The notes under the pieces are model-generated. The model did no database searches and was not told the DNA's origin. It worked only from the letters and a program-made list of their open reading frames with translations. The position numbers and the translations under genes were made by a program. From contig JAPFFF010000007.1 of NCBI GenBank assembly GCA_039105265.1, forward strand, positions 3,658,001 through 3,722,000: DNA of 64,000 nucleotides, in the 5' to 3' direction. Source of the DNA: Tritrichomonas musculus (lineage: Eukaryota; Parabasalia; Tritrichomonadida; Tritrichomonadidae). Every line of letters starts with the position of its first letter. Position 1 is the stretch's first letter. Below are positions 1-64,000 of this stretch, in pieces.

Positions 1-852
1 ATATCTATCATAAATTGCTCCACTAACTTCATCCCACACTAATTCAAAATACTCACCTTCACTTTCAAATCCTTCAGCTTCATGTTGTTTAACGTTATAT
101 TCATCATCAGCATATAATTCATTTGTCTTAAATCTGATATCAAAATGGAATATATCACCACTATTGTCTAATTTATAACCAACCAAATGTGTTCCTTCTT
201 TGAACGGTAAAACGTGAGATGTATCCATTCCGTTTTCTTCATATTCTTCTGGTACTGGACCTATATTAGGAAACATATATGTCTTAGTTTCAATTGTGTA
301 TTCAGTTGATACATTCAAATTATCTCTCGTGATGTAATTCTTCAAATCATCTTTTGGAACATATCGTTCGGCACAAACATCCAAAGCCGATTGAAGACCT
401 TCATTAGCTGCTATACTTGTTAAACACATTGATGCTTGAGCTGATAATGGTTTAACATCTTCAGCCATCAATTTCTGAAACATTTCGTCTGGTAATAGTT
501 CTTTTATGTTCAATTGTAACTCACTATTTTTGAGTACTTCTGGTATTTCACTCTTCAGTGCATATCCTTTCAGTGATTCATTTATTTTTGTCGTCAATGA
601 TTCTTCATTAATCAAGTCATCAGGTATATCAGTTGATAAAGCGTAATTGTTGATAACATAATCACGCAATCCGTTAACAGCTTCATTCAATTGTTCCTCA
701 GTGATTCCATGACCGTTTGAACCTCCTACGTTTCCGTTCGATGAATCACCTTTGATGACATAATTGTCAACATATCTTTTAATGTATTCGTTAATCAATC
801 CGTCAATGGTATTTGTTTTTGTTACGTGACCGCTCTGCTCAATCGTAAACAT
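1..852 (-). CDS. Fibre-like repeat protein, N-terminal part (3' end outside window)
   Basis: 284 codons open from an ATG at 850-852 to the left edge. The start, MFTIEQSGHVTKTNTIDGLI, matches the starts of the fibre-like genes at 9763 and 33016, and the short turns of type YALSTDIP / YALKSEIP recur. It shares with the E2 copy a module around VLKNSELQL...PLSAQAS. Such short repeats with Tyr-Ala turns are typical of trimeric phage and adenovirus-like fibre shafts, so a virion surface fibre is the likely role (inference). It starts 22 bp from the divergent large DLNGD gene, as in E2 and E5. Confidence 0.75.
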   Translation of the reverse strand, partial: MFTIEQSGHVTKTNTIDGLINEYIKRYVDNYVIKGDSSNGNVGGSNGHGITEEQLNEAVNGLRDYVINNYALSTDIPDDLINEESLTTKINESLKGYALKSEIPEVLKNSELQLNIKELLPDEMFQKLMAEDVKPLSAQASMCLTSIAANEGLQSALDVCAERYVPKDDLKNYITRDNLNVSTEYTIETKTYMFPNIGPVPEEYEENGMDTSHVLPFKEGTHLVGYKLDNSGDIFHFDIRFKTNELYADDEYNVKQHEAEGFESEGEYFELVWDEVSGAIYDRY

Positions 853-874
853 TCAATTTATTAGAAACTAAACA
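853..874. promoter_or_regulatory. 22-bp divergent start region, fibre / DLNGD genes
   Basis: Only 22 bp separate the two start codons, and they are A/T-rich. The same arrangement with 18 bp is found at 9745-9762 and 33017-33034. Any promoter or 5' leader must be shared or lie inside the coding regions. Confidence 0.5.
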
Positions 875-3433
875 ATGTCAAAACAAGATAAAAATAATTC
901 ATCTGATAGCTTTGAATTAGATTTGAGCAATATTGATGATGAAACTATATTTGACAGTGAGGTATCTAAACCTGATGATGATGAAGAACTAGAGGACCCA
1001 ATAGATTATTTTAAGAAAACGTTTCTCAGTACATACAAACTAGAACACCCCAATGATTTAATTAATTTGTTGTATCAAATACAAAACAATGAATATACAG
1101 GAAGAAGTGTGGGAAAGATTCGTGAAATGAAAGTCAAGTTTCGTCGATTTGTTTCATTGATGAACAAAATCAATGCTGGTATTAAAAGTAAAGGCAATCG
1201 ATTCCTTAGTTTAAGAGAGTACACAACAGATAAAAAAAGTCTTGATACAATTATCAATTACTTCAATATTGTTGTCAACGATGATTTAAATTATAGCTCT
1301 GACGGTTTTCGTTCATCACCCATCAAACCACCGAGAAAGAGTCAAACACCACAAACCACCAAAGGAAGAAGAAAGAGAACAAGCATTCATGAACCAACAC
1401 CTGACAGCAGTAAACGAAGAACACCAAGAAGAAAACGCATAACTCCGAGTGATTCTGATGAATTAATGAATACAAGTTTTTTGGAGCAAGATGATTCACT
1501 ACCATCAATATCATTTAACTTCCCAGAATTAGAAGAAGAGGAGGAAGATAACCTATCAGCCTTGTTGTTATCTCCTTATGATTTGGTAGATGATGACATT
1601 GAATTGCTCAAGCAATTAGGCTATAATCAACCATGGCTCAATGTACTACCAAGATGTTATGAAGCAGCAAAGAAACCACAAAACAAACTTGATGAACAAG
1701 CAAAGGAAAACGTTGATGCATTACATCAAACACTAGAAATTATCAGAGACAAGATGAAGAGAAACATTGATATAACCAATGAACAAAAATCAATTACAGG
1801 CTTATCATCATTCTTCAGAGTGTTTGACACAATCATTAATAGAAAACCTATCAAAGGCTCTGATGTCATACAACCAATCAAACCACCATCAATGAAACCA
1901 ATCCCATTTGTGAAACCAAATGATGTTGTTAATAATTTTTCAGCATCTAAAAGAGTCATGACAGACGCAGACGATTTTTCGCAGTCATTTGTTTTCGATA
2001 GAGAAGATGGTGATGACCTCAATCAAACATTCACTGATTACGCTCAACAAGCAAATAAACCAAAGAAGCATGGCAAGTTCATTGATGGTGATAAAGTTGA
2101 ATTTAATCAAAAAATATTTAAACCTGGAAATCCATTTGCACAAAAAATAACCGATGATGAAATCAATGCTTTAATTAAAAATGCTAAAGCAGCAACAGTA
2201 AGAGGTAAGCGTGAGGACAGAGATGCCCCAACCGTTCTTGAAAACATTGATAGAGATTTCACAAACCTTAACATTCAATCACCCGCCAAGAGTTCAACAT
2301 ACTATAAACAAAACTTCCTTGATTTAATCATTAATGGTAATTATAGAATCAAATACATTCCTGCTGCCTCAACCAGAGACCAAGCAACAATATACTGTCA
2401 TACACATCTTGACCAAGACGGAAAGCCAAAATATCGTTTACTTCCTACAAACGCTATGGACCCAAATGGTGAAGCAATAACAGACCTGAACGGAGATAAG
2501 ATTGATGATATTGTATTAGTTGATAAGAAAGGAGTGCCACAAATCATAAACGGTTATAAACTTGTATTTGCTTCTCCTTATAAGAAAGTATGGAAGACAG
2601 TTGTCAAATCAGCAGAAGAAAGGAAAGCTAAACCGTTCAATGTTTGGCTCAATGAACAATTCAATAAATCAAAGGATTCCGTAGATTGGGAGAAAGGTGA
2701 ATATATTATTAATCCAAATGAAACCATCCAGAAATATACAGAATTCTATCACAATGAACTCGGTTTGGGTAAGCCAAAAGTCAGCAAACGATTAAGCCCT
2801 TCATCATATTGGTCAAGCTATTTCGCAAAGGTTTGGAAAGTCTTCTGGCAATTATTCCCACAATTCAAACCATTAACAAGAATCATTTCGTACCTTTCAG
2901 TATCAAATGTACTGTTTTGTATATACTTTGATAACAATGTCAAGAAAGAGATTGAAAAAGGCGGTCAGCCAATGAATTACATTCAATGGTTGGCATGGAA
3001 GAAAATCAACAAATCAAAGTACAATCAAATGATTGGCAAGCGAATGACAACATTCATCAATAATTTGTCAAAGGTCATTAACTTTGAAAGCGGTGAATTC
3101 AATCCTAATAGAAGTGCTTGGGAAGGAATGCCAATCGCTTTCATTCAATCAATGGAATCATTGATACTATCATACTTAGTAAATGTCAGTATGAATGACA
3201 AGCAGAGACCCCAAAAACTGGCTGAAAAGACTCAATTAGCTGCTGAAATACCTACAGAAGAGATAAGAGAAAATAAAGAAGAATATAATCGAATAATCAA
3301 TAACTTGATTGATAAAATCTATGGTCAGCAATGTGGATATCTCGAATATAAGGAAAAACTAAATGCACAGAAGAAAGACCAATTAAGTAATGTAAACAGA
3401 TACGATATTGATATATTTCAAGAAGAAGCATGA
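875..3433 (+). CDS. Large DLNGD-domain protein (852 aa), putative virion protein
   Basis: N-terminal third is acidic and charged: an alpha-helical stretch at about 40-140, basic low-complexity sequence at 145-200 and an acidic patch near 220. The conserved C-terminal part (about 485 onward) is shared with the genes at 33035 and 50331: NFLDLIINGNYRIKYIP, then a DLNGDKIDDIVLVD loop, INGYKL, SPYKKVWK, and SKRLSPSSYWSSYFAKVWK. The D-x-N-x-D-x-x-D-D loop resembles the calcium-type loops of FG-GAP/VCBS repeats. The whole block recalls the Tlr6F-like proteins of Polinton-like viruses, which I could not check. Divergent from the fibre gene, convergent with the proline-rich gene. Function unknown; size and conservation suggest a structural or virion-internal protein. 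Confidence 0.8.
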   Translation: MSKQDKNNSSDSFELDLSNIDDETIFDSEVSKPDDDEELEDPIDYFKKTFLSTYKLEHPNDLINLLYQIQNNEYTGRSVGKIREMKVKFRRFVSLMNKINAGIKSKGNRFLSLREYTTDKKSLDTIINYFNIVVNDDLNYSSDGFRSSPIKPPRKSQTPQTTKGRRKRTSIHEPTPDSSKRRTPRRKRITPSDSDELMNTSFLEQDDSLPSISFNFPELEEEEEDNLSALLLSPYDLVDDDIELLKQLGYNQPWLNVLPRCYEAAKKPQNKLDEQAKENVDALHQTLEIIRDKMKRNIDITNEQKSITGLSSFFRVFDTIINRKPIKGSDVIQPIKPPSMKPIPFVKPNDVVNNFSASKRVMTDADDFSQSFVFDREDGDDLNQTFTDYAQQANKPKKHGKFIDGDKVEFNQKIFKPGNPFAQKITDDEINALIKNAKAATVRGKREDRDAPTVLENIDRDFTNLNIQSPAKSSTYYKQNFLDLIINGNYRIKYIPAASTRDQATIYCHTHLDQDGKPKYRLLPTNAMDPNGEAITDLNGDKIDDIVLVDKKGVPQIINGYKLVFASPYKKVWKTVVKSAEERKAKPFNVWLNEQFNKSKDSVDWEKGEYIINPNETIQKYTEFYHNELGLGKPKVSKRLSPSSYWSSYFAKVWKVFWQLFPQFKPLTRIISYLSVSNVLFCIYFDNNVKKEIEKGGQPMNYIQWLAWKKINKSKYNQMIGKRMTTFINNLSKVINFESGEFNPNRSAWEGMPIAFIQSMESLILSYLVNVSMNDKQRPQKLAEKTQLAAEIPTEEIRENKEEYNRIINNLIDKIYGQQCGYLEYKEKLNAQKKDQLSNVNRYDIDIFQEEA

Positions 3434-3486
3434 ATCAGAGAATAAAAATAAATGAAATGATATTCATTGAATCATGTTGATTGCTT

Positions 3487-4017
3487 TTATTTTTGTTCAC
3501 TCATTTTGCGTTTTGGTCTTCGATGTTTGGATGTGTTGAGTCTACGTGTTGGACTCAAATCAGCATCAAACGGAGTGATTTCAGTTTTATCAAGTGATTC
3601 ATCGGTGTTTCTCAATTGATTCCAATACCTCGAATCATTCCAAATCATTGACGGTGAAGGAGGGTTTGGTTGTTGAATGAATGATGATTTGATTCTGTTG
3701 ATTCGTTGTTTAGCTTTTATTGAATCAACTTGTCTTTGTTTTTCTTTGGCATACACTTCATATATTGGGTCATCTTGTAATTGCTCAAATAACTTCTCTC
3801 TTATTCGAACTCTTCTTTCGAGTGCAGGATGTTGTTTAAATGTTGGTGGCGGGCTTCTTATGTTTCTGAATTTGCGAGGAATATAATAATCACATGTCGG
3901 GGGTGGTCCTTCAGTGATGTTAACGAATTTTGGTGTGTTTGGATAGTATTCAGGTGGTTTATATGATGAAGGTCCAAAAAAAGCATCAAACACTGGAGGC
4001 GAATGATTGTTATTCAT
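3487..4017 (-). CDS. Proline-rich basic protein (176 aa), unknown function
   Basis: MNNNHSPPVFDAFFGPSSYK start. Pro/Tyr-rich first half, a helical charged middle (RVRIREKLFEQLQDDPIYEV) and a Lys/Arg-rich tail, RHRRPKRKMSEQK-like. It occupies the same slot between the 110/116-residue gene and the DLNGD gene as the 487-residue (35817) and disrupted 465-residue (19307) genes of family II, and shares their proline-rich character but not clear sequence identity. I cannot assign a function; the slot suggests a structural accessory protein. Confidence 0.6.
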   Translation of the reverse strand: MNNNHSPPVFDAFFGPSSYKPPEYYPNTPKFVNITEGPPPTCDYYIPRKFRNIRSPPPTFKQHPALERRVRIREKLFEQLQDDPIYEVYAKEKQRQVDSIKAKQRINRIKSSFIQQPNPPSPSMIWNDSRYWNQLRNTDESLDKTEITPFDADLSPTRRLNTSKHRRPKRKMSEQK

Positions 4018-4024
4018 TTTGAAT

Positions 4025-4375
4025 TCAATAAATTAATAAGCAACTGAATATAAATGATTCAGGTTCAATAACGTTTCCTTTCATGTCTGTGAACCATAAA
4101 TGATATTCTTTTTTTGTGTTGTTCAGACACTCATATTTACGGTATTTGGTTTGTCTTCTGTTAGCAAGCATAATGAAATGGTCGCAGAAAGGCATGAATT
4201 CAACTATATCTGAATGAACCATCAAATCACCGACAATATGTTGATTGACAACAGCCCCACAATACTGAACAACAATGTACTTCTTGTTGCGACTATAAAC
4301 GAAATCATCAGGAAGATTAAAATCTTTTGATTGTGTGTGATAGTATCGTTTTGTGATTGGTTGTTTAGCTTTCAT
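4025..4375 (-). CDS. Conserved 116-aa protein, possible minor capsid/spike domain
   Basis: Homologue of the two 110-residue proteins at 18936 and 37305. Conserved core: a short beta-like start (KKYIVVQYCGAVV), DLMVHSDIVEF, CDHFIMLANRRQTKYRKYE, and an end WFTDMKGNVIEPESFIFSCL. The hSDIV strand and the final hydrophobic-D-x-x-G-x-x-I pattern resemble parts of small jelly-roll virion proteins of polintoviruses, but at 116 residues it is short for a full penton protein. It directly precedes the integrase stop with an 11-bp overlap, in the same direction, so the two are probably co-expressed. Role is inference. Confidence 0.6.
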   Translation of the reverse strand: MKAKQPITKRYYHTQSKDFNLPDDFVYSRNKKYIVVQYCGAVVNQHIVGDLMVHSDIVEFMPFCDHFIMLANRRQTKYRKYECLNNTKKEYHLWFTDMKGNVIEPESFIFSCLLIY

Positions 4376-5483
4376 TTTGCGTTTTATAAGTCAAAAAGAA
4401 TACTTTATAATCATCATTCAAAGCATCTATTGATGAACAAACATATTTTGTGTACATGATTGGAACTGTTATTATTGTTTTGTTCTTCAGTGTTTTGTTA
4501 GTTTGACGCAAAGGATTTAATAGTTTACATTTAACGTTTCCTGATTCATAACAAATGAATTCAGCAAGTTCATTGAACACTCTTCGTCGCTTTTCATGTT
4601 TCTTTTCTGTTTTTCCGTAATCGGTGTGAATGAGTATTATATTTTTGGGTTTGTATGACAGAAGACCTTTAAATCTTTGTTTTTGTTGAATCTCTTTCAA
4701 TTGCATTGATTTCGCTCTTATATATTGCCATTCAAGGTCGCGGTCGTCTTGCATCTGTTGAGGTGTTAGATAAATGTATTTTGATTGTCGTTTGTCAAGG
4801 TATTCATCAGTTTCTTCGTCAAATGATGTGTATAAAGGATTCAATAAGCGAAGAGATGAATGAGGCGTGTTATTGTACCATTCAACCATTTGTTGCATCA
4901 ATACATTGTTTGTCATTCGTTGTTGTGATTGACCAAAAGCATTTCTTAATGTTCTGATTACTGCATCAACACATTTATGCGCATTCGTGAAAGGTGAATC
5001 ATCAATGATTAACTTTATTTTGTTAGGAGCTTTGAATTTAATTGTGTGTTTGTCTAATTGATATCTTTGCTCTTCACCGTTGCAATAACTTTTGAATGCA
5101 TTTGATATAAAAGCCTTTTCACCATCACATTTAATTGTTTCAATTCTGATATTTCTTTTATTGACTAGTTTATCAATTACTTTGATTACATAATACTCAG
5201 ACTTGTAATCAATTGGTTCAACAATTAGGTATTTGGTGTTTACATTGATTAGGACGAGATAAGCTTTGTTTAATGCAAACATTATATCAATTTCGTACGC
5301 ATACGGTTCAAATGAGAAGTCAGGTTTTGATAGTTTCTTTACTGTCTTCAATTGGTAATCCTTAATATAGGGCTCTGTTTTAATGTTTGTGTCTTTGATG
5401 TACTTGTATTTAGATTTGAAAGGATAGTTGATTGATTCTTTGTAGCTGCGTGTACTCGCTGCATCTTCGATGTATTCATTCAT
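4365..5483 (-). CDS. INT: Retrovirus-like integrase (372 aa)
   Basis: Polinton c-integrase with RNase H-like fold. Acidic residues: first Asp in YEIDIMF (about residue 66), second in KCDGEKAF (about 119). The third sits in NAHKCVDAVIRTLRNAF (about 172), where the usual catalytic Glu is replaced by Asp; the helix with IRTLR and the later WYNNTPHSSL are typical. The spacing between the second and third acids is about 50, longer than the common 35. The C-terminal third contains a basic region GKTEKKHEKRRRVFNELAEF. No HHCC zinc domain or chromodomain is visible. Start chosen at the ATG 5481-5483 because TTTATTTTTG precedes it closely and the upstream residues are not conserved. Confidence 0.92.
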   Translation of the reverse strand: MNEYIEDAASTRSYKESINYPFKSKYKYIKDTNIKTEPYIKDYQLKTVKKLSKPDFSFEPYAYEIDIMFALNKAYLVLINVNTKYLIVEPIDYKSEYYVIKVIDKLVNKRNIRIETIKCDGEKAFISNAFKSYCNGEEQRYQLDKHTIKFKAPNKIKLIIDDSPFTNAHKCVDAVIRTLRNAFGQSQQRMTNNVLMQQMVEWYNNTPHSSLRLLNPLYTSFDEETDEYLDKRQSKYIYLTPQQMQDDRDLEWQYIRAKSMQLKEIQQKQRFKGLLSYKPKNIILIHTDYGKTEKKHEKRRRVFNELAEFICYESGNVKCKLLNPLRQTNKTLKNKTIITVPIMYTKYVCSSIDALNDDYKVFFLTYKTQNES

Positions 5484-5571
5484 TTGAATCACAAAAATAA
5501 AGCATTCATTAATGAAGGAACTCTGTTCCCTTTTGCAAAGCAAAATGATTATTTAATGAAAATCAATTCAT

Positions 5572-7515
5572 TTATTCATTTGCTTGACTTCCTTTTGGTG
5601 TTTCATCATCAACGTAAACCAATCCGTCAAGAGATAAATGGAAATAGGTGTCGCGAGTGATGAACAACTGGGTCGGGCATGGATGATGAATGGTTCCATC
5701 TGGTTCAACAACATTGAAATATGTGTCATCATCTCCAGTATAGATAGGCATTCCATTGACTTGTATTTGCACGTTTCCAAATCCCCCATCAAGTCCGTCG
5801 AATGTATACCCTGCACTCGCTCGTTCAGTTTGAATGTTGAAAACAAATGATGTTGCATCACTGATTGTGTTGTTGTATCGTTTACCATTCGCGTCATTCT
5901 TTGGCATTGTCATCGAATCTTCAAATTCCTTTGTGCATGAAAGAGTGATTGCATCTAAATCACCAGCCGTTAATTGATTCTCAAAGAATCGTGCACCAAT
6001 GGTTGAAACGTTTTCGTCTGGGAAGTTCTTTCCACCAATATTCAAGAAACAATTTTGATAAACTGGGTTTTCAAAGACAGTTAAATCATTATGATGCTTT
6101 GGAAACATGATTGATAAATTAGTTGCATTGATTAATGGGATATTCAATGTTGACTTGATTCCGTTTGCTGCTGGAGCGATTGGGAAAGCATGATAATCAA
6201 CTTTTTGTGAAGGAATGATTAAACCTTGTCTTAAAATGTCTTCAATTCCTTGTCTTGTAGCTTCACAAACACCAAAGCCTTGCATATTAGATTTACAAGC
6301 CATGATTGTCATTCGATTAACAGTTAATGTCGCTGTTTGTTTTGAATAATGAGCGCTCATCAACTTGTTGGCTTCAGTTTTAGATACAAAGTTAACGTAA
6401 ACATGACCTGCATGTGATGGTTGAGGTAATTTACCATGTTCTTTGGTATAATGGGCTTGACAAATTGCTTTATTATCATCAGTCTTTTCAATTCCAAGTT
6501 CAGTAAATTCATCATCAGTAAAGCTAAATATTAATGAACAATTTTCAATCAGTTCATCGAAATCACCTCCAGATGCAGATACGTATTGTTCTCTAACTTC
6601 ATACTTCAATTGATATTTCGTTGGTGTTGGTTCAGGTGATGGTGGGTCTGGATTGTCTCCAGGTCCTGGAATCACAGCTTGATTACCGATTTGTGTGAAT
6701 TGATGTTTGAGGTGTCCTCGTGCCTTGATTTCCTTTAGTCTGTTTAATTCTTCCATCGATATTGAATCATTGTCTTCAAGAAATACTTTTGCTTCAGCAA
6801 CTGTGTAAGGGTCTAATACTGCCCAAACAAGACCAGCTGGACTGACTTGAAAACGAATTGATAAATCACCAATGATTCCATTAGGGAATAAATCAAATGC
6901 TTGTAATGCGAGCAAATCATCAAAAGGAACATTCAAATCAAATTCGACTTCACTTCTTCCAGTGTTCTTAAATGAATTCAAGTTAACATAAACTCCTGCA
7001 TGTGTCTGTGAATAGTTGCTAATGTTTTCCCACAATGAATGAACGAATCTGCGGCGTTTCTTCTCGGCTTCTGGTTTAACTGAAGAATACAAGAAGCCTT
7101 CACGAATGCATTCATTCTGTTGGTATCCGACATTGACATTATTATGAAGAATCTCTAACCTGTCAAACAACTGGTTTGATGATTTGAAACCGACAAACAG
7201 TTTGTACAAGTTGTTGGGGTCATTGATTTCATTTAATTTACTCATATCTGTATTCAATGATAAATCTAATTTAACATGAAATGTTAAGAAACCTTTATCA
7301 ATATCACTTACGAAGTGGTCAGGATGTGTTAAACTGATTTGCGAATATTGACCAGCTGTAAACGGAGCTGGTTGGTCATGACAGTCAACAGTTCTAAATG
7401 AAAATGAACGTGTACCGTCATTGACATTAATCATGTTTCTCATCTCTTCAAATGCATGAAGAACGTTTCCTGTTTCAGTGCGAAGATTATGAGCTCTCTC
7501 GTTTCTATATAACAT
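5572..7515 (-). CDS. MCP: Major capsid protein (647 aa), double jelly-roll type
   Basis: About 80 percent identical by eye to the E5 protein at 40360. Beta-rich throughout: SFSFRTVDCHDQPAPF, YSQISLTHPDHFVSDIDKGF, a capsomer-like VLDPYTVAEAK, a Pro-rich linker (GPGDNPDPPSPEPTPT) at about 290-300, and a C-terminal VQIQVNGMPIYTG. Size and position fit the Polinton double-jelly-roll capsid protein that forms pseudo-hexameric capsomers. Its start is 49 bp from the divergent 84-residue gene. Assignment rests on length, beta pattern and neighbours; a structure comparison would settle it. Confidence 0.85.
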   Translation of the reverse strand: MLYRNERAHNLRTETGNVLHAFEEMRNMINVNDGTRSFSFRTVDCHDQPAPFTAGQYSQISLTHPDHFVSDIDKGFLTFHVKLDLSLNTDMSKLNEINDPNNLYKLFVGFKSSNQLFDRLEILHNNVNVGYQQNECIREGFLYSSVKPEAEKKRRRFVHSLWENISNYSQTHAGVYVNLNSFKNTGRSEVEFDLNVPFDDLLALQAFDLFPNGIIGDLSIRFQVSPAGLVWAVLDPYTVAEAKVFLEDNDSISMEELNRLKEIKARGHLKHQFTQIGNQAVIPGPGDNPDPPSPEPTPTKYQLKYEVREQYVSASGGDFDELIENCSLIFSFTDDEFTELGIEKTDDNKAICQAHYTKEHGKLPQPSHAGHVYVNFVSKTEANKLMSAHYSKQTATLTVNRMTIMACKSNMQGFGVCEATRQGIEDILRQGLIIPSQKVDYHAFPIAPAANGIKSTLNIPLINATNLSIMFPKHHNDLTVFENPVYQNCFLNIGGKNFPDENVSTIGARFFENQLTAGDLDAITLSCTKEFEDSMTMPKNDANGKRYNNTISDATSFVFNIQTERASAGYTFDGLDGGFGNVQIQVNGMPIYTGDDDTYFNVVEPDGTIHHPCPTQLFITRDTYFHLSLDGLVYVDDETPKGSQANE

Positions 7516-7564
7516 TTATGATTGAATAAAAAGGAAATAAATCACTTTTATCATCAATTAAATT
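7516..7564. promoter_or_regulatory. Divergent start region, capsid / 84-aa gene
   Basis: 49 bp between divergent ATGs, A/T-rich with TTTATTTCC and TTTATTCAATC runs toward the capsid start. The E5 counterpart at 40313-40359 is 47 bp, so paired expression of capsid and small amphipathic protein appears conserved. Confidence 0.5.
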
Positions 7565-7819
7565 ATGGGTGTCGGTATATTCAACAAAATCAAGAACGCA
7601 TTTAAATCAATTGGCGGTAAAGTCAAATCATTCGCTCAGAAAGCAGTTAAAGCAATTCCAAAAGTTGTTGATGTTGGAAAGCAAATCATGGACAGAGTCA
7701 AACCAATCACACAATTCATTCCTGGTGTTGGTCAAGTAGTTGACGCAATTGATACAGGATTAAATGCTGTCGACAAAGTAGGTAAATTTGGTAAATCAAT
7801 ACTGAATGAAGTTAAATGA
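7565..7819 (+). CDS. Small basic amphipathic protein (84 aa), adenovirus pVI-like candidate
   Basis: MGVGIFNKIKNAFKSIGGKV begins a Lys-rich amphipathic helix, followed by KAVKAIPKVVDVGKQIMDRV and a hydrophobic FIPGVGQVVDAIDTGLNAV. Such short basic amphipathic proteins in adeno-like viruses (pVI type) disrupt membranes at entry and link capsid to core. IPGVG fits the adenovirus protease consensus (M/I/L)-x-G-x-G. The E5 copy keeps the same IPGVG. Divergent from the capsid gene. The role is inference from composition, motif and neighbour. Confidence 0.7.
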   Translation: MGVGIFNKIKNAFKSIGGKVKSFAQKAVKAIPKVVDVGKQIMDRVKPITQFIPGVGQVVDAIDTGLNAVDKVGKFGKSILNEVK

Positions 7820-7855
7820 AAAACAATGAAAAATAATGATTTAAATTGAATATAA

Positions 7856-8332
7856 ATGAATGATAACATCAATGAACTTAAAGTAATAAACGAAAACATT
7901 AATGAATCAAAAGTGTTTAAATCAGTTGAAGAGTTCAATTTGTTCTATCAAAAGAATATCGAGCAAATGAAATCACAAACTACTAACTATTTGAACAAGA
8001 TTTATAAAATCATCACTAATGACGGTAATGAATACAAAATCACTAAACGTAATTGTACAGACGGTAAACGATGTGGTGGCGACATTTATTTGAAGAAAGT
8101 TGGGAACACAATCACTAAAACACTTGAAAACGACAACATCAAGGCTGATATATCATTGATAAAGGAATCATTGAATGAATTCACTGAACAAATCAATCAA
8201 TTGAACAACAAAAATAAAATACTTGAAGAACATATCAATAAGCTTTCAAATGTTGTTGACCAACAATCAAAAGTCATTAATGAATACATTTTAAATGTTG
8301 TTGCTCCTGACAACCACCGAATGATTAAGTGA
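7856..8332 (+). CDS. Coiled-coil protein (158 aa), unknown
   Basis: N-terminal region FKSVEEFNLFYQK and YLNKIYKIITNDGNEYKITKRN are conserved in the E5 copy (39576). The C-terminal half is a coiled coil (heptads from about 95: ISLIKESLNEFTEQINQLNN...LEEHINKLSNVV). Follows the amphipathic protein in the same direction. A 3' scrap of it, antisense, marks the deletion junction in E4 near 47202-47295. Its end overlaps the convergent 77-residue gene by 42 bp. Function unknown; possibly a multimeric virion component. Confidence 0.6.
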   Translation: MNDNINELKVINENINESKVFKSVEEFNLFYQKNIEQMKSQTTNYLNKIYKIITNDGNEYKITKRNCTDGKRCGGDIYLKKVGNTITKTLENDNIKADISLIKESLNEFTEQINQLNNKNKILEEHINKLSNVVDQQSKVINEYILNVVAPDNHRMIK

Positions 8333-8524
8333 ATCATGATGATTTAATGATTTAGTCGTTTTTGGTGGAGGTTCATGAAATATATTTCCTTTTTCATTAT
8401 AACATTTCACTGTCGGAGCTGAGTTTATTTTTGTTCTCTTCTTTTGCATCGTTAATTGTAATCTATCAAAATAGTTTTTGTGTTTATCATCATGAATGGT
8501 TCTCATTTGATTAATAGCAGACAT
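8291..8524 (-). CDS. Conserved 77-aa basic protein, unknown
   Basis: MSAINQMRTIHDDKHKNYFD start; ends HHDSLNHSVVVRSNNI. Nearly identical to the E4 copy (46968) and recognisable in the 84-residue E5 copy (39325), which shares the FxxL/RxxxRT-type centre and the SLNH ending. Conservation in three elements of two families shows it is a real gene despite its size. Starts 14 bp from the divergent 75-residue gene. No known domain recognised. Confidence 0.65.
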   Translation of the reverse strand: MSAINQMRTIHDDKHKNYFDRLQLTMQKKRTKINSAPTVKCYNEKGNIFHEPPPKTTKSLNHHDSLNHSVVVRSNNI

Positions 8525-8538
8525 TTAATTGTTATTAA

Positions 8539-8766
8539 ATGAGTGAACTAACAGAATACAAGAAAGAAATACCAGAACTAAAACGAATCAAACGAGGATT
8601 AAAAGAAAAGTGTTATGATTACAAACAATGTCTCAACAATATCAAATCAGGAATGTTGGGGTCTGATGGTCTTGCCGTTCGTGAGTCTCTTATCGAAGAC
8701 ATCAACAGCCTCAAAAATAAAGTTCATCAACTTGAGAATGAATTAAATGAATTGTCTAATAAATGA
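8539..8766 (+). CDS. Coiled-coil 75-aa protein next to the TIR
   Basis: MSELTEYKKEIPELKRIKRG, then GMLGSDGLAVRESLIEDI and a heptad tail LKNKVHQLENELNELSNK. Copies at 46726 (E4) and 39057 (E5, 77 residues). It is the last gene before the terminal region in family I. Its 3' portion is also present as a fragment in the opposite TIR (about 54462-54535, 58143-58217 and 49455-49507), so the TIR boundary lies inside this gene. Unknown function. Confidence 0.65.
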   Translation: MSELTEYKKEIPELKRIKRGLKEKCYDYKQCLNNIKSGMLGSDGLAVRESLIEDINSLKNKVHQLENELNELSNK

Positions 8767-9069
8767 AACATCAATTGATGGTAATCATTAAATGAGTTCA
8801 TATTATTTTTGTTCATTAGTCGTGTTGACGGCGGGCTTTAGCTCGACGGAAACCGACTGATATATACTACTAAACAAGTTCAAAGATGAATATTCAAAGA
8901 TGACGATTCAAAAGTGTCTACCCGATTTTTGAATGAAATGAGGGGCTAATTTTGAAAAAGTGGCGATTTTTTGAGTCATGGCGCTGAGGTTTGGGGTCTG
9001 TAAACCCTATGACGAGGGGGTCATTTTTTATCCCCTGCACAAAAATAAAACATTAATAAAACAATTCAT
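8767..9069. repeat. Family I terminal block of E1 (inner part)
   Basis: 303 bp with no gene. Shares with 20440-20560, 49745-49870, 54310-54420 and 58010-58100 the block GTTCATTAGTCGTGTTGACG ... GGGCTTTAGC ... CCGACTGATATATACTACTA, and with the E6 and E8 ends the stretch through TGGCGATTTTTTGAGTCATG to ATGACCCCC (read on the other strand). It ends with TTTTTTATCCCCTGC, which in E6 and E8 lies about 20-25 bp from the terminus. Here an extra gene follows before the true end. Confidence 0.75.
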
Positions 9070-9480
9070 TTATAAATCTTCTTCTTCTTCATATTCATTA
9101 GTGTATGTGTTTTGTTTTATCAATTGCTTTAAATTCTGTTCATTCAATGTCAACGATACTCGTTTTTTACTATCACTATCAGGAATCATTCCAAAACACT
9201 TTGATTTGTTATTTGTTTTGTGGTATACTTCTTTAACAAAACCATTTGGATGTTCTGGATATATCTTGTCCCAACTTCTTTCACCTGGTCTTGGATGGTA
9301 TTCCTCAGGTATGTAATATCTATATATCATCCTTTCACGTTCACTCACAAAATAATATCGTTTATTAAATGTATATTCACGATAATATCTTAATCGTTTA
9401 ACATCATTGGGCATCATTTCAGGTTCTGGCATTCGTGGTATATCAAAAGAATAATCGTAAATGTAATACAACTTACTCAT
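9070..9480 (-). CDS. Tyr/Arg-rich 136-aa protein at the E1 end, unknown
   Basis: MSKLYYIYDYSFDIPRMPEP start (ATG 9478-9480; two codons further upstream is another Met, less likely). Very rich in Tyr, Arg and Glu: RLRYYREYTFNKRYYFVSER, and an acidic tail EYEEEEDL. No homologue elsewhere in the window. It lies between two copies of the terminal TATCCCCTGC motif, so it appears to have been added inside the E1 end. Leader has the usual T-rich run (TTTTTTTATTTTG) before the start. Function unknown. Confidence 0.55.
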   Translation of the reverse strand: MSKLYYIYDYSFDIPRMPEPEMMPNDVKRLRYYREYTFNKRYYFVSERERMIYRYYIPEEYHPRPGERSWDKIYPEHPNGFVKEVYHKTNNKSKCFGMIPDSDSKKRVSLTLNEQNLKQLIKQNTYTNEYEEEEDL

Positions 9481-9588
9481 TTCAATCAAAATAAAAAAAT
9501 TAAATATAAATTCAAAGATGTAAATTCAAAGTGGCGACCGTCAACTTAAACTTTATATCCCCTGCCCAAAAGCCCACCCTATCTCTCT
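9481..9588. repeat. E1 right terminus
   Basis: Contains GGCGACCGTCAACTTAAA (also near the E4 ends as GGCGACCGTTAACTTAAA), then TATCCCCTGCCCAAAAGCCC, the reverse complement of the E6 end GGGCTTTTGGGCAGGGGATA, and ends CTATCTCTCT. Confidence 0.75.
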
Positions 9589-9594
9589 TACATT
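9589..9594. other. Presumed 6-bp target site TACATT at E1 end
   Basis: First six bases of E2 beyond the E1 terminus. The partner copy would be left of the window. The end could be shifted by one base. Confidence 0.5.
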
Positions 9595-9744
9595 AATGAT
9601 GCCATCGGGGAGTATACCTTTTGATCTCAGCACACTCATATCACTATCAATCCTATCTGCACGCGGATATGAGATTTCAGGAATTGGTTCTAGTTCCGCC
9701 TCCTCCTCCTCTTCCTCAAAGGGTTCCTCAATACTGGTACTCAT
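9589..9744 (-). pseudogene. Large DLNGD-type protein of E2, 5' fragment cut by E1
   Basis: Starts MSTSIEEPFEEEEEEAELEP and continues RADRIDSDMSVLRSKGILPD, aligning with the acidic region and ISVDMDALKTQDILPEQIL of the E5 protein (33035), about 110-160 residues into it. So this gene has a shorter N terminus. After IINV the frame enters the E1 terminus and stops 11 codons later at 9553. Divergent from the fibre gene with 18 bp between starts. The rest is displaced beyond the left edge. Confidence 0.8.
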
Positions 9745-9762
9745 ACCTTTATTTTATAGAAA
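9745..9762. promoter_or_regulatory. 18-bp divergent start region of E2
   Basis: CTTTTATTTTATAGAA-type A/T-rich spacer between the DLNGD fragment and the fibre gene; same spacing as in E5. Confidence 0.5.
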
Positions 9763-12639
9763 ATGTTCAGCATAGAACAGAGTGGATTTTCTATAAAAGG
9801 GGCCACTATCGACGAGCTATTGATTGAATATATTAAGAAGTATGCATGCATGTGTCATAACAAGTGCGAAGTACCTTCTGGGTCCAATGGCTCAAATATA
9901 ACTGGTTCCAACCAGGAGCAAATCAAGGAACTCATTACGAGTACAGTTGGTGAGCAACTCGAAAAATATGCCTTAGCCAAGGACCTTGAGTCATACGCTT
10001 TGCAAACCCAGCTATTCGACTATGTGAAAACCGAGGATTTCAATACGGAGATGCTGAAGTACGCATCTAGTGAAGATGTGGATGGTGCCATTGGGGAATT
10101 ACGTGATTACATCGCCAAAAACTGTGCGCTATCTACTGAAATACCTGAGGTCCCTGAGAACATCGTTACGAGTGATTCATTGAGTACAGCTTTGGAACCG
10201 TACGCGAAGCTTGCGAACTTAAGTGAGTATGCTAAGACCCAGGACTTGCCAGATATGTCCGAGTATGCGAAGACCCAGGACTTACAGTCTTATGCGAAGC
10301 TTGCGAACTTAAGTGAGTACGTGAAGACCCAGGACCTCCCTGAGATACCCACAGTTCTCAAAAATAGTGAGTTGCAATTGAAACCGAATGAAGAACCAAC
10401 AGAAGAAGTTCAACAGAAATTGATGAATGATGATACACCACTATCAGCACAAGCATCATATATATTATCATCCGTGGCAATAACTAAATCATTGGATGTT
10501 TGGGCCGAACGATATGCTCTCAAAACGGATATCCCGGAACCAGTTGACTTGACGCCATATTATACTAGTGCCCAGGCTGATGAGAAGTTCGTCGATGAAG
10601 ATGAGCTCGCATATGAATTAGATAAGTATGAGACCAAGGATGTGGCTGATGGGAAGTATATTTCAAAAGACAATGTCATAAATGATATTCCAATACAAGC
10701 TGGAGGTGAGAATATTGATTTTGAATGTAATGATCCGTATTTAACTAAATTTGTTACTCCAAATTGCGACAAATTACTAGCCGACCTCATACAATATGGA
10801 TTTTATATTGAATGTGAAAATTATGAAAATGGAAATTATGTCTATGATGGAACTAATGATACAAGATATTTATTTAGCCATGAAACAAATAAATCATCAA
10901 TAATTCGTATCATAAAGGATTTTGATGGACTTCTCAATGATTATTTTGTTGGTCCCAGTGGAAGTGTTGAACCTCCGAAAAATGTCTCTGTTGTCAGGCT
11001 CAATACTCCAGAAGTGTCTATTGCAACAACCCAAACTCTCAAAGAATTTGCGCTCAAAACGGATATCCCTGAGATCCCCACAGATTTGGTTAATGGATCT
11101 ACACTGAGTACTGCGTTGGAACCATACGCGAAGACCCAGGACTTGCCAGATATGACCAAGTATGCGAAGACCCAGGACTTGCCAGATATGACCAAGTATG
11201 CACTCACAACAGATATCCCGGAGATACCCACTGATTTGGTTAATGGATCTACACTGAGTACTGCGTTGGAACCATACGCGAAGACCCAGGACTTGCCAGA
11301 TATGACCAAGTATGCACTCACAACAGATATACCAAAAGAGTATTTCACTGATATCAGTGGAGAGGTTTATATCAAAGACCCAAACAACATCCTGACATTG
11401 GGTGGAGCCAATCAGACATGTAGTGATGCACCTCTCATGGTCATGAAACCAAATCATTCTCGCAATACTAGAATATTTAGCATTGGCAATCAACTGGATA
11501 GCTCGAAGGAGCGATGGTTAGATTTCGATATTGATGCAAACAGTGATACAGCGACCATCAAATACAATGAAATAACTGCATTGGAGATTACTCGATCAAA
11601 AGTTTGTGTTATGAATGCATGTGATGTAGACGGTCATGCCTATGCAAAAACCCAGGACTTACCAGATATGACCAAGTATGCACTCACAACAGATATCCCA
11701 GCACCAGTTGACTTGACACCATATTATACCAGTACCCAGGCTGATGAGAAGTATGCATTGAAGTCGAGTGCTGTTACAGATGAGCAGCTAATAAAAAGGT
11801 GTGCCATTGATTGCGGACCGATTACAGAGGGCGGTGAAATATCAATTCATTATCTAAAACTTGAAGGTAATGTGATTAAACTGGAATATATAGTAGGTGA
11901 TTATGCGCTATGTTTGGAAATAAGGGTGTTATTCCGTGATACAGATGGAAATCCCCATAACATAGTAATAGTATTACATCAGAGGACTGTGTATTTCGAC
12001 AATTTCAAATTCCCATTCTATTATGAAGATACTGTTGATATAGCATCAGGAAGACCCCTGACATATAATTTCCCAATAGGTGGATATTCCTGGACAGTTA
12101 CTCAGGAATTATTAGATGCTAGACAACTATATTCAAGACAAATCATGTCCCGAGGGTATTTAGCAACATTCAAGGCTGCTATTTACGGTGCACAATCCAA
12201 CACAACCATCACCCACTACTCCCCAATCGAGTCATCGGTTAACACCATCACCGATTTCGTCATTGGAGCTCCTGTATATATGACCGGTAAGGTGTATCAT
12301 CGTGAGGATTCGAAATGGGTCCCTAGCACTGAAGCTGACACCACTGATTGCATATGTAGTGTGAAGACCACTGGTACCTGGAAGGAGTATGTTGGTATAT
12401 GTGTGAGAATCGATGAAGCCAATGGTTGTATCACATTCGCCACTCATGGGGATTACATGGTTAAGGTCGAGGACTCCTCATGCTATTCCATTGGGGATGA
12501 GGTATTCATTGATAACGCTGATAATAAACTGAAGATACTCACTGGTGAGACTGCGATAACCTCAAAAATAAATCGTATGACCGTGGGTATCATAACTGGT
12601 ATCATCAACGGATCCACATTAGCTGTATTCAAATCATAA
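9763..12639 (+). CDS. Fibre-like repeat protein (958 aa)
   Basis: Three-part build. N-terminal 150 residues (MFSIEQSGFSIKGATIDELL ... ENIVTSDSLSTALEPYAKL) are almost identical to the E5 fibre. The middle is built of short repeats YAKTQDLPDMTKYALTTDIP and DLVNGSTLSTALEPYAKTQD, separated by unrelated beta-rich modules. The C-terminal 150 residues (TTITHYSPIESSVNTITDFV to the end) are again almost identical to E5; a beta-rich trimerisation or head-fibre cap is plausible. The constant ends with exchangeable middle resemble phage tail fibres. Likely a trimeric surface fibre for host attachment (inference). Convergent with PolB across 33 bp. Confidence 0.75.
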   Translation: MFSIEQSGFSIKGATIDELLIEYIKKYACMCHNKCEVPSGSNGSNITGSNQEQIKELITSTVGEQLEKYALAKDLESYALQTQLFDYVKTEDFNTEMLKYASSEDVDGAIGELRDYIAKNCALSTEIPEVPENIVTSDSLSTALEPYAKLANLSEYAKTQDLPDMSEYAKTQDLQSYAKLANLSEYVKTQDLPEIPTVLKNSELQLKPNEEPTEEVQQKLMNDDTPLSAQASYILSSVAITKSLDVWAERYALKTDIPEPVDLTPYYTSAQADEKFVDEDELAYELDKYETKDVADGKYISKDNVINDIPIQAGGENIDFECNDPYLTKFVTPNCDKLLADLIQYGFYIECENYENGNYVYDGTNDTRYLFSHETNKSSIIRIIKDFDGLLNDYFVGPSGSVEPPKNVSVVRLNTPEVSIATTQTLKEFALKTDIPEIPTDLVNGSTLSTALEPYAKTQDLPDMTKYAKTQDLPDMTKYALTTDIPEIPTDLVNGSTLSTALEPYAKTQDLPDMTKYALTTDIPKEYFTDISGEVYIKDPNNILTLGGANQTCSDAPLMVMKPNHSRNTRIFSIGNQLDSSKERWLDFDIDANSDTATIKYNEITALEITRSKVCVMNACDVDGHAYAKTQDLPDMTKYALTTDIPAPVDLTPYYTSTQADEKYALKSSAVTDEQLIKRCAIDCGPITEGGEISIHYLKLEGNVIKLEYIVGDYALCLEIRVLFRDTDGNPHNIVIVLHQRTVYFDNFKFPFYYEDTVDIASGRPLTYNFPIGGYSWTVTQELLDARQLYSRQIMSRGYLATFKAAIYGAQSNTTITHYSPIESSVNTITDFVIGAPVYMTGKVYHREDSKWVPSTEADTTDCICSVKTTGTWKEYVGICVRIDEANGCITFATHGDYMVKVEDSSCYSIGDEVFIDNADNKLKILTGETAITSKINRMTVGIITGIINGSTLAVFKS

Positions 12640-12672
12640 TGTAGGTCGCAGCAATTTTGCTGTCACCCAAAT
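12640..12672. terminator. Hairpin between convergent fibre and PolB genes
   Basis: 33-bp space with CAGCAATTTTGCTG (12649-12662), a 6-bp stem with a 2-base loop. The E5 counterpart is at 30521-30553. Suits a shared 3' end or read-through block, but the same word also occurs inside genes, so the role is uncertain. Confidence 0.45.
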
Positions 12673-15600
12673 TTAGAGCATAATATAGTCCCCTGATGTG
12701 AGTCCATGGATGAATGGTGCACAGGATTGGTTCGCGAGGACAATCATTTTGGTGTGTGTCCCGGTGAGAGCATTCTTGTTTACCGTGATCTTGGACATCG
12801 TCATCTCACTGATTTTGCTCTGGATTTTGGTATTGCGCATCAATTGCAGATTGATATTTTTGCCAACCTTCACACCACCATTGTCGATGATGTCCTTGTA
12901 ATCATCACTTGTAATATGGTTTTTCTTGAGGGAGACCCCCTTGAGTTTGAGTGCCTTGGTTATAGAGCCACTATTAAATATGGTGTAGCACTTGGGGGCT
13001 AACGCAATCATATTCTCACCATATTTCTCAATGCAGAGACCCAGTATTTTCTTCTCATCAGCGATTGTATTTATATTGGGATTCGGCATGAACTTATATA
13101 TGTTCTCATCATAGAATGCTCTATTCTTGATGATGTATTTGAACTCTTGATTGGAACCCTTGGATTCATCACCAGCAACCGCAAAATATGCACTATCGGT
13201 GTCTCCCTCTATGAAATGGAATCGCTCCACATCAAGGCACTTGTACATGAACTCGTATATGAATGTGAGATACCAGAATTTGGCATTATCTAGTGTCCAG
13301 AATGACTCCTGAAGGCAAGTCGTACATTTGAAGCTCTTTGGGTTCATTTGGAGTAGGTAGTTGTCATCACTCAATTTGATCCCACTAACATAGTTATCGT
13401 AGATGATATTCTGGAAGGTCTTATCACGTGAACATATTTTTATTTTAGAGAACTTCTCAGTGTTCATACCATCGTACCCATATGAACCATTCATGCTAAT
13501 CTTGTAGAACTTTTCATTGCCGGATACAGCTCCAGAAATGATATCCTGACGACGTTTCATGAACTCACTAACAAATGGGTTGAAACCACGATGAGCTTCA
13601 TATTTAGTGAGACTTTTGATATCTTCGATGACAAGCCCATGGTCGAGTAGGAACCAGAGGTAGTAGTTCGAGAATGTCTGATAGGTACCCATTGTATCAA
13701 CACTCATGGTCAGCTTCCGTTCAGTTTTGTCAACAGATGGTAGCTTATTGTGAGTCATGTAGTCGTGCATATATGGGCCGATGGTTGTTTCATCGTTCGT
13801 GATATCAAAATTGCGAAATACTGGTGGGAAATTGATGAAGTTATTGATTTTAGATACTGGGCATTTCAATATGACCTCCGCTTTGAACAAATATTTAGGA
13901 TGCTTTCGTAAATTCCGGCTGTTGATGATATGCATACATGAGTTATAGGTTTTCATATTTTTGGTACCATTGTTATAAACATCGAATCTCTCCAACATGG
14001 AACCTGGCATATACATAACCCCTCCGTGATATGGATTGAAATCATGTTTGGTTGAACTGAATGCTGATGGGTATAAGCTATTGAAATCAACTCCAACAAT
14101 GTGAGTCATAGTGTGAGGGGTATCATATGAGATTACCTTGTGGTCAACGGCGTTGTATCTAAAACGATTTATATTAGTGTGACCCTTGATGTTGACACGG
14201 TGCATAACATTGGATAGACCTCCAGTGATGTTGTTCCGTAAGCTATAATATTCCTGTTCATCATTGATGAGTGTTGGGAGATGCATCATCTTGCAATATT
14301 TCTTCAGTTGAATTCGTAGTTTGGTTATATTGGGGTCATCACGACTGCGAAGTCTGTTGCATTCCGCACAAGCGAGTTTACAGTTACTGAGTTCATGACC
14401 GATATCATTATTGATTCTATCGAGGGTAGGCTTATTGGTCCACGTGAAGTGCTCACCACAGAGATGACACTTGCCAGTATCAGGATTGTTGTACATTTTC
14501 ATGAATTCATCAAACTGCTCCTCGCAAACACATTTATCGAGGTTCCTGGGAGAGTCCTTATGAGATTGATTATATTTGACATCCTGATTATAGTAGTTCT
14601 CACATTTGAATCTCCACCACTTGAGATTTGGTTTGAAAGTATTCGATGGGTTTTGTATAGAGTATTCAGTATTGGGATCAAATTCCTTATACGCAAGTGC
14701 ATACTTGATACAAGATGCATTCTTACTCAACGAGAGATTCGATATGAGATCAACGTTGTACTGAGCATTGAGGGTTATCAAGTTATCAATGGGTTTAATC
14801 ATCATCTCAACATCATTATCATTGTATGCCAACAGGTAATCCCATCGGGTTTTATAATTTTTGGCATCCTCGAGATATAGTTTGTAATCATCTGGTGTCA
14901 ATGGATTCTTTTGGTTGAGGTAGCTGTAGAATGCTTCATATTCAAAGGGCTCCGTTTGTGAGAGAACCTCATTGTAATTCTCAGTATTGATAGCTTCATA
15001 TGGGAACACACCTTTACTGCTATTCTCGAGTCCACCAAAATCTACACCAAATTGTCGTAATGTACCTCCGGCAACGAATGATTGTGCATCGATGAATCTC
15101 AACTTGGTGTCATATTTTGAGGATTTCAATATGAACTGCTTCAATGATGATGTGGTACCGATGATACTGTTGGACTCGACACTCCACGAACAGTAATTGA
15201 GATACTGCTTGAATAGGTTACTATCGAATCTACTCGAATTGAACCCAAATACGGTAATCACATTCAGGTTTCTGTCGATTTTATTGAGAGTATCAATCGA
15301 TTCATTAATAAAGGTTTTCATATATTGAACCTTATCGTGATACACCTGTTGAGATTGCTCAAACAACCACTCAATCCACTCAGTGATGAACTCAGTTGAA
15401 TCTCTTAATGAGAAGTGTCGTGTGTTGCAACCAGATTGTGATTTGACACATGATGATACGCTAAGTGGAATCAATCGAGAGTTGATAGTTGTTGATGAAC
15501 CAATAGATGTATTCACAGGTTGTTCAACAGTTTCGAAATCATAAGTGATGTAATATATGTTGGGTTTCCATTCGAGACCATATGCTAAACAATATTCATA

Positions 15601-17586
15601 CACCGGATTGTTGAGTATATGTGGACAATATGGAAGTGGCTCACGATTAGGTATAAATTGTTTTCGAAATACTCCAGTACAGTTATCAACATGATTCTTG
15701 AAGCGATTCATATTTTGATGACCGTAATGGGCATATGAGCCACACTTTGGGCAGATGTGGATGTTGGTCAGCTTCTCAGCATCCCTGATGTACATTATGT
15801 GGATGATTCGATTTTGGGTGTACAGCAATGCGGATTTCCTAAATGAGTTAGAACGCAGTTCCTGCTCACTATTGTATTTCCACTGGTCCTGAAGGTTATA
15901 CACCTTGCGATCCTGCAAGTACTCATAGATGTCCACATTCAAGTGATGCTTCTCGGCAGATGCCTTCATGGATTCAATTGATGTACCCGGATAGTTGTTC
16001 AGGAGGTCGATTGCAGCTTGTGATGGCTTAGTAGAATACACTATATTGTGCTCCTCGCATAGGAGTTTCTTAGCGGCCTGTGTACGGTGCTTAGTTTTGC
16101 AACTGTATTTGGGGTCGACTAGATGGTCATCTAGACATGCAGCCAGAAATCGGTACCAGCATAGATTGTCATCGGCGTTGTCTGTGATGATGAATTTGCT
16201 ATTTTTGATTTCAGGAGGTAAATCCTTGATGGGACCACTAACCTTGACCATTCGAGATACTGTGAATGAAACGGTTCCTACGAGAATCAACTTGGTTCCA
16301 GATGTTGAGGTCTCATATGAGTGCAGTACTGATTCAATATAATACTTCACGATATCAAGTGATTGCTCATCACGAACCACAATTGGGGTAGCAGATTTAT
16401 AGTTATTCCAAGTGATTTCCCTAGCTGTATATTGGAATGTGTCAGTCTCAGCACTGGATGACTCAAATACACCCGAGAGTTGGAAATATATTTTGAATGG
16501 TTTCACCTCACGTTCATAAACTTGTTGCAAGCCATCATATATACTGTTCAATGAGGATATCGAGTTGAAGTAGTATATGTATATAGGCTCGAAGGTATCA
16601 ATATCCGTGTGTTCATTGTAATCATTATCAGCATATTTGGCATATTTTTGCCAAGCCTCTACAGCCTTATCGTAGTCCTCAGGTAAGTTCACCATGAGGA
16701 AATCATTGTGTTTCGATTTGAATTCATGACCGAACTCGCCAAGGTACTCGAATATTTCATTATTTTCAGGATCTTTGGGGATACCATCAATATCAGTATT
16801 GTCATCAATAATATTTGCTAGTTTTGTAATTTTAGACCTATCTTGGAATATATCTTGTATTTCAGCTCTATCGAGATATTCGGGATAATATTTGTTGAAA
16901 TATGAATATACTTTACGTTCATCATCTAATTGCTGTTGGAACTCATCTTGGGTATTCATATGTTGAAGTACATCAATGGGGTCATTAATTTTGTAATCAG
17001 CTCTATTGAATTTATTGAAGTAATCATTATCCAGTTTGTCATTCAATCTCTTTATATATGAAGGCTGCTCATCATACCGAATTGGTTTCTTATGAGTTGT
17101 CGGTGGTGGAAGTATTGGTGGATACTCATTTTCACGAATCAATCGTTGAGCTTCCTGCAAAGCATATTTTGCAACATCAATATTATGTTGTATTTGGCGT
17201 TCCCTATATACCTTACGTTCATCATCTAATTGCTGTTGGAACTCATCTTGGGTATTCATATGTTGAAGTACATCAATGGGTTCATTAATTTTGTAATCAG
17301 CTCTATTGAATTTATTGAAGTAATCATTATCATCTGCAAGGCGTTCAGCCCTCAGTTGTCCAAAGAATGTATCAAAATGAGATTCCTGGAGTATACCATT
17401 GGGATTGAAACCTGTGCGAGCTACAAATGAGTTATAATTTAGGTACTTCGTGAGTTTGCTCAGTTGAGCAACAAATGTAGTGTTGGTTGGGATGTTACCA
17501 CCGAACTCATTGTTGATGATATTGATATAATTTTTGATAGTCCATGAAGGAATTGCACCAAAATTCTTATTCGAGATACAACTCAT
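12673..17586 (-). CDS. PolB: Protein-primed family B DNA polymerase (1637 aa) with embedded HNH domain
   Basis: Domains in order: N-terminal repeat region with two copies of DNDYFNKFNRADYKINDPID; an OTU-like stretch NADDNLCWYRFLAACL (about 470-485); a C2HC zinc knuckle CPKCGSYAHYGH...HVDNC (about 615-635); ExoI YDFETVE (about 683), ExoII FNSSRFDSN, ExoIII YNDNDVEMM. Next an HNH/endonuclease VII-like insert, CHLCGEHF, then PTLDRINNDIGHELSNCKLA and CAECNRLRSR (about 1025-1085). Then PolA DFNSLYPSAF (about 1167), PolB KISMNGSYGYDG (about 1365), PolC EGDTDSAYFA (about 1462). All catalytic motifs are intact. Compared with E5 it carries five extra residues (QELRS) from a 16-bp repeat at 15850. Start at 17584-17586 matches the E5 start and its leader. 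Confidence 0.93.
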   Translation of the reverse strand: MSCISNKNFGAIPSWTIKNYINIINNEFGGNIPTNTTFVAQLSKLTKYLNYNSFVARTGFNPNGILQESHFDTFFGQLRAERLADDNDYFNKFNRADYKINEPIDVLQHMNTQDEFQQQLDDERKVYRERQIQHNIDVAKYALQEAQRLIRENEYPPILPPPTTHKKPIRYDEQPSYIKRLNDKLDNDYFNKFNRADYKINDPIDVLQHMNTQDEFQQQLDDERKVYSYFNKYYPEYLDRAEIQDIFQDRSKITKLANIIDDNTDIDGIPKDPENNEIFEYLGEFGHEFKSKHNDFLMVNLPEDYDKAVEAWQKYAKYADNDYNEHTDIDTFEPIYIYYFNSISSLNSIYDGLQQVYEREVKPFKIYFQLSGVFESSSAETDTFQYTAREITWNNYKSATPIVVRDEQSLDIVKYYIESVLHSYETSTSGTKLILVGTVSFTVSRMVKVSGPIKDLPPEIKNSKFIITDNADDNLCWYRFLAACLDDHLVDPKYSCKTKHRTQAAKKLLCEEHNIVYSTKPSQAAIDLLNNYPGTSIESMKASAEKHHLNVDIYEYLQDRKVYNLQDQWKYNSEQELRSNSFRKSALLYTQNRIIHIMYIRDAEKLTNIHICPKCGSYAHYGHQNMNRFKNHVDNCTGVFRKQFIPNREPLPYCPHILNNPVYEYCLAYGLEWKPNIYYITYDFETVEQPVNTSIGSSTTINSRLIPLSVSSCVKSQSGCNTRHFSLRDSTEFITEWIEWLFEQSQQVYHDKVQYMKTFINESIDTLNKIDRNLNVITVFGFNSSRFDSNLFKQYLNYCSWSVESNSIIGTTSSLKQFILKSSKYDTKLRFIDAQSFVAGGTLRQFGVDFGGLENSSKGVFPYEAINTENYNEVLSQTEPFEYEAFYSYLNQKNPLTPDDYKLYLEDAKNYKTRWDYLLAYNDNDVEMMIKPIDNLITLNAQYNVDLISNLSLSKNASCIKYALAYKEFDPNTEYSIQNPSNTFKPNLKWWRFKCENYYNQDVKYNQSHKDSPRNLDKCVCEEQFDEFMKMYNNPDTGKCHLCGEHFTWTNKPTLDRINNDIGHELSNCKLACAECNRLRSRDDPNITKLRIQLKKYCKMMHLPTLINDEQEYYSLRNNITGGLSNVMHRVNIKGHTNINRFRYNAVDHKVISYDTPHTMTHIVGVDFNSLYPSAFSSTKHDFNPYHGGVMYMPGSMLERFDVYNNGTKNMKTYNSCMHIINSRNLRKHPKYLFKAEVILKCPVSKINNFINFPPVFRNFDITNDETTIGPYMHDYMTHNKLPSVDKTERKLTMSVDTMGTYQTFSNYYLWFLLDHGLVIEDIKSLTKYEAHRGFNPFVSEFMKRRQDIISGAVSGNEKFYKISMNGSYGYDGMNTEKFSKIKICSRDKTFQNIIYDNYVSGIKLSDDNYLLQMNPKSFKCTTCLQESFWTLDNAKFWYLTFIYEFMYKCLDVERFHFIEGDTDSAYFAVAGDESKGSNQEFKYIIKNRAFYDENIYKFMPNPNINTIADEKKILGLCIEKYGENMIALAPKCYTIFNSGSITKALKLKGVSLKKNHITSDDYKDIIDNGGVKVGKNINLQLMRNTKIQSKISEMTMSKITVNKNALTGTHTKMIVLANQSCAPFIHGLTSGDYIML
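15850..15865 (-). repeat. R16 copy inside PolB of E2
   Basis: GCAGGAACTGCGTTCT in sense, read as QELRS. The E5 PolB lacks it: AATAGTGA-AACTCATTT flanks agree, with one base there instead of 16, a net in-frame gain of 15 bp. Confidence 0.85.
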
Positions 17587-17656
17587 TTGCCCAAACGTAA
17601 AAATATAAAATTGTAATCGGTAAAAATATTGATTAAACATTATTTTTGAATTTTGG

Positions 17657-18133
17657 CTAGAAATCGATTGTATCAATCTCAACTTCGGGGGTTAGAGTCG
17701 TTTCACTAGGAGGAACATTTATAGTCATATGGGTGTTGAGTAGTTTTTGGGTCATATACATGGAGATACTTAAATTTAGGTTATCGAATATTAGTTTACG
17801 CAATAGGGATATACGTTTATGAGGTTCCACGTTGGATACTGCATCGATTACATCCTTTGATGAGACATATTGGATCAATCGGTCGTGATCCTTAATATCC
17901 AAAAACTTGCTTCGATTGAATATATGGGTTCGATTTAAGCGAGAATGGGGATGTTCAATAGATGATGTCTCAGGAGGTGAGTCACTTCGAACGAAATTCT
18001 TAGGCTGTACCGTTGTGCTTGGATTAGGAGATGGCTGTTTATGGTTCATACGTTTAATCAAATGCTTGACATCTTGGCACAAATCGGTGATACCATTTAA
18101 AATTTTTAATAGTATATCAGTGTCAATTTCCAT
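17657..18133 (-). CDS. PolB-adjacent conserved protein (158 aa), E2
   Basis: Short N-terminal helix (DILLKILNGITDLCQDVKHL), a low-complexity Pro/Ser linker and a conserved C-terminal domain: RLNRTHIFNRSKFLDIKDHD, VIDAVSNVEPHKRISLLRKL, LSISMYMTQKLLNTHM. Four copies exist in the window (also 23362, 57149, 60711), each next to PolB or at the place where PolB is expected. Such a partner could be the terminal protein that primes replication, or a DNA-binding replication factor; no known domain recognised, so this is inference. Lies 70 bp upstream of the PolB start in the same direction. Confidence 0.65.
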   Translation of the reverse strand: MEIDTDILLKILNGITDLCQDVKHLIKRMNHKQPSPNPSTTVQPKNFVRSDSPPETSSIEHPHSRLNRTHIFNRSKFLDIKDHDRLIQYVSSKDVIDAVSNVEPHKRISLLRKLIFDNLNLSISMYMTQKLLNTHMTINVPPSETTLTPEVEIDTIDF

Positions 18134-18480
18134 TTATACAAAATAAAATATTATTTTAACAAATTTAGGTTGCTGGTGGAATGTGATTGGTAGTAAGAGA
18201 GGTCCTTTAGTATGACCTTCAGTACAACCTTCAGTACAACCTTTAGGATAACCTTTAGTATGACCTTTCGTAGTAAGTACCCCTAGCCTTCTAAACTAGG
18301 GCAATAGTGGCGGTCATAAGTGAACATCTATATAGTCCCATGATGCTGACCACTTATTCCTAGTTATGAGTATCAGTTAGGGTCAATTCAAAAATAGTCA
18401 GGTGGCCTTCAGTTATGGGTCAGTAATTGGGGCCATTTAGGTAATTCTATCTGGTCCGATCCCGCACACTCATCACTACT
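18134..18480. repeat. E2 terminal region with 12-bp tandem repeats
   Basis: No gene. Imperfect 12-bp units of type ACCTTCAGTACA run from about 18201 to 18270. Toward the end lies TATCTGGTCC (18448-18457), the reverse complement of GGACCAGATA found near the ends of E5 and E7, then CATCACTACT at the terminus. Confidence 0.8.
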
Positions 18481-18486
18481 CACCCA
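18481..18486. other. Target site CACCCA at E2 end
   Basis: First six bases of the E3 integrase after E2. The intact E5 integrase shows the same bases uninterrupted (complement at 38090-38095); the other copy lies outside the window. Confidence 0.75.
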
Positions 18487-18767
18487 ATCAAATGCAGCAC
18501 AACCCAGATTTGGAATGGAGATACATCAGGGATTGCCAACGGCGGCTACGTCGAGTCAAAAATAATATGCAAATGGGTGGACTACTGAGCTATCGCAAGG
18601 GCAATATCATATTGGTCCATTACGATACATCCAAAACTGAGAAGAAGCATGAGAAGCATAGGCGCATATTCAATGAGATTGCCGAATTCATTAGATACCA
18701 TAATGAGAACGTCGAATGCAAATTGCTGAAGCCATATCGTAGATTCCAGTTGAATGATGATAAGCAA

Positions 18768-18783
18768 GCAGGAACTGCGTTCT
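18768..18783 (+). repeat. R16 copy in E3 integrase remnant
   Basis: GCAGGAACTGCGTTCT in sense, read as AGTAF(Y). The E5 integrase has it at the same place (37790); the E1 integrase has no counterpart of this stretch. Confidence 0.85.
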
Positions 18784-18935
18784 ATGTACCGTATACCAAA
18801 ACCACAACTGGTCGAACGCCTAAGTCTGATGATGAGCGAGCTACCGTAACTATCCCCATTATGTATACCCGATTCGTGGCAACCAATTATGCATCGCTAG
18901 GTAAAGACTATAAGCAGTACTTTGCTATCTAATAA

Positions 18936-19268
18936 ATGCCAAAGCGCTATTTCCATACACAGACCACCGAGTTTAAGCTACCTGAGGACTTCATATATAG
19001 TCGCAATAAGAAGTACATCGTAGTGCAGTATGTGGGAGCTATCCTGAATAAGACCATCATCGGTGATTTGATGGTACACTCGGATATTGTTGAATTCGAC
19101 CCATACTGCGACCACTTCATAATGCTAGCCAACAGACGGCAAACCAAGTATCGCAAATATGAGATGCTCAATAGGACCAAGCGGGATTTCAAAATATGGT
19201 TCACAGACCTGTATGGTAATAAGATAAAACCCGATGCATTCGTGCTATCGTGCTTGCTAATCTATTGA
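18936..19268 (+). CDS. Conserved 110-aa protein, possible minor capsid domain, E3
   Basis: MPKRYFHTQTTEFKLPEDFI start. Differs from the E5 protein (37305) by one residue (NKI versus NEI), while the next gene differs strongly from its E5 counterpart. Core motifs DLMVHSDIVEF, MLANRRQTKYRKYE and WFTDLYGNKIKPDAFVLS as in the E1 protein at 4025. Follows the integrase remnant after three bases. See the E1 entry for the structural argument; the function stays inferred. Confidence 0.65.
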   Translation: MPKRYFHTQTTEFKLPEDFIYSRNKKYIVVQYVGAILNKTIIGDLMVHSDIVEFDPYCDHFIMLANRRQTKYRKYEMLNRTKRDFKIWFTDLYGNKIKPDAFVLSCLLIY

Positions 19269-20301
19269 CCACAGTATGGCCTATATAGGAGTTTATTTTT
19301 GGGTAAATGAGTAGACATTATGATCATGCGACTAATACTCTCACGATAGAACCCGGACAATATGATAATTTAAATAAAAACAATGCTATAGATCAAATAA
19401 CTATTAGTCCAAATGGTCACACCATTTATATAATACCTCACGTGATAATACCACCACCATTTGTACGTAACTTCTTTGCTCGAAAAGAGCCTGATGAGGA
19501 TGGCATTGGAATTAAGTCTATAAAATATTACTTCTGTTTGTCAAATTCGTATGATGCGGATTATATCTGGACTTGGGAAAACTCATTCGATAAAGATGTT
19601 GTTTATCTAGGGGAACGTCCAAAACGACTAACTGATAATATGAATATATGTTTGCCAGTTAAATATTTCGAGGTAAACATTGTTAATAAAGTTCGGCTAA
19701 CAGTTGGGCGGAGATGCGAAGAAGGATTTTATATCCCATTATTGGCTGAAGAGAGTGACCAAATACCTACTGTGAATATTGTTCAAAACACTCGTGTATA
19801 TCACAGCCCTAATAAGTCCAGACAAAGTGAGAAGAATATTGAGTTTGCATTTGCCAAAAAACCCACAAATGCACCTCGTCCAAAACCCCTTCCACCACCA
19901 CCAGGTGTAACGCCAATTACAACTGAACAACGTATTAATGATATACGCAAACAGCCCAAGGTTGATGGCAATGGTGTATATCGTTCGACGGATATTCGGC
20001 CTGCAACCGCACCAATTACTCTAGCTAAGAAAAATGGTGATAAGCAGGAATATCGCGTAAAATATGAAACACAGTATGACCTGGTTAGAAATATTCGAAA
20101 TAGATTACAGCAAAGCAAGCTCGATTTCGAGGCCATAAGTAATCCAAGCATACAATCATCAGCTAGGGTTCTAACACCAAACAAGAGTCAAAACCGAATT
20201 GCTAGCAAACCGCGTGATAGAATACGTGATACTCCAACACCATCCAAATCCAATTCGGTATCATTTGGACCATCATTCAAAAACATCGGATTCCAGCCCA
20301 A

Positions 20302-20317
20302 GCAGGAACTGCGTTCT
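20302..20317 (+). repeat. R16 copy in proline-rich gene of E3
   Basis: GCAGGAACTGCGTTCT in sense, read as QELRS(N), the same frame as in the E2 polymerase. Confidence 0.85.
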
Positions 20318-20341
20318 AACTCCCAAAGTCTGCATATTGAG

Positions 20342-20347
20342 GACCTT
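20342..20347. other. E4 target duplication GACCTT, left copy
   Basis: Matches 49966-49971. Confidence 0.93.
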
Positions 20348-20607
20348 AGTAGTGATTATAGACCGGCTGAGCAGGGGATAAAAAAGGGGTATCAAAAGGG
20401 GTAGGGTTAAAATACATATTTTAAGTTAACGGTCGCCGCTTTTGAATCTTCATCTTTGAATTTACATCTTTGAACTTGTTTAGTAGTATATATCAGTCGG
20501 TTTCCGTCAGGCTAAAGCCCGCCGTCAACACGACTAATGAACAAAAATAACACAACTCAAAAAATCGAACTTTCAAAAATTTTTTATTTTTTTATCGGCA
20601 GTTTATA

Positions 20608-20639
20608 ATGTCAAACCAAGCGGAACAATTAAGCACCCT
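20608..20639 (+). pseudogene. 68-aa TIR gene of E4, left copy, split by E5 (rest 46562-46736)
   Basis: First 32 bases (MSNQAEQLST) before E5; the remaining 175 bases follow at 46562 after one CACCCT, rebuilding the length of the intact right copy at 49499. Provides the proof of the E5 insertion site. Confidence 0.92.
20634..20639. other. E5 target duplication CACCCT, left copy
   Basis: Matches 46556-46561. Confidence 0.95.
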
Positions 20640-21121
20640 AGTAGTGATGGTAGTTCCGCATGGGGACCAGATAAATTTCAAATATAACAGCCACATCTAA
20701 CCTAATTTTGATATTCACATAACCATTTAAAATTAAGCTCCAGACCTTGAATTTTTGCTGAAATGTCATAGTCCAAATCAAAGGAATCTATGGTCTTTTA
20801 AAGGAAATTGCATGTGCCAGGTATTCCCTCCATATCCCCAATATCCCCATGCGGAACTACCAGGATGCATATCCATGCTCACTACTAAGAGGTTCACTTA
20901 AGGGGTCACACATCACACCTCATACCTCACACCTCATATCTCACACCTCACACCTCACCTCAAATTGGTATAGGGGTACCCAAGAGGGGCCTCTCAAAAT
21001 CCATTTTAGGTAAATTCCATTCGGCTTCGCCTCAAGATAAATGCTTACGCATTTCCATAAATTGACAATCCCAAAAATAATGCTATTCTTGAATCAATTT
21101 AATTTTTTATCTGGTTTGAAA

Positions 21122-22366
21122 ATGAGCGTTGTCCCAACTAACACCCAAGTAGTTTCATATGAAGGTTCTTTCTGCAAGGAATTGGAGATTCGTATGAACA
21201 AAATATTGAATAAATCCCAACGTGATCATAATCGCGAGTCAGCTATCAAGTGCTATATACATAAGGAGCTCTCGCTTGATGAGTACGATGAGTGGATCCA
21301 AGATATGAATACCAAAATTGATAGTTATACAAACATTGAATCTCCTGAGCGAGCACTGCTAATGAAGGAGTTATCATATATCAACCGAGATCGCGAACGT
21401 CTAATGAAATTTCAAGATGAGCTCGATAAGAAACGCAAAACTTTGATTTACAGTTATACGCACCCCCTTGATTATGCTATTGACATCATCACAAAGGATA
21501 TCAATATGTTCAACCAGAATTTGCTCAGTTGCATATTCGAATCGTTTGTCAATAAGGTCAAATCCTTATGTCCCAAAGACAAATTATATGAGGGTACCAT
21601 TAAATTCGTATACTATGATAGAACCTCTACCAAGGTCATAAACCTATTCGATTCATTAACACAAAGATTAATATCTAGCTTCACCAAGTTACTCGCTGAA
21701 GTTGCAACAAATGAATATTTCGCAAATGATATACATAAATATGATTCCCTAGTGAAATTGCGCGAGGAAATCAGTAATGCTTGTTATAATCTATACCTTG
21801 GAACAATCATTGATGCAATCGATAATAAACTTGATCAATATCCCCCAACTGAAATGTCATCTAGTGAACTCGTTATTGGGTACTCTAGAGTACTCATGAA
21901 GAATCTCAATGAATATATCTTACACGATTTATCCAAAATCATCGATAAGGAAATCAAGGATTGCATTGCAAAAATATGTGAAAATGAGCTCTTAAATTAT
22001 ATCCACATTAAGGAACCAGAGATGGCTGAGAAATCCAAACAGAGTTTGACTGAGGTATCTGCCAAGGTATCTGCCAAGGAATCTGCCAAGGAATCAAATG
22101 CCGTACCCCAAACTACACCCATTATAGCTGAAGTATATGAGATTGATCAGGAGAAGACCTTAGACGATTTCATAAAGGGTCTCCCAAATGATAAGATATG
22201 TATAGTAGAATTGACTCAAAAATATAATGCGTACTTCGACACTAATGTAAACCCTCGTGGATTAGGTGTAATACTCTCAAAATCGGGTAAACTGAGAACG
22301 CAGTTCCTGCTTAAGACCATTGCATGGGAGAAGAGTAAGAGAGTTATATACTATAGCAAGGCTTGA
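21122..22366 (+). CDS. TIR-borne 414-aa protein, left copy
   Basis: MSVVPTNTQVVSYEGSFCKE start, chosen because the leader ATTTTTTATCTGG...AAATG matches other starts (22572, 55875, 56320); an upstream in-frame ATG at 21041 is less likely. Mostly alpha-helical with charged coils, an alanine/serine repeat (SAKVSAKESAKES) near 325, and a C-terminal 70 residues (TLDDFIKGLPNDKICIVELT ... NPRGLGVILSKSGKLRTQFL) that look like a winged-helix DNA-binding fold of the viral primase/replication type. Identical to the right-TIR copy at 44829. Function unknown; a TIR-resident DNA-binding protein is plausible. Confidence 0.7.
   Translation: MSVVPTNTQVVSYEGSFCKELEIRMNKILNKSQRDHNRESAIKCYIHKELSLDEYDEWIQDMNTKIDSYTNIESPERALLMKELSYINRDRERLMKFQDELDKKRKTLIYSYTHPLDYAIDIITKDINMFNQNLLSCIFESFVNKVKSLCPKDKLYEGTIKFVYYDRTSTKVINLFDSLTQRLISSFTKLLAEVATNEYFANDIHKYDSLVKLREEISNACYNLYLGTIIDAIDNKLDQYPPTEMSSSELVIGYSRVLMKNLNEYILHDLSKIIDKEIKDCIAKICENELLNYIHIKEPEMAEKSKQSLTEVSAKVSAKESAKESNAVPQTTPIIAEVYEIDQEKTLDDFIKGLPNDKICIVELTQKYNAYFDTNVNPRGLGVILSKSGKLRTQFLLKTIAWEKSKRVIYYSKA
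22295..22310 (-). repeat. R16 copy in TIR gene (antisense)
   Basis: AGAACGCAGTTCCTGC in the coding strand, read as RTQFL. Confidence 0.85.
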
Positions 22367-22571
22367 ATAATTTATTTTTGGACTTATGAGGATTCCCAAT
22401 TAAAGGATTTACCTAAAATGAATTTTATGACCCCCCTCTTGGGTACCCCTATACCAATTTGAGGTGAGGTATGAGGTATGAGGTGTGAGGTATGAGGTGT
22501 GAGGTGTGAGGTGTGAGATGAGTCCATAACTAACTAGTTCTCAATGCAACTCAATTTTTATCCAGCTTGAA
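22367..22571. repeat. Inner inverted copy and GAGGTRT heptamer run
   Basis: No gene. ACCTAAAATGAATTTTATGA, CCTCTTGGGTACCCCTATAC and TTGAGGTGAGG are followed by about eight heptamers GAGGTRT (22460-22517). Then the leader of the KilA-N gene. Confidence 0.8.
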
Positions 22572-23339
22572 ATGGAATCAACAGCAATCAACATTCCAAT
22601 GTCAGCCATTGTCGAACCAATCAATGACGAATATGAATACATCCAGTATAATGAGAAGCTTCGTTTGATACATTCAATCAAAGATGATATGTACCAGATG
22701 CAATCGATTCTCACTGCATGTAATTCAAAGAAACAAGCTTATAGGTGGAGGCAACTCGCTGAAACCAATGAAATTCTTGATGAATTATCGTCACAGCAAA
22801 ATTGCTGCGACCTAGATATTGTTCAAGATAGACCTAATTTACCGAATGATTTGAAAGGCACATACATTCACCGATTGCTTGTCAATGATGTTGCATGCTG
22901 GGCTAATCGAAAGTATGCCATATATATTGCCAAACTATTGGATTCATATTTTGAGAAGCAACGTGAGCAGCTGGTTAACAAAATCGATGACCTAACTCCA
23001 AGGGCTGTCCCCAAAGATCACAAACATAGCTACCGATATATGATATGGCTTGAGGAACTTCCCAAAAATAAGAATTTTGTGATACTTCATCTCGTTCGTC
23101 GCAACAAGCATTCATGGAGGCAGGTCAGTAAGATTTATCAAGATGAGAAGAAGCGCTGGGCATATGTTGATGACCTACCAATTGCGATGACCCCGAATGA
23201 AGATATCAAACGAATGGCCAAAGCTATGTTCAAAGGGGATGATGTCCGTGTAGGTGGTACTGATATTATCATTAACAAATCATGCCTTGATGAGTTTCAT
23301 GAAGCTGTAGACAAATACTTTAAAAATATACATCTTTAA
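22572..23339 (+). CDS. KilA-N domain protein (255 aa), E5
   Basis: KilA-N DNA-binding pattern: AYRWRQLAETNEILDEL (about 57-75), GTYIHRLLVNDVACWANRKY (about 97-117) and AIYIAKLLDSYFEKQ. The C-terminal part (SYRYMIWLEELPKNKNFVIL, LVRRNKHSWRQVSKI, IAMTPNEDIKRMAKAMFKGD) is shared with the E7 copy at 56320. KilA-N proteins occur in large DNA viruses and phages and bind DNA, often as regulators. First gene inside the left TIR, followed in the same direction by the PolB-adjacent gene, HNH and PolB. Carries the R14 hairpin word at 22794. Confidence 0.85.
   Translation: MESTAINIPMSAIVEPINDEYEYIQYNEKLRLIHSIKDDMYQMQSILTACNSKKQAYRWRQLAETNEILDELSSQQNCCDLDIVQDRPNLPNDLKGTYIHRLLVNDVACWANRKYAIYIAKLLDSYFEKQREQLVNKIDDLTPRAVPKDHKHSYRYMIWLEELPKNKNFVILHLVRRNKHSWRQVSKIYQDEKKRWAYVDDLPIAMTPNEDIKRMAKAMFKGDDVRVGGTDIIINKSCLDEFHEAVDKYFKNIHL
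22794..22807. repeat. R14 hairpin word in KilA-N gene (E5)
   Basis: CAGCAAAATTGCTG, read as QQNC(C). Same word in the E7 KilA-N gene and between genes. Confidence 0.75.
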
Positions 23340-23345
23340 ATAATA

Positions 23346-23356
23346 TTTTATTTTTG
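23346..23356 (+). promoter_or_regulatory. TTTTATTTTTG leader motif (example)
   Basis: TTTTATTTTTG just before CATAAATG. The same leader stands before 57149, 43202 (TTTATTTTTG at 43187), 19307, and on the minus strand before 37280, 38999, 40010, 60362, 60672 and 5483. Position a few to about 30 bases before the start suggests a core promoter or initiator for short-leader transcripts (inference). Confidence 0.55.
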
Positions 23357-23361
23357 CATAA

Positions 23362-23895
23362 ATGGATATTTCAGCTACAGAATCTGACACTGATATACTC
23401 TCAAAAATCGTAGATGGTATCACCGATTTACGCCGAGATGTCAAGCATTTGATTAAACGTTGGAGCAGTAAACGCAAACCTTCCACAGATTCAACTCAGG
23501 ATTCACCTCAGGACTCAACTCAGGATTCACCTCCTGAAGCAACTGAGAACGCAGTTCCTACCTCACCTCCTGATGAAACTGAAACTCAATCTATTGAACA
23601 TCCTCGACCTCGTTTAAATAGAACTCATATATTCAATCGAAGCAAGTTTTTGGATATTGAGGATCACGACCGATTGATCCAATATGTCACATCAAAGGAT
23701 GTAATTGATGCGGTCTCCAACGTGGAACCTCATAAACGAGTAACTCTATTGCGTAGACTCATCTACGATAACCTAAAGTTGAGTATCTCCATGTATATGA
23801 CCCAAAAATTAATCAACACCCATATGCCTATAAACGGTCCCCCAAGGGAAACAGCTCCAGACCCCGATGATGAGATCGATACAACCGATTTCTAA
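23362..23895 (+). CDS. PolB-adjacent conserved protein (177 aa), E5
   Basis: Same family as 17657, 57149 and 60711. N-terminal DILSKIVDGITDLRRDVKHL helix, a Ser/Thr/Pro/Asp linker with QDSPQDSTQDSPPE repeats, and the conserved C-terminal domain RTHIFNRSKFLDIEDHDRLI ... LKLSISMYMTQKLINTHM, with an acidic end DEIDTTDF. Here the HNH gene lies between it and PolB, all in one direction. Candidate terminal protein or replication partner (inference). Confidence 0.65.
   Translation: MDISATESDTDILSKIVDGITDLRRDVKHLIKRWSSKRKPSTDSTQDSPQDSTQDSPPEATENAVPTSPPDETETQSIEHPRPRLNRTHIFNRSKFLDIEDHDRLIQYVTSKDVIDAVSNVEPHKRVTLLRRLIYDNLKLSISMYMTQKLINTHMPINGPPRETAPDPDDEIDTTDF
23546..23561 (-). repeat. R16 copy (15/16) in PolB-adjacent gene
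   Basis: AGAACGCAGTTCCTAC on the coding strand, read as (E)NAVP; absent from the sister genes at 17657 and 57149. Confidence 0.7.
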
Positions 23896-23918
23896 TTTAA
23901 ATTTTTATTTTTATCCAA

Positions 23919-24680
23919 ATGGCTACAGAAGCAGTAACTGAGATTGAACATTTACAGCAAATAATCGAGTCACTCCAACAGGAGAACCTCGAATTGATGA
24001 AGCATAACCAGCTTCTTCAAGAAGAGAATTCAAAGCTGACCGAGCTGTTGGAGCAAGTTGATGACGATATTGAAGGACCTGTTGATGAGGAAGCTGATTG
24101 TGAAGAGAATTCTAAGTGGCTACCTCTCAAAGGATTTGATGATTACGTGATTAAAAACTACTACCCATACGACATCAAACGAATATCTACTGGGTGTATT
24201 GTTAAAGAATACGACCATGGTGATGGATATATTTGTGCAAGTCTACTTCTGGGTAATAAACAAAAAAATTGTAGAAAGCATGTATTGGTAGCTCGTCAAT
24301 TCATATTAAATGATGACCCAAAACATAAAACAATGGTTGACCACATAAATAAGCACCGAGATGACAACCACACAACGAATCTCCGTTGGGTCACACCAAG
24401 CGATAATACCAAAAATAAATCTTCACACAGAGGTATTGAATATGAGTATGTGAAAGAGATTCCGGATGATGCGATTGTTGTAGATTCATATGGAAAATAC
24501 AAATTTGAAGACTATTACTTTCACGATGACAAATTTTATTTCTACAACGGGATTGAGTATAGAATACTTCATATCTGCACCAATAAGAATGGATGTAAGT
24601 ATGTATGCGCTATGAACACTGAAGGACAGAAAACATCAATATGGTACTCCAAATTCAAGCGAATATATAACCTTGAGTGA
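23919..24680 (+). CDS. HNH homing-type endonuclease with coiled-coil N terminus (253 aa)
   Basis: Residues 5-50 form a coiled coil (IEHLQQIIESLQQENLELMK). A NUMOD4-like segment follows (KWLPLKGFDDYVIKNYYPYD, ISTGCIVKEY), then HNH_3: HVLVARQFILNDDPKHKTMV, DHINKHRDDN, NLRWVTPSDNTKNK (about 125-170), with the expected H...DH.N...N...N pattern. Such enzymes are usually free-standing homing endonucleases of phages and large viruses. It sits between the PolB-adjacent gene and PolB, whereas E2 has no gene there, so it appears to be cargo that moves independently. Confidence 0.88.
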   Translation: MATEAVTEIEHLQQIIESLQQENLELMKHNQLLQEENSKLTELLEQVDDDIEGPVDEEADCEENSKWLPLKGFDDYVIKNYYPYDIKRISTGCIVKEYDHGDGYICASLLLGNKQKNCRKHVLVARQFILNDDPKHKTMVDHINKHRDDNHTTNLRWVTPSDNTKNKSSHRGIEYEYVKEIPDDAIVVDSYGKYKFEDYYFHDDKFYFYNGIEYRILHICTNKNGCKYVCAMNTEGQKTSIWYSKFKRIYNLE

Positions 24681-24772
24681 TTCCGATTTGCTATTTAATC
24701 GATTAAAATTCAAAAATAATATTTAATCAATATTTTTGCGATGACTATTTTTGTATTTTTACGTTCAGGCAA

Positions 24773-27700
24773 ATGAGTAATATTACAAACGGACATTTTG
24801 GTAAAATTCCTACAAAAACTGTCAAAAATTATATCAATATTGTTAATAATGAGTTCGGTGGCAACATCCCAACCAACCTCACATATGTCGCTCAGCTGAG
24901 CAAGCTCAGTAGGTTCCTCAATGAGAAATCATTTGTAGATCGAATAGGTTTTGATACTAGGTCTGCTCTTCAGGAATCGCATTTTGATACATTCTTTGGA
25001 CAACTGAGGGCTGAACAAGAGGATGAGCAGTTGAGGGCTGAAACTGAACAGAGGTTGCGTAAACTAGAGGATGACAGACTTGAACAGGAACGCCTTAAGC
25101 AGGAACAGGAACTTGCTGAGAAGGAACGTAAACGGCTTGAGCGTGATCGATTGAAACAGGAGCGATTGGCTAAAGAAGCAGAAGAGCAGGAACGCAAACG
25201 GCTTGAGCGTGATCGATTGAAACAGGAGAGATTGGAACAGGAACTTGCTGAGAAGGAACGCAAACGGCTTGAGCGTGATCGATTGAAACAGGAACGTGAA
25301 CGCAAGCGAATTGCCGAAGAGAGGGAACGGGAGCTGAATCGTAAGATTACGAATGGGAATTTCGATAAAAGGTATATACCTACAGAAACTGTCAAAAATT
25401 ATATCAATATTGTTAATAATGAGTTCGGTGGCAACATCCCCCTCACTGATAAATATATTGTTCAGCTGACTAAACTTTCGGGGTTCCTCAATGAGAACTC
25501 ATTTATAACTCGCACAGGTTTCAATCCCGATGGTATTCTCGAGGAATCACATTTTGATACATTCTTTGGACAACTTAGGGATGAACGTGCTGAGCAGGAG
25601 CGCTTGGAACAGGAACGTATTGAGCGTGAGCGTGCTGAGCGGGAACTTCTTGAACAGGAGCGTGCTGAACAGGAGCGATTGGAGCGTAAACGTGCAAAGA
25701 GACATGCCAAAAAAGCTCGTAAACGGGAGCGTGCTGAGCAGGAGCGCTTGGAACAGGAACGTATTGAGCGTGAGCGTGCTGAACGCCTTGCAGATGATAA
25801 TGATTATTTCAATAAATTCAATAGAGCTGATTACAAGGTTGATAACCCCATTGATGCATTTCAACATAAGAATACTCGAGATAAGTTTAAACAAAAACTT
25901 GTAAGGGAACGTAATGAGCATGAGCGTGCTGAACGCCTTGCAGCCGATAATGATTATTTCAATAAATTTGATAGAACTGATTACAAGGTTGATGATCCCA
26001 TTGATGCATTTCATCGTATGAATACTCGAGATAAGTTTAAACAAAAACTTGTAAGGGAACGTATTGAGCGTGAGCGTGCTGAACGCCTTGCAGCCGATAA
26101 TGATTACTTCAGTAAATTCAATAGAGATGATTACAAGATTAATGACCCCATTGATGCATTTCATCGTATGAATACTCAAGATGAGTTCCAACAGCAATTA
26201 GATGATGAACGTAAGGTATATTCATATTTCGACAAATATTATCCCGAATATCTCAATAGAGCTGAAATACAAGATATACTCAAAAACAGGTCCAAAGTTA
26301 TAAAACTAGCTCATATTATTGATGGTAGCACTAATATTGATGGTATCCCCAAGGACCCTGAAAATAATGAGATATTCGAATACCTCGGCGAGTTTGGACA
26401 TGATTTCAAATCGAAACATACTGGTTTCCTCATGGTGAATGAACCTGAGGACTATGATAGGGCTGTAGAGGCTTGGAATAAATATAACAAATATGCTGAT
26501 AATGATTACAATGAACGCGAGGATATTGATACATATGAGCCAATATACATATACTACTTCAACTCGATATCTACATTGAACAGTATATATGATGGTTTGC
26601 AACAGGTTTATAAACGCGAGGTAAAACCATTCAAAATCTATTTCCAACTCTCGGGCGTATTTGAGACCTCCAGTGCTGAGAATGACACATTCCAATATAC
26701 AGCTAGGGAAATCAATTGGAACAACTATAAGTCAGCCATCCCAATTGTGGTTCGTGATGAGCAATCACTTGATATCGTGAAGTATTATATTGAATCAGTA
26801 CTGCACTCATATGAAACCTCAACATCGAGCACCAAGTTGATTCTCGTAGGAACCGTTTCATTCACAGTATCTCGAATGGTCAAGGTTAGTGGTCCCATCA
26901 AAGATTTGCCTAAGGAAATCAAAAATAATAAATTCATCATCACAGATAACGCCGATGACAATCTATGTTGGTATCGATTTCTGGCTGCATGTCTCGATGA
27001 CCATCTAGTTAAACCCAAATCTGGTTGCAAACCCAAATCTGGTTGCAAAACTAAGCATCGTACTCAAGCAGCTAGGAAGCTCCTATGCGAGGATCACAAT
27101 ATAGTGTATTCAACTAAGCCATCTCAAGCTGCAATTGACCTCCTGAACAACTATCCGGGTACATCAATTGAATCCATGAAGGCATCTGCTGAGAAGCATC
27201 ACTTGAATATTGACATCTATGAGTACTTGCAGGATCGCAAGGTGTATAACCTTCAGGACCAGTGGAAATACAATAGTGATAACTCATTTAGGAAATCCGC
27301 ATTGCTGTTCACTCAAAATCGAATCATTCATATAATGTACATCAAGGATGCTGAGAAGCTGACCAACATCCATATCTGCCCAAAGTGTGGTTCATATGCA
27401 CATTATGGTCATCACAATATGAAGCGTTTCGAGAACCATGTTGATAACTGTACTGGTGTATTTCGAAAACAATTCATACCCAATCGTGAACCACTACCAT
27501 ACTGTCCACATATACTCAGCAATCCGGTGTACGAATATTGCTTAGCCTATGGTCTCGAATGGAAACCCAACATATATTACATCACCTACGATTTCGAAAC
27601 AGTTGAACAGCCTGTGAATGCATCTATTGGTTCATCCACATCCATCAACTCACGACTGATTCCCCTTAGTGTATCATCATGTGTCAAATCGCAATCTGGT

Positions 27701-30520
27701 TGTACCACAAAGCACTTCTCATTAAGAGATTCAACTGAGTTCATCATCAAGTGGATTGAGTGGTTGTTTGAACAATCCCAGAAAGTGTATCACGATAAGG
27801 TTCAATATATGAAATCCTTCATCAATCAACCAGTTGACAATCTCAAAACCATTGATCGCAACCTGAATGTGATAACCGTATTTGGATTCAACTCGAGTAG
27901 ATTCGATAGCAACCTATTCAAGGAGTATCTCAACTACAGTTCAGCGGGAACTACACTCTGGAGTGTTGAGCCCAACAGTATCATTGGTACCACATCCTCA
28001 TTGAAGCAGTTCATATTGAAGTCACCCAAATACGATACCAAGTTGCGATTCATCGACGCACAATCATTCGTCGCTGGAGGTACATTACGGCAATTCGGGG
28101 TAGACTTCGGCGGGATCGAGAATAGCTCGAAGGGTGTGTTCCCATATGAAGCCATCAACACTGAGAACTACAATGAGGTCCTCTCAAAAGCAGAGCCATT
28201 TGAGTATGAAGCGTTCTACAGCTATCTCAACCAGAAGAACCCATTGACACCAGATGATTACAAACTATATCTCGAGGATGCCAAAAACTATGAAACCCGA
28301 TGGGACTACCTACTTGCATACAATGATAATGATGTCGAGATGATGATCAAACCCATTGACAACCTGATTGCACTCAATGCTCAGTACAACGTGGACCTCA
28401 TCTCAAACCTATCGCTAAGCAAGAATGCATCCTGTATCAAGTATGCACTCGCATATAAGGAATTTGAGGAAGAATTCCATTCTCCAAATGCTGAATACTC
28501 TATACAGAATCCCATTAACGAATTCAAACCAAATCTCAAGTGGTGGCGATTCAAATGCGAGAACTACTATAACCAGGATGTCAAATATAATCAATCTCAT
28601 AAGGACAAACCCAGGAACCTCGATAAATGTGTTTGTGAGGAGCAATTCGATAAGTTCATGGAGATGTACAACAATCCAGATACAGGCAAGTGTCATCTTT
28701 GTGGTGAGCACTTCACATGGACCAATAAGCCCACTCTCGATAGAATCAATAATGATATCGGCCATGAACTCAGCAACTGTAAACTCGCTTGTGCGGAATG
28801 CAACAGACTTCGCAGCCGTGATGACCCCAATATAACCAAACTCCGAATTCAGCTGAAGAAGTACTGCAAGATGATGCATCTCCCAACCCTCATCAACGAT
28901 GAACAGGAGTATTACAGCTTACGGAACAACATCACTGGTGGCCTATCCAATGTCATGCACCGTGTCAACATCAAGGGTCATACCAAAATAAACCGCTTTA
29001 GATACAACGCCGTTGATCACAAGGTAATCTCATATGATACTCCACACACGATGACTCATATTGTTGGAGTCGATTTCAACAGCTTATACCCATCTGCATT
29101 CAGTTCAACCAAACATGATGCCAACCCATATCACGGGGGAGTCATGTATATGCCAGGATCCATGATAGAGCGATTCGAGGTGTACAAGGATGGTACCAAA
29201 AATATGAAGACCTACAACACATGTATGGGTATCATCAACAACAGCCAGAAGTACCAAGAACACCCCGATTTCCTATTCAAAGCGGAGGTCATGTTGAAAT
29301 GCCCAATATCCAAAATCAACTACTTCATCAATTTCCCACCTGTATTTCGCAATTTCGATATCACCAATGATGAGGCCACAATTGGCCCATATATGCACGA
29401 CTACATGACTCGCAATAAGCTCCCATCTGTTGACAAAACTGAACGGAAGCTGACCATGAGTGTTGATACAATGGGCACCTATCAGACATTCTCGAACTAC
29501 TACCTCTGGTTCCTCCTCGACCATGGACTTGTCATCGAGGATATCAAGAGTCTCACCACATACGAGGCTCATCGCGGATTCAACCCATTCGTTAGCGAGT
29601 TCATGAAACGCCGTCAGGATATCATATCAGGAGCTGCTGGGGGGAATGACGCTGAAAGCGACTTGAGTGTGTCGAATGAGAAGTTCTACAAGATCAGCAT
29701 GAATGGCTCATATGGGTACGATGGGATGAACACCGAGAAGTTCTCCAAAATCAAGATATGCTCACGCGATAAGACCTTCCAGAATATCATCTACGACAAC
29801 TATGTCAGTGGCACCAAATTGAGTGATGACAACTATCTACTCCAGATGAACCCAAAGAGCTTCAAATGCACGACATGCCTTCAGGAATCATTCTGGACTC
29901 TAGATAATGCCAAATTCTGGTATCTCACATTCATATACGAGTTCATGTACAAGTGCCTTGATGTGGAGCGATTCCATTTCATAGAGGGGGACACTGATAG
30001 TGCGTATTTTGCGGTTGCTGGTGATGACACCAAGGGGTCTGATCAAGAGTTCAAATACATCATCAAGAATAGGGCATTCTATGATGAGAACATATATAAG
30101 TTCATGCCGAACCCCAATATAAACACAATCGCTGATGAGAAGAAAATACTGGGTCTCTGCATTGAGAAATATGGTGAGAATATGATTGCGTTAGCCCCCA
30201 AGTGCTACACCATATTTAATAGTGGAGCTGTAACCAAGGCACTCAAACTCAAGGGGGTCTCCCTCAAGAAAAACCGTATTACAAGTGATGATTACAAGGA
30301 CATCATCGACAATGGTGGTGTGAAGGTTGGCAAAAATATCAATCTGCAATTGACTCGCAATACCAAAATCCAGAGCAAAATCAGTGAGATGACGATGTCC
30401 AAGATCACGGTAAACAAGAATGCTCTCACCGGGACACACACCAAAATGATTGTCCTCGAGAACCAATCCTGTGCACCATTCATCCATGGGCTCACATCAG
30501 GGGACTATATTATGCTCTAA
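24773..30520 (+). CDS. PolB: Protein-primed family B DNA polymerase (1915 aa) with embedded HNH domain
   Basis: Longer than the E2 enzyme because the N terminus is expanded: the first 80-residue domain (KTVKNYINIVNNEFGGNIPT ... HFDTFFGQLRAE) is duplicated near residue 200. A Glu/Arg-rich coil (ERAEQERLEQERIERERAER) separates and follows the copies, and the DNDYFNKFNRADYK unit occurs three times. Then OTU-like DNLCWYRFLAACL (about 730), zinc knuckle (about 868-893), ExoI DFET (939), ExoII (1038), ExoIII (1182), HNH insert (about 1290-1360), PolA DFNSLYPSAF (1431), PolB KISMNGSYGYDG (1640), PolC EGDTDSAYFA (1739). All motifs intact. Replicates the element by protein priming; product probably active. 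Confidence 0.94.
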   Translation: MSNITNGHFGKIPTKTVKNYINIVNNEFGGNIPTNLTYVAQLSKLSRFLNEKSFVDRIGFDTRSALQESHFDTFFGQLRAEQEDEQLRAETEQRLRKLEDDRLEQERLKQEQELAEKERKRLERDRLKQERLAKEAEEQERKRLERDRLKQERLEQELAEKERKRLERDRLKQERERKRIAEERERELNRKITNGNFDKRYIPTETVKNYINIVNNEFGGNIPLTDKYIVQLTKLSGFLNENSFITRTGFNPDGILEESHFDTFFGQLRDERAEQERLEQERIERERAERELLEQERAEQERLERKRAKRHAKKARKRERAEQERLEQERIERERAERLADDNDYFNKFNRADYKVDNPIDAFQHKNTRDKFKQKLVRERNEHERAERLAADNDYFNKFDRTDYKVDDPIDAFHRMNTRDKFKQKLVRERIERERAERLAADNDYFSKFNRDDYKINDPIDAFHRMNTQDEFQQQLDDERKVYSYFDKYYPEYLNRAEIQDILKNRSKVIKLAHIIDGSTNIDGIPKDPENNEIFEYLGEFGHDFKSKHTGFLMVNEPEDYDRAVEAWNKYNKYADNDYNEREDIDTYEPIYIYYFNSISTLNSIYDGLQQVYKREVKPFKIYFQLSGVFETSSAENDTFQYTAREINWNNYKSAIPIVVRDEQSLDIVKYYIESVLHSYETSTSSTKLILVGTVSFTVSRMVKVSGPIKDLPKEIKNNKFIITDNADDNLCWYRFLAACLDDHLVKPKSGCKPKSGCKTKHRTQAARKLLCEDHNIVYSTKPSQAAIDLLNNYPGTSIESMKASAEKHHLNIDIYEYLQDRKVYNLQDQWKYNSDNSFRKSALLFTQNRIIHIMYIKDAEKLTNIHICPKCGSYAHYGHHNMKRFENHVDNCTGVFRKQFIPNREPLPYCPHILSNPVYEYCLAYGLEWKPNIYYITYDFETVEQPVNASIGSSTSINSRLIPLSVSSCVKSQSGCTTKHFSLRDSTEFIIKWIEWLFEQSQKVYHDKVQYMKSFINQPVDNLKTIDRNLNVITVFGFNSSRFDSNLFKEYLNYSSAGTTLWSVEPNSIIGTTSSLKQFILKSPKYDTKLRFIDAQSFVAGGTLRQFGVDFGGIENSSKGVFPYEAINTENYNEVLSKAEPFEYEAFYSYLNQKNPLTPDDYKLYLEDAKNYETRWDYLLAYNDNDVEMMIKPIDNLIALNAQYNVDLISNLSLSKNASCIKYALAYKEFEEEFHSPNAEYSIQNPINEFKPNLKWWRFKCENYYNQDVKYNQSHKDKPRNLDKCVCEEQFDKFMEMYNNPDTGKCHLCGEHFTWTNKPTLDRINNDIGHELSNCKLACAECNRLRSRDDPNITKLRIQLKKYCKMMHLPTLINDEQEYYSLRNNITGGLSNVMHRVNIKGHTKINRFRYNAVDHKVISYDTPHTMTHIVGVDFNSLYPSAFSSTKHDANPYHGGVMYMPGSMIERFEVYKDGTKNMKTYNTCMGIINNSQKYQEHPDFLFKAEVMLKCPISKINYFINFPPVFRNFDITNDEATIGPYMHDYMTRNKLPSVDKTERKLTMSVDTMGTYQTFSNYYLWFLLDHGLVIEDIKSLTTYEAHRGFNPFVSEFMKRRQDIISGAAGGNDAESDLSVSNEKFYKISMNGSYGYDGMNTEKFSKIKICSRDKTFQNIIYDNYVSGTKLSDDNYLLQMNPKSFKCTTCLQESFWTLDNAKFWYLTFIYEFMYKCLDVERFHFIEGDTDSAYFAVAGDDTKGSDQEFKYIIKNRAFYDENIYKFMPNPNINTIADEKKILGLCIEKYGENMIALAPKCYTIFNSGAVTKALKLKGVSLKKNRITSDDYKDIIDNGGVKVGKNINLQLTRNTKIQSKISEMTMSKITVNKNALTGTHTKMIVLENQSCAPFIHGLTSGDYIML

Positions 30521-30553
30521 ATTTGGGTGACAGCAAAATTGCTGCGACCTACA
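30521..30553. terminator. Hairpin between convergent PolB and fibre genes, E5
   Basis: 33 bp with CAGCAAAATTGCTG (30531-30544). Same spacing and word as 12640-12672. Confidence 0.45.
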
Positions 30554-33016
30554 TTAGGCCTTAAACACAGCTAATGTGGATCCGTTGATGATACCAGTTA
30601 TGATACCCACTGTCATACGATTTATTTTTGAGGTTATCGCGGTCTCACCAGTGAGTATCTTCAGTTTATTATCAGCGTTATCAATGAATACCTCATCCCC
30701 AATGGAATAGCATGAGGAGTCCTCAACCTTAACCATGTAATCCCCATGAGTGGCGAATGTGATACAACCATTGGCTTCATCGATTCTGACGCATATACCA
30801 ACATACTCCTTCCAGGTACCAGTGGTCTTCACACTACATATGCAATCAGTGGTGTCAGCTTCAGTGCTAGGTACCCATTTCGAGTCCTCACGATGATACA
30901 CCTTACCGGTCATATATACTGGAGCTCCAATGACGAAATCGGTGATGGTGTTAACCGATGACTCGATTGGAGAGTAGTGGGTGATGGTTGTACTGGCGAT
31001 TGCGTGAAGTTCATCAACATATGACTTCAATGCATATTTCCCATCAACATATTTCACCGAAGTAATCATATCATCGCTCACAGGTTGGTTGCTGATTAAT
31101 GTGATAGACGCATCATATATATTGGTCAGTGTATCATCCGTGGCTCTCAATGAGACGACACGTGTACCTACACGAATATCTATTGATTCTTCCCCGGTTG
31201 ATTCACCCCCAGAGGGGTTGAGAGCTGTCGCATCACCCCCGGTTGATTTGTATATGAGATTTGCACCATTTCGTCCAGAATACGTATATTCGGCTTCTTC
31301 ATATGATGCATCTTCGGCATTTCGTTTGAACTTCACGATAATATTTTTGGTTGTTAATACCCTTCTGATATATTCATCTGGGATTACACAACCACTATCA
31401 TTCTGCGCACATTGAATTGTGAATCGTTCTGGACTTTCATCAACAACATTCGAGTCTTTGATAAATGGTGATTCGATTTGTGCTCTAATGAAATTATATG
31501 CTATAGGATTATTATTTCTATGTGCTGCAATATACGATACATATACAATTTGTCCATCATCATGACGCCATATTATTCTATCAATGCGTTTGCCATTGCT
31601 ATCATACCCGTCCATGCTGTCAAATGTGCTAGTAGAACCATTTGGTTTAAATACTACATCAATATGCATTATATCATCATCTTGATTATCACCCCAATTA
31701 ACATCAAATACCAAATGAACTCCAGCATTGGGTAGCTTAGGGGTAATATATGCACCCTCAGATAATTTTGCTGGATATTCAATATTCAATTCAGTGCCAT
31801 ATAGTGCGGTACTCAGTGCAGATTCATTAACCAAATCTGTGGGGATCTCAGGGATATCCGTTTTCAATGCATACTCACCTAAGTTCGCAAGCTTCGCATA
31901 CTTCCCATCAGCCACATCCTTGGTCTCATACTTATCTAATTCATATGCGAGCTCATCTTCATCGACGAACTTCTCATCAGCCTGGGCACTAGTATAATAT
32001 GGTGTCAAGTCAACTGGTTCTGGGATATCCGCTTTGAGAGCATAAGTGTTCGACACATATCTCGCCGAATAAGCGTTTTTGTCGGTTGGTTCGACAGTTT
32101 TGGTTATTGAACATGACAGTATTTCCGGTGTATCACCAGTTCCTGGATTGATTAATTCATGGGAGTTATACAGAATCCATAGACCAGAACTACTTCCGTC
32201 GATACGCAGTATCTGAGAGGGTAGATTATCATCATCGTCATTGTACGAATAGTCTGCGTGAACATAATGGGCCGTATAGTAACTGTCTGATGAGACAATA
32301 TCCAACCCATATTGCTCAATCAGTTCATGATATGTGTCGTAGTCCAAATCAGGGATTGTATTATTGACGATTGTGAATTGAATAGTTGTTTGACCCTCAA
32401 TAATCTCTGGGATATCGCCTTTCACTTGATCAATAGCATGGGTCATATCTGTTGTCAAAGCATATGGTTCCAACGCAGTACTCAATGCAGATCCATTAAC
32501 CAAATCTGTGGGTATCTCAGGGAGGTCCTGGGTCTTCACGTACTCACTTAAGTTCGCAAGCTTCGCATATGGTTCCAAAGCAGTACTCAATGAATCACTC
32601 GTAACGATGTTCTCAGGGACCTCAGGTATTTCAGTAGATAGCGCACAGTTTTTGGCGATGTAATCACGTAATTCCCCAATGGCACCATCCACATCTTCAC
32701 TACTGGCATACGATTGCAAGTCCTTAGATAGCGCATACTTCAGCAGCTCCGTATTGAAATCCTCGGTTTTCACATAGTCGAATAGCTGGGTTTGCAAAGC
32801 ATATGACTCAAGGTCCTTGGCTAATGCATATTTTTCGAGATGCTCACCAACTGTACTCGTAATGAGTTCCTTGATTTGCTCCTGGTTGGGACCAGTTATA
32901 TTTGAGCCATTGGACCCATTATGGCACATACATGCATACTTTTTGATGTACTCTATTAGTAACTCGTCAATAGTGGCTGCTTTTATTGAAAATCCACTCT
33001 GTTCTATACTAAACAT
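30554..33016 (-). CDS. Fibre-like repeat protein (820 aa), E5
   Basis: N-terminal 150 and C-terminal 150 residues nearly match the E2 protein (9763); the middle is different. Middle modules include TIQFTIVNNTIPDLDYDTYH, LNIEYPAKLSEGAYITPKLP and a Ser/Gly-rich NPSGGESTGEES segment, set between YAL..DIP turns. The C-terminal cap (DFVIGAPVYMTGKVYHREDS ... INGSTLAVFKA) is beta-rich. Likely surface fibre with exchangeable receptor-facing modules (inference). Start 18 bp from the divergent DLNGD gene. Confidence 0.75.
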   Translation of the reverse strand: MFSIEQSGFSIKAATIDELLIEYIKKYACMCHNGSNGSNITGPNQEQIKELITSTVGEHLEKYALAKDLESYALQTQLFDYVKTEDFNTELLKYALSKDLQSYASSEDVDGAIGELRDYIAKNCALSTEIPEVPENIVTSDSLSTALEPYAKLANLSEYVKTQDLPEIPTDLVNGSALSTALEPYALTTDMTHAIDQVKGDIPEIIEGQTTIQFTIVNNTIPDLDYDTYHELIEQYGLDIVSSDSYYTAHYVHADYSYNDDDDNLPSQILRIDGSSSGLWILYNSHELINPGTGDTPEILSCSITKTVEPTDKNAYSARYVSNTYALKADIPEPVDLTPYYTSAQADEKFVDEDELAYELDKYETKDVADGKYAKLANLGEYALKTDIPEIPTDLVNESALSTALYGTELNIEYPAKLSEGAYITPKLPNAGVHLVFDVNWGDNQDDDIMHIDVVFKPNGSTSTFDSMDGYDSNGKRIDRIIWRHDDGQIVYVSYIAAHRNNNPIAYNFIRAQIESPFIKDSNVVDESPERFTIQCAQNDSGCVIPDEYIRRVLTTKNIIVKFKRNAEDASYEEAEYTYSGRNGANLIYKSTGGDATALNPSGGESTGEESIDIRVGTRVVSLRATDDTLTNIYDASITLISNQPVSDDMITSVKYVDGKYALKSYVDELHAIASTTITHYSPIESSVNTITDFVIGAPVYMTGKVYHREDSKWVPSTEADTTDCICSVKTTGTWKEYVGICVRIDEANGCITFATHGDYMVKVEDSSCYSIGDEVFIDNADNKLKILTGETAITSKINRMTVGIITGIINGSTLAVFKA

Positions 33017-33034
33017 TTACTATAAAATAAAGTT
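33017..33034. promoter_or_regulatory. 18-bp divergent start region, E5
   Basis: TTACTATAAAATAAAGTT between the two ATGs. Compare 853-874 and 9745-9762. Confidence 0.5.
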
Positions 33035-35809
33035 ATGATTACCGTAATTAATAGTGGAGTCAAGGACCCCACATACCGAGAGATTCTTAGGTGTATGGTA
33101 CAAAAATGCAAAATACCAAATGCAATCGTCTATAATATAATAGCCGCCATCAATAGGCCAGATTTGTACACGGATGAGGTATCGCATAAGCTTGAAGATA
33201 TGAAAAATGCATGGGAAAGCACCAACATAAATGACCCAGATCAGTTTGCGAAATTGTATGTTAATTTACTTGTATATACAGCATTCTTCGAAGATCTGGA
33301 GCGACATTTGAAACCCCCAGGAGATCCAAGCGAAGTCCCAAGCGAAGTCCCAAGCGAGGAACTCCAACAGGATATCCCCGAATTTGAGGAACCTATTGAG
33401 CTAGAATTTGAGGAGGAGGAGGAAGAAGGTGATATGAGTCCATTCCAAATACTCACACCCAATCGAATAGCTCGAATTAGTGTTGATATGGATGCACTTA
33501 AGACTCAAGATATACTCCCCGAACAAATCCTTAATGTATTACCCAAATACTATCGCATTGCTGATGACCCCGATAAATATGCACCCCGCAAACTAAACCA
33601 AATTGAGATTCGAGAGGTACGAGATATGGTTGATAATATCATACGTAACTTGGATTCAATCGAGAAAAAGCAAGCCGATATCATAAGGTCTCCAAAAACC
33701 AATAAAGAGGTATCTAGTATACGGAAATGCATTACAACTGTTAAAACCTATGAAGATATCGAAGCTGAAATCAATAAGGAATTCTTACAATCCCTGACCA
33801 ATTTGCCAGGTGAGAGTAATATGGATAGACTTATGACTACATTCAACAAAACACTCAAACATGATTTGCAAGCACTTCGCAATTTCGGTGTTTTGGGTGA
33901 GGACTCATATGATGGACTTACGGAATGCTATAATAGGGCTATCCATCCACAGTCTAGTGATGACCTTAAAACAAAAGATTTGGTAGCCTCATTACATGAA
34001 TATATTTCTAGAGGTCAATATGAAGATACCCGTGATATATTAGATAAGCTCAATCTAGTAAATAAGCTTAATAGCAAATCGCATAAATCGAAACCCTCAG
34101 GAGATCCAAGCGAAGTTCCTAGCGAAGTTCCTAGCGAAGTTCCTAGCGAAGTTCCTAGCGAGATTCCATTAGGGGATATCCCTGGATCGGTACCCAAAGC
34201 GACATCCCAATTGATGACAAATATATCCCCTGAAATCGAGTATACAAATAATAACATTTTTTCTTCACCTAAAGAAACTATGGAAGTCCCCAACGCTAAT
34301 GATAACGATGCACCAGCAGCTGAAGATGTTAGTGATGATGATCTATTTGATATTGATTTGAATGATGTACAAGTAGACAAAAAATTTAAATATGCACGTA
34401 CACCAGCTCGACAAAAATCTGGTAAGTCAAGAACACATGATTATGAAAAGCTCACCATTGCACCAGAATCAGTCTTAAAGCCTGCAAAAATCACTGATAC
34501 TAGCCAGTTTGCTCCTTATGATGTCTCGGCTCGTATTCAGAGATCCGGCAGAGGAACTCGTGGTGATTTGAATTATGGTGTCATAACAGACCGTATAAGT
34601 GATAGGTATGGTTCAGTATCATTAACAGGTAATTCAGCTGAACGCAGACAGAATTTCCTCGATATCATCATTAATGGGAACTACAGAGTTAAGTATATTC
34701 CAAATGCTGCTTCACGTGACACAGCACAGGAATATTGCAGAAACCATTTGGATAAAGATGGAACTCCCAAATATAGATTATTAGGCACGAACGCACGAGA
34801 CCCATTAAATAATAAAATCACCGACCTCAATGGAGACCAGGTTGATGATATTGTCCTAGTAGATAAACGAGGTGTTCCTGCAATTGTTAATGGTTATAAG
34901 CTTGTTCTCGCATCACCATACAAGAAAGTGTGGAAAACAACCCATGCGACAAAGAAGGCTAGACTTGATGAACCATTTAATGAATGGCTTGCTAAACAAT
35001 TTAATAAATCAATCAATAATGTTGATTGGAAAGAAGGCAAATATGTACTTACAGAAACTGATAATATGCAAAGACTAACGGCCGCATATGGTAAAAAGGG
35101 CTTACCAAAGCCACGTATCAGTAAGCGACTCACACCTAATGGATATTGGGCTTCTGCATTCTCACATGTATGGAAGTTGTTTTGGAATAGCCAGACTTAT
35201 TCTAATCCTGTTCTTCAGGATCTCAAGAAGGCTACCAATTATCTTACTGTTGCTAATACCATATTCATATACTATTTCGACCAACCAATGAAGTATTCTG
35301 TTGAACAATCACAAGAATTTGGTGGAAAATTCCTTACATATGCACGATGGGCTGCATGGCGTCGTGTAAATAAGGATAAATATAATGCAAGTTTGGGTCC
35401 TGCTGTTGTAAAGTTCGTAAATACGGTTATTGGCTCAGCTGTTAATCTAGAAACTGGAGACTTAACTGAAGAGGCAGCTAACGGTAGCAAATGGCATCCA
35501 AAACTCCAACAATTAATCAAGTTTATAGAAACAATTATATTTGATTGGGGATTTGGTATGTCAATACGAGAGGGAATGACTAGGAATATGAATCAACCAG
35601 CACCATTTGACGATATCGTTAATGATATATATGCTGGTCAATTACAGGAAATCAAGAAGGACTGGGCCCAAATGGTTGCAATCAATATTCAAGAAGTCAT
35701 ATATCAACCAAAGAGTGATTATCTGAAGTACAAGGCAGAAGCTGAAGCAGACAAAAATAGACGTCGTGGTGAAGCCAACATTCTGGTTAAAGCAAAGGGT
35801 GTTTATTAA
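33035..35809 (+). CDS. Large DLNGD-domain protein (924 aa), E5
   Basis: One copy of an 85-residue helical unit at the N terminus (TYREILRCMVQKCKI ... YNIIAAINRPDLYTDEVSHK ... NAWES). Then PSEVPSEVPSEE repeats, an acidic run (EFEEEEEEG), a helical middle, a second PSEVPSEVPSEVPSEI run near 360, and the conserved C-terminal block from about 545: NFLDIIINGNYRVKYIP, DLNGDQVDDIVLVD, VNGYKLVLASPYKKVWK, SKRLTPNGYWASAFSHVWK. Probably a virion or capsid-assembly protein (inference); compare the entries at 875 and 50331. Confidence 0.8.
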   Translation: MITVINSGVKDPTYREILRCMVQKCKIPNAIVYNIIAAINRPDLYTDEVSHKLEDMKNAWESTNINDPDQFAKLYVNLLVYTAFFEDLERHLKPPGDPSEVPSEVPSEELQQDIPEFEEPIELEFEEEEEEGDMSPFQILTPNRIARISVDMDALKTQDILPEQILNVLPKYYRIADDPDKYAPRKLNQIEIREVRDMVDNIIRNLDSIEKKQADIIRSPKTNKEVSSIRKCITTVKTYEDIEAEINKEFLQSLTNLPGESNMDRLMTTFNKTLKHDLQALRNFGVLGEDSYDGLTECYNRAIHPQSSDDLKTKDLVASLHEYISRGQYEDTRDILDKLNLVNKLNSKSHKSKPSGDPSEVPSEVPSEVPSEVPSEIPLGDIPGSVPKATSQLMTNISPEIEYTNNNIFSSPKETMEVPNANDNDAPAAEDVSDDDLFDIDLNDVQVDKKFKYARTPARQKSGKSRTHDYEKLTIAPESVLKPAKITDTSQFAPYDVSARIQRSGRGTRGDLNYGVITDRISDRYGSVSLTGNSAERRQNFLDIIINGNYRVKYIPNAASRDTAQEYCRNHLDKDGTPKYRLLGTNARDPLNNKITDLNGDQVDDIVLVDKRGVPAIVNGYKLVLASPYKKVWKTTHATKKARLDEPFNEWLAKQFNKSINNVDWKEGKYVLTETDNMQRLTAAYGKKGLPKPRISKRLTPNGYWASAFSHVWKLFWNSQTYSNPVLQDLKKATNYLTVANTIFIYYFDQPMKYSVEQSQEFGGKFLTYARWAAWRRVNKDKYNASLGPAVVKFVNTVIGSAVNLETGDLTEEAANGSKWHPKLQQLIKFIETIIFDWGFGMSIREGMTRNMNQPAPFDDIVNDIYAGQLQEIKKDWAQMVAINIQEVIYQPKSDYLKYKAEAEADKNRRRGEANILVKAKGVY

Positions 35810-35816
35810 TAGACAA

Positions 35817-37280
35817 TTACTCCTTATGATATTTTCTTTGATAAAACCTATTGTTAGCCATTATTTTTGCCGTTTCATCCTGTTGTTGGTCAGTCGATTT
35901 AATGACTTCCATTGGTTCGTATATGAATGTGGGATCATCAATATTCCCATTGGTTTTTGGAGTACCTTCTATATAAAATGATTTACCAAAGCTTACCAGT
36001 CTATCGCGATTACCATCTGTGGATTGACGTGATGGTGATTTAGGATGACTGTTTGTGGCTCGCTTAGCATGTTGCTTGAGAGCTGGCAGTGATTTTGTAT
36101 AAACATCGTACTCTTGTACGGAACCATTCTTCTTAACCATTCGAATTGGTACGGTTTGTGGTATGGTAGGTTCCAGTTTGCCAGGTTGAGCATATGTGTT
36201 TGGATCAAATATTTTTTCATTGAAATTCTGCTTATTATTACTTCGGGGTCGAGCTTCGGGTATCACTGATTCTGTAAACTCAATACCATCACTGCTCTCA
36301 GCAATGCTCTCATCAATGCTCTCATCATCATCACTAGAGATGGATACAATCGTATTGGTGGAGTCACGCTTGGGGGAGGCATTACGGGATGGTGTTTTAG
36401 AACTGTCGCGCTTAGGGGATTTACGACCCAATGATGGTGTTGTGATTGTAGACATATCAAACCTAATCGGTGGTGATTTATATGTTGATGCATCAACTCG
36501 CATTGGAGGTGGGGGTACAAATTGGGGTGCATTTGGAGGAGGTGGGATTACCCCTGTTGGTATTGGAGGTGCATATGGAGGGACATTTGGAGGTGCATAT
36601 GGAGGGACATTTGGAGGAACTGGAGGAACTGGAGGTGGTTTCACAAATGGAGGTTGCATTGGTGGTGGTGGGATTACCCCTGTTGGTTGCATTGGACGTT
36701 GTGGTGGGATTACCCCTGTTGGTTGCATTGGACGTTGTGGTGGGATTACCCCTGTTGGTTGCATTGGGGGTGCTGCAAAGTATTTATTGTATTTGTCATT
36801 TTGGCGTTTGGGGTCTGGAGTTGGAGGCAGATGTTTGATCACAATATCAGGAATATATTCCTTGTGATGGAGTATTGGTATATTAAATCTCTCATTATCA
36901 TAAACACCTGAACGTACAATAACATTTTTACGGACTGCACTGTCAAATTCATCATATGGGGCAGCAATAAATACATTATTTGGCAGCTGCATAAAATTTT
37001 TGTTCTCTCGAAGAAAATATACAAACCGTATACCATTTGATGTTTCAGCTTCATCCCAAATAATACTGGGTTCTCTCTCATAATTCCTTAGGAAGAATAG
37101 GAAGCCATGCAATTTGGGTTCAAGTGAACCTCCACGCATAGAGCTTACGATTTTGGGTAGACCTATATCTTTAACGAATATATACTTATTGTCATTTGTA
37201 TGGCTAGCATATACCCCATTTATATATTTATTTTCAATGCTTTTATATTGACCTGGATATAGGTATATTTTTCCATTCAT
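35817..37280 (-). CDS. Proline-rich protein (487 aa), E5
   Basis: MNGKIYLYPGQYKSIENKYI begins a beta-rich 150-residue domain. It is followed by a proline region with repeats PMQPTGVIPPQRPMQPTGVI and PPNVPPYAPPNVPPYAPP, then a Ser/Asp-rich segment (SRNASPKRDS, SSDDDESIDESIAESSD) and a basic C-terminal part. Ends RFYQRKYHKE. Same slot as 3487 and 19307. The shared PGQYxxxxN near the start links it to the E3 gene. Function unknown; the Pro-rich rod suggests a structural or scaffold role. Confidence 0.7.
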   Translation of the reverse strand: MNGKIYLYPGQYKSIENKYINGVYASHTNDNKYIFVKDIGLPKIVSSMRGGSLEPKLHGFLFFLRNYEREPSIIWDEAETSNGIRFVYFLRENKNFMQLPNNVFIAAPYDEFDSAVRKNVIVRSGVYDNERFNIPILHHKEYIPDIVIKHLPPTPDPKRQNDKYNKYFAAPPMQPTGVIPPQRPMQPTGVIPPQRPMQPTGVIPPPPMQPPFVKPPPVPPVPPNVPPYAPPNVPPYAPPIPTGVIPPPPNAPQFVPPPPMRVDASTYKSPPIRFDMSTITTPSLGRKSPKRDSSKTPSRNASPKRDSTNTIVSISSDDDESIDESIAESSDGIEFTESVIPEARPRSNNKQNFNEKIFDPNTYAQPGKLEPTIPQTVPIRMVKKNGSVQEYDVYTKSLPALKQHAKRATNSHPKSPSRQSTDGNRDRLVSFGKSFYIEGTPKTNGNIDDPTFIYEPMEVIKSTDQQQDETAKIMANNRFYQRKYHKE

Positions 37281-37304
37281 TTACCCAAAAATAAACTGCC
37301 GAAG

Positions 37305-37637
37305 TCAATAGATTAGCAAGCACGATAGCACGAATGCATCGGGTTTTATCTCATTACCATACAGGTCTGTGAACCATATTTTGAAATCTCGCTTGGTCCT
37401 ATTGAGCATCTCATATTTGCGATACTTGGTTTGCCGTCTGTTGGCTAGCATTATGAAGTGGTCACAGTATGGGTCAAATTCAACAATATCCGAGTGTACC
37501 ATCAAATCACCGATGATGGTCTTATTCAGGATAGCTCCCACATACTGCACTACGATGTATTTCTTGTTGCGACTATATATGAAATCCTCAGGTAGCTTAA
37601 ACTCGGTGGTCTGTGTATGGAAATAGCGCTTTGGCAT
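37305..37637 (-). CDS. Conserved 110-aa protein, possible minor capsid domain, E5
   Basis: One residue different from the E3 protein at 18936; see the E1 entry (4025) for motifs. Three bases downstream of the integrase stop, same direction, so probably on one transcript or tightly packed units. Confidence 0.65.
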   Translation of the reverse strand: MPKRYFHTQTTEFKLPEDFIYSRNKKYIVVQYVGAILNKTIIGDLMVHSDIVEFDPYCDHFIMLANRRQTKYRKYEMLNRTKRDFKIWFTDLYGNEIKPDAFVLSCLLIY

Positions 37638-37640
37638 TTA

Positions 37641-38999
37641 TTAGATAGCAAAGTACTGCTTATAGTCTTTACCTAGTGATGCATAATTGGTTGCCACGAA
37701 TCGGGTATACATAATGGGGACAGTTATAGTAGCTCGCTCATCATCAGTCATTGGCGTTCGACCAGTTTTGGTTTTGATATACGGAACATAGAACGCAGTT
37801 CCTGCTTGCTTATCATCATTCAACTGGAATCTACGATATGGGTTCAGCAATTTGCATTCGACGTTCCCATTATGGTATCTTATGAATTCAGCAATCTCAT
37901 TGAACACACGCCTCTGCTTCTCATGCTTCTTCTCAGTTTTGGATGTATCGTAATGGACCAATATGATATTACCCTTGCGATAACTCAGCAGACCATCCAT
38001 TTGCATATTATTTTTGACTCGACGTAGCCTCCTTTGGCAATCCCTGATGTATCTCCACTCCAAATCTGGGTTGTGCTGCATTTGATTGGGTGTGTAGTAT
38101 ATCTCCTTAGGCTCTTTCGCTAGATACGGGTCATAGAACGCAGTTCCTGCTTGGATTCCATCATCTCGGTAATTGGGATTGGGCATTCGTAGAGACCGAT
38201 GTGGTGTGTTGTTATAGTAGTGAACCATCTGTTGCATCAGGAATGGGTCTCCAATTCTACGATTATCTAGACCGAATGCATTGCGGAGTGTCCTAATGGT
38301 TGCATCAACGATTTTGTGAGCGTTGCTGTGTTTGGATTTATCGACAATCACTGCATTACCGTCAATCAACACATTTTTGGTACCTGCATATTTATTTTTG
38401 TCTGGACTTCTGTAGGGAATTATATCAAGCACTTTTAGTAGATTATTTTCACCATCACATTTGATGGTATTAAATTTGAAGTCATCATATTTATCGAGAA
38501 TGATTTTGGCGTACGCATCCTTAATGGTATCAGCTAGTTTGTTCTTAAGTGGTTTCACAATTAGATATCGCGTATTGACATTCACCATGATGAGGTAAAT
38601 GGTTTCATGGGGTACCAATTTATCGCCAGCCTTCGTAGTGTACTTCACAAACATCAAATCGACCTCCCAGCAGCCAGGTTCTAATGAGAAATCCGGTTTT
38701 GAATAATAATTACATGATTTCAATTTGAAGTCCTTCACGAATGGTTCATGATGATACTCCGGATTGACGATAAACAGTGATGGGTCCAATTTTGATATTT
38801 TGGATTTGAATGGGTACTTGAGCAATGACTTGTACTCATTATCGAATATCTTGAATGATTTCTTGTTGGTATTAGCCATTTCCTGGGGCGGAGGGGGAGC
38901 AGGAACCGCGTTCTCAGGGGGCTTAGGTGGTTCTGGGGGCTTAGGTGTAGCAGGAACTGCTTTCTCACCCCACAAGAATGATGTTACTTTGTGAAACAT
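37641..38999 (-). CDS. INT: Retrovirus-like integrase (452 aa), E5
   Basis: N-terminal extension of 50 residues is Pro-rich (KPPEPPKPPENAVPAPPPP). Core: first Asp in CWEVDLMF (about 112), second in IKCDGENNL (about 181), third in NAHKIVDATIRTLRNAFG (about 231), where Asp again stands in place of Glu; HYYNNTPHRSL follows. C-terminal third as in E1 and E3 (SYRKGNIILVHYDTSKTEKK, TVPIMYTRFVATNYAS). Insertions relative to E1 include two R16 words in sense (AGTAFY twice) and two near-copies in the Pro-rich start. Should carry out integration at the 6-bp staggered target. Confidence 0.93.
   Translation of the reverse strand: MFHKVTSFLWGEKAVPATPKPPEPPKPPENAVPAPPPPQEMANTNKKSFKIFDNEYKSLLKYPFKSKISKLDPSLFIVNPEYHHEPFVKDFKLKSCNYYSKPDFSLEPGCWEVDLMFVKYTTKAGDKLVPHETIYLIMVNVNTRYLIVKPLKNKLADTIKDAYAKIILDKYDDFKFNTIKCDGENNLLKVLDIIPYRSPDKNKYAGTKNVLIDGNAVIVDKSKHSNAHKIVDATIRTLRNAFGLDNRRIGDPFLMQQMVHYYNNTPHRSLRMPNPNYRDDGIQAGTAFYDPYLAKEPKEIYYTPNQMQHNPDLEWRYIRDCQRRLRRVKNNMQMDGLLSYRKGNIILVHYDTSKTEKKHEKQRRVFNEIAEFIRYHNGNVECKLLNPYRRFQLNDDKQAGTAFYVPYIKTKTGRTPMTDDERATITVPIMYTRFVATNYASLGKDYKQYFAI
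37790..37805 (-). repeat. R16 copy in E5 integrase (1)
   Basis: Sense, read as AGTAFY. Confidence 0.85.
38135..38150 (-). repeat. R16 copy in E5 integrase (2)
   Basis: Sense, read as AGTAFYDPY; a second in-frame copy about 115 residues before the first. Confidence 0.85.
38899..38914 (+). repeat. R16 near-copy (15/16) in E5 integrase N terminus
   Basis: GCAGGAACCGCGTTCT, antisense to the gene, read as ENAVPA. Confidence 0.7.
38950..38965 (+). repeat. R16 near-copy (15/16) in E5 integrase N terminus (second)
   Basis: GCAGGAACTGCTTTCT, antisense, read as EKAVPA. Confidence 0.7.
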
Positions 39000-39031
39000 T
39001 TAATGTGCAAAAATAATGGTCTCTATCGTGA

Positions 39032-39045
39032 CAGCAAAATTGCTG
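39032..39045. repeat. R14 hairpin word upstream of E5 integrase
   Basis: CAGCAAAATTGCTG in the 57-bp space between the 77-residue gene and the integrase start. Confidence 0.7.
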
Positions 39046-39056
39046 TTACCAGAAAT

Positions 39057-39290
39057 TTAGTGGTTATCGCTTGATAATTCAGCTAACTCATTTTCAAGTT
39101 TGGCAACCTTTTCCTTCAAACTATTGATGTCCTCAATCAATGATTCACGGACTGCGAGACCATTGCTACCCAGCATACCCCCTTTGATGTTATTGAGGTG
39201 GCCCTTATACATATAGCACTTCTCCTTGAGATCATGCTTGATGCGCTTCAACTCTGGAATCTCCTTTTTGTATTCACCCAATTCACTCAT
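39057..39290 (-). CDS. Coiled-coil 77-aa protein, E5
   Basis: Homologue of 8539 and 46726: MSELGEYKKEIPELKRIKHD, GMLGSNGLAVRESLIEDINS and a heptad tail. In E5 it lies between integrase and the 84-residue gene, not next to the TIR as in family I, so the gene has moved or the ends were rearranged. Unknown function. Confidence 0.65.
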   Translation of the reverse strand: MSELGEYKKEIPELKRIKHDLKEKCYMYKGHLNNIKGGMLGSNGLAVRESLIEDINSLKEKVAKLENELAELSSDNH

Positions 39291-39324
39291 TTAGATATGA
39301 AAAAAAGTGTTTTTTCAAGATTAA

Positions 39325-39579
39325 ATGTCATACGCGAAAGCGCAGGAATGTAATTCATACGAGGAACGCCGTGTATTAAGAGATTCAAATGGGCTCACGT
39401 ATTTCAATCACCTGGAACGTCACATGCGAAATAGGCGAACTATGAGTTGTACCAAACCCACAATCCCAAAATATGAAGATAAGGGGTGTGTCGTGCATGA
39501 CCCAATCATTAAGTCAACATCATCAGCAATACACCACTCGCTCAATCACCAGGTAATCCCAAATAATTCAAAAATTTAA
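39325..39579 (+). CDS. Conserved 84-aa basic protein, E5
   Basis: Counterpart of the 77-residue genes at 8291 and 46968: central FNHLERHMRNRRTMSCTKP and ending HHSLNHQVIPNNSKI. Divergent from the coiled-coil gene and overlapping the next convergent gene by 4 bp. Unknown function. Confidence 0.6.
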   Translation: MSYAKAQECNSYEERRVLRDSNGLTYFNHLERHMRNRRTMSCTKPTIPKYEDKGCVVHDPIIKSTSSAIHHSLNHQVIPNNSKI

Positions 39580-40010
39580 TGTCTTAGGATACCGTTCACC
39601 GCATCAGTACACTCATTCACAGTATTGGTGAGCTGATTTATTTTTGTGGTGATCACGCCAATGGTGTTCTCCAGAGTGGTAATCCGTTTGGTGTATTCAT
39701 CTACAGTTGATTGCAATGCATTGATGTCAGCTCGAATGCTTGCAAATTGGATCTCCACCAGGTTGTCATTATCAGCTGGCTTGGTGATCTTCTTGAGAAA
39801 CACATTACTAGAGCCATCCTTGCCAGTGCGTTTGGTAATCCTGTACTCGCATTCGGGTGTGATTATTTTGTAGGTTTTATTGAGGTAATTGGTGGTCTTC
39901 TCATTGAACATGTCCTTGTACTTCTGGTAGAACAGGTCGAACTCCTCTACTGAGTTGAACGTGCGTTGCTCCATCTTGTTATCATTAATAACCCTGATAT
40001 CGCAATTCAT
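39576..40010 (-). CDS. Coiled-coil protein (144 aa), E5
   Basis: Homologue of 7856: FNSVEEFDLFYQKYKDMF, YLNKTYKIITPECEYRITKR, then a coiled coil (IRADINALQSTVDEYTKRIT). Start taken at 40008-40010, preceded by TATTTTTGTCC; an upstream Met adds 18 unconserved residues. Unknown; probably oligomeric. Confidence 0.6.
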   Translation of the reverse strand: MNCDIRVINDNKMEQRTFNSVEEFDLFYQKYKDMFNEKTTNYLNKTYKIITPECEYRITKRTGKDGSSNVFLKKITKPADNDNLVEIQFASIRADINALQSTVDEYTKRITTLENTIGVITTKINQLTNTVNECTDAVNGILRH

Positions 40011-40060
40011 TTCAAAACGGACAAAAATATATTCATATGTATGTGGATATTCTATGATGA

Positions 40061-40312
40061 TCAAACCTTGTCCAGTATGGATTTACCTATATCATTAGCT
40101 TTGCTTACGTAATTGAGTCCAGTGCTGATGGTGTCTACAACTGGTCCAACACCTGGTATGAAGTCGGCGATTGGCTTGATCCTATTGATGATCCCCTTTC
40201 CAATATCAACTGCCCTTGGGAGGTTGCGGATGACAGTTTGAGCTGCATTCTTGAGCTTACTGCCGACGTTCTTGAAAGCGTTCTTAATCTTCTTGAAGAT
40301 GCCAATACCCAT
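40061..40312 (-). CDS. Small basic amphipathic protein (83 aa), pVI-like candidate, E5
   Basis: MGIGIFKKIKNAFKNVGSKL start (40310-40312), aligned with the E1 protein at 7565; the longer upstream frame is not conserved. Amphipathic Lys-rich helix, RAVDIGKGIINRIKPIADFI, then PGVGPVVDTISTGLNYV. IPGVG is conserved, matching an adenovirus-type protease site. Divergent from the capsid gene. Proposed membrane-active or capsid-lining role (inference). Confidence 0.7.
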   Translation of the reverse strand: MGIGIFKKIKNAFKNVGSKLKNAAQTVIRNLPRAVDIGKGIINRIKPIADFIPGVGPVVDTISTGLNYVSKANDIGKSILDKV

Positions 40313-40359
40313 TTGGTATATAAAAAAATGTGATTTCAAGCTTTTTTCCAAGATACAAA
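40313..40359. promoter_or_regulatory. Divergent start region, capsid / small protein, E5
   Basis: 47 bp with TATAAAAAAATG and AAGCTTTTTTCC runs; counterpart of 7516-7564. Confidence 0.5.
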
Positions 40360-42312
40360 ATGAGATACAGGAACGAAAGAGCTCACAATTTGAAATACGA
40401 GGTTGGGAATGTCAATGACACATTCCAGAAGATGCGAAATATCATCAATGTTAATGATGGTACCAGAAGCTTCTCATTTAGAACAGTCGATTGCCATGAC
40501 CAGCCAGCCCCATTTCACCAAGGCCAGTACTCACAGATTTCATTAACACATCCCGACCACTTCATTAGCGATATCGACAAAGGCTTCCTCACATTCCACA
40601 TCAAACTCGATTTGCAATTGAACACCGATTTGGCCAAATTGCAAGAGATCAATGATCCAAATAACTTCTATAAACTGTTCGTTGGATTTAAGTCCTCGAA
40701 CCAATTGTTTGACAGGCTCGAGATTCTCCATAACAATGTCAATGTAGGATATCAGCAAAATGAATGCATTCGCGAGGGCTTCCTATACTCGGTTTTGAAA
40801 CCAGAGACTGAGAAGATGCGCCGCAGATTCGTTCACAGCTTATGGGAGAACATCAGCAATTACAGTCAAACTCATGCTGGTTCATACGTTAATCTCAATA
40901 GCTTCAAGGATGGTGGTAAGACCACAACCGAATTCGACTTGAATGTACCATTTGATGACTTGCTTGCATTACAGGCATTCGACTTATTCCCTAACGGAAT
41001 CATTGGTGATTTATCCATTAGATTCCAAGTCAGTCCAGCTGGTCTTGTTTGGGCTGCCATTGACCCATACACGGTTGCTGAAGCTAAGGCATTCCTGGAA
41101 GATAATGATACTGTATCCCCAGAGGAACTCGACAAACTCAAACAAATCAAAGCTCATGGACATCTCAAACATCAATTCACTCAAATCGGTAATGAGGCTA
41201 TCATCCCAGGACCTGGTGATAATCCAAACCCACCATCTCCCGAACCAACACCAACTAAATATCAATTGAAGTATGAAGTTAGAGAACAATACGTATCTGC
41301 ATCTGGAGGTGATTTCGATGATCTGATTGAAAATTGTTCATTAATCTTTGCATTTACAGATGAAGAGTTTACTGAACTTGGAATTGAAAAGACTGATGAT
41401 AATAAAGCAATTTGCCAAGCTCATTATACCAAAGAACATGGTAAATTACCTCAACCATCACATGCAGGTCATGTCTACGTCAATTTCGTATCTAAAACCG
41501 AAGCTAATAAATTGATGAGTGCCCATTACTCATCACAACCAGCAACACTCACTGTTAACCGAATGACTATCACTCTCTGTAAGTCCAACATGCAAGGCTA
41601 TGGTGTTTGTGAAGCCACTCGTGCAAGCATTGAATCCATATTACGTGAAGGCCTAGTAATCCCATCTCAAAAGGTCGATTACCATGCATTCCCAATTGCA
41701 GCTGCCGCTAACGGAATCAAGTCTACATTGAATATCCCATTAATCAATGTCACAAGCATGTCATTGTTGTTCCCCAAGCATCACAATGATTTGACTGTAT
41801 TTGAGAATCCCGTTTACCAAAACTGCTTTTTGAATATTGGTGGTAAGAACTTCCCAGATGAGAATGTCAGTACCATTGGCGCCAGATTCTTCGAAAGCCA
41901 ATTAACTGCTGGAGACCTCGATGGTATCACACTCCAATGTTCAAAGGAATTCGAAGATAGCTTCACCATGCCCAAGAACGATGAAAATGGTGTCCGATAT
42001 CGCAATACATTGAGTGATGCCACATCATTTGTATTCAATGTCCAAACTGAACGTGCATCTGCTGGATACTGTTATGATGGCTTAGATGGTGGCAAAGGCA
42101 ATATCCAAATTCAAGTCAATGGTCAACCAATATTCACTGGTGATAATGATACATATTACAAGATTATCGAACCAAGTGGAGCCATTGTTAGACCACCACC
42201 TGTACAACTCTGTTTATGCAGAGACACCTACTTCAAGCTCTCACTCGATGGCCTTGAATATATCGATGATGAATCACCAGCTGGCTCACAAGTTGATCCA
42301 GAAATGGCATAA
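40360..42312 (+). CDS. MCP: Major capsid protein (650 aa), E5
   Basis: Start MRYRNERAHNLKYEVGNVND matches the E1 protein; ten residues upstream are not conserved. Same blocks as in E1: SFSFRTVDCHDQPAPF, SLTHPDHFISDIDKGF, LFDRLEILHNNVNVGYQQ, AIDPYTVAEAK, the GPGDNPNPPSPEPTPT linker, and IQIQVNGQPIFTG. The part 41240-41520 is about 94 percent identical to E1 in DNA and AT-rich, while flanking parts are nearer 80 percent, so this piece was probably exchanged with family I. Double-jelly-roll capsid assignment from size, beta pattern and context. Confidence 0.87.
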   Translation: MRYRNERAHNLKYEVGNVNDTFQKMRNIINVNDGTRSFSFRTVDCHDQPAPFHQGQYSQISLTHPDHFISDIDKGFLTFHIKLDLQLNTDLAKLQEINDPNNFYKLFVGFKSSNQLFDRLEILHNNVNVGYQQNECIREGFLYSVLKPETEKMRRRFVHSLWENISNYSQTHAGSYVNLNSFKDGGKTTTEFDLNVPFDDLLALQAFDLFPNGIIGDLSIRFQVSPAGLVWAAIDPYTVAEAKAFLEDNDTVSPEELDKLKQIKAHGHLKHQFTQIGNEAIIPGPGDNPNPPSPEPTPTKYQLKYEVREQYVSASGGDFDDLIENCSLIFAFTDEEFTELGIEKTDDNKAICQAHYTKEHGKLPQPSHAGHVYVNFVSKTEANKLMSAHYSSQPATLTVNRMTITLCKSNMQGYGVCEATRASIESILREGLVIPSQKVDYHAFPIAAAANGIKSTLNIPLINVTSMSLLFPKHHNDLTVFENPVYQNCFLNIGGKNFPDENVSTIGARFFESQLTAGDLDGITLQCSKEFEDSFTMPKNDENGVRYRNTLSDATSFVFNVQTERASAGYCYDGLDGGKGNIQIQVNGQPIFTGDNDTYYKIIEPSGAIVRPPPVQLCLCRDTYFKLSLDGLEYIDDESPAGSQVDPEMA

Positions 42313-42354
42313 GAAATATGGCATTAGTGGTAAAAATATTTTTGCACTTTGGAA

Positions 42355-42987
42355 ATGTCTCTCCATAAGGCTAGAATTCTATCAAGTGAGAATGATGCGA
42401 GTGTTAAGCAAGAGCAGAATGTGAATATTAAGATCGCTGCGAATAGACCTCCACCTGTACAACCAGTATCATACCCTCAAGTCCCACAGATGCAACCCCA
42501 AATGGGATATACTAAAGGTTATCCTCAAAATGGCACACAAGATGCAAATTTTACTACAGCCTCGACAACTGGTCCATATCCATCAGTTGCTCCAATAAAC
42601 AGTCCACCCCAAGGAACTTCATTCCCTGAGTCTTCGACAATAGATCGTTCATTAGAACTTGACACTGACGACTTGGGTACCAAAAATAAATTCCTCGAGA
42701 TATTGCTGAATATCTATGAGACCAATCCACTGAGGATGAACAACTACCTAGTGTGCCATAGCAATACACTGATGGAGCTCATTAAGATACTCACTAAGGC
42801 TGACAAGGTTGAGTTGGTCATCAATGAGGATAGTGGGTGCACTGGTTGTGTTTCAAACTCGAAGTACATGAAAATCGATAAGATATTGGTGTCCAAAAAC
42901 GGGGTATCCAATGAGTTGAAATATGGATATAACCATGTATGGACCGAGCTCATAAGGCACTCGATATCACTCAAAATTTGTATTTAA
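42355..42987 (+). CDS. KARILSS protein (210 aa), E5
   Basis: Begins MSLHKARILSSENDASVKQE, followed by a Pro/Gln-rich, low-complexity region. The conserved C-terminal half is helical (NKFLEILLNIYETNPLRMNN), then a Cys cluster (INEDSGCTGCVSNSKYM), and ends LIRHSISLKICI. Copies at 47316 and 59778. Always lies before the membrane microprotein and ATPase. Unknown; the Cys-rich motif could bind metal. A capsid-associated or packaging role is suggested only by position. Confidence 0.68.
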   Translation: MSLHKARILSSENDASVKQEQNVNIKIAANRPPPVQPVSYPQVPQMQPQMGYTKGYPQNGTQDANFTTASTTGPYPSVAPINSPPQGTSFPESSTIDRSLELDTDDLGTKNKFLEILLNIYETNPLRMNNYLVCHSNTLMELIKILTKADKVELVINEDSGCTGCVSNSKYMKIDKILVSKNGVSNELKYGYNHVWTELIRHSISLKICI

Positions 42988-42997
42988 ATTTGCATAA

Positions 42998-43147
42998 ATG
43001 TCCAGCGCAAGTGAAATCATTATGAATATACTATTGGGGTTGATATTGGTGACCAATGTAGTTGAACTGCTATTACTGGTATCGGTTACAGCTGAAGATG
43101 AACCACCTGAGCTGACTGATGAGCTGAGGCGCACATTATATGCGTAA
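42998..43147 (+). CDS. Single-pass membrane microprotein (49 aa), E5
   Basis: Short frame between the KARILSS and ATPase genes: MSSASEIIMNILLGLILVTN, continuing VVELLLLVSV, then an acidic tail ending ELTDELRRTLYA. One hydrophobic segment of about 24 residues, no signal-peptide cleavage site evident. Homologues of 43 residues at 47902 (E4) and 59636 (E8) keep the hydrophobic segment, the VVE/IVE pattern, and the tail E-P-x-L-[ST]-[DE]-E-[LI]-R. Conserved position and pattern across two families argue for a real gene. Could anchor packaging or assembly at a membrane (inference). Confidence 0.75.
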   Translation: MSSASEIIMNILLGLILVTNVVELLLLVSVTAEDEPPELTDELRRTLYA

Positions 43148-43201
43148 TTGGCATCATCGCCACTTAGAGCTTTTCGCATAAAAAGCTTTATTTTTGATTA
43201 A

Positions 43202-44158
43202 ATGTTGTATTACAAGCGCCTACAACCAACCCTTTTCGACTATACATCTATTGAATTATCAGACAGTTCCAGTAGTGATCCAATTGATTTTGATACATTC
43301 GATAGGTACCAGAAGCAGCAACCGGTATCCCAGAGATTTGATGTTGACGAGGCTATGAGTGAGGCCTATTCCAAGAATAGGGATAAAATCACGAATGCAT
43401 CCATAAGGCCAATCGCTAATGGGATCTATGCGTGGTACAATACTTTGAACATATTGGTAGCATCACAAGGCAAAGGCAAGAGCCATACAGTAATTCGCGA
43501 TATCATTCAAATGAGTAGACTCAATAACGCTAATTTTCATATGATCGTGTATGTGAGTAAGAACGGTATTATAAATGATTCCACATTTGAATCTCAACAC
43601 GAGCTCATCAACCTGCCCATTGAGGTCGTCGCTGATAGTAATGCTGAACGGTATTTGAAGGAGCTCGATCTATGGAAGGAGTTATATAACAAATATAGCT
43701 CAGTTGGGAAGGCTACAGTTGAAGCGTCAGCTGGAGCAGACTTGTCTGCGACCGATTCCAAGCTGCAGCAGATGTTTGAGTTCCTCCATATCAGCAAACT
43801 AGGGAAACCCAATGTACCACTCAACACCATAATCCTGTGCGAGGACTTCATTAAGAGCAAGCTATTGAAATCAGCATACTTCACAAACTATATCACCCAG
43901 TTGCGTCATAAGAATTCAATCGTTTACATCAACATCCAGTTCTTCAAGGGTGTGCCAACTGATTACAAAAATAATTGTACATCATTCTTCATATTCAATG
44001 GGTTCTCACGACAGAAACTCAATTACATATATCAGCAGGTGAGCATACCTTGTGAGTTCGAGGAGTTGTGGCAAAAATATAGAACATTATCTGGACATGA
44101 TTTCATATTGGTGAACACTGTTGAACATGATATGCAAGTGGTGTATTCAAAGGTTTAG
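43202..44158 (+). CDS. ATP: A32/FtsK-like genome-packaging ATPase (318 aa), E5
   Basis: Walker A ASQGKGKSHT at about 88-97 and Walker B TIILCED at about 206-212; sensor-like YINIQFF and RQKLNYIYQQ downstream. The N-terminal 85 residues are Ser/Asp-rich, less conserved. Family members pump element DNA into the capsid. TTTATTTTTGATTA precedes the ATG. Convergent with the 159-residue gene, overlapping 4 bp. Confidence 0.92.
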   Translation: MLYYKRLQPTLFDYTSIELSDSSSSDPIDFDTFDRYQKQQPVSQRFDVDEAMSEAYSKNRDKITNASIRPIANGIYAWYNTLNILVASQGKGKSHTVIRDIIQMSRLNNANFHMIVYVSKNGIINDSTFESQHELINLPIEVVADSNAERYLKELDLWKELYNKYSSVGKATVEASAGADLSATDSKLQQMFEFLHISKLGKPNVPLNTIILCEDFIKSKLLKSAYFTNYITQLRHKNSIVYINIQFFKGVPTDYKNNCTSFFIFNGFSRQKLNYIYQQVSIPCEFEELWQKYRTLSGHDFILVNTVEHDMQVVYSKV

Positions 44159-44634
44159 GCAAAATCTGGGTCAGCATCCAATACCAAATCTTGATGCTTG
44201 CCGATGAATACATCAGGTTCCACAATATTGTATTTTTCACGAAGTTTTACAATGAGGTCCTTGGTGTTTATATTGGTTCTCTCAATTGAGTAGTTGTAAT
44301 ACGGACATTCCTTGAATTCGTGTTTTTCGGTATCCCCATTTACGAAGAACTCGTGCATGTTGGCACTCAATTTGCGTCTACTATTGGATGTCAATTTGAC
44401 GTATTCAAGGTTCATCTCCTTGAGCTTGTTAGGGTAGAATCTAATGGTTTCAGTATCATTCTGGAGTGATACGTATAGGACCTTTGCGAGGTACAGCGAG
44501 TTCTTCAAATTGAATGGTAACTTGTCACATAATATTGCGAAATTACATTTTGCAAATCCATCAGGCTTTGGTAATAGGGAAATCAATGTGTTGATGTATT
44601 CGTAGACAGTGAAATGGTTTGTGGTGGATTCCAT
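44155..44634 (-). CDS. Conserved 159-aa protein beside the ATPase, E5
   Basis: VYEYINTLISLLPKPDGFAK, CNFAILCDKLPF, VLYVSLQND, LEYVKLTSNSRRKLSANMHE, and YYNYSIERTNINTKDLIVKL. Homologues at 48969 (E4), 58245 (E8) and a truncated one at 54564 (E6). Always convergent with the ATPase and nearest the TIR. Mixed alpha/beta; no protease or nuclease motif seen. Unknown function. Confidence 0.65.
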   Translation of the reverse strand: MESTTNHFTVYEYINTLISLLPKPDGFAKCNFAILCDKLPFNLKNSLYLAKVLYVSLQNDTETIRFYPNKLKEMNLEYVKLTSNSRRKLSANMHEFFVNGDTEKHEFKECPYYNYSIERTNINTKDLIVKLREKYNIVEPDVFIGKHQDLVLDADPDFA

Positions 44635-44828
44635 TTGGTGGTGATAAAAAAATCAATATTCAAATTTAAAAATAGATGATGAATCTCACACCTCATACCT
44701 CACACCTCATACCTCATACCTCATACCTCACCTCAAATTGGTATAGGGGTACCCAAGAGGGGGGTCATAAAATTCATTTTAGGTAAATCCTTTAATTGGG
44801 AATCCTCATAAGTCCAAAAATAAATTAT

Positions 44829-46073
44829 TCAAGCCTTGCTATAGTATATAACTCTCTTACTCTTCTCCCATGCAATGGTCTTAAGCAGGAACTGCGTTCT
44901 CAGTTTACCCGATTTTGAGAGTATTACACCTAATCCACGAGGGTTTACATTAGTGTCGAAGTACGCATTATATTTTTGAGTCAATTCTACTATACATATC
45001 TTATCATTTGGGAGACCCTTTATGAAATCGTCTAAGGTCTTCTCCTGATCAATCTCATATACTTCAGCTATAATGGGTGTAGTTTGGGGTACGGCATTTG
45101 ATTCCTTGGCAGATTCCTTGGCAGATACCTTGGCAGATACCTCAGTCAAACTCTGTTTGGATTTCTCAGCCATCTCTGGTTCCTTAATGTGGATATAATT
45201 TAAGAGCTCATTTTCACATATTTTTGCAATGCAATCCTTGATTTCCTTATCGATGATTTTGGATAAATCGTGTAAGATATATTCATTGAGATTCTTCATG
45301 AGTACTCTAGAGTACCCAATAACGAGTTCACTAGATGACATTTCAGTTGGGGGATATTGATCAAGTTTATTATCGATTGCATCAATGATTGTTCCAAGGT
45401 ATAGATTATAACAAGCATTACTGATTTCCTCGCGCAATTTCACTAGGGAATCATATTTATGTATATCATTTGCGAAATATTCATTTGTTGCAACTTCAGC
45501 GAGTAACTTGGTGAAGCTAGATATTAATCTTTGTGTTAATGAATCGAATAGGTTTATGACCTTGGTAGAGGTTCTATCATAGTATACGAATTTAATGGTA
45601 CCCTCATATAATTTGTCTTTGGGACATAAGGATTTGACCTTATTGACAAACGATTCGAATATGCAACTGAGCAAATTCTGGTTGAACATATTGATATCCT
45701 TTGTGATGATGTCAATAGCATAATCAAGGGGGTGCGTATAACTGTAAATCAAAGTTTTGCGTTTCTTATCGAGCTCATCTTGAAATTTCATTAGACGTTC
45801 GCGATCTCGGTTGATATATGATAACTCCTTCATTAGCAGTGCTCGCTCAGGAGATTCAATGTTTGTATAACTATCAATTTTGGTATTCATATCTTGGATC
45901 CACTCATCGTACTCATCAAGCGAGAGCTCCTTATGTATATAGCACTTGATAGCTGACTCGCGATTATGATCACGTTGGGATTTATTCAATATTTTGTTCA
46001 TACGAATCTCCAATTCCTTGCAGAAAGAACCTTCATATGAAACTACTTGGGTGTTAGTTGGGACAACGCTCAT
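44829..46073 (-). CDS. TIR-borne 414-aa protein, right copy
   Basis: Identical in protein to the left copy at 21122, as expected if the TIRs are kept alike by replication or conversion. Two copies per element double the dose. See the left copy for features. Confidence 0.7.
   Translation of the reverse strand: MSVVPTNTQVVSYEGSFCKELEIRMNKILNKSQRDHNRESAIKCYIHKELSLDEYDEWIQDMNTKIDSYTNIESPERALLMKELSYINRDRERLMKFQDELDKKRKTLIYSYTHPLDYAIDIITKDINMFNQNLLSCIFESFVNKVKSLCPKDKLYEGTIKFVYYDRTSTKVINLFDSLTQRLISSFTKLLAEVATNEYFANDIHKYDSLVKLREEISNACYNLYLGTIIDAIDNKLDQYPPTEMSSSELVIGYSRVLMKNLNEYILHDLSKIIDKEIKDCIAKICENELLNYIHIKEPEMAEKSKQSLTEVSAKVSAKESAKESNAVPQTTPIIAEVYEIDQEKTLDDFIKGLPNDKICIVELTQKYNAYFDTNVNPRGLGVILSKSGKLRTQFLLKTIAWEKSKRVIYYSKA
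44885..44900 (+). repeat. R16 copy in right TIR gene (antisense)
   Basis: GCAGGAACTGCGTTCT, counterpart of 22295-22310. Confidence 0.85.
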
Positions 46074-46555
46074 TTTCAAACCAGATAAAAAATTAAATTG
46101 ATTCAAGAATAGCATTATTTTTGGGATTGTCAATTTATGGAAATGCGTAAGCATTTATCTTGAGGCGAAGCCGAATGGAATTTACCTAAAATGGATTTTG
46201 AGAGGCCCCTCTTGGGTACCCCTATACCAATTTGAGGTGAGGTGTGAGGTGTGAGATATGAGGTGTGAGGTATGAGGTGTGATGTGTGACCCCTTAAGTG
46301 AACCTCTTAGTAGTGAGCATGGATATGCATCCTGATAGTTCCGCATGGGGATATTGGGGATATGGAGGGAATACCTGGCACATGCAATTTCCTTTAAAAG
46401 ACCATAGATTCCTTTGATTTGGACTATGACATTTCAGCAAAAATTCAAGGTCTGGAGCTTAATTTTAAATGGTTATGTGAATATCAAAATTAGGTTAGAT
46501 GTGGCTGTTATATTTGAAATTTATCTGGTCCCCATGCGGAACTACCATCACTACT

Positions 46556-46561
46556 CACCCT
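46556..46561. other. E5 target duplication CACCCT, right copy
   Basis: Matches 20634-20639. Confidence 0.95.
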
Positions 46562-46780
46562 CATTAATAGAATCAATAAAAAACTAAAAGGATGGAGACC
46601 TGCATTAAAATACCTCTACGATAATGATGATATCATAGATGAAGTACTAAAAGAGATAAATCACTTTATTAGGCAGCTAAAGAAATTCAACGGTACTGAA
46701 CAATTAATAGCTGAACTTGAAGAACTCATTTATTAGACAATTCATTTAATTCATTCTCAAGCTGATGAACTTTATTTTTG
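46562..46780. repeat. E4 left TIR, inner part
   Basis: Continues 20348-20639 after E5. Contains the rest of the split 68-residue gene and the 3' part of the 75-residue gene. Reverse complement of 49455-49673. Confidence 0.92.
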
Positions 46781-46953
46781 AGGCTGTTGATGTCTTCAAT
46801 AAGAGATTCACGAACGGCGAGACCGTCAGAGCCTAACATTCCCGATTTGATATTGTTGAGACATTGTTTGTAATCATAACACTTTTCTTTCAAGTTTCGT
46901 TTGATACGTTTTAATTCCGGTATTTCTTTCTTGTATTCTGTTAGTTCACTCAT
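46726..46953 (-). CDS. Coiled-coil 75-aa protein, E4
   Basis: One residue or so different from the E1 protein at 8539 (KRNLKEKC versus KRGLKEKC). Its 3' third lies in the TIR. Convergent with the 68-residue gene (split here by E5). Confidence 0.65.
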   Translation of the reverse strand: MSELTEYKKEIPELKRIKRNLKEKCYDYKQCLNNIKSGMLGSDGLAVRESLIEDINSLKNKVHQLENELNELSNK

Positions 46954-46967
46954 TTAATAACAATTAA

Positions 46968-47201
46968 ATGTCTGTTATTAATCAAATGAGAACCGTTCAT
47001 GATGATAAACACAAAAACTATTTTGATAGATTACAGTTAACGATGCAAAAGAATAGAACAAAAATAAACTCAGCACCGACAGTGAAATGTTATAATGAAA
47101 AAGGTAATGTATTTCATGAACCACCTCCAAAAACGACTAAATCATTAAATCATCATGATTCACTTAATCATTCGGTGGTTGTCAGGAGCAACAACATTTA
47201 A
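46968..47201 (+). CDS. Conserved 77-aa basic protein, E4
   Basis: MSVINQMRTVHDDKHKNYFD; nearly the same as the E1 protein at 8291. Divergent from the 75-residue gene by 14 bp, as in E1. Confidence 0.65.
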   Translation: MSVINQMRTVHDDKHKNYFDRLQLTMQKNRTKINSAPTVKCYNEKGNVFHEPPPKTTKSLNHHDSLNHSVVVRSNNI

Positions 47202-47295
47202 TACATATTCATTAATGACTTTTGATTGTTGGTCAACAACATTTGAAAACTTATTGATATGTTCTTCAAGTATTTTATTTTTATCGATGAGCTGT
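47160..47295 (-). pseudogene. 3' scrap of the 158-aa coiled-coil gene at the E4 deletion junction
   Basis: On the minus strand the last part of the 7856-type gene is readable (LEEHINKLSNVVDQQSKVIN and onward). It stops near 47295, where the leader of the KARILSS gene (TTTATTTTTATTCAAAC) follows. This marks where the E4 internal deletion of the PolB, integrase and capsid genes joins. Confidence 0.8.
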
Positions 47296-47315
47296 TTATT
47301 TTTATTCAAACATTC

Positions 47316-47891
47316 ATGGCATTATCAAAAGCTCGTATATTAAGTAGTGAAAATGATGCATCAGTTAAGCAGGAACAATCAACCAGTATTAATATAAACA
47401 TCAAACCAAAGCAACCACAACCAGTTGAATATCCATCAGTTCAACCATTACCACAATCATCTCAAGCCACAAATTTTACTATACCTCAGATGAATGGAGT
47501 ATATCAATCACAGCATCCAACAAACAACGTTTCCCTAGAAAGGGGTATAAGTGATATAGGAGCTGATATAACAGAACTTGAAGCCAGAAACAAATTCCTT
47601 GAGATATTGTTGTCAATCTATGAAACAAACCCAATAAAAGTCAATGATTTATTAATTTGTCATTCAAATACATTAATGGAGCTCATCAAATTACTAACAC
47701 AAGCAGATAAAGTTGAATTAATTGTTAATGATGATTGTTCGTGTAATGGTTGTGTTTCTCGTTCCAAATATCTTTTAATTGATAGAATTTTGGTGTACAA
47801 AAATAATGAATCAAATGACTTGAAATACAAATATAATAGCATTTATACCGAACTCATTAGACACAACATTTCATTAAAAACATGTATTTAA
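47316..47891 (+). CDS. KARILSS protein (191 aa), E4
   Basis: MALSKARILSSENDASVKQE; a Gln/Pro-rich linker; NKFLEILLSIYETNPIKVND; Cys cluster DDCSCNGCVSRSKY; end LIRHNISLKTCI. Closer to the E5 protein in its C-terminal half than to E8, which has ECEASCGCIS. Start chosen by alignment; upstream in-frame codons come from the deletion junction. Confidence 0.68.
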   Translation: MALSKARILSSENDASVKQEQSTSININIKPKQPQPVEYPSVQPLPQSSQATNFTIPQMNGVYQSQHPTNNVSLERGISDIGADITELEARNKFLEILLSIYETNPIKVNDLLICHSNTLMELIKLLTQADKVELIVNDDCSCNGCVSRSKYLLIDRILVYKNNESNDLKYKYNSIYTELIRHNISLKTCI

Positions 47892-47901
47892 AAACTATTA
47901 A

Positions 47902-48033
47902 ATGCTGTATGAAATATTAGTTGTTTCATTATTAACAGGTTTATTTTTAGTGAAGATTGTTGAAGTATCATTAATGATGCCTGACAAAGAACCAGAACTC
48001 AGTGAAGAGATAAGAACAAAAATGTATTCATGA
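47902..48033 (+). CDS. Single-pass membrane microprotein (43 aa), E4
   Basis: MLYEILVVSLLTGLFLVKIV, then EVSLMMPDKEPELSEEIRTK and MYS. Starts 10 bp after the KARILSS stop. One residue pair differs from the E8 copy. Confidence 0.75.
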   Translation: MLYEILVVSLLTGLFLVKIVEVSLMMPDKEPELSEEIRTKMYS

Positions 48034-48057
48034 AGAGCTTTAACGAAAACTAAAGAA

Positions 48058-48972
48058 ATGAAACGTTTCATGAAACCCACTCAGTTTAATTATAATGAGA
48101 TTTTATTCTCTGATAGCTCTGATTATGATGATGACCGAATGAGTTTTGCATTTGAATATGAATCATTCAAGCCAACAGTTAATGAAAAGACATTTAATAT
48201 TGATGATGAGATGAACAAAGCTTATCAACGCAATGAATCAAAAATAAAGAATGAATCAATCAGACCGATCGCGAAAGGAATCTATGCACAATACAATTCA
48301 TTGAACATACTTGTCGGAAATCAAGGAAGAGGAAAGAGCCATGTCGTTTTAAGAGATATCATTCAAATGTCAAGATTAAAGAACTCCGACTTTCATTTAA
48401 TCGTTTATATATCTAAGAGCGGTACAATCAATGACGCTACATTTATTGCTCAACGTGAATTGATACAACTTCCGATCAAAGTCATTAGTGATTCAGGCGC
48501 TGAAGAATATCTTAAACAACTTGATTTATATAAAGAATTGTATGATAAATATTGTTCGACTCCAAAAATAGTAATTAAAGAAAAGAAGTTAAACGATATG
48601 TTTGAGTTTCTTCATATCGATAAGCTAGGTCAACCGAATAAACCGCTAAACACTATCATTCTTTGTGAAGATGCGAGCCGTTCATTAATTTTAAAGACTG
48701 ATTACTTTACAAATTATGTTTCACAACTTCGACATAAACACTCAATCGTTTACATTAATATTCAGTTCTTCAAAGCAATCAAAACTGAATATAAACATAA
48801 CGCGACATCATTCTTTATCTTTAGTGGTTATTCTCGTCAAAAGCTAAGTTATGTATATCATCAAGTTCCGATGCCGATTGAGTTTGAACATTTATGGCAA
48901 AAATATAAAGACTTATCAGGTCATCAATTCGTGTTAGTCAATACGAGAACAAATACAATTGAATTTCATTAA
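48058..48972 (+). CDS. ATP: Packaging ATPase (304 aa), E4
   Basis: Walker A GNQGRGKSHV at about 87-96, Walker B TIILCED at about 200; YINIQFFKAI downstream. About 96 percent identical to the E8 ATPase. Retained intact by the deleted element. Overlaps the convergent 151-residue gene by 4 bp. Confidence 0.92.
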   Translation: MKRFMKPTQFNYNEILFSDSSDYDDDRMSFAFEYESFKPTVNEKTFNIDDEMNKAYQRNESKIKNESIRPIAKGIYAQYNSLNILVGNQGRGKSHVVLRDIIQMSRLKNSDFHLIVYISKSGTINDATFIAQRELIQLPIKVISDSGAEEYLKQLDLYKELYDKYCSTPKIVIKEKKLNDMFEFLHIDKLGQPNKPLNTIILCEDASRSLILKTDYFTNYVSQLRHKHSIVYINIQFFKAIKTEYKHNATSFFIFSGYSRQKLSYVYHQVPMPIEFEHLWQKYKDLSGHQFVLVNTRTNTIEFH

Positions 48973-49424
48973 TCTAATACAATTTGTTGTTGAACACCTA
49001 CAAACAGACGAGGTGTATTGATATTATATTTTTGTCTCATCTGTTCGATGAGTTCTTTTGTTTTCTTATCATTAACTTTCCTGATACTGTAATTATAATA
49101 CTTGTAATCTTTAAATGATTGTTCTTCACTTGAACCTTCAACGAAGAACTCAATTGACGTTGTTGATATCCTTCTTCTGACATTTGATGTTAATGTTATA
49201 TATTCAAGACCGAGTTTAATAATCTCATCATAATATAATCGTTTAAATGCATTCTCTTTGTTCTTCAATGATATATACAACACTTTAGCTTTATATGCAG
49301 CCTTTCCGCAAGGTATCGGGTATCTATCACACAGAATTGAGAAATCACATTGTTTAAACTTCTCTGATTCATCTAACATTTCAATAAGTGAATTAATGTA
49401 ATCATAAACTTTTGGTGTTGACAT
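48969..49424 (-). CDS. Conserved 151-aa protein beside the ATPase, E4
   Basis: MSTPKVYDYINSLIEMLDES, FSILCDRYPIPCGKAAYKAK, LEYITLTSNVRRRISTTSIE, ends VGVQQQIVLD. See 44155. Intact in the deleted element, next to the right TIR. Confidence 0.65.
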   Translation of the reverse strand: MSTPKVYDYINSLIEMLDESEKFKQCDFSILCDRYPIPCGKAAYKAKVLYISLKNKENAFKRLYYDEIIKLGLEYITLTSNVRRRISTTSIEFFVEGSSEEQSFKDYKYYNYSIRKVNDKKTKELIEQMRQKYNINTPRLFVGVQQQIVLD

Positions 49425-49454
49425 ATCTTTATCATGAAATTAAAAAACAAAAAA

Positions 49455-49965
49455 CAAAAATAAAGTTCATCAGCTTGAGAATGAATTAAATGAATTGTCT
49501 AATAAATGAGTTCTTCAAGTTCAGCTATTAATTGTTCAGTACCGTTGAATTTCTTTAGCTGCCTAATAAAGTGATTTATCTCTTTTAGTACTTCATCTAT
49601 GATATCATCATTATCGTAGAGGTATTTTAATGCAGGTCTCCATCCTTTTAGTTTTTTATTGATTCTATTAATGAGGGTGCTTAATTGTTCCGCTTGGTTT
49701 GACATTATAAACTGCCGATAAAAAAATAAAAAATTTTTGAAAGTTCGATTTTTTGAGTTGTGTTATTTTTGTTCATTAGTCGTGTTGACGGCGGGCTTTA
49801 GCCTGACGGAAACCGACTGATATATACTACTAAACAAGTTCAAAGATGTAAATTCAAAGATGAAGATTCAAAAGCGGCGACCGTTAACTTAAAATATGTA
49901 TTTTAACCCTACCCCTTTTGATACCCCTTTTTTATCCCCTGCTCAGCCGGTCTATAATCACTACT
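49455..49965. repeat. E4 right TIR (511 bp)
   Basis: Reverse complement of the two-part left TIR. Includes the 3' end of the 75-residue gene (49455-49507), the intact 68-residue gene, the family I block (49760-49850) and TTTTTTATCCCCTGCTCAGC at the end. Confidence 0.93.
49499..49705 (-). CDS. TIR-borne 68-aa helical protein, E4 right copy
   Basis: MSNQAEQLSTLINRINKKLK ... QLIAELEELIY. All-helical by composition. Present once in each TIR of E4; the left copy is broken by E5. No homologue seen in E1, E6 or E8 ends. A start right after the T-rich TTTTTTATCGGCAG leader supports expression. Unknown function. Confidence 0.6.
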   Translation of the reverse strand: MSNQAEQLSTLINRINKKLKGWRPALKYLYDNDDIIDEVLKEINHFIRQLKKFNGTEQLIAELEELIY

Positions 49966-49971
49966 GACCTT
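49966..49971. other. E4 target duplication GACCTT, right copy
   Basis: Matches 20342-20347. Confidence 0.93.
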
Positions 49972-50328
49972 GATAATAGTGAATCAACTGAAATATATCA
50001 GTTCATGGCACCTGAATCACCAATACAACCTATCCAACCACCTCCACATATATCATCTACTAGTGGTTTGTCATCACGTGGTTTGAATAGCAAGATACAT
50101 ATTCCACCCAATATGATGCCTAGACCGTCATCAGCTAAGTCCAAAAATAGTAGTTCTAAAACCAGATCTGCTGCGAAGCCATCTACGGCAAAGCCATCTA
50201 TGGCAAAGCCATCTACGGCAAAGCCTCCTGCTGTTAAGCCATCCGCTGCACAGCCGGTAATTAAATTCAAAGGGTTTGGGTTCCAAGGTTTTAACAAAGA
50301 TAATGATATGGGTGATATTCCCGATTAA
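49972..50328 (+). pseudogene. Proline-rich protein of E3, 3' part after E4
   Basis: In-frame continuation of 19307-20347: DNSESTEIYQF, then PPPHISSTSGLSSRGLNSKI, a KPSTAKPSMAKPSTAKPPAV repeat and GFGFQGFNKDNDMGDIPD. Two bases from the convergent DLNGD gene. An apparent ATG start at 49918 lies in the E4 TIR and is fortuitous. Confidence 0.88.
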
Positions 50329-50330
50329 AT

Positions 50331-53300
50331 TTATTCTTCTGCTTCTTGCTCAAACTCGTCTATGAAGTATTGTTTTACAGCATTTGTACGAGCCTCATCA
50401 GCTGATTGAGCTTTAGACATCTTGTAATCAGCATATCCCCTATTCTTATAAATAGCTGCATCCATGTATTGGATGAGATTATTTTTGTACTGATCTCGAT
50501 TAGCCTTCAAACGCTTCTTGTCTCCATAAACAGCAGTATTATATAACATTTGCAACCGATGTTGATGTTCCGAATTAGTAGGGTCTGTCTTCATACCATT
50601 TACGAATACAATATAAGCGAGTGTATTCAGGATATATTTGAAACGTTTATCCCAGTTTTCCTCTTGAACCATTGCTGTATTATTAGTGAAATCAATATGC
50701 TTACTAATGACATTCTGAGTATCATCTTGAAGTTTTCCACCAACGTCTACATTATATTTCCCGGAATTGACCTTCTTATAAAGGAGCCAATCTGAATAAG
50801 CTATCTTCCGACCCGTACTAGCTTCAATAGCCTTTAGAGCTGGTTGATCATATAGTGTAGCAAACATTGCATTAGTACTAGTGAGATAATCTGTTAATTT
50901 CCTGAGTGGACCAACAGGCTTATAGTACTGATTCCAAAAGAAATGCCATATATGGGAGAACACAGATGCCCAATATGAATTTGGTGTTAATCGTTTACTT
51001 ATTCTGGGTTTAGGTAATCCAACCTTTGAATAAGCATCCATCAGTTCACTCATTGCCTTCTTCGCCTCCAGATTATACTCACCAGCTTCCCAATTAACTT
51101 TATCAAGCGATTTCTGGAACATATCAGCCAACCACGCATTAAATGGGTTCTGTTTACGAGCACTCTTTGTTGAGTATGTTGCAGCCCAAGCCTTCTTATA
51201 TGGTGATGCTTGAACGAGTTGATATCCATTTATAATGGCTGGACTGCCACGTTTATCAACAAGGACAATATCATCAACCTGGTCTCCATTAAGATCAGTA
51301 ATGGAATTGCCTAATGGGTCTGCGGCGTTTGGTGGTAGTAATCTATATAAAGGTATTCCATCAGCATCGAGATGATTCTTGCAGTATTCATGTGCAGTAT
51401 CTCTTCGAGCTGCATCTGGAATATATTTAATTCGATAGTTCCCATTAATGATTAAGTCGAGGAAGTCACGTTTGTATTTAGATGTATCACGAACCTTTGA
51501 TAAATTGTGTATTTTTAACTTATTCATTGCATCAGATACTTGTTCATAACCTTTACCTTTTCGGATTCCCGTGGTTCCACGTCTTTTGGCTTGGTATTCG
51601 GCTGCTAATTGTGAAGCGTCAAATGGGTTTTCTTGAGTTAGATCTTCTATGAATGATGATGTTCTATCATCAGGTTCCCATCCACCAATATCATCATCTT
51701 CTGGTGTCGCGAGTTTATTTAAATTGTTAAGTGTATCAGATCCTATAAAGGATGGTGCTTCTGCCATAGTTTCTTTAGGTGAAGAAAAAATGTTATTATT
51801 TGTATACTCGATTTCAGGGGATATATTTGTCATCGATAGGGACTTCGCTTGAGATATCAATTGGGATGTCGCTTTGAATTCCGCTTCCTCCTCTTCCTCC
51901 TCGATATGTGGTTCCTCAGGTATATCCCCTAATGGGATCTCCGAGGGTTCCTCAGGGGGTACTACGATAGGGACTTTGCTAGGGACTTCGCTTGGATCTA
52001 CTTTGGGTGTTATCTCAGGGATATCCGCTAATGGTTCCACGATAGGGACTTTGCTAGGGACTTCGCTTGGATCTCCTTTGGGCTTCGCTTGGGGTATCGA
52101 TTGGAGTTTCAAATATTGGTTCGGATATTGGAAGTAATTCTTGGCATACATCGTAAGCCTTTTCTTCAACTCGTCAACCCGATCGTTACTACGAAAGTCT
52201 GTGTTGACCCAATTTTGCCTCATCTCATCGATTGCATTTACTATCTCTTCGACGTACAGGTCTGAATTATTGATGACTTGTATAATATTATTGATGATCG
52301 ATTTTGATATATCGCATACAACCGATAAAAACCTAAGGAGCTTACGGAGTGTGGAATCCCGGACTTCACTATAATATTCCTCTTCACTTGAGTCTTCGCT
52401 TGGATCTCCTGAGGGTTCCGATCCAGGGATGTCCCCTAATGACTTCTTTGGGGATTTCTTTGGGGATTTCTTTGGGGATTTCAGTAGGGATTTCCGTAGG
52501 GATTTCTGTTTGGGTTTCGCTTGGGGTGTTATCTCAGGAATATCCCCTAATGGTATCTGTTGGGGTTCCTGTGGGGGATTCAAATATAGATCTAGTTCTT
52601 TGAGGAAAGTAGTGACATCAGTCATAATATGTTGCTTCCAATATTGTTCCTGACCAGGGTTAATATCATGACCTTTACTGGCGATAATCTCCCATTTGTG
52701 TTTCAACCCCTTGATCACATTTAGTATCTTATCATTGTACGAATCTGGATTATTGATGACATGTATTAATTTATTGATGACTTCATCTGATACACCGCAT
52801 TCACTAGATAAATACTTAAGGACCTTACGGTATTTGGAAAGCTTGACTTCAATACTATCCCCCTCTTTGGGTTCCTGTTTGGGTGGTACTTTGGGTTCCG
52901 CTTTGGACTTCGATAGGGACTTCGCTTGGGGCTTCGCTTGGGGTTCCGATCCTGGAATATCCCCTAATGGCTTTGCTTTGGACTTCGATAGGGACTTCGC
53001 TTGGGGTTTCTGTTTGGGTGGTACTTTGGGTTCCGCTTTGGACTTCGGTTGGGGCTTCGCTTGGGGCTTCGCTTGGGGTTCCGATCCTGGGATATCTCCC
53101 AATGGTTCCTGTTTGGGTGGTACTTTGGGTTCCGATCCTGGAATATCCCCTAATGGCTTCGGTTGGGGTTTCGCTTTGGACTTCGATAGGGACTTCGCTT
53201 GGTGTTCCTGCTTGGGTTCCGATCCTGGAATATCTCCTAATGGCTTTGCTTTGGACTTCGGTTGGGGTACCGATCCTGGAATATCTCCTAATGGCTTCGG

Positions 53301-54158
53301 TTGGGGTTTCGATAGGGACTTCGCTTGGTGTTCCAAATATTTATTCAGATTATAACTCGCGAAGAAACCGGAAAAACTACCCAGTTTCAGATCATTGAGT
53401 AAACCGAGCATATGAGGTACTATTGTACGCATCGGTTCATGATCATAGAACACTTTTCTCAAGTTTCGGAGGAAATTTAGTATCTCATCATTATACATAT
53501 CTGGATTATTGATGACATGTACCATATTAGTGATGTATTCATCTGATATATCGTAGTCATGTAAAGCCATAAGAAGCTCACGATATGTGGGGTCCTTGGC
53601 TTTACCAACGATATTTATAATCTCTTGGGGTTCCAGATAAAAATCCGAATCTGTGAAGAACTCGTAGACAAGAGTGTCAAGCCGACTCTTCAACTTGTCA
53701 ACCTGATTATTATTAGTAAAGTCAGTAATAGACTCCCAAGCACTTTTCAGGTTATTGAGTATATGTAATCCTTCTGGTTTGTAAGCATATGAATTTTCGA
53801 TACCCCATTTCAACTTTTGGATAGCTTCATCTGGTGTATCACGGCATTCACTAGATAAATACTCAAGGATCTTACGGTATGTCGGGTGTTGAGCTCTAGT
53901 AACAATCGCTTGGGTCCATAAATATGGAGCTATATCTTTGAAGTAAGTCGTGACATAATTCATAAGACTTTGCTTCAAACGATCAACCTGATTAGGATCA
54001 TTAAAGTCAGTAGACTCCCAAGCATGTTTCATCTCATCGATCGCATTTACTATCTCTGGTACGTATGATTCTATATAAGTGAGGACTTGTATAATATTTT
54101 TCACGACTTCATCTGATATACCACATTCACTATATAAAAACTTAATGACCTCACGGGG
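50331..54158 (-). CDS. Very large DLNGD-domain protein of E3 (1275 codons, N terminus cut by E6)
   Basis: Five copies of the 85-residue helical unit (starts like TYRKILEYLSSEC, TYRELLMALHDY, KYRKVLKYLSSECG, STLRKLLRFLSVVC) where E5 has one. Between them are long runs of KPLGDIPGSEPKxxPKQEP and SLSKSKAKPQ repeats. The conserved C-terminal block: NGNYRIKYIPDAARRDTAHE, DLNGDQVDDIVLVD, SKRLTPNSYWASVFSHIWHF. The frame is open from the E6 border: PREVIKFLYSECGISDEVVK is a first unit lacking only its beginning, so about 15-20 residues are missing. The present start is unclear (a GTG at 54104 is the first common alternative). Confidence 0.82.
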   Translation of the reverse strand, partial: PREVIKFLYSECGISDEVVKNIIQVLTYIESYVPEIVNAIDEMKHAWESTDFNDPNQVDRLKQSLMNYVTTYFKDIAPYLWTQAIVTRAQHPTYRKILEYLSSECRDTPDEAIQKLKWGIENSYAYKPEGLHILNNLKSAWESITDFTNNNQVDKLKSRLDTLVYEFFTDSDFYLEPQEIINIVGKAKDPTYRELLMALHDYDISDEYITNMVHVINNPDMYNDEILNFLRNLRKVFYDHEPMRTIVPHMLGLLNDLKLGSFSGFFASYNLNKYLEHQAKSLSKPQPKPLGDIPGSVPQPKSKAKPLGDIPGSEPKQEHQAKSLSKSKAKPQPKPLGDIPGSEPKVPPKQEPLGDIPGSEPQAKPQAKPQPKSKAEPKVPPKQKPQAKSLSKSKAKPLGDIPGSEPQAKPQAKSLSKSKAEPKVPPKQEPKEGDSIEVKLSKYRKVLKYLSSECGVSDEVINKLIHVINNPDSYNDKILNVIKGLKHKWEIIASKGHDINPGQEQYWKQHIMTDVTTFLKELDLYLNPPQEPQQIPLGDIPEITPQAKPKQKSLRKSLLKSPKKSPKKSPKKSLGDIPGSEPSGDPSEDSSEEEYYSEVRDSTLRKLLRFLSVVCDISKSIINNIIQVINNSDLYVEEIVNAIDEMRQNWVNTDFRSNDRVDELKKRLTMYAKNYFQYPNQYLKLQSIPQAKPKGDPSEVPSKVPIVEPLADIPEITPKVDPSEVPSKVPIVVPPEEPSEIPLGDIPEEPHIEEEEEEAEFKATSQLISQAKSLSMTNISPEIEYTNNNIFSSPKETMAEAPSFIGSDTLNNLNKLATPEDDDIGGWEPDDRTSSFIEDLTQENPFDASQLAAEYQAKRRGTTGIRKGKGYEQVSDAMNKLKIHNLSKVRDTSKYKRDFLDLIINGNYRIKYIPDAARRDTAHEYCKNHLDADGIPLYRLLPPNAADPLGNSITDLNGDQVDDIVLVDKRGSPAIINGYQLVQASPYKKAWAATYSTKSARKQNPFNAWLADMFQKSLDKVNWEAGEYNLEAKKAMSELMDAYSKVGLPKPRISKRLTPNSYWASVFSHIWHFFWNQYYKPVGPLRKLTDYLTSTNAMFATLYDQPALKAIEASTGRKIAYSDWLLYKKVNSGKYNVDVGGKLQDDTQNVISKHIDFTNNTAMVQEENWDKRFKYILNTLAYIVFVNGMKTDPTNSEHQHRLQMLYNTAVYGDKKRLKANRDQYKNNLIQYMDAAIYKNRGYADYKMSKAQSADEARTNAVKQYFIDEFEQEAEE

Positions 54159-54159
54159 T
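54154..54159. other. Presumed E6 target site CGGGGT
   Basis: Six bases before the AGTAGTATATAGG terminus. Complement ACCCCG; partner copy outside the window. Confidence 0.6.
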
Positions 54160-54563
54160 AGTAGTATATAGGGGGGCTTTTGGGCAGGGGATAAAAAATG
54201 ACCCCCTCGTCATAGGGTTTACAGACCCCAAACATCGGCGCCATGACTCAAAAAATCGCCACTTTTTCAAAATTAGCCTCCCATTTCATTCAAAAATCGG
54301 GTAGACACTTTTGAATCTTCATCTTTGAATCTTCATCTTTGAACTTGTTTAGTAGTATATATCAGTCGGTTTCCGTCAGGCTAAAGCCCACCGTCAACAC
54401 GACTAATGAACAAAAATAATATGAACTCATTTAATGATTACCATCAATTGATGTTTCATTTATTAGACAATTCATTTAATTCATTCTCAAGCTGATGCAC
54501 TTTATTTTTGAGGCTGTTGATGTCTTCAATGACGTTTTTATTTTTTAATTTCATGATAAAGAC
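54160..54563. repeat. E6 left terminal region
   Basis: No gene. GGGCAGGGGATAAAAAATGA near the end, TCGGCGCCATGACTCAAAAA, an internal AGTAGTATATATCAG (repeating the terminal 11 bases, near 54350), the family I block, and an antisense 3' fragment of the 75-residue gene at about 54462-54535. Then a TTTTTATTTTTTAATTTC leader. Confidence 0.85.
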
Positions 54564-54856
54564 ATGACAACACCAAAGGTTTATGATTACATCAATTCAC
54601 TTATTGATATGTTGGATGAAACAGAGAAGTTCAAACAATGTGATTTCTCAATTCTGTGTGATAGATATCCAATACCTTGTGGAAAGGCTGCATATAAATC
54701 TAAAGTGATATACATATCATTGAAGAACAAAGATAATGAATTCAAACGATTATATTATGATAAGATTGTTGAACTCGGGCTCGAATATATAACATTAACA
54801 TCAAATGTTAGAAGAAGGATATCAACAACGTCAATTGAGTTCTTCGTTGAAGGTTA
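54564..54856 (+). pseudogene. 151-aa protein of E6, truncated by E7
   Basis: MTTPKVYDYINSLIDMLDET through ISTTSIEFFVEG, then TTAG formed at the E7 junction gives an immediate stop. The missing third is present in 58245 and 48969. Confidence 0.88.
54851..54856. other. Presumed E7 target site AAGGTT
   Basis: Last six bases of E6 before AGAGAGTAAGGG; complement AACCTT. Confidence 0.65.
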
Positions 54857-54986
54857 GAGAGTAAGGGTGTTGATTTGGTGGGGTAGTAGTGAAGGGGTAT
54901 TAAGAATCGGGACCAGATAGTTTAGTACTGTTGGATATCCAAAACTACTGAAACCCATCTCAAACACAAATTTTTTCCCAACTTAA
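54857..54986. repeat. E7 left terminus
   Basis: AGAGAGTAAGGGTGTTGATT ... with GGACCAGATA at 54910-54919, then the leader CAAATTTTTTCCCAACTTAA of the first gene. Confidence 0.75.
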
Positions 54987-55694
54987 ATGCAGACCACCAG
55001 TACTGTGAAAGCATTCATCATCAGGTATAATGAGTATTTGATGAATCCCAGTCCTGAAAACCGCGTGGATCCCAAATATGAATATTTCGAAAAAGCTGAT
55101 ATTGATGAGTTCATTAAGGACTACGACCAGTATGAAATATCGAGATACCCCCATAAATTCTATGTAACAATTAATGATACTATATATGTTCGCAAGAAGG
55201 GTGAACCTGATGTTACATATAGTGTGTCCATGTACGACCTATACCAAAACCCCAATCGCAAATTACATATTAACCACACAAAAACCTTATCTCCAGAACT
55301 CAAGCAAAAGATTGCTGAAGCTCGATTGAAAGATACTGAGGATAAGCTACGTGAATCTATGGCTAGAGAGGGTTGTACACTGATATCCAAATATGAGGGT
55401 TATAAGATACCTGTGCATTACATGTTTGAAGGTCTGGATTATAGTGTGCAACCAACAAGATGGAAGTCCGGGATTAGACCTCATAAGGTCAAGTGCATTA
55501 GATATACACAAGAGCACATTGCGCAGTTATTTGCAAAGGAAGACTGCCAGCTGATATCCCAATATAAGAATCAAAAATCCTTATTAAAATATAAGTACAA
55601 GGATACCGAATATGAGGTTGTATGGAATGATTGGAAATTCTATAATAGCCGGCCACATCTCGGTAGGAATATAACGCATTTTACTGCATCATGA
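54987..55694 (+). CDS. Two-repeat protein of homing-nuclease-associated type (235 aa), E7
   Basis: The C-terminal half has two repeats, EGCTLISKYEGYKIPVHYMF (about 128-165) and EDCQLISQYKNQKSLLKYKY (about 187-225), each ending in W..(W/F)...RPH. This pattern, G-C-x-L-I-S-x-Y followed by a basic beta pair and a Trp, is that of DNA-binding repeats beside homing endonucleases and in phage proteins (DUF723-like; from memory). The N-terminal 100 residues are acidic and unrecognised. First gene inside the E7 end, the TIR-cargo position. May bind DNA (inference). Confidence 0.65.
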   Translation: MQTTSTVKAFIIRYNEYLMNPSPENRVDPKYEYFEKADIDEFIKDYDQYEISRYPHKFYVTINDTIYVRKKGEPDVTYSVSMYDLYQNPNRKLHINHTKTLSPELKQKIAEARLKDTEDKLRESMAREGCTLISKYEGYKIPVHYMFEGLDYSVQPTRWKSGIRPHKVKCIRYTQEHIAQLFAKEDCQLISQYKNQKSLLKYKYKDTEYEVVWNDWKFYNSRPHLGRNITHFTAS

Positions 55695-55874
55695 GTATTC
55701 ATGCATTCGCATTCGCGTATTATATTTTTGGATCTCAAATTCCGAAAATAGGCCGCATATGGACCACCTATGGACCACCTATGGACCACCTATGGGACCA
55801 CATATGGAGCAGACAAGATGAATTCCAAAAATAACGCGATTCTCAAACCAATTCGATTTTTTATCCAGTTAGAA
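55695..55874. repeat. TATGGACCACC tandem repeat and leader
   Basis: No gene. Four imperfect 11-bp units TATGGACCACC between about 55757 and 55810, followed by CCAAAAATAACG and the ATTTTTTATCCAGTT leader. Confidence 0.75.
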
Positions 55875-56192
55875 ATGAATTCAACAACTGCACACAGTGC
55901 ATTCGTTGCCATGCCACAACTCTCCACTGTCGAAGCTAATGGTGTCAAACTCGATTACCTCGAACGCGTCATCCTCAAGAAATACCCCCAATGGAAATCC
56001 CTTGCATTCGACTACCACAACGACGATGATTTCATGGACGATCTCATCGACACAATATCAAATTATGAAACTGATTTGGAATCCCTTCGAACCAAAATCA
56101 TAGATGGTGATAGCTATGATCGCAAGGAACTCGATTTGGGTCGTATCAAGATGCTATTGAAAATACTCGCATTCTCATATGAATATGCGTAA
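55875..56192 (+). CDS. Acidic 105-aa protein, E7
   Basis: MNSTTAHSAFVAMPQLSTVE; ends IKMLLKILAFSYEYA. Helical with Asp-rich centre (FDYHNDDDFMDDLIDTISNY). Start taken at 55875 because the ATTTTTTATCCAGTTAGAA leader is shared with 21122 and 56320; in-frame ATGs upstream lie in the tandem repeat. No homologue here; unknown. Confidence 0.55.
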   Translation: MNSTTAHSAFVAMPQLSTVEANGVKLDYLERVILKKYPQWKSLAFDYHNDDDFMDDLIDTISNYETDLESLRTKIIDGDSYDRKELDLGRIKMLLKILAFSYEYA

Positions 56193-56319
56193 GCTCAATC
56201 GAAGATTGCGCTTGAGCATTTATGCATTCGCATTCCCATTATATATTTTTGGACTCAACTTCATATGAGGTAATAACTAGCTGGTTCGCAATGCAACTCA
56301 ATTTTTTATCGAATTCCAA

Positions 56320-57093
56320 ATGGAATCAACTGGGTCAAATACACCAATGGCAGCTGTTATCGAACCAATCGATGATGAGTATGAATACATCCAGTATAAT
56401 GAGAAGCTCCGTTTGGTACATTCCATTAAGGATGATATGTACCAGATGCAATCGATTCTAAATGCATGTAATTCCAAGAAGCAGGCTTATCGATGGAGGC
56501 AACTCACTGAAACCAATGAAATACTCGATGAATTATCGGCACAGCAAAATTGCTGTCCCGAGGATTTGGTGCAAAATCGAGTAAATATTGGTAATTCCCA
56601 TTTGCAAGGTATATACATTCACCGACTACTGGTCAATGATGTTGCATGCTGGGCAAGTCGAAAGTATGCCATATATATTGCTCAGCTTTTGGATGCTCAG
56701 TTCGAGAAGCAACGCGAGCAGATGGATAACAAAATCAAGGACCTCACTACAAGGGCTGTCCCCAAGGATCACCAAAATAGCTACCGATATATGATATGGC
56801 TTGAGGATCTTCCCAAAGATAAGGATTCTGTGGTACTCCATCTCGTTCGTCGTAACAAGCATTCATGGAGGCAGGTCAGTAGGATATATAAAGATCAGAA
56901 GAAGCGCTGGATATTTATTGATGACTTACCCATCGCAATGACCCCGAATGAAGATATCAAGCGTATGGCCAAAGCTATGTTCAAAGGGGATGATGTCACT
57001 GTAGGTGGTACTAGGATTACCATCAAAAGGTCATGCCTTAATGATTTTCACACAGCAGTGAACAAATATTTCACAACCACAATGCAATCATAA
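56320..57093 (+). CDS. KilA-N domain protein (257 aa), E7
   Basis: About 80 percent identical to the E5 protein at 22572; same KilA-N blocks (AYRWRQLTETNEILDEL, GIYIHRLLVNDVACWASRKY) and C-terminal IAMTPNEDIKRMAKAMFKGD. Most variable between the two blocks. Same place relative to the following PolB-adjacent gene. Carries the R14 word at 56542. Confidence 0.85.
   Translation: MESTGSNTPMAAVIEPIDDEYEYIQYNEKLRLVHSIKDDMYQMQSILNACNSKKQAYRWRQLTETNEILDELSAQQNCCPEDLVQNRVNIGNSHLQGIYIHRLLVNDVACWASRKYAIYIAQLLDAQFEKQREQMDNKIKDLTTRAVPKDHQNSYRYMIWLEDLPKDKDSVVLHLVRRNKHSWRQVSRIYKDQKKRWIFIDDLPIAMTPNEDIKRMAKAMFKGDDVTVGGTRITIKRSCLNDFHTAVNKYFTTTMQS
56542..56555. repeat. R14 hairpin word in KilA-N gene (E7)
   Basis: CAGCAAAATTGCTG. 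Confidence 0.75.
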
Positions 57094-57148
57094 GTACATT
57101 CGTCAAAATCCCTGGAACAGTCGAAAATAATATTTTATTTTTGCATAA

Positions 57149-57703
57149 ATGGATACTGGTACAGATATTGATATGGATACAGATATGGCTCCTGGTACAG
57201 CAACTGATACAGCAACTGATGCTGAGATACTCCTAAAGATCGTAGATGGTATCACCGATTTGCGCCGAGATGTCAAGCATTTGATTAAGCGTATGAACCA
57301 TAAACGCAAACCATCTGCTGATACCCCAAAGGCTGAAGCACATATCGACACCACTCAGGATACCACTCAGGATGCAAATGACTCACCTCCTGAGACTCCA
57401 TCTATTGAACATCCTCGACCTCGTTTAAATCGCACCCATATATTCAATCGAAGCAAGTTCCTGGATATTGGGGATCACGACCGATTGATTCAATATGTCA
57501 CATCACAGGCGGTAATCGATGCGGTCTCCAACGCAGAACCTCATAAACGCGTTTCCCTATTGCGTAGACTCATACGTGATAACCTGAAGTTGAGTATCTC
57601 CATGTATATGACCCAAAAACTAATCAACACCCATATGCCTATAAACGGTCCCCCAAGGGAAACAGATCCAGACCCAGATGAGATCGATACAACCGATTTC
57701 TAA
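57149..57703 (+). CDS. PolB-adjacent conserved protein (184 aa), E7
   Basis: Closest to 23362: EILLKIVDGITDLRRDVKHL, RTHIFNRSKFLDIGDHDRLI, LKLSISMYMTQKLINTHM, DEIDTTDF. The N terminus has TDIDMDTDMAPGTATDTATD repeats and the linker has TTQDTTQDAND. PolB would follow but E8 is inserted about 100 bp downstream. Confidence 0.65.
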   Translation: MDTGTDIDMDTDMAPGTATDTATDAEILLKIVDGITDLRRDVKHLIKRMNHKRKPSADTPKAEAHIDTTQDTTQDANDSPPETPSIEHPRPRLNRTHIFNRSKFLDIGDHDRLIQYVTSQAVIDAVSNAEPHKRVSLLRRLIRDNLKLSISMYMTQKLINTHMPINGPPRETDPDPDEIDTTDF

Positions 57704-57800
57704 CCGTAGTCCAAAAATATTTTTGCAAAAACCGACCCCATGATGGATGCGTAATGCATTCTCTAGAGGAACCAACATACGGACCCGGGATTGTACATCA

Positions 57801-57806
57801 ATCCCT
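57801..57806. other. Presumed E8 target site ATCCCT
   Basis: Six bases before the E8 terminus; partner outside the window. Confidence 0.6.
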
Positions 57807-58244
57807 AGTAGTATATAGGGGGGCTTTTGTGCAGGGGATTAAAAAATGACCCCTCGTCATAGGATTTACAGACCCCAAACATCGGCGCCATGACTCAAAA
57901 AATCGCCACTTTTTCAAAATTAGCCCCCCATTTCGTTCAAAAATCGGGTAGACAATTTTGAATAAATGACCAAAAATAAAAGATTGATGTTCAATACGAA
58001 GACCTGCAACCTTTCATCTTTGAACTTGTTTAGTAGTATATATCAGTCGGTTTCCGTCAGGCTAAAGCCCACCGTCAACACGACTAATGAACAAAAATAA
58101 TATGAACTCATTTAATGATTACCATCAATTGATGATTCATTTATTAGACAATTCATTTAATTCATTCTCAAGCTGATGAACTTTATTTTTGAGGCTGTTG
58201 ATGTCTTCAATGACGTTTTTATTTTTTAATTTCATGATAAAGAC
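57807..58244. repeat. E8 left terminal region
   Basis: Same layout as E6 (GTGCAGGGGATTAAAAAATG, family I block, antisense 3' fragment of the 75-residue gene at about 58143-58217). Includes an extra 50 bp near 57960-58010 (AATAAATGACCAAAAATAAA) replacing part of the TTGAATCTTCATC repeats. Confidence 0.85.
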
Positions 58245-58700
58245 ATGTCAACACCAAAGGTTTATGATTACATCAATTCATTGATTGATATGCTGGATGA
58301 AACAGAGAAGTTTAAACAATGTGATTTCTCAATATTGTGTGATAGATATCCAATACCAAGTGGAAAGGCTACATATAAAGCTAAAGTGATGTACATATCA
58401 TTGAAGAACAAAGAGAATGAATTCAAACGATTTTATCATGATAAGATTGTTGAACTCGGTCTTGAATACATAACACTTACATCAAATGTTAGAAGAAGGA
58501 TATCAACAACATCCATTGAATTCTTCGTTGAAGGTTCAAATGAAGAGCAATCATTTAAAGAATACAATTATTATAATTACAGTATCAGGAAAGTTAATGA
58601 TAAGAAAACAAAAGAACTCATCGAACAGATGAGACAAAAATATAATATCAATACACCTCAACTATTTGTAGGTGTTCAACAACAAATTGTATTAGATTAA
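58245..58700 (+). CDS. Conserved 151-aa protein beside the ATPase, E8
   Basis: Intact family I copy: MSTPKVYDYINSLIDMLDET ... LFVGVQQQIVLD. Overlaps the convergent ATPase by 4 bp. See 44155. Confidence 0.65.
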   Translation: MSTPKVYDYINSLIDMLDETEKFKQCDFSILCDRYPIPSGKATYKAKVMYISLKNKENEFKRFYHDKIVELGLEYITLTSNVRRRISTTSIEFFVEGSNEEQSFKEYNYYNYSIRKVNDKKTKELIEQMRQKYNINTPQLFVGVQQQIVLD

Positions 58701-59611
58701 TGAATCTCAATTGTATTTGTTCTCGTATTGACTAACACGAATTGATGACCTGATAAGTCTTTATATTTTTGCCATAAATGTTCAAACTCAATTGGCATTG
58801 GAACTTGATGATATACATAACTCAACTTTTGACGAGAATAACCACTAAAGATAAAGAATGATGTTGCATTATGCTTATATTCTGTTTTGATTGCTTTGAA
58901 GAACTGAATATTAATATATACGATTGAGTGTTTATGTCGAAGTTGTGAAACATAATTAGTAAAGTAATCAGTCTTTAAAATTAATGAACGGCTTGCATCT
59001 TCACATAAAATGATTGTGTTTAATGGTTCATTTGGTTGCCCTAGCTTATTGATATGAAGAAACTCAAACATATCATTTAACTTCTTTTCATTGATTACTA
59101 TTTTTGGAGTCGAACTATATTTATCATATAGCTCTTTATATAAATCAAGTTGTTTAAGATATTCTTCAGCGTTTGAATCACTAATAACTTTGATTGGTAG
59201 TTGTATCAATTCACGTTGAGCAATAAATGTTGCATCATTGATTGTACCGCTCTTAGATATATAAACGATTAAATGAAAGTTGGTGTTCTTTAATCTTGAC
59301 ATTTGAATGATATCTCTTAAAACAACATGGCTCTTTCCTCTTCCTTGATTTCCGACAAGTATGTTCAATGAATTGTAATGTGCATAGATGCCGTTTGCGA
59401 TTGGTCTGATTGATTCATTCTTTATTTTTGATTCATTGCGTTGATAAGCTTTGTTCATCTCATCATCAATGTTAAATGTTGTTTCATTAACTGTTGGCTT
59501 GAATGATTCATATTCAAATGCAAAACTCATTTGGTCATCATCATAATCAGAGCTATTAGAAAATAAAACCTCTTTATAATTAAAGTGCGTCGGTTTCATG
59601 AAACATTTCAT
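58697..59611 (-). CDS. ATP: Packaging ATPase (304 aa), E8
   Basis: Walker A GNQGRGKSHV (about 87-96), Walker B TIILCED (about 200), YINIQFF. Nearly the same as the E4 enzyme. Downstream of the microprotein in the same direction. Confidence 0.92.
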   Translation of the reverse strand: MKCFMKPTHFNYKEVLFSNSSDYDDDQMSFAFEYESFKPTVNETTFNIDDEMNKAYQRNESKIKNESIRPIANGIYAHYNSLNILVGNQGRGKSHVVLRDIIQMSRLKNTNFHLIVYISKSGTINDATFIAQRELIQLPIKVISDSNAEEYLKQLDLYKELYDKYSSTPKIVINEKKLNDMFEFLHINKLGQPNEPLNTIILCEDASRSLILKTDYFTNYVSQLRHKHSIVYINIQFFKAIKTEYKHNATSFFIFSGYSRQKLSYVYHQVPMPIEFEHLWQKYKDLSGHQFVLVNTRTNTIEIH

Positions 59612-59635
59612 TTCTTTAGTTTTCGTTAAAGCTCT

Positions 59636-59767
59636 TCATGAATACATTTTTGTTCTTATCTCTTCACTGAGTTCTGGTTCCTTGTCTGGTATCATTAATG
59701 ATACTTCAACAATCTTCACTAAAAATAAACCTGTCAGTAATGAAACAACTAATATTTCATATATCAT
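59636..59767 (-). CDS. Single-pass membrane microprotein (43 aa), E8
   Basis: MIYEILVVSLLTGLFLVKIV, EVSLMIPDKEPELSEEIRTK, MYS. Lies 10 bp after the KARILSS stop and 24 bp before the ATPase start, as in E4. Confidence 0.75.
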   Translation of the reverse strand: MIYEILVVSLLTGLFLVKIVEVSLMIPDKEPELSEEIRTKMYS

Positions 59768-59777
59768 TTATTAGTCT

Positions 59778-60362
59778 TTAAATTGTTAACTTTAATGATA
59801 TACCATATTTGATGAACTGTGAATAAATATTATTATAACAATACTTGAATTCTTCTGTTTTATTGTCCTTTGTTATCAATATCTTTGATATCTTCATTAA
59901 TTCTTTATCATTTGATGAAATACAACCGCATGAAGCTTCACATTCATCAATAACGAGTTCAACTTTATCTGCTTGAGTTAATAGTTTAATCATATTCATC
60001 AACAAATCACTTTTACAAATAAGATATGAATTAATTCTCAACGGATTATTCTCATACATTTCAATAATCATTTCAAGGAATTTATTTTTGATTTCGAGCT
60101 CATCAAGTTCATTTCCTAAGTCTATTATTCCACGGTCTCGAATAAGATTGTTTGTTTGAGGTATTGATTGAGATGTTCCACTCATCTGTGGTATAGTAAA
60201 ATTTGTGGCTTGAGATGATTGAGGTAATGGTTGAACTGATGGATAATCAACTGGTTGAATTGGTCTTTGATTCTTTGGTTGAATCTTGATGTTGATATTG
60301 GTATTCTGTTCTTGTTTAACTGATGCATCGTTCTCGGATGATAGAATTCGAGCTTTATTCAT
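59778..60362 (-). CDS. KARILSS protein (194 aa), E8
   Basis: MNKARILSSENDASVKQEQN; Gln/Pro linker (VDYPSVQPLPQSSQATNFTI, shared with E4); NKFLEMIIEMYENNPLRINS; Cys motif ECEASCGCIS; end FIKYGISLKLTI. TTTATTTTTG lies 24 bp upstream. Unknown; see 42355. Confidence 0.68.
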   Translation of the reverse strand: MNKARILSSENDASVKQEQNTNINIKIQPKNQRPIQPVDYPSVQPLPQSSQATNFTIPQMSGTSQSIPQTNNLIRDRGIIDLGNELDELEIKNKFLEMIIEMYENNPLRINSYLICKSDLLMNMIKLLTQADKVELVIDECEASCGCISSNDKELMKISKILITKDNKTEEFKYCYNNIYSQFIKYGISLKLTI

Positions 60363-60426
60363 TTTAAAGTTATTCGTTTTAAACAAAAATAAAACAACAT
60401 CAATGATGAGTCATTCAATGATTCAT

Positions 60427-60672
60427 TTACAAAGTCATCTGTTCAGCTGATTTGATACGTTCATCAATAGCTCTTAATTGTATTTTAATCGATTCAATAT
60501 CATTAAATAGTTGTTTATATATTGTCAATGTGTGAATCATCTTATCAAACTTTCCGTTTAATGCGTCATCTTCAGAATTCATGCATTCATTGAATATCTT
60601 ATCCTTTACCCTTCTAAACTGAGCGTGTAAAGCTGAAGAATCACAACTCAAACCATTAATTGCACTATTCAT
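60427..60672 (-). CDS. Helical 81-aa protein, E8
   Basis: MNSAINGLSCDSSALHAQFR ... ERIKSAEQMTL. All-helical, with a coiled-coil-like second half. Preceded by TTTTATTTTTGG, which decides the start; the longer frame upstream is not supported. No homologue in E5 at this place. Unknown. Confidence 0.55.
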   Translation of the reverse strand: MNSAINGLSCDSSALHAQFRRVKDKIFNECMNSEDDALNGKFDKMIHTLTIYKQLFNDIESIKIQLRAIDERIKSAEQMTL

Positions 60673-60710
60673 TTTAAACCAAAAATAAAACTTCAAATGA
60701 TTCAATGAAT

Positions 60711-61244
60711 TCAAATCAATTGTGGTCTTCTTTGATTGTTATTGTTATTGTTATCATTGTCATCATCATTTTGCTTCGCAAAAGGGGACTTTGTCCCTTC
60801 ATTGTCATGAGCCTGTTGCCTTTTCAATGTGAGAATCTTGTTAACCATGTACGTTGATATATTTATGTTTAAATGCTTTTTGATTAATAGTTTTGTGTAT
60901 GATGCTTGTTTATGTGCTGGCAACTTATTAATTTCATTCATTCGTTCTTCATCAAGGAACTGCATGACTAATTCACGGTCATGAGCGTTTAAGAACTTTG
61001 ATGAATTGAATAAGGAGCGCTTTGGTTTATCACTTTTTGGTGTTATATCATTCAATAAACTATTTTGTTCAGAGAAATGGGGTAGATTTTCATCATCTGA
61101 TGATGAATCATTATTGTCATTGTCAAATGAAACGTTATTCACAAGGTTCCTGAAAGCTTCATTATCATCTGATTTAGCAATCAATATCGTTAACAAATGA
61201 CGGATTGCATCAACATGTTTCAATATCTCTATTAATTCTGTCAT
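60711..61244 (-). CDS. PolB-adjacent conserved protein (177 aa), E8
   Basis: Family I member of the group at 17657, 23362 and 57149: N-terminal helix, acidic Asn/Asp/Ser linker, then SLFNSSKFLNAHDRELVMQF, NKLPAHKQASYTKLLIKKHL, NINISTYMVNKIL, ending in an Asn/Asp run (DDDNDNNNNNNQRR). Here it is divergent from PolB (86 bp), whereas in family II it runs the same way. The constant closeness to PolB over both families suggests a joint role, perhaps priming (inference). Confidence 0.65.
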   Translation of the reverse strand: MTELIEILKHVDAIRHLLTILIAKSDDNEAFRNLVNNVSFDNDNNDSSSDDENLPHFSEQNSLLNDITPKSDKPKRSLFNSSKFLNAHDRELVMQFLDEERMNEINKLPAHKQASYTKLLIKKHLNINISTYMVNKILTLKRQQAHDNEGTKSPFAKQNDDDNDNNNNNNQRRPQLI

Positions 61245-61330
61245 TTCAATGAAATAAAAAACCTGAATTATTTTTTTTGATTTAACATTTTTCAAATTTC
61301 AAATAATTTGATTTTTTAATTATATCATAA

Positions 61331-64000
61331 ATGAGTTCGCGTTATTACTATCAAAAAGATACCAAATCATTTGTTATTGAACAAATCAGGTATATCAATA
61401 ATGAACTTCAATTAAAACCTCGCTTATCAACATCTAAACCTAGTGATTATGATGTTAAACATTTCAAATCAATCTTAGAAAACTATCTAACTTCATTCGG
61501 TTTTAGAGAACATGAAGGTGATAGAATCAATGATACAACAATATTAGCTTTCGTCAATAGAATGAAGAAAGAAGCAGAAGAACAAGAAGAAGAGGAGGAA
61601 GAGGAACAATTTGAAGAAGAAGAACAAGATGATGAACAAAAACTAAAACAAAAACAAATCGAGGACAACATTAAAATTGCTCATGATGCACTCAACAAAG
61701 CCCTTCAATTAATTAAATCTGAAAATATATTATTGAGACCATTACCACCAAAGACAAACAAACAACCTCAACGATATGAAGATATTCGATTCAACAATGA
61801 AAATGCTGAATTAATTGAATACATCAAAAAGTTTGGCTATAAAGGTGTTCATTCAAAACATGATTCATATTTCATAATCAATGAACCTGAAAACTTTGAT
61901 GAAGCCGTCGAAGCATGCAGTCATTTCATTGACCAATTCCCAAATGATAGTGAAAAGGTTGAACGATTAGATGAAGACAGTAAAGAACCAATCAAAATAT
62001 ATTACAAAAACGGAGTTTCATCAATTGAAGACATCAATGAATATTTAACTGAGACAGTGTTTAAACAAGAAGTGAAACCGTTCAAAATATATTTTCAATT
62101 GACAGGCATATTTGAGATACCGCCCAAGAATGAAAACGAAAGATATACGTATGAAGCAAGTGAAATCAAATGGAAGAACTATAAATCATCAATTCCGATA
62201 ATAGTTAGAGAGAGTAAAGATGTTGACAAAGTTAAACTGTATGTTGAATCAAAGATTCATGAATATGAAACCACTACTTCAAACATCAAATTGTGTATTG
62301 TTTGGTCAGTATCGTTTACAATCTCTCGTGTAGTTAAGATAACGGGTAAGATTGATGAAGTTTCAGAATTGTTTGGCAAAAATAAATATATCATTATTGA
62401 TAACGTTGATGATTGTTTGTGTTGGTATCGTTTCCTTGCTTGTTGTTTGAATAAGCAACTTATCGAAACACGAACATTTAAAATCTCTGACAGAACAGCA
62501 GCAGCAAAGAAAATATTATGTGATGAACACGGTTTGAGCTATACAAAGAAACCTTCAAAAGCAGCAAAGCAATTCATCAACTCGTTTAAAGGTATCACGA
62601 TTGAAGAAATGAAAGAATCAGCCAAGAAGCATAACATCAATGTCAACATTTATGAATACAACCAAACTGAAACAGATAAAAAAGGCTTTTTCGATTTACA
62701 AGACCAATGGCATAACACTGACGATAACAATAAAACGTTTTCAGCCCTGTTGTATTCAAAGGATAAGATACTTCACATAATGTACATCATCAACGCTGAA
62801 GCATTAACAAATATTCATATTTGTCCTCATTGTGGTTCATACATTCACAAAGGAAATCACAATATTGACAGATTCAACAGACATGTAGATAAATGTGATG
62901 GCAAATTCAAAAAGGATTTCATACCTTCACGAGAAGCTTTACCATATTGTCCACACATTTTAAACAATCCTGTTTATTTGTATTGTCTTTCATATGAACT
63001 TGAATGGAAGCCAACAATTCATTATATCACTTATGATTTTGAAACAATGGAGCAAAAGATTGAAAAGAAAGTTAGTGATAAATCAGTTATCAATTCTCGA
63101 TTGATTCCTTTGAGTGTTTCATCATGTGTGAAGCTTGATAAAGGATTGATAACAAAGAACTTTGATATAAGAACAAATGACTTCATTGCCAAATGGATTG
63201 ACTGGTTATTTGTTGCTGGCTGTGATGTGTATGCTGATAAGTTGAATCATTTAAAATCATTCATTAAAGATAAATCGGAAGAAGAACTCAATAAAATAGA
63301 TTCATCATTGAAAACAATAACAGTATTCGGTTTTAATTCATCACGATTTGATTCAAACTTATTCAAAGAGCAATTGATTAAAAATCATTGGTCAATCGAT
63401 AGCGGAATGATTGGAACTGCTGCATCATTGAAACAATTCATATTGAAGTCATCAAAGTACCCTATTCGATTGAGGTTCATTGACGCACAAGCATTTGTTG
63501 CTGGAGGAACACTCAAACAGTTTGGAATCGATTTTGGCGGTATATCTAACAGTTCGAAAGGTGTCTTTCCTTATGAAGCAATCAACAGTGAAAATTATAA
63601 TGAAGTGTTATCAAAGAGTGAACCATTTGAATATGAAGACTTTTACAGTTATCTCAATCAAAAGAATCCTTTAACAAAAGCTGATTATGAAGAGTATTTG
63701 ATTGATTCAAAGAGGTTTGCAACACGTTGGGATTATTTGTTATCATACAATGACAATGATGTTGAAATGATGATTAAACCTATTGACAACCTTATTCAAA
63801 TGAATGCTGAATATAAAGTTGATTTGATTAGCAATCTTTCGTTATCAAAGAATGCTTCATGTATCAAATATGCTCTTGCTTACAAAGATTTCAACCCGAA
63901 GAACGACTATGAAATCATCAACAAGATGAATACATTCAAACCAACAATGAAATGGTGGTTAAATAAATGTGATAATTATCGAAAGCAAGACATGAAACAT
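61331..64000 (+). CDS. PolB: Protein-primed family B DNA polymerase, N-terminal 890 residues (E8)
   Basis: Open from MSSRYYYQKDTKSFVIEQIR at 61331 to the right edge without a stop. A Glu-rich coil (EEQEEEEEEEQFEEEEQDDE) near 80-105; the region homologous to EYLGEFGHEFKSKH of family II; OTU-like DDCLCWYRFLACCL (about 358-370); zinc knuckle CPHCGSYIHKGNH...HVDKC (about 497-523); ExoI DFETMEQ (565), ExoII NSSRFDSN, ExoIII YNDNDVEMM (about 806). The HNH insert and polymerase motifs would lie just past the edge. N terminus is shorter than in family II and lacks the DNDYFNKFNRADYK repeats. Confidence 0.92.
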   Translation, partial: MSSRYYYQKDTKSFVIEQIRYINNELQLKPRLSTSKPSDYDVKHFKSILENYLTSFGFREHEGDRINDTTILAFVNRMKKEAEEQEEEEEEEQFEEEEQDDEQKLKQKQIEDNIKIAHDALNKALQLIKSENILLRPLPPKTNKQPQRYEDIRFNNENAELIEYIKKFGYKGVHSKHDSYFIINEPENFDEAVEACSHFIDQFPNDSEKVERLDEDSKEPIKIYYKNGVSSIEDINEYLTETVFKQEVKPFKIYFQLTGIFEIPPKNENERYTYEASEIKWKNYKSSIPIIVRESKDVDKVKLYVESKIHEYETTTSNIKLCIVWSVSFTISRVVKITGKIDEVSELFGKNKYIIIDNVDDCLCWYRFLACCLNKQLIETRTFKISDRTAAAKKILCDEHGLSYTKKPSKAAKQFINSFKGITIEEMKESAKKHNINVNIYEYNQTETDKKGFFDLQDQWHNTDDNNKTFSALLYSKDKILHIMYIINAEALTNIHICPHCGSYIHKGNHNIDRFNRHVDKCDGKFKKDFIPSREALPYCPHILNNPVYLYCLSYELEWKPTIHYITYDFETMEQKIEKKVSDKSVINSRLIPLSVSSCVKLDKGLITKNFDIRTNDFIAKWIDWLFVAGCDVYADKLNHLKSFIKDKSEEELNKIDSSLKTITVFGFNSSRFDSNLFKEQLIKNHWSIDSGMIGTAASLKQFILKSSKYPIRLRFIDAQAFVAGGTLKQFGIDFGGISNSSKGVFPYEAINSENYNEVLSKSEPFEYEDFYSYLNQKNPLTKADYEEYLIDSKRFATRWDYLLSYNDNDVEMMIKPIDNLIQMNAEYKVDLISNLSLSKNASCIKYALAYKDFNPKNDYEIINKMNTFKPTMKWWLNKCDNYRKQDMKH

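Follow-up and report, generated by a model that had tools for sequence, protein, structure and literature searches.

Palindromic inserts of 15 or 16 bp in Maverick elements: a candidate class of ultra-short mobile DNA

Introduction

Rickettsia palindromic elements are bacterial, about 100-150 bp long and share a family consensus, and to our knowledge no common design or A|T target has been described for them. Double-hairpin elements carry two successive hairpins side by side and are larger than the units discussed here, and Helitrons are far larger than these 15-16-bp units. The defining paper of MUSE1 is Koll 1996. Mavericks, finally, are giant virus-like transposons. In passages of two papers, MUSE1 of Podospora mitochondria is presented as a repeated undecamer and called invasive (PMC1864894, PMC7272585). 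The yeast mitochondrial GC42 is, in parts of PMC4478555, a mostly intergenic sequence of 42 bp with flanking AG or ACT repeats that are read as a target duplication. Helitrons, according to passages of PMC8969392, enter at A/T without target duplication and have a terminal hairpin, a 5' TC and a 3' CTRR end. No inserts like those described below appear in titles or abstracts among the matches listed for the Trichomonas, Maverick and Polinton literature, and the string 'palindrom' is absent from the main text of PMC10120064.

Here we discuss a short word, R16 (GCAGGAACTGCGTTCT), found in a stretch of 64,000 nt (the window). We propose, with a probability of roughly 0.55, that the Mavericks of this genome harbour a class of ultra-short mobile inserts, of which R16 is the most frequent one seen, a reading that includes a hairpin-guided enzyme.

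Results and Discussion

R16 was originally predicted at ten places in the window, and all ten carry the word with the predicted mismatch counts, i.e. seven exact copies and three with one mismatch. If up to 3 mismatches are allowed there are 10 matches in the window, as compared to a mean of 0.18 and a maximum of 2 in 100 shuffles, and the window outside 15850-44900 has no exact or near copy. The 193-Mb genome contains 261 exact copies as opposed to 0 for the reversed word, far above expectation, as the prediction implied. The length of the unit had to be corrected from 16 to 15 bp: the inserted unit is R15a (GCAGGAACTGCGTTC), and the last T of R16 is assigned to the target because the empty sites in PolB, c2, KilA-N and intB show so. 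The base that follows the R15a 15-mers of the genome is T in 261 copies and G in the remaining 9.

The ten places represent eight contexts. Those at 22295 and 44885 belong to a single gene that is present twice, in inverted orientation, and their 80-base flanks are identical; those at 18768 and 37790 belong to one integrase position in two elements. In a flank sample of 66 of the 270 exact 15-mer places in the genome about 14 sites were recognised, in either orientation; the sites sampled, for R15a as well as for its sister inserts, lie in Maverick DNA. One could argue that all copies descend from a single ancestral gene region or that the word arose by chance, as the two pairs in the window and many genome copies are indeed the same context in repeated elements. 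We consider this practically negligible: the eight window contexts and the approximately 14 sampled ones share no ancestor, the insert is found on both strands and in five frames, the counts in window and genome are far above chance, and the existence of empty homologues rules out common descent of all copies.

The predicted readings AGTAF, (E)QELRS, RTQFL and ENAVP are all found in the window, and ERSSC is added elsewhere, i.e. R15a is read in five of the six frames, which rules out a conserved peptide. The view that a palindromic insert was gained at the DNA level in unrelated genes is supported by the empty sites together with the five frames. The integrase site intA is occupied at 18768-18782 (plus strand, read as AGTAF) and at 37791-37805 (minus strand, integrase-like ORF 37641-38999). 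The proline-rich start of the latter ORF has two further copies with one mismatch each, at 38899-38913 (ENAVP) and 38950-38964 (EKAVP), both on the plus strand. A copy at 20302-20316 (plus strand, ORF 19307-20404) is read as KQELRS, and the copy in the left terminal repeat at 22296-22310 (minus strand, ORF 21041-22366) as RTQFL; no empty homologue was seen for either. The same context recurs in the right terminal repeat at 44885-44899 (plus strand, ORF 44829-46154). The site tag5, with one mismatch, lies at 23547-23561 (minus strand, ORF 23362-23895, ENAVP). At one site, L016 3599, R15a is non-coding.

Four R15a sites (PolB-1, c2, KilA-N and intB) have near-perfect empty homologues, and at each of them the unit has entered between A and T. 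In PolB-1 the exact word at 15851-15865 (minus strand, PolB-like ORF 12673-17682, read as EQELRS) gives AATAGTGA[15]TAACTC, as opposed to AATAGTGATAACTC in the homologous ORF 24773-30520, where the 15 bp are absent (alignment 27160-27399; empty site 27270-27289 on the plus strand, junction near 27279/27280). This is the clean gain of 15 bp that had been predicted between two PolB-like genes. As for the PolB label, no Pfam match was obtained for the ORFs at E 0.01, but they contain DFET, SLYP and DTDS in this order, which we take to be family-B polymerase motifs. In the KilA-N pair the window is empty (22778-22797, minus strand, junction near 22787/22788, in ORF 22572-23339, which is KilA-N by Pfam) and L050 is occupied, and the remaining aligned bases are identical, 241 of them in one alignment and 180 in another. 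Site intB is occupied at 38136-38150 (minus strand, ORF 37641-38999, AGTAF); L009, L040 and others lack the insert there and read CCAA|TATG. At intA, relatives from other sources show both states: AGTAF is present in P0001 and P0002, and exactly AGTAF is missing in the metagenome protein P0003.

Clean A|T empty homologues were also found for sister inserts, namely R15b (two sites) and species 3, 4 and 5. R15b is present with one mismatch at 9864-9878 (minus strand, ORF 9763-12639); the empty copy in L009 is shorter by exactly 15 bp, at CAA|TGG, and the window at 32829-33005 is shorter by 18 bp. Species 4 (GGATGCATATCCATGC) lies at 20863-20878 (plus strand) in a non-coding part of the left terminal repeat and is missing from L010 and L024 at the same position; a second copy is in the right terminal repeat (46317-46332, minus strand). 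Species 5 (GGAAGAATTCCATTC), of which there are 27 A|T copies, is located at 28468-28482 (plus strand) in the PolB-like ORF 24773-30520, and the window at 14588-14767 as well as L046 have an A|T junction without it. Alignment of occupied and empty sites, as originally suggested, rules out target-site duplication at the clean empty sites (R15a, R15b, species 4 and species 5). There are exceptions with respect to the target: empty copies at PolB-2, L062 and most L089 homologues have no A|T at the junction, and tag5 has G instead of A as the left neighbour, i.e. a G|T junction. At three R15a sites the empty homologues differ beside the junction, so that A|T entry is not established for all sites.

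The occupied copies at PolB-1, c2 and intB are scattered over different flank lineages, which implies that within a site units are passed from one Maverick to another by conversion. The same scatter would suit a binding or recombination word that selection maintains and conversion distributes among Mavericks, comparable to a DNA uptake or crossover signal, and parts of PMC1864894 report MUSE1 at recombination junctions. Nevertheless, we find such a selected site highly improbable, since point mutation under selection would not yield clean gains of 15 bp, partly formed intermediate words were not seen at the four cleanest empty sites, and a site read by its sequence would not be swapped for other sequences of like design.

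Such a design is apparent in the sister inserts. Two overlapping inverted repeats had been noted in R16; they are present, and to this we add that other inserts of different sequence share them. The five members (R15a, R15b and species 3, 4 and 5) are unlike in sequence but are built on one plan of 15 or 16 bp, in which two inverted repeats interleave as S-P-S'-P' and S as well as P is GNAx; the units start with G and finish with C. The 16-bp members that were read are non-coding. A catalogue of clean gaps, compiled without using the S-P-S'-P' rule, has 24 contexts with gaps of 15 or 16 bp, among them 10 with a perfect S-P-S'-P' arrangement, each of which fits A|T; the chance of a perfect arrangement in a random 16-mer is 4^-8. 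Words that follow the GNA rule number 10 exact and 15 at up to 1 mismatch in the window, as compared to 0.01 and 0.39 in shuffles, counts that are not independent of the rule because the five members served to write it. Only these five members are amplified. Folding predictions speak against the proposal, since they give only weak hairpins (-0.7 to -2.8 kcal/mol, z -0.80 to -2.66), with a GNA-type loop in the best fold of just 6 of the 10 strands.

Palindromes abound in these sequences, and others besides R15a, CAGCAATTTTGCTG and GGTAGAATTCTACC, turn over at one place, so one might think of snap-back template switching that builds the words during replication. We hold this to be very improbable: an insert copied from a nearby strand should depend on its surroundings, but R15a is constant whatever the flank, and by reasoning one fold-back would not produce S-P-S'-P'. 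Three further groups of words were set aside. For the weak words ACAGGAACTGAGTTCT and kin (L012, L017, L018, L020, L023 and L026) the data contain no empty form, and they were excluded from the counts; 12-bp units of the AGCGAAGTCCCTA type are tandem coding repeats. R16 was rejected as a general viral word, as the viral collection gave 18 stretches with one match each, which by our estimate is near chance; the same 18 stretches (154,690 bases) contain no rule word beyond these 18 matches.

Species 3 (16 bp) forms an allelic ladder in which 0, 1 or 4 copies are present. The empty homologue is at 57725-57762 of the window (plus strand), and at the same place L050 has 16 bp and L027 has 64 bp more. 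The copies of the four-copy allele are nested one inside another, with equal left and right halves, and species 3 interrupts species 4 as well as itself, at A|T. Another longer form is a 42-bp variant, in which R15a is split by 27 bp after GCAG; it occurs in two contexts, L013 3784 (at the site that corresponds to 20302-20316) and L012 1601. This variant could be the remnant of a longer form, and together with the constant ends and the A|T target it might suggest that the units are constant footprints of 15-16 bp left behind by a larger transposon with hairpin ends that inserts at A|T. However, the loci read did not contain a long filled site, species 3 inserts into itself, and different sequences of one design would need several parents, so that we regard an excision scar as distinctly unlikely.

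It remains to consider how the units move. A Pfam scan of 17 window ORFs gave no moving enzyme, only KilA-N and weak HNH, integrase-core and coiled-coil matches, and ORF 5572-7515 had no match among solved structures. The lack of an enzyme in the ORFs scanned, and the fact that the units are tiny and have no terminal duplication, would fit passive capture, in which short hairpin fragments left over from digestion would be ligated into A|T breaks by alternative end joining and R15a would be the most abundant fragment. On the other hand, exact ends of R15a at about 14 sites and three self-nestings of species 3 at one inner position require more precision than random capture offers. Parts of PMC6635534 report classical end joining to be missing in Trichomonas vaginalis, which counts against capture only if that is the host. 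On balance we think that passive capture is unlikely.

We therefore favour mobile inserts. That R15a and its sisters are mobile inserts is, in our view, very probable. Insertion is directly visible in the empty and occupied sites; the enzyme and the copying route we infer, and the hairpin-guided enzyme is a tentative, somewhat doubtful part of the proposal. The unit would be handled as folded single-stranded DNA, as a 4-bp hairpin is possible on either strand, and the single strand might be exposed during Maverick replication by strand displacement. An enzyme supplied in trans could then read the fold and join the unit at A|T, by analogy with Helitrons and other hairpin-recognising single-strand transposases. 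It is possible, though we would not count on it, that this is a new kind of mobile DNA set by fold and not by sequence, defined by 15-16 bp of GNAx-GNAy followed by both complements in the same order, a hairpin per strand, A|T entry without duplication and re-entry into its own core. If so, other sequences that obey the rule could be mobile, and Mavericks would have a running supply of in-frame five-residue insertions. Mobile DNA outside organelles would then extend down to 15 bp with a fold as the recognition unit, viral and transposon proteins could acquire inserts of five residues in nearly every frame, and the empty, occupied and nested states would be sharp markers for Maverick ancestry and recombination.

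Comparison with known systems

By description, R15a resembles MUSE1, which is of similar size and likewise repeated; MUSE1 differs in that it is mitochondrial, 11 bp long and bound to recombination junctions. Yeast GC clusters are, in passages of PMC4478555, likewise short, palindromic and mobile, and merge with each other. The units here differ in that they are 15-16 bp long and mostly within genes, and the flanking AG or ACT duplication is absent. The double-hairpin elements of fungal mitochondria are, in parts of PMC7218506, also small and optional, have two hairpins and are called mobile; instead of two successive hairpins, the present units have inverted repeats that interleave. The original likening to Rickettsia palindromic elements holds loosely. 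Those elements are palindromic in-frame insertions in unrelated genes according to passages of PMC2996958, and in-frame insertion inside genes is found here as well, except that the 16-bp members read and one R15a site are non-coding. R15a is nevertheless only 15 bp long, has an A|T target without duplication and belongs to several inserts with a common architecture. As for Helitrons, the ends are different, the units being G...C instead of 5' TC and 3' CTRR. Helitrons also resemble the units in having a hairpin, which in them is terminal. The lack of target-site duplication is a common feature, and so is A/T insertion in five members (with the exception of tag5, PolB-2, L062 and most L089 homologues). 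Read as mobile inserts, these units would rank among the smallest mobile DNAs described.

Genomic contexts of R15a

All ten window positions of R16, the 16-bp word of the original prediction, were found correct by a search of the window. In the surrounding assembly (193 Mb, 746 contigs) R16 has 261 exact copies as against none for the reversed control word, and 390 as against 10 at up to two mismatches. The contexts weigh more than these counts, because many copies represent a few contexts recurring within repeated elements. A first set of copies had 36 distinct flank strings (near-duplicates and weak words included); 20 further places were read, plus three more with R15a, i.e. the 15-bp inserted unit of R16, whose final T is the target, and the sampled loci and the window together comprise 66 exact places. 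Four right-hand classes other than the large TATG class were listed genome-wide, with 17 copies of TAV (14 AA and 3 AG), 39 of TATA, 56 of TC (one base filtered) and 2 of T followed by G or T (two bases filtered); L062, L089, L090 and L091 were reached via these classes.

About 14 R15a sites were recognised in the window and the sampled loci. The PolB-like gene has two (PolB-1 at 15851 and PolB-2 at L090/L091), the integrase-like gene three (intA, intB and L089), with another two where the integrase ORF starts with a proline-rich part, and the terminal-repeat ORF two (22296 and L062), while single sites are found in ORF 43202-44158 (c2), the KilA-N gene, ORF 19307-20404, ORF 23362-23895 (tag5) and, non-coding, in L016. 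A 42-bp form, in which R15a is split after GCAG by 27 bp containing GAA-GCAAT-TTC-ATTGC, occurs in two contexts (L013 3784 and L012 1601) and is in frame at the former, with a 27-bp gap relative to the R15a of the window.

Occupied and empty sites

The clean gain originally seen in PolB holds at four sites: at PolB-1, c2, KilA-N and intB the occupied copy is exactly 15 bp longer than its homologues, and the alignments place the empty junction between A and T (A|T). The KilA-N copies of L050 and the window are identical across the other 241 aligned bases. Elsewhere the junctions are less regular. Occupied and empty copies differ by a net 15 bp at PolB-2 and L062, where the junction-side bases of the empty copies are not A|T; at tag5 a relative of 74% identity has GAG|TCA and L050 has a differently placed 15-bp gap; at L089 the homologues are variable, one (L043) being GAA|TCC. 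Flanks altered after the insertion would account for this, or else the unit is able to supply the A or T itself. All copies of intA in the DNA sample are occupied. A database relative of the integrase-like protein, P0003 (82% identity), is missing precisely AGTAF, whereas P0001 and P0002 carry these residues and have no insert at intB; the insert is therefore no artefact of this assembly. The relatives of this protein (P0001-P0053, 26-93% identity) come from public protein sets with contigs of up to 9,122 bases.

At PolB-1, c2 and intB the occupied copies belong to different flank lineages, judged by upstream and downstream distances; in L056, for example, the left haplotype comes from one occupied form and the right haplotype from a second. 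Such mixtures would result from conversion among Mavericks as well as from repeated insertion, alone or in combination, so we do not give a number of insertion events.

Other members and the design rule

Inserts with different sequences emerged from a word search and from cataloguing the clean gaps that separate homologous copies. R15b, GTACGAAGTACCTTC, of which there are 31 A|T copies, interrupts PolB cleanly at AATAGA|TGTATT; a copy with one mismatch is likewise clean at 9864, the corresponding place in L009 being empty (CAA|TGG). Species 5, GGAAGAATTCCATTC, has 27 A|T copies and a clean site at 28468. Species 3, GAATGTATATTCATAC, is found 22 times, with five different flank strings. Species 4, GGATGCATATCCATGC, lies where the end of this Maverick is repeated in inverted orientation, and L010 and L024 have no insert there. 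The element ends are AGTAGTGATGGTAGTTCCGC (20640 and 46555), with an inverted copy about 220 bp inward.

Common to the five members, R15a included, are interleaved inverted repeats, S-P-S'-P', in which S and P are GNAx; in the 15-mers the repeats have one base in common. This GNA rule permits 256 words, a set closed under reverse complement. The catalogue, which does not depend on this rule, has 15- or 16-bp gaps in 24 distinct empty-site contexts. Perfect S-P-S'-P' inserts occupy 10, all of which fit A|T, although these are not independent: they represent four sequences, PolB-1 and c2 each being counted in two haplotypes and species 4 in both terminal repeats. Five of the other 14 fit A|T, and three are R15a shifted or mutated.

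A general scan of the window for interleaved words gave 18, whereas 20 shuffles averaged 4.8; for words with A|T the figures are 15 and 0.6. Eight of the A|T words are not R15a, and three of these (18142, 57125 and 61093), which are AT-rich or repetitive, may be due to chance. The GNA rule, formulated only after members were seen, gave 10 exact words and 15 within one mismatch, where 100 shuffles gave 0.01 and 0.39, respectively. Patterns designed from members followed the complement rule in 29 of 34 matches, 31 of 38 matches and 25 of 26 sites, nearly all of them already known members; a member-derived pattern also found one further word, GAAAGAATTTCATTC, in two copies. In 154,690 bases of control loci, which had been chosen because they contain R15a, the rule words present were these 18 copies of R15a and no others.

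Other repeats were also seen. Two more interleaved repeats with A|T flanks but a different sequence lie at 1599-1616 (ORF 875-3433) and 5974-5988 (ORF 5572-7515). Upstream of the integrase ORF, one place (window 39032, L009 7106, L013 1125, L022 3315) is occupied in different elements by one or other of two perfect palindromes, CAGCAATTTTGCTG and GGTAGAATTCTACC, both of which are found in other contexts too. At 33035-35809 and 50331-54104, copies differ in how many 12-bp coding units related to AGCGAAGTCCCTA they have in tandem; in the first ORF the unit is translated as PSEV.

Nesting and coding context

One of the members also enters others and itself. Species 3 splits species 4 at GCATGGATA|TGCATCC, species 3 itself at GAATGTATA|TTCATAC, and an R15b-like word at a G|T junction. 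One intergenic site carries a ladder of species 3: it is empty in the window, L005, L010, L024 and L047 (L024 overlaps L047), reading CCCCATGA|TGGATGCG, or CCCCACGA in two copies, and holds one copy in L050 (+16) and four in L027 (+64). The order in L027 is three 9-bp left halves, the unit and three 7-bp right halves. Slippage would extend one side; equal growth on both sides is the outcome expected of repeated insertion at the inner A|T.

Almost all 15-bp members read lie in open frames, L016 being the exception for R15a. The 16-bp members read are in non-coding stretches: that of species 4 is so judged from its position before ORF 21041, and that of species 3 has no open frame over 200 bases. 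This division fits selection after insertion and makes it less likely that the insert is removed before translation.

Mechanism and comparison with known systems

Both the S-P-S'-P' design and the A|T target are strand-symmetric. Fold prediction gives a weak 4-bp hairpin on each strand, with a GNA-type loop in 6 of 10 strands. GNA loops form unusually stable DNA hairpins, and the GCGAAGC mini-hairpin is the subject of published work. We favour a mechanism in which an enzyme would act in trans on folded single strands of the insert, which might be exposed while Mavericks replicate. A scan of 17 window ORFs found no enzyme of this kind; it gave the KilA-N gene and a weak HNH match. The HNH-like gene (23919-24680, below the Pfam cut-off) adjoins the KilA-N gene, and a similar-looking ORF is present in a diverged element (L016, 5677-6447).

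Short palindromic mobile DNA is already known from mitochondria and bacteria. Judging from titles and the beginnings of abstracts, none of the papers listed describes 15-16 bp units with the interleaved rule, A|T target and self-nesting. Helitrons have a hairpin, enter at A|T and make no target duplication (PMC8969392); the predicted hairpin of the inserts, their A|T target and their lack of duplication are together reminiscent of these elements.
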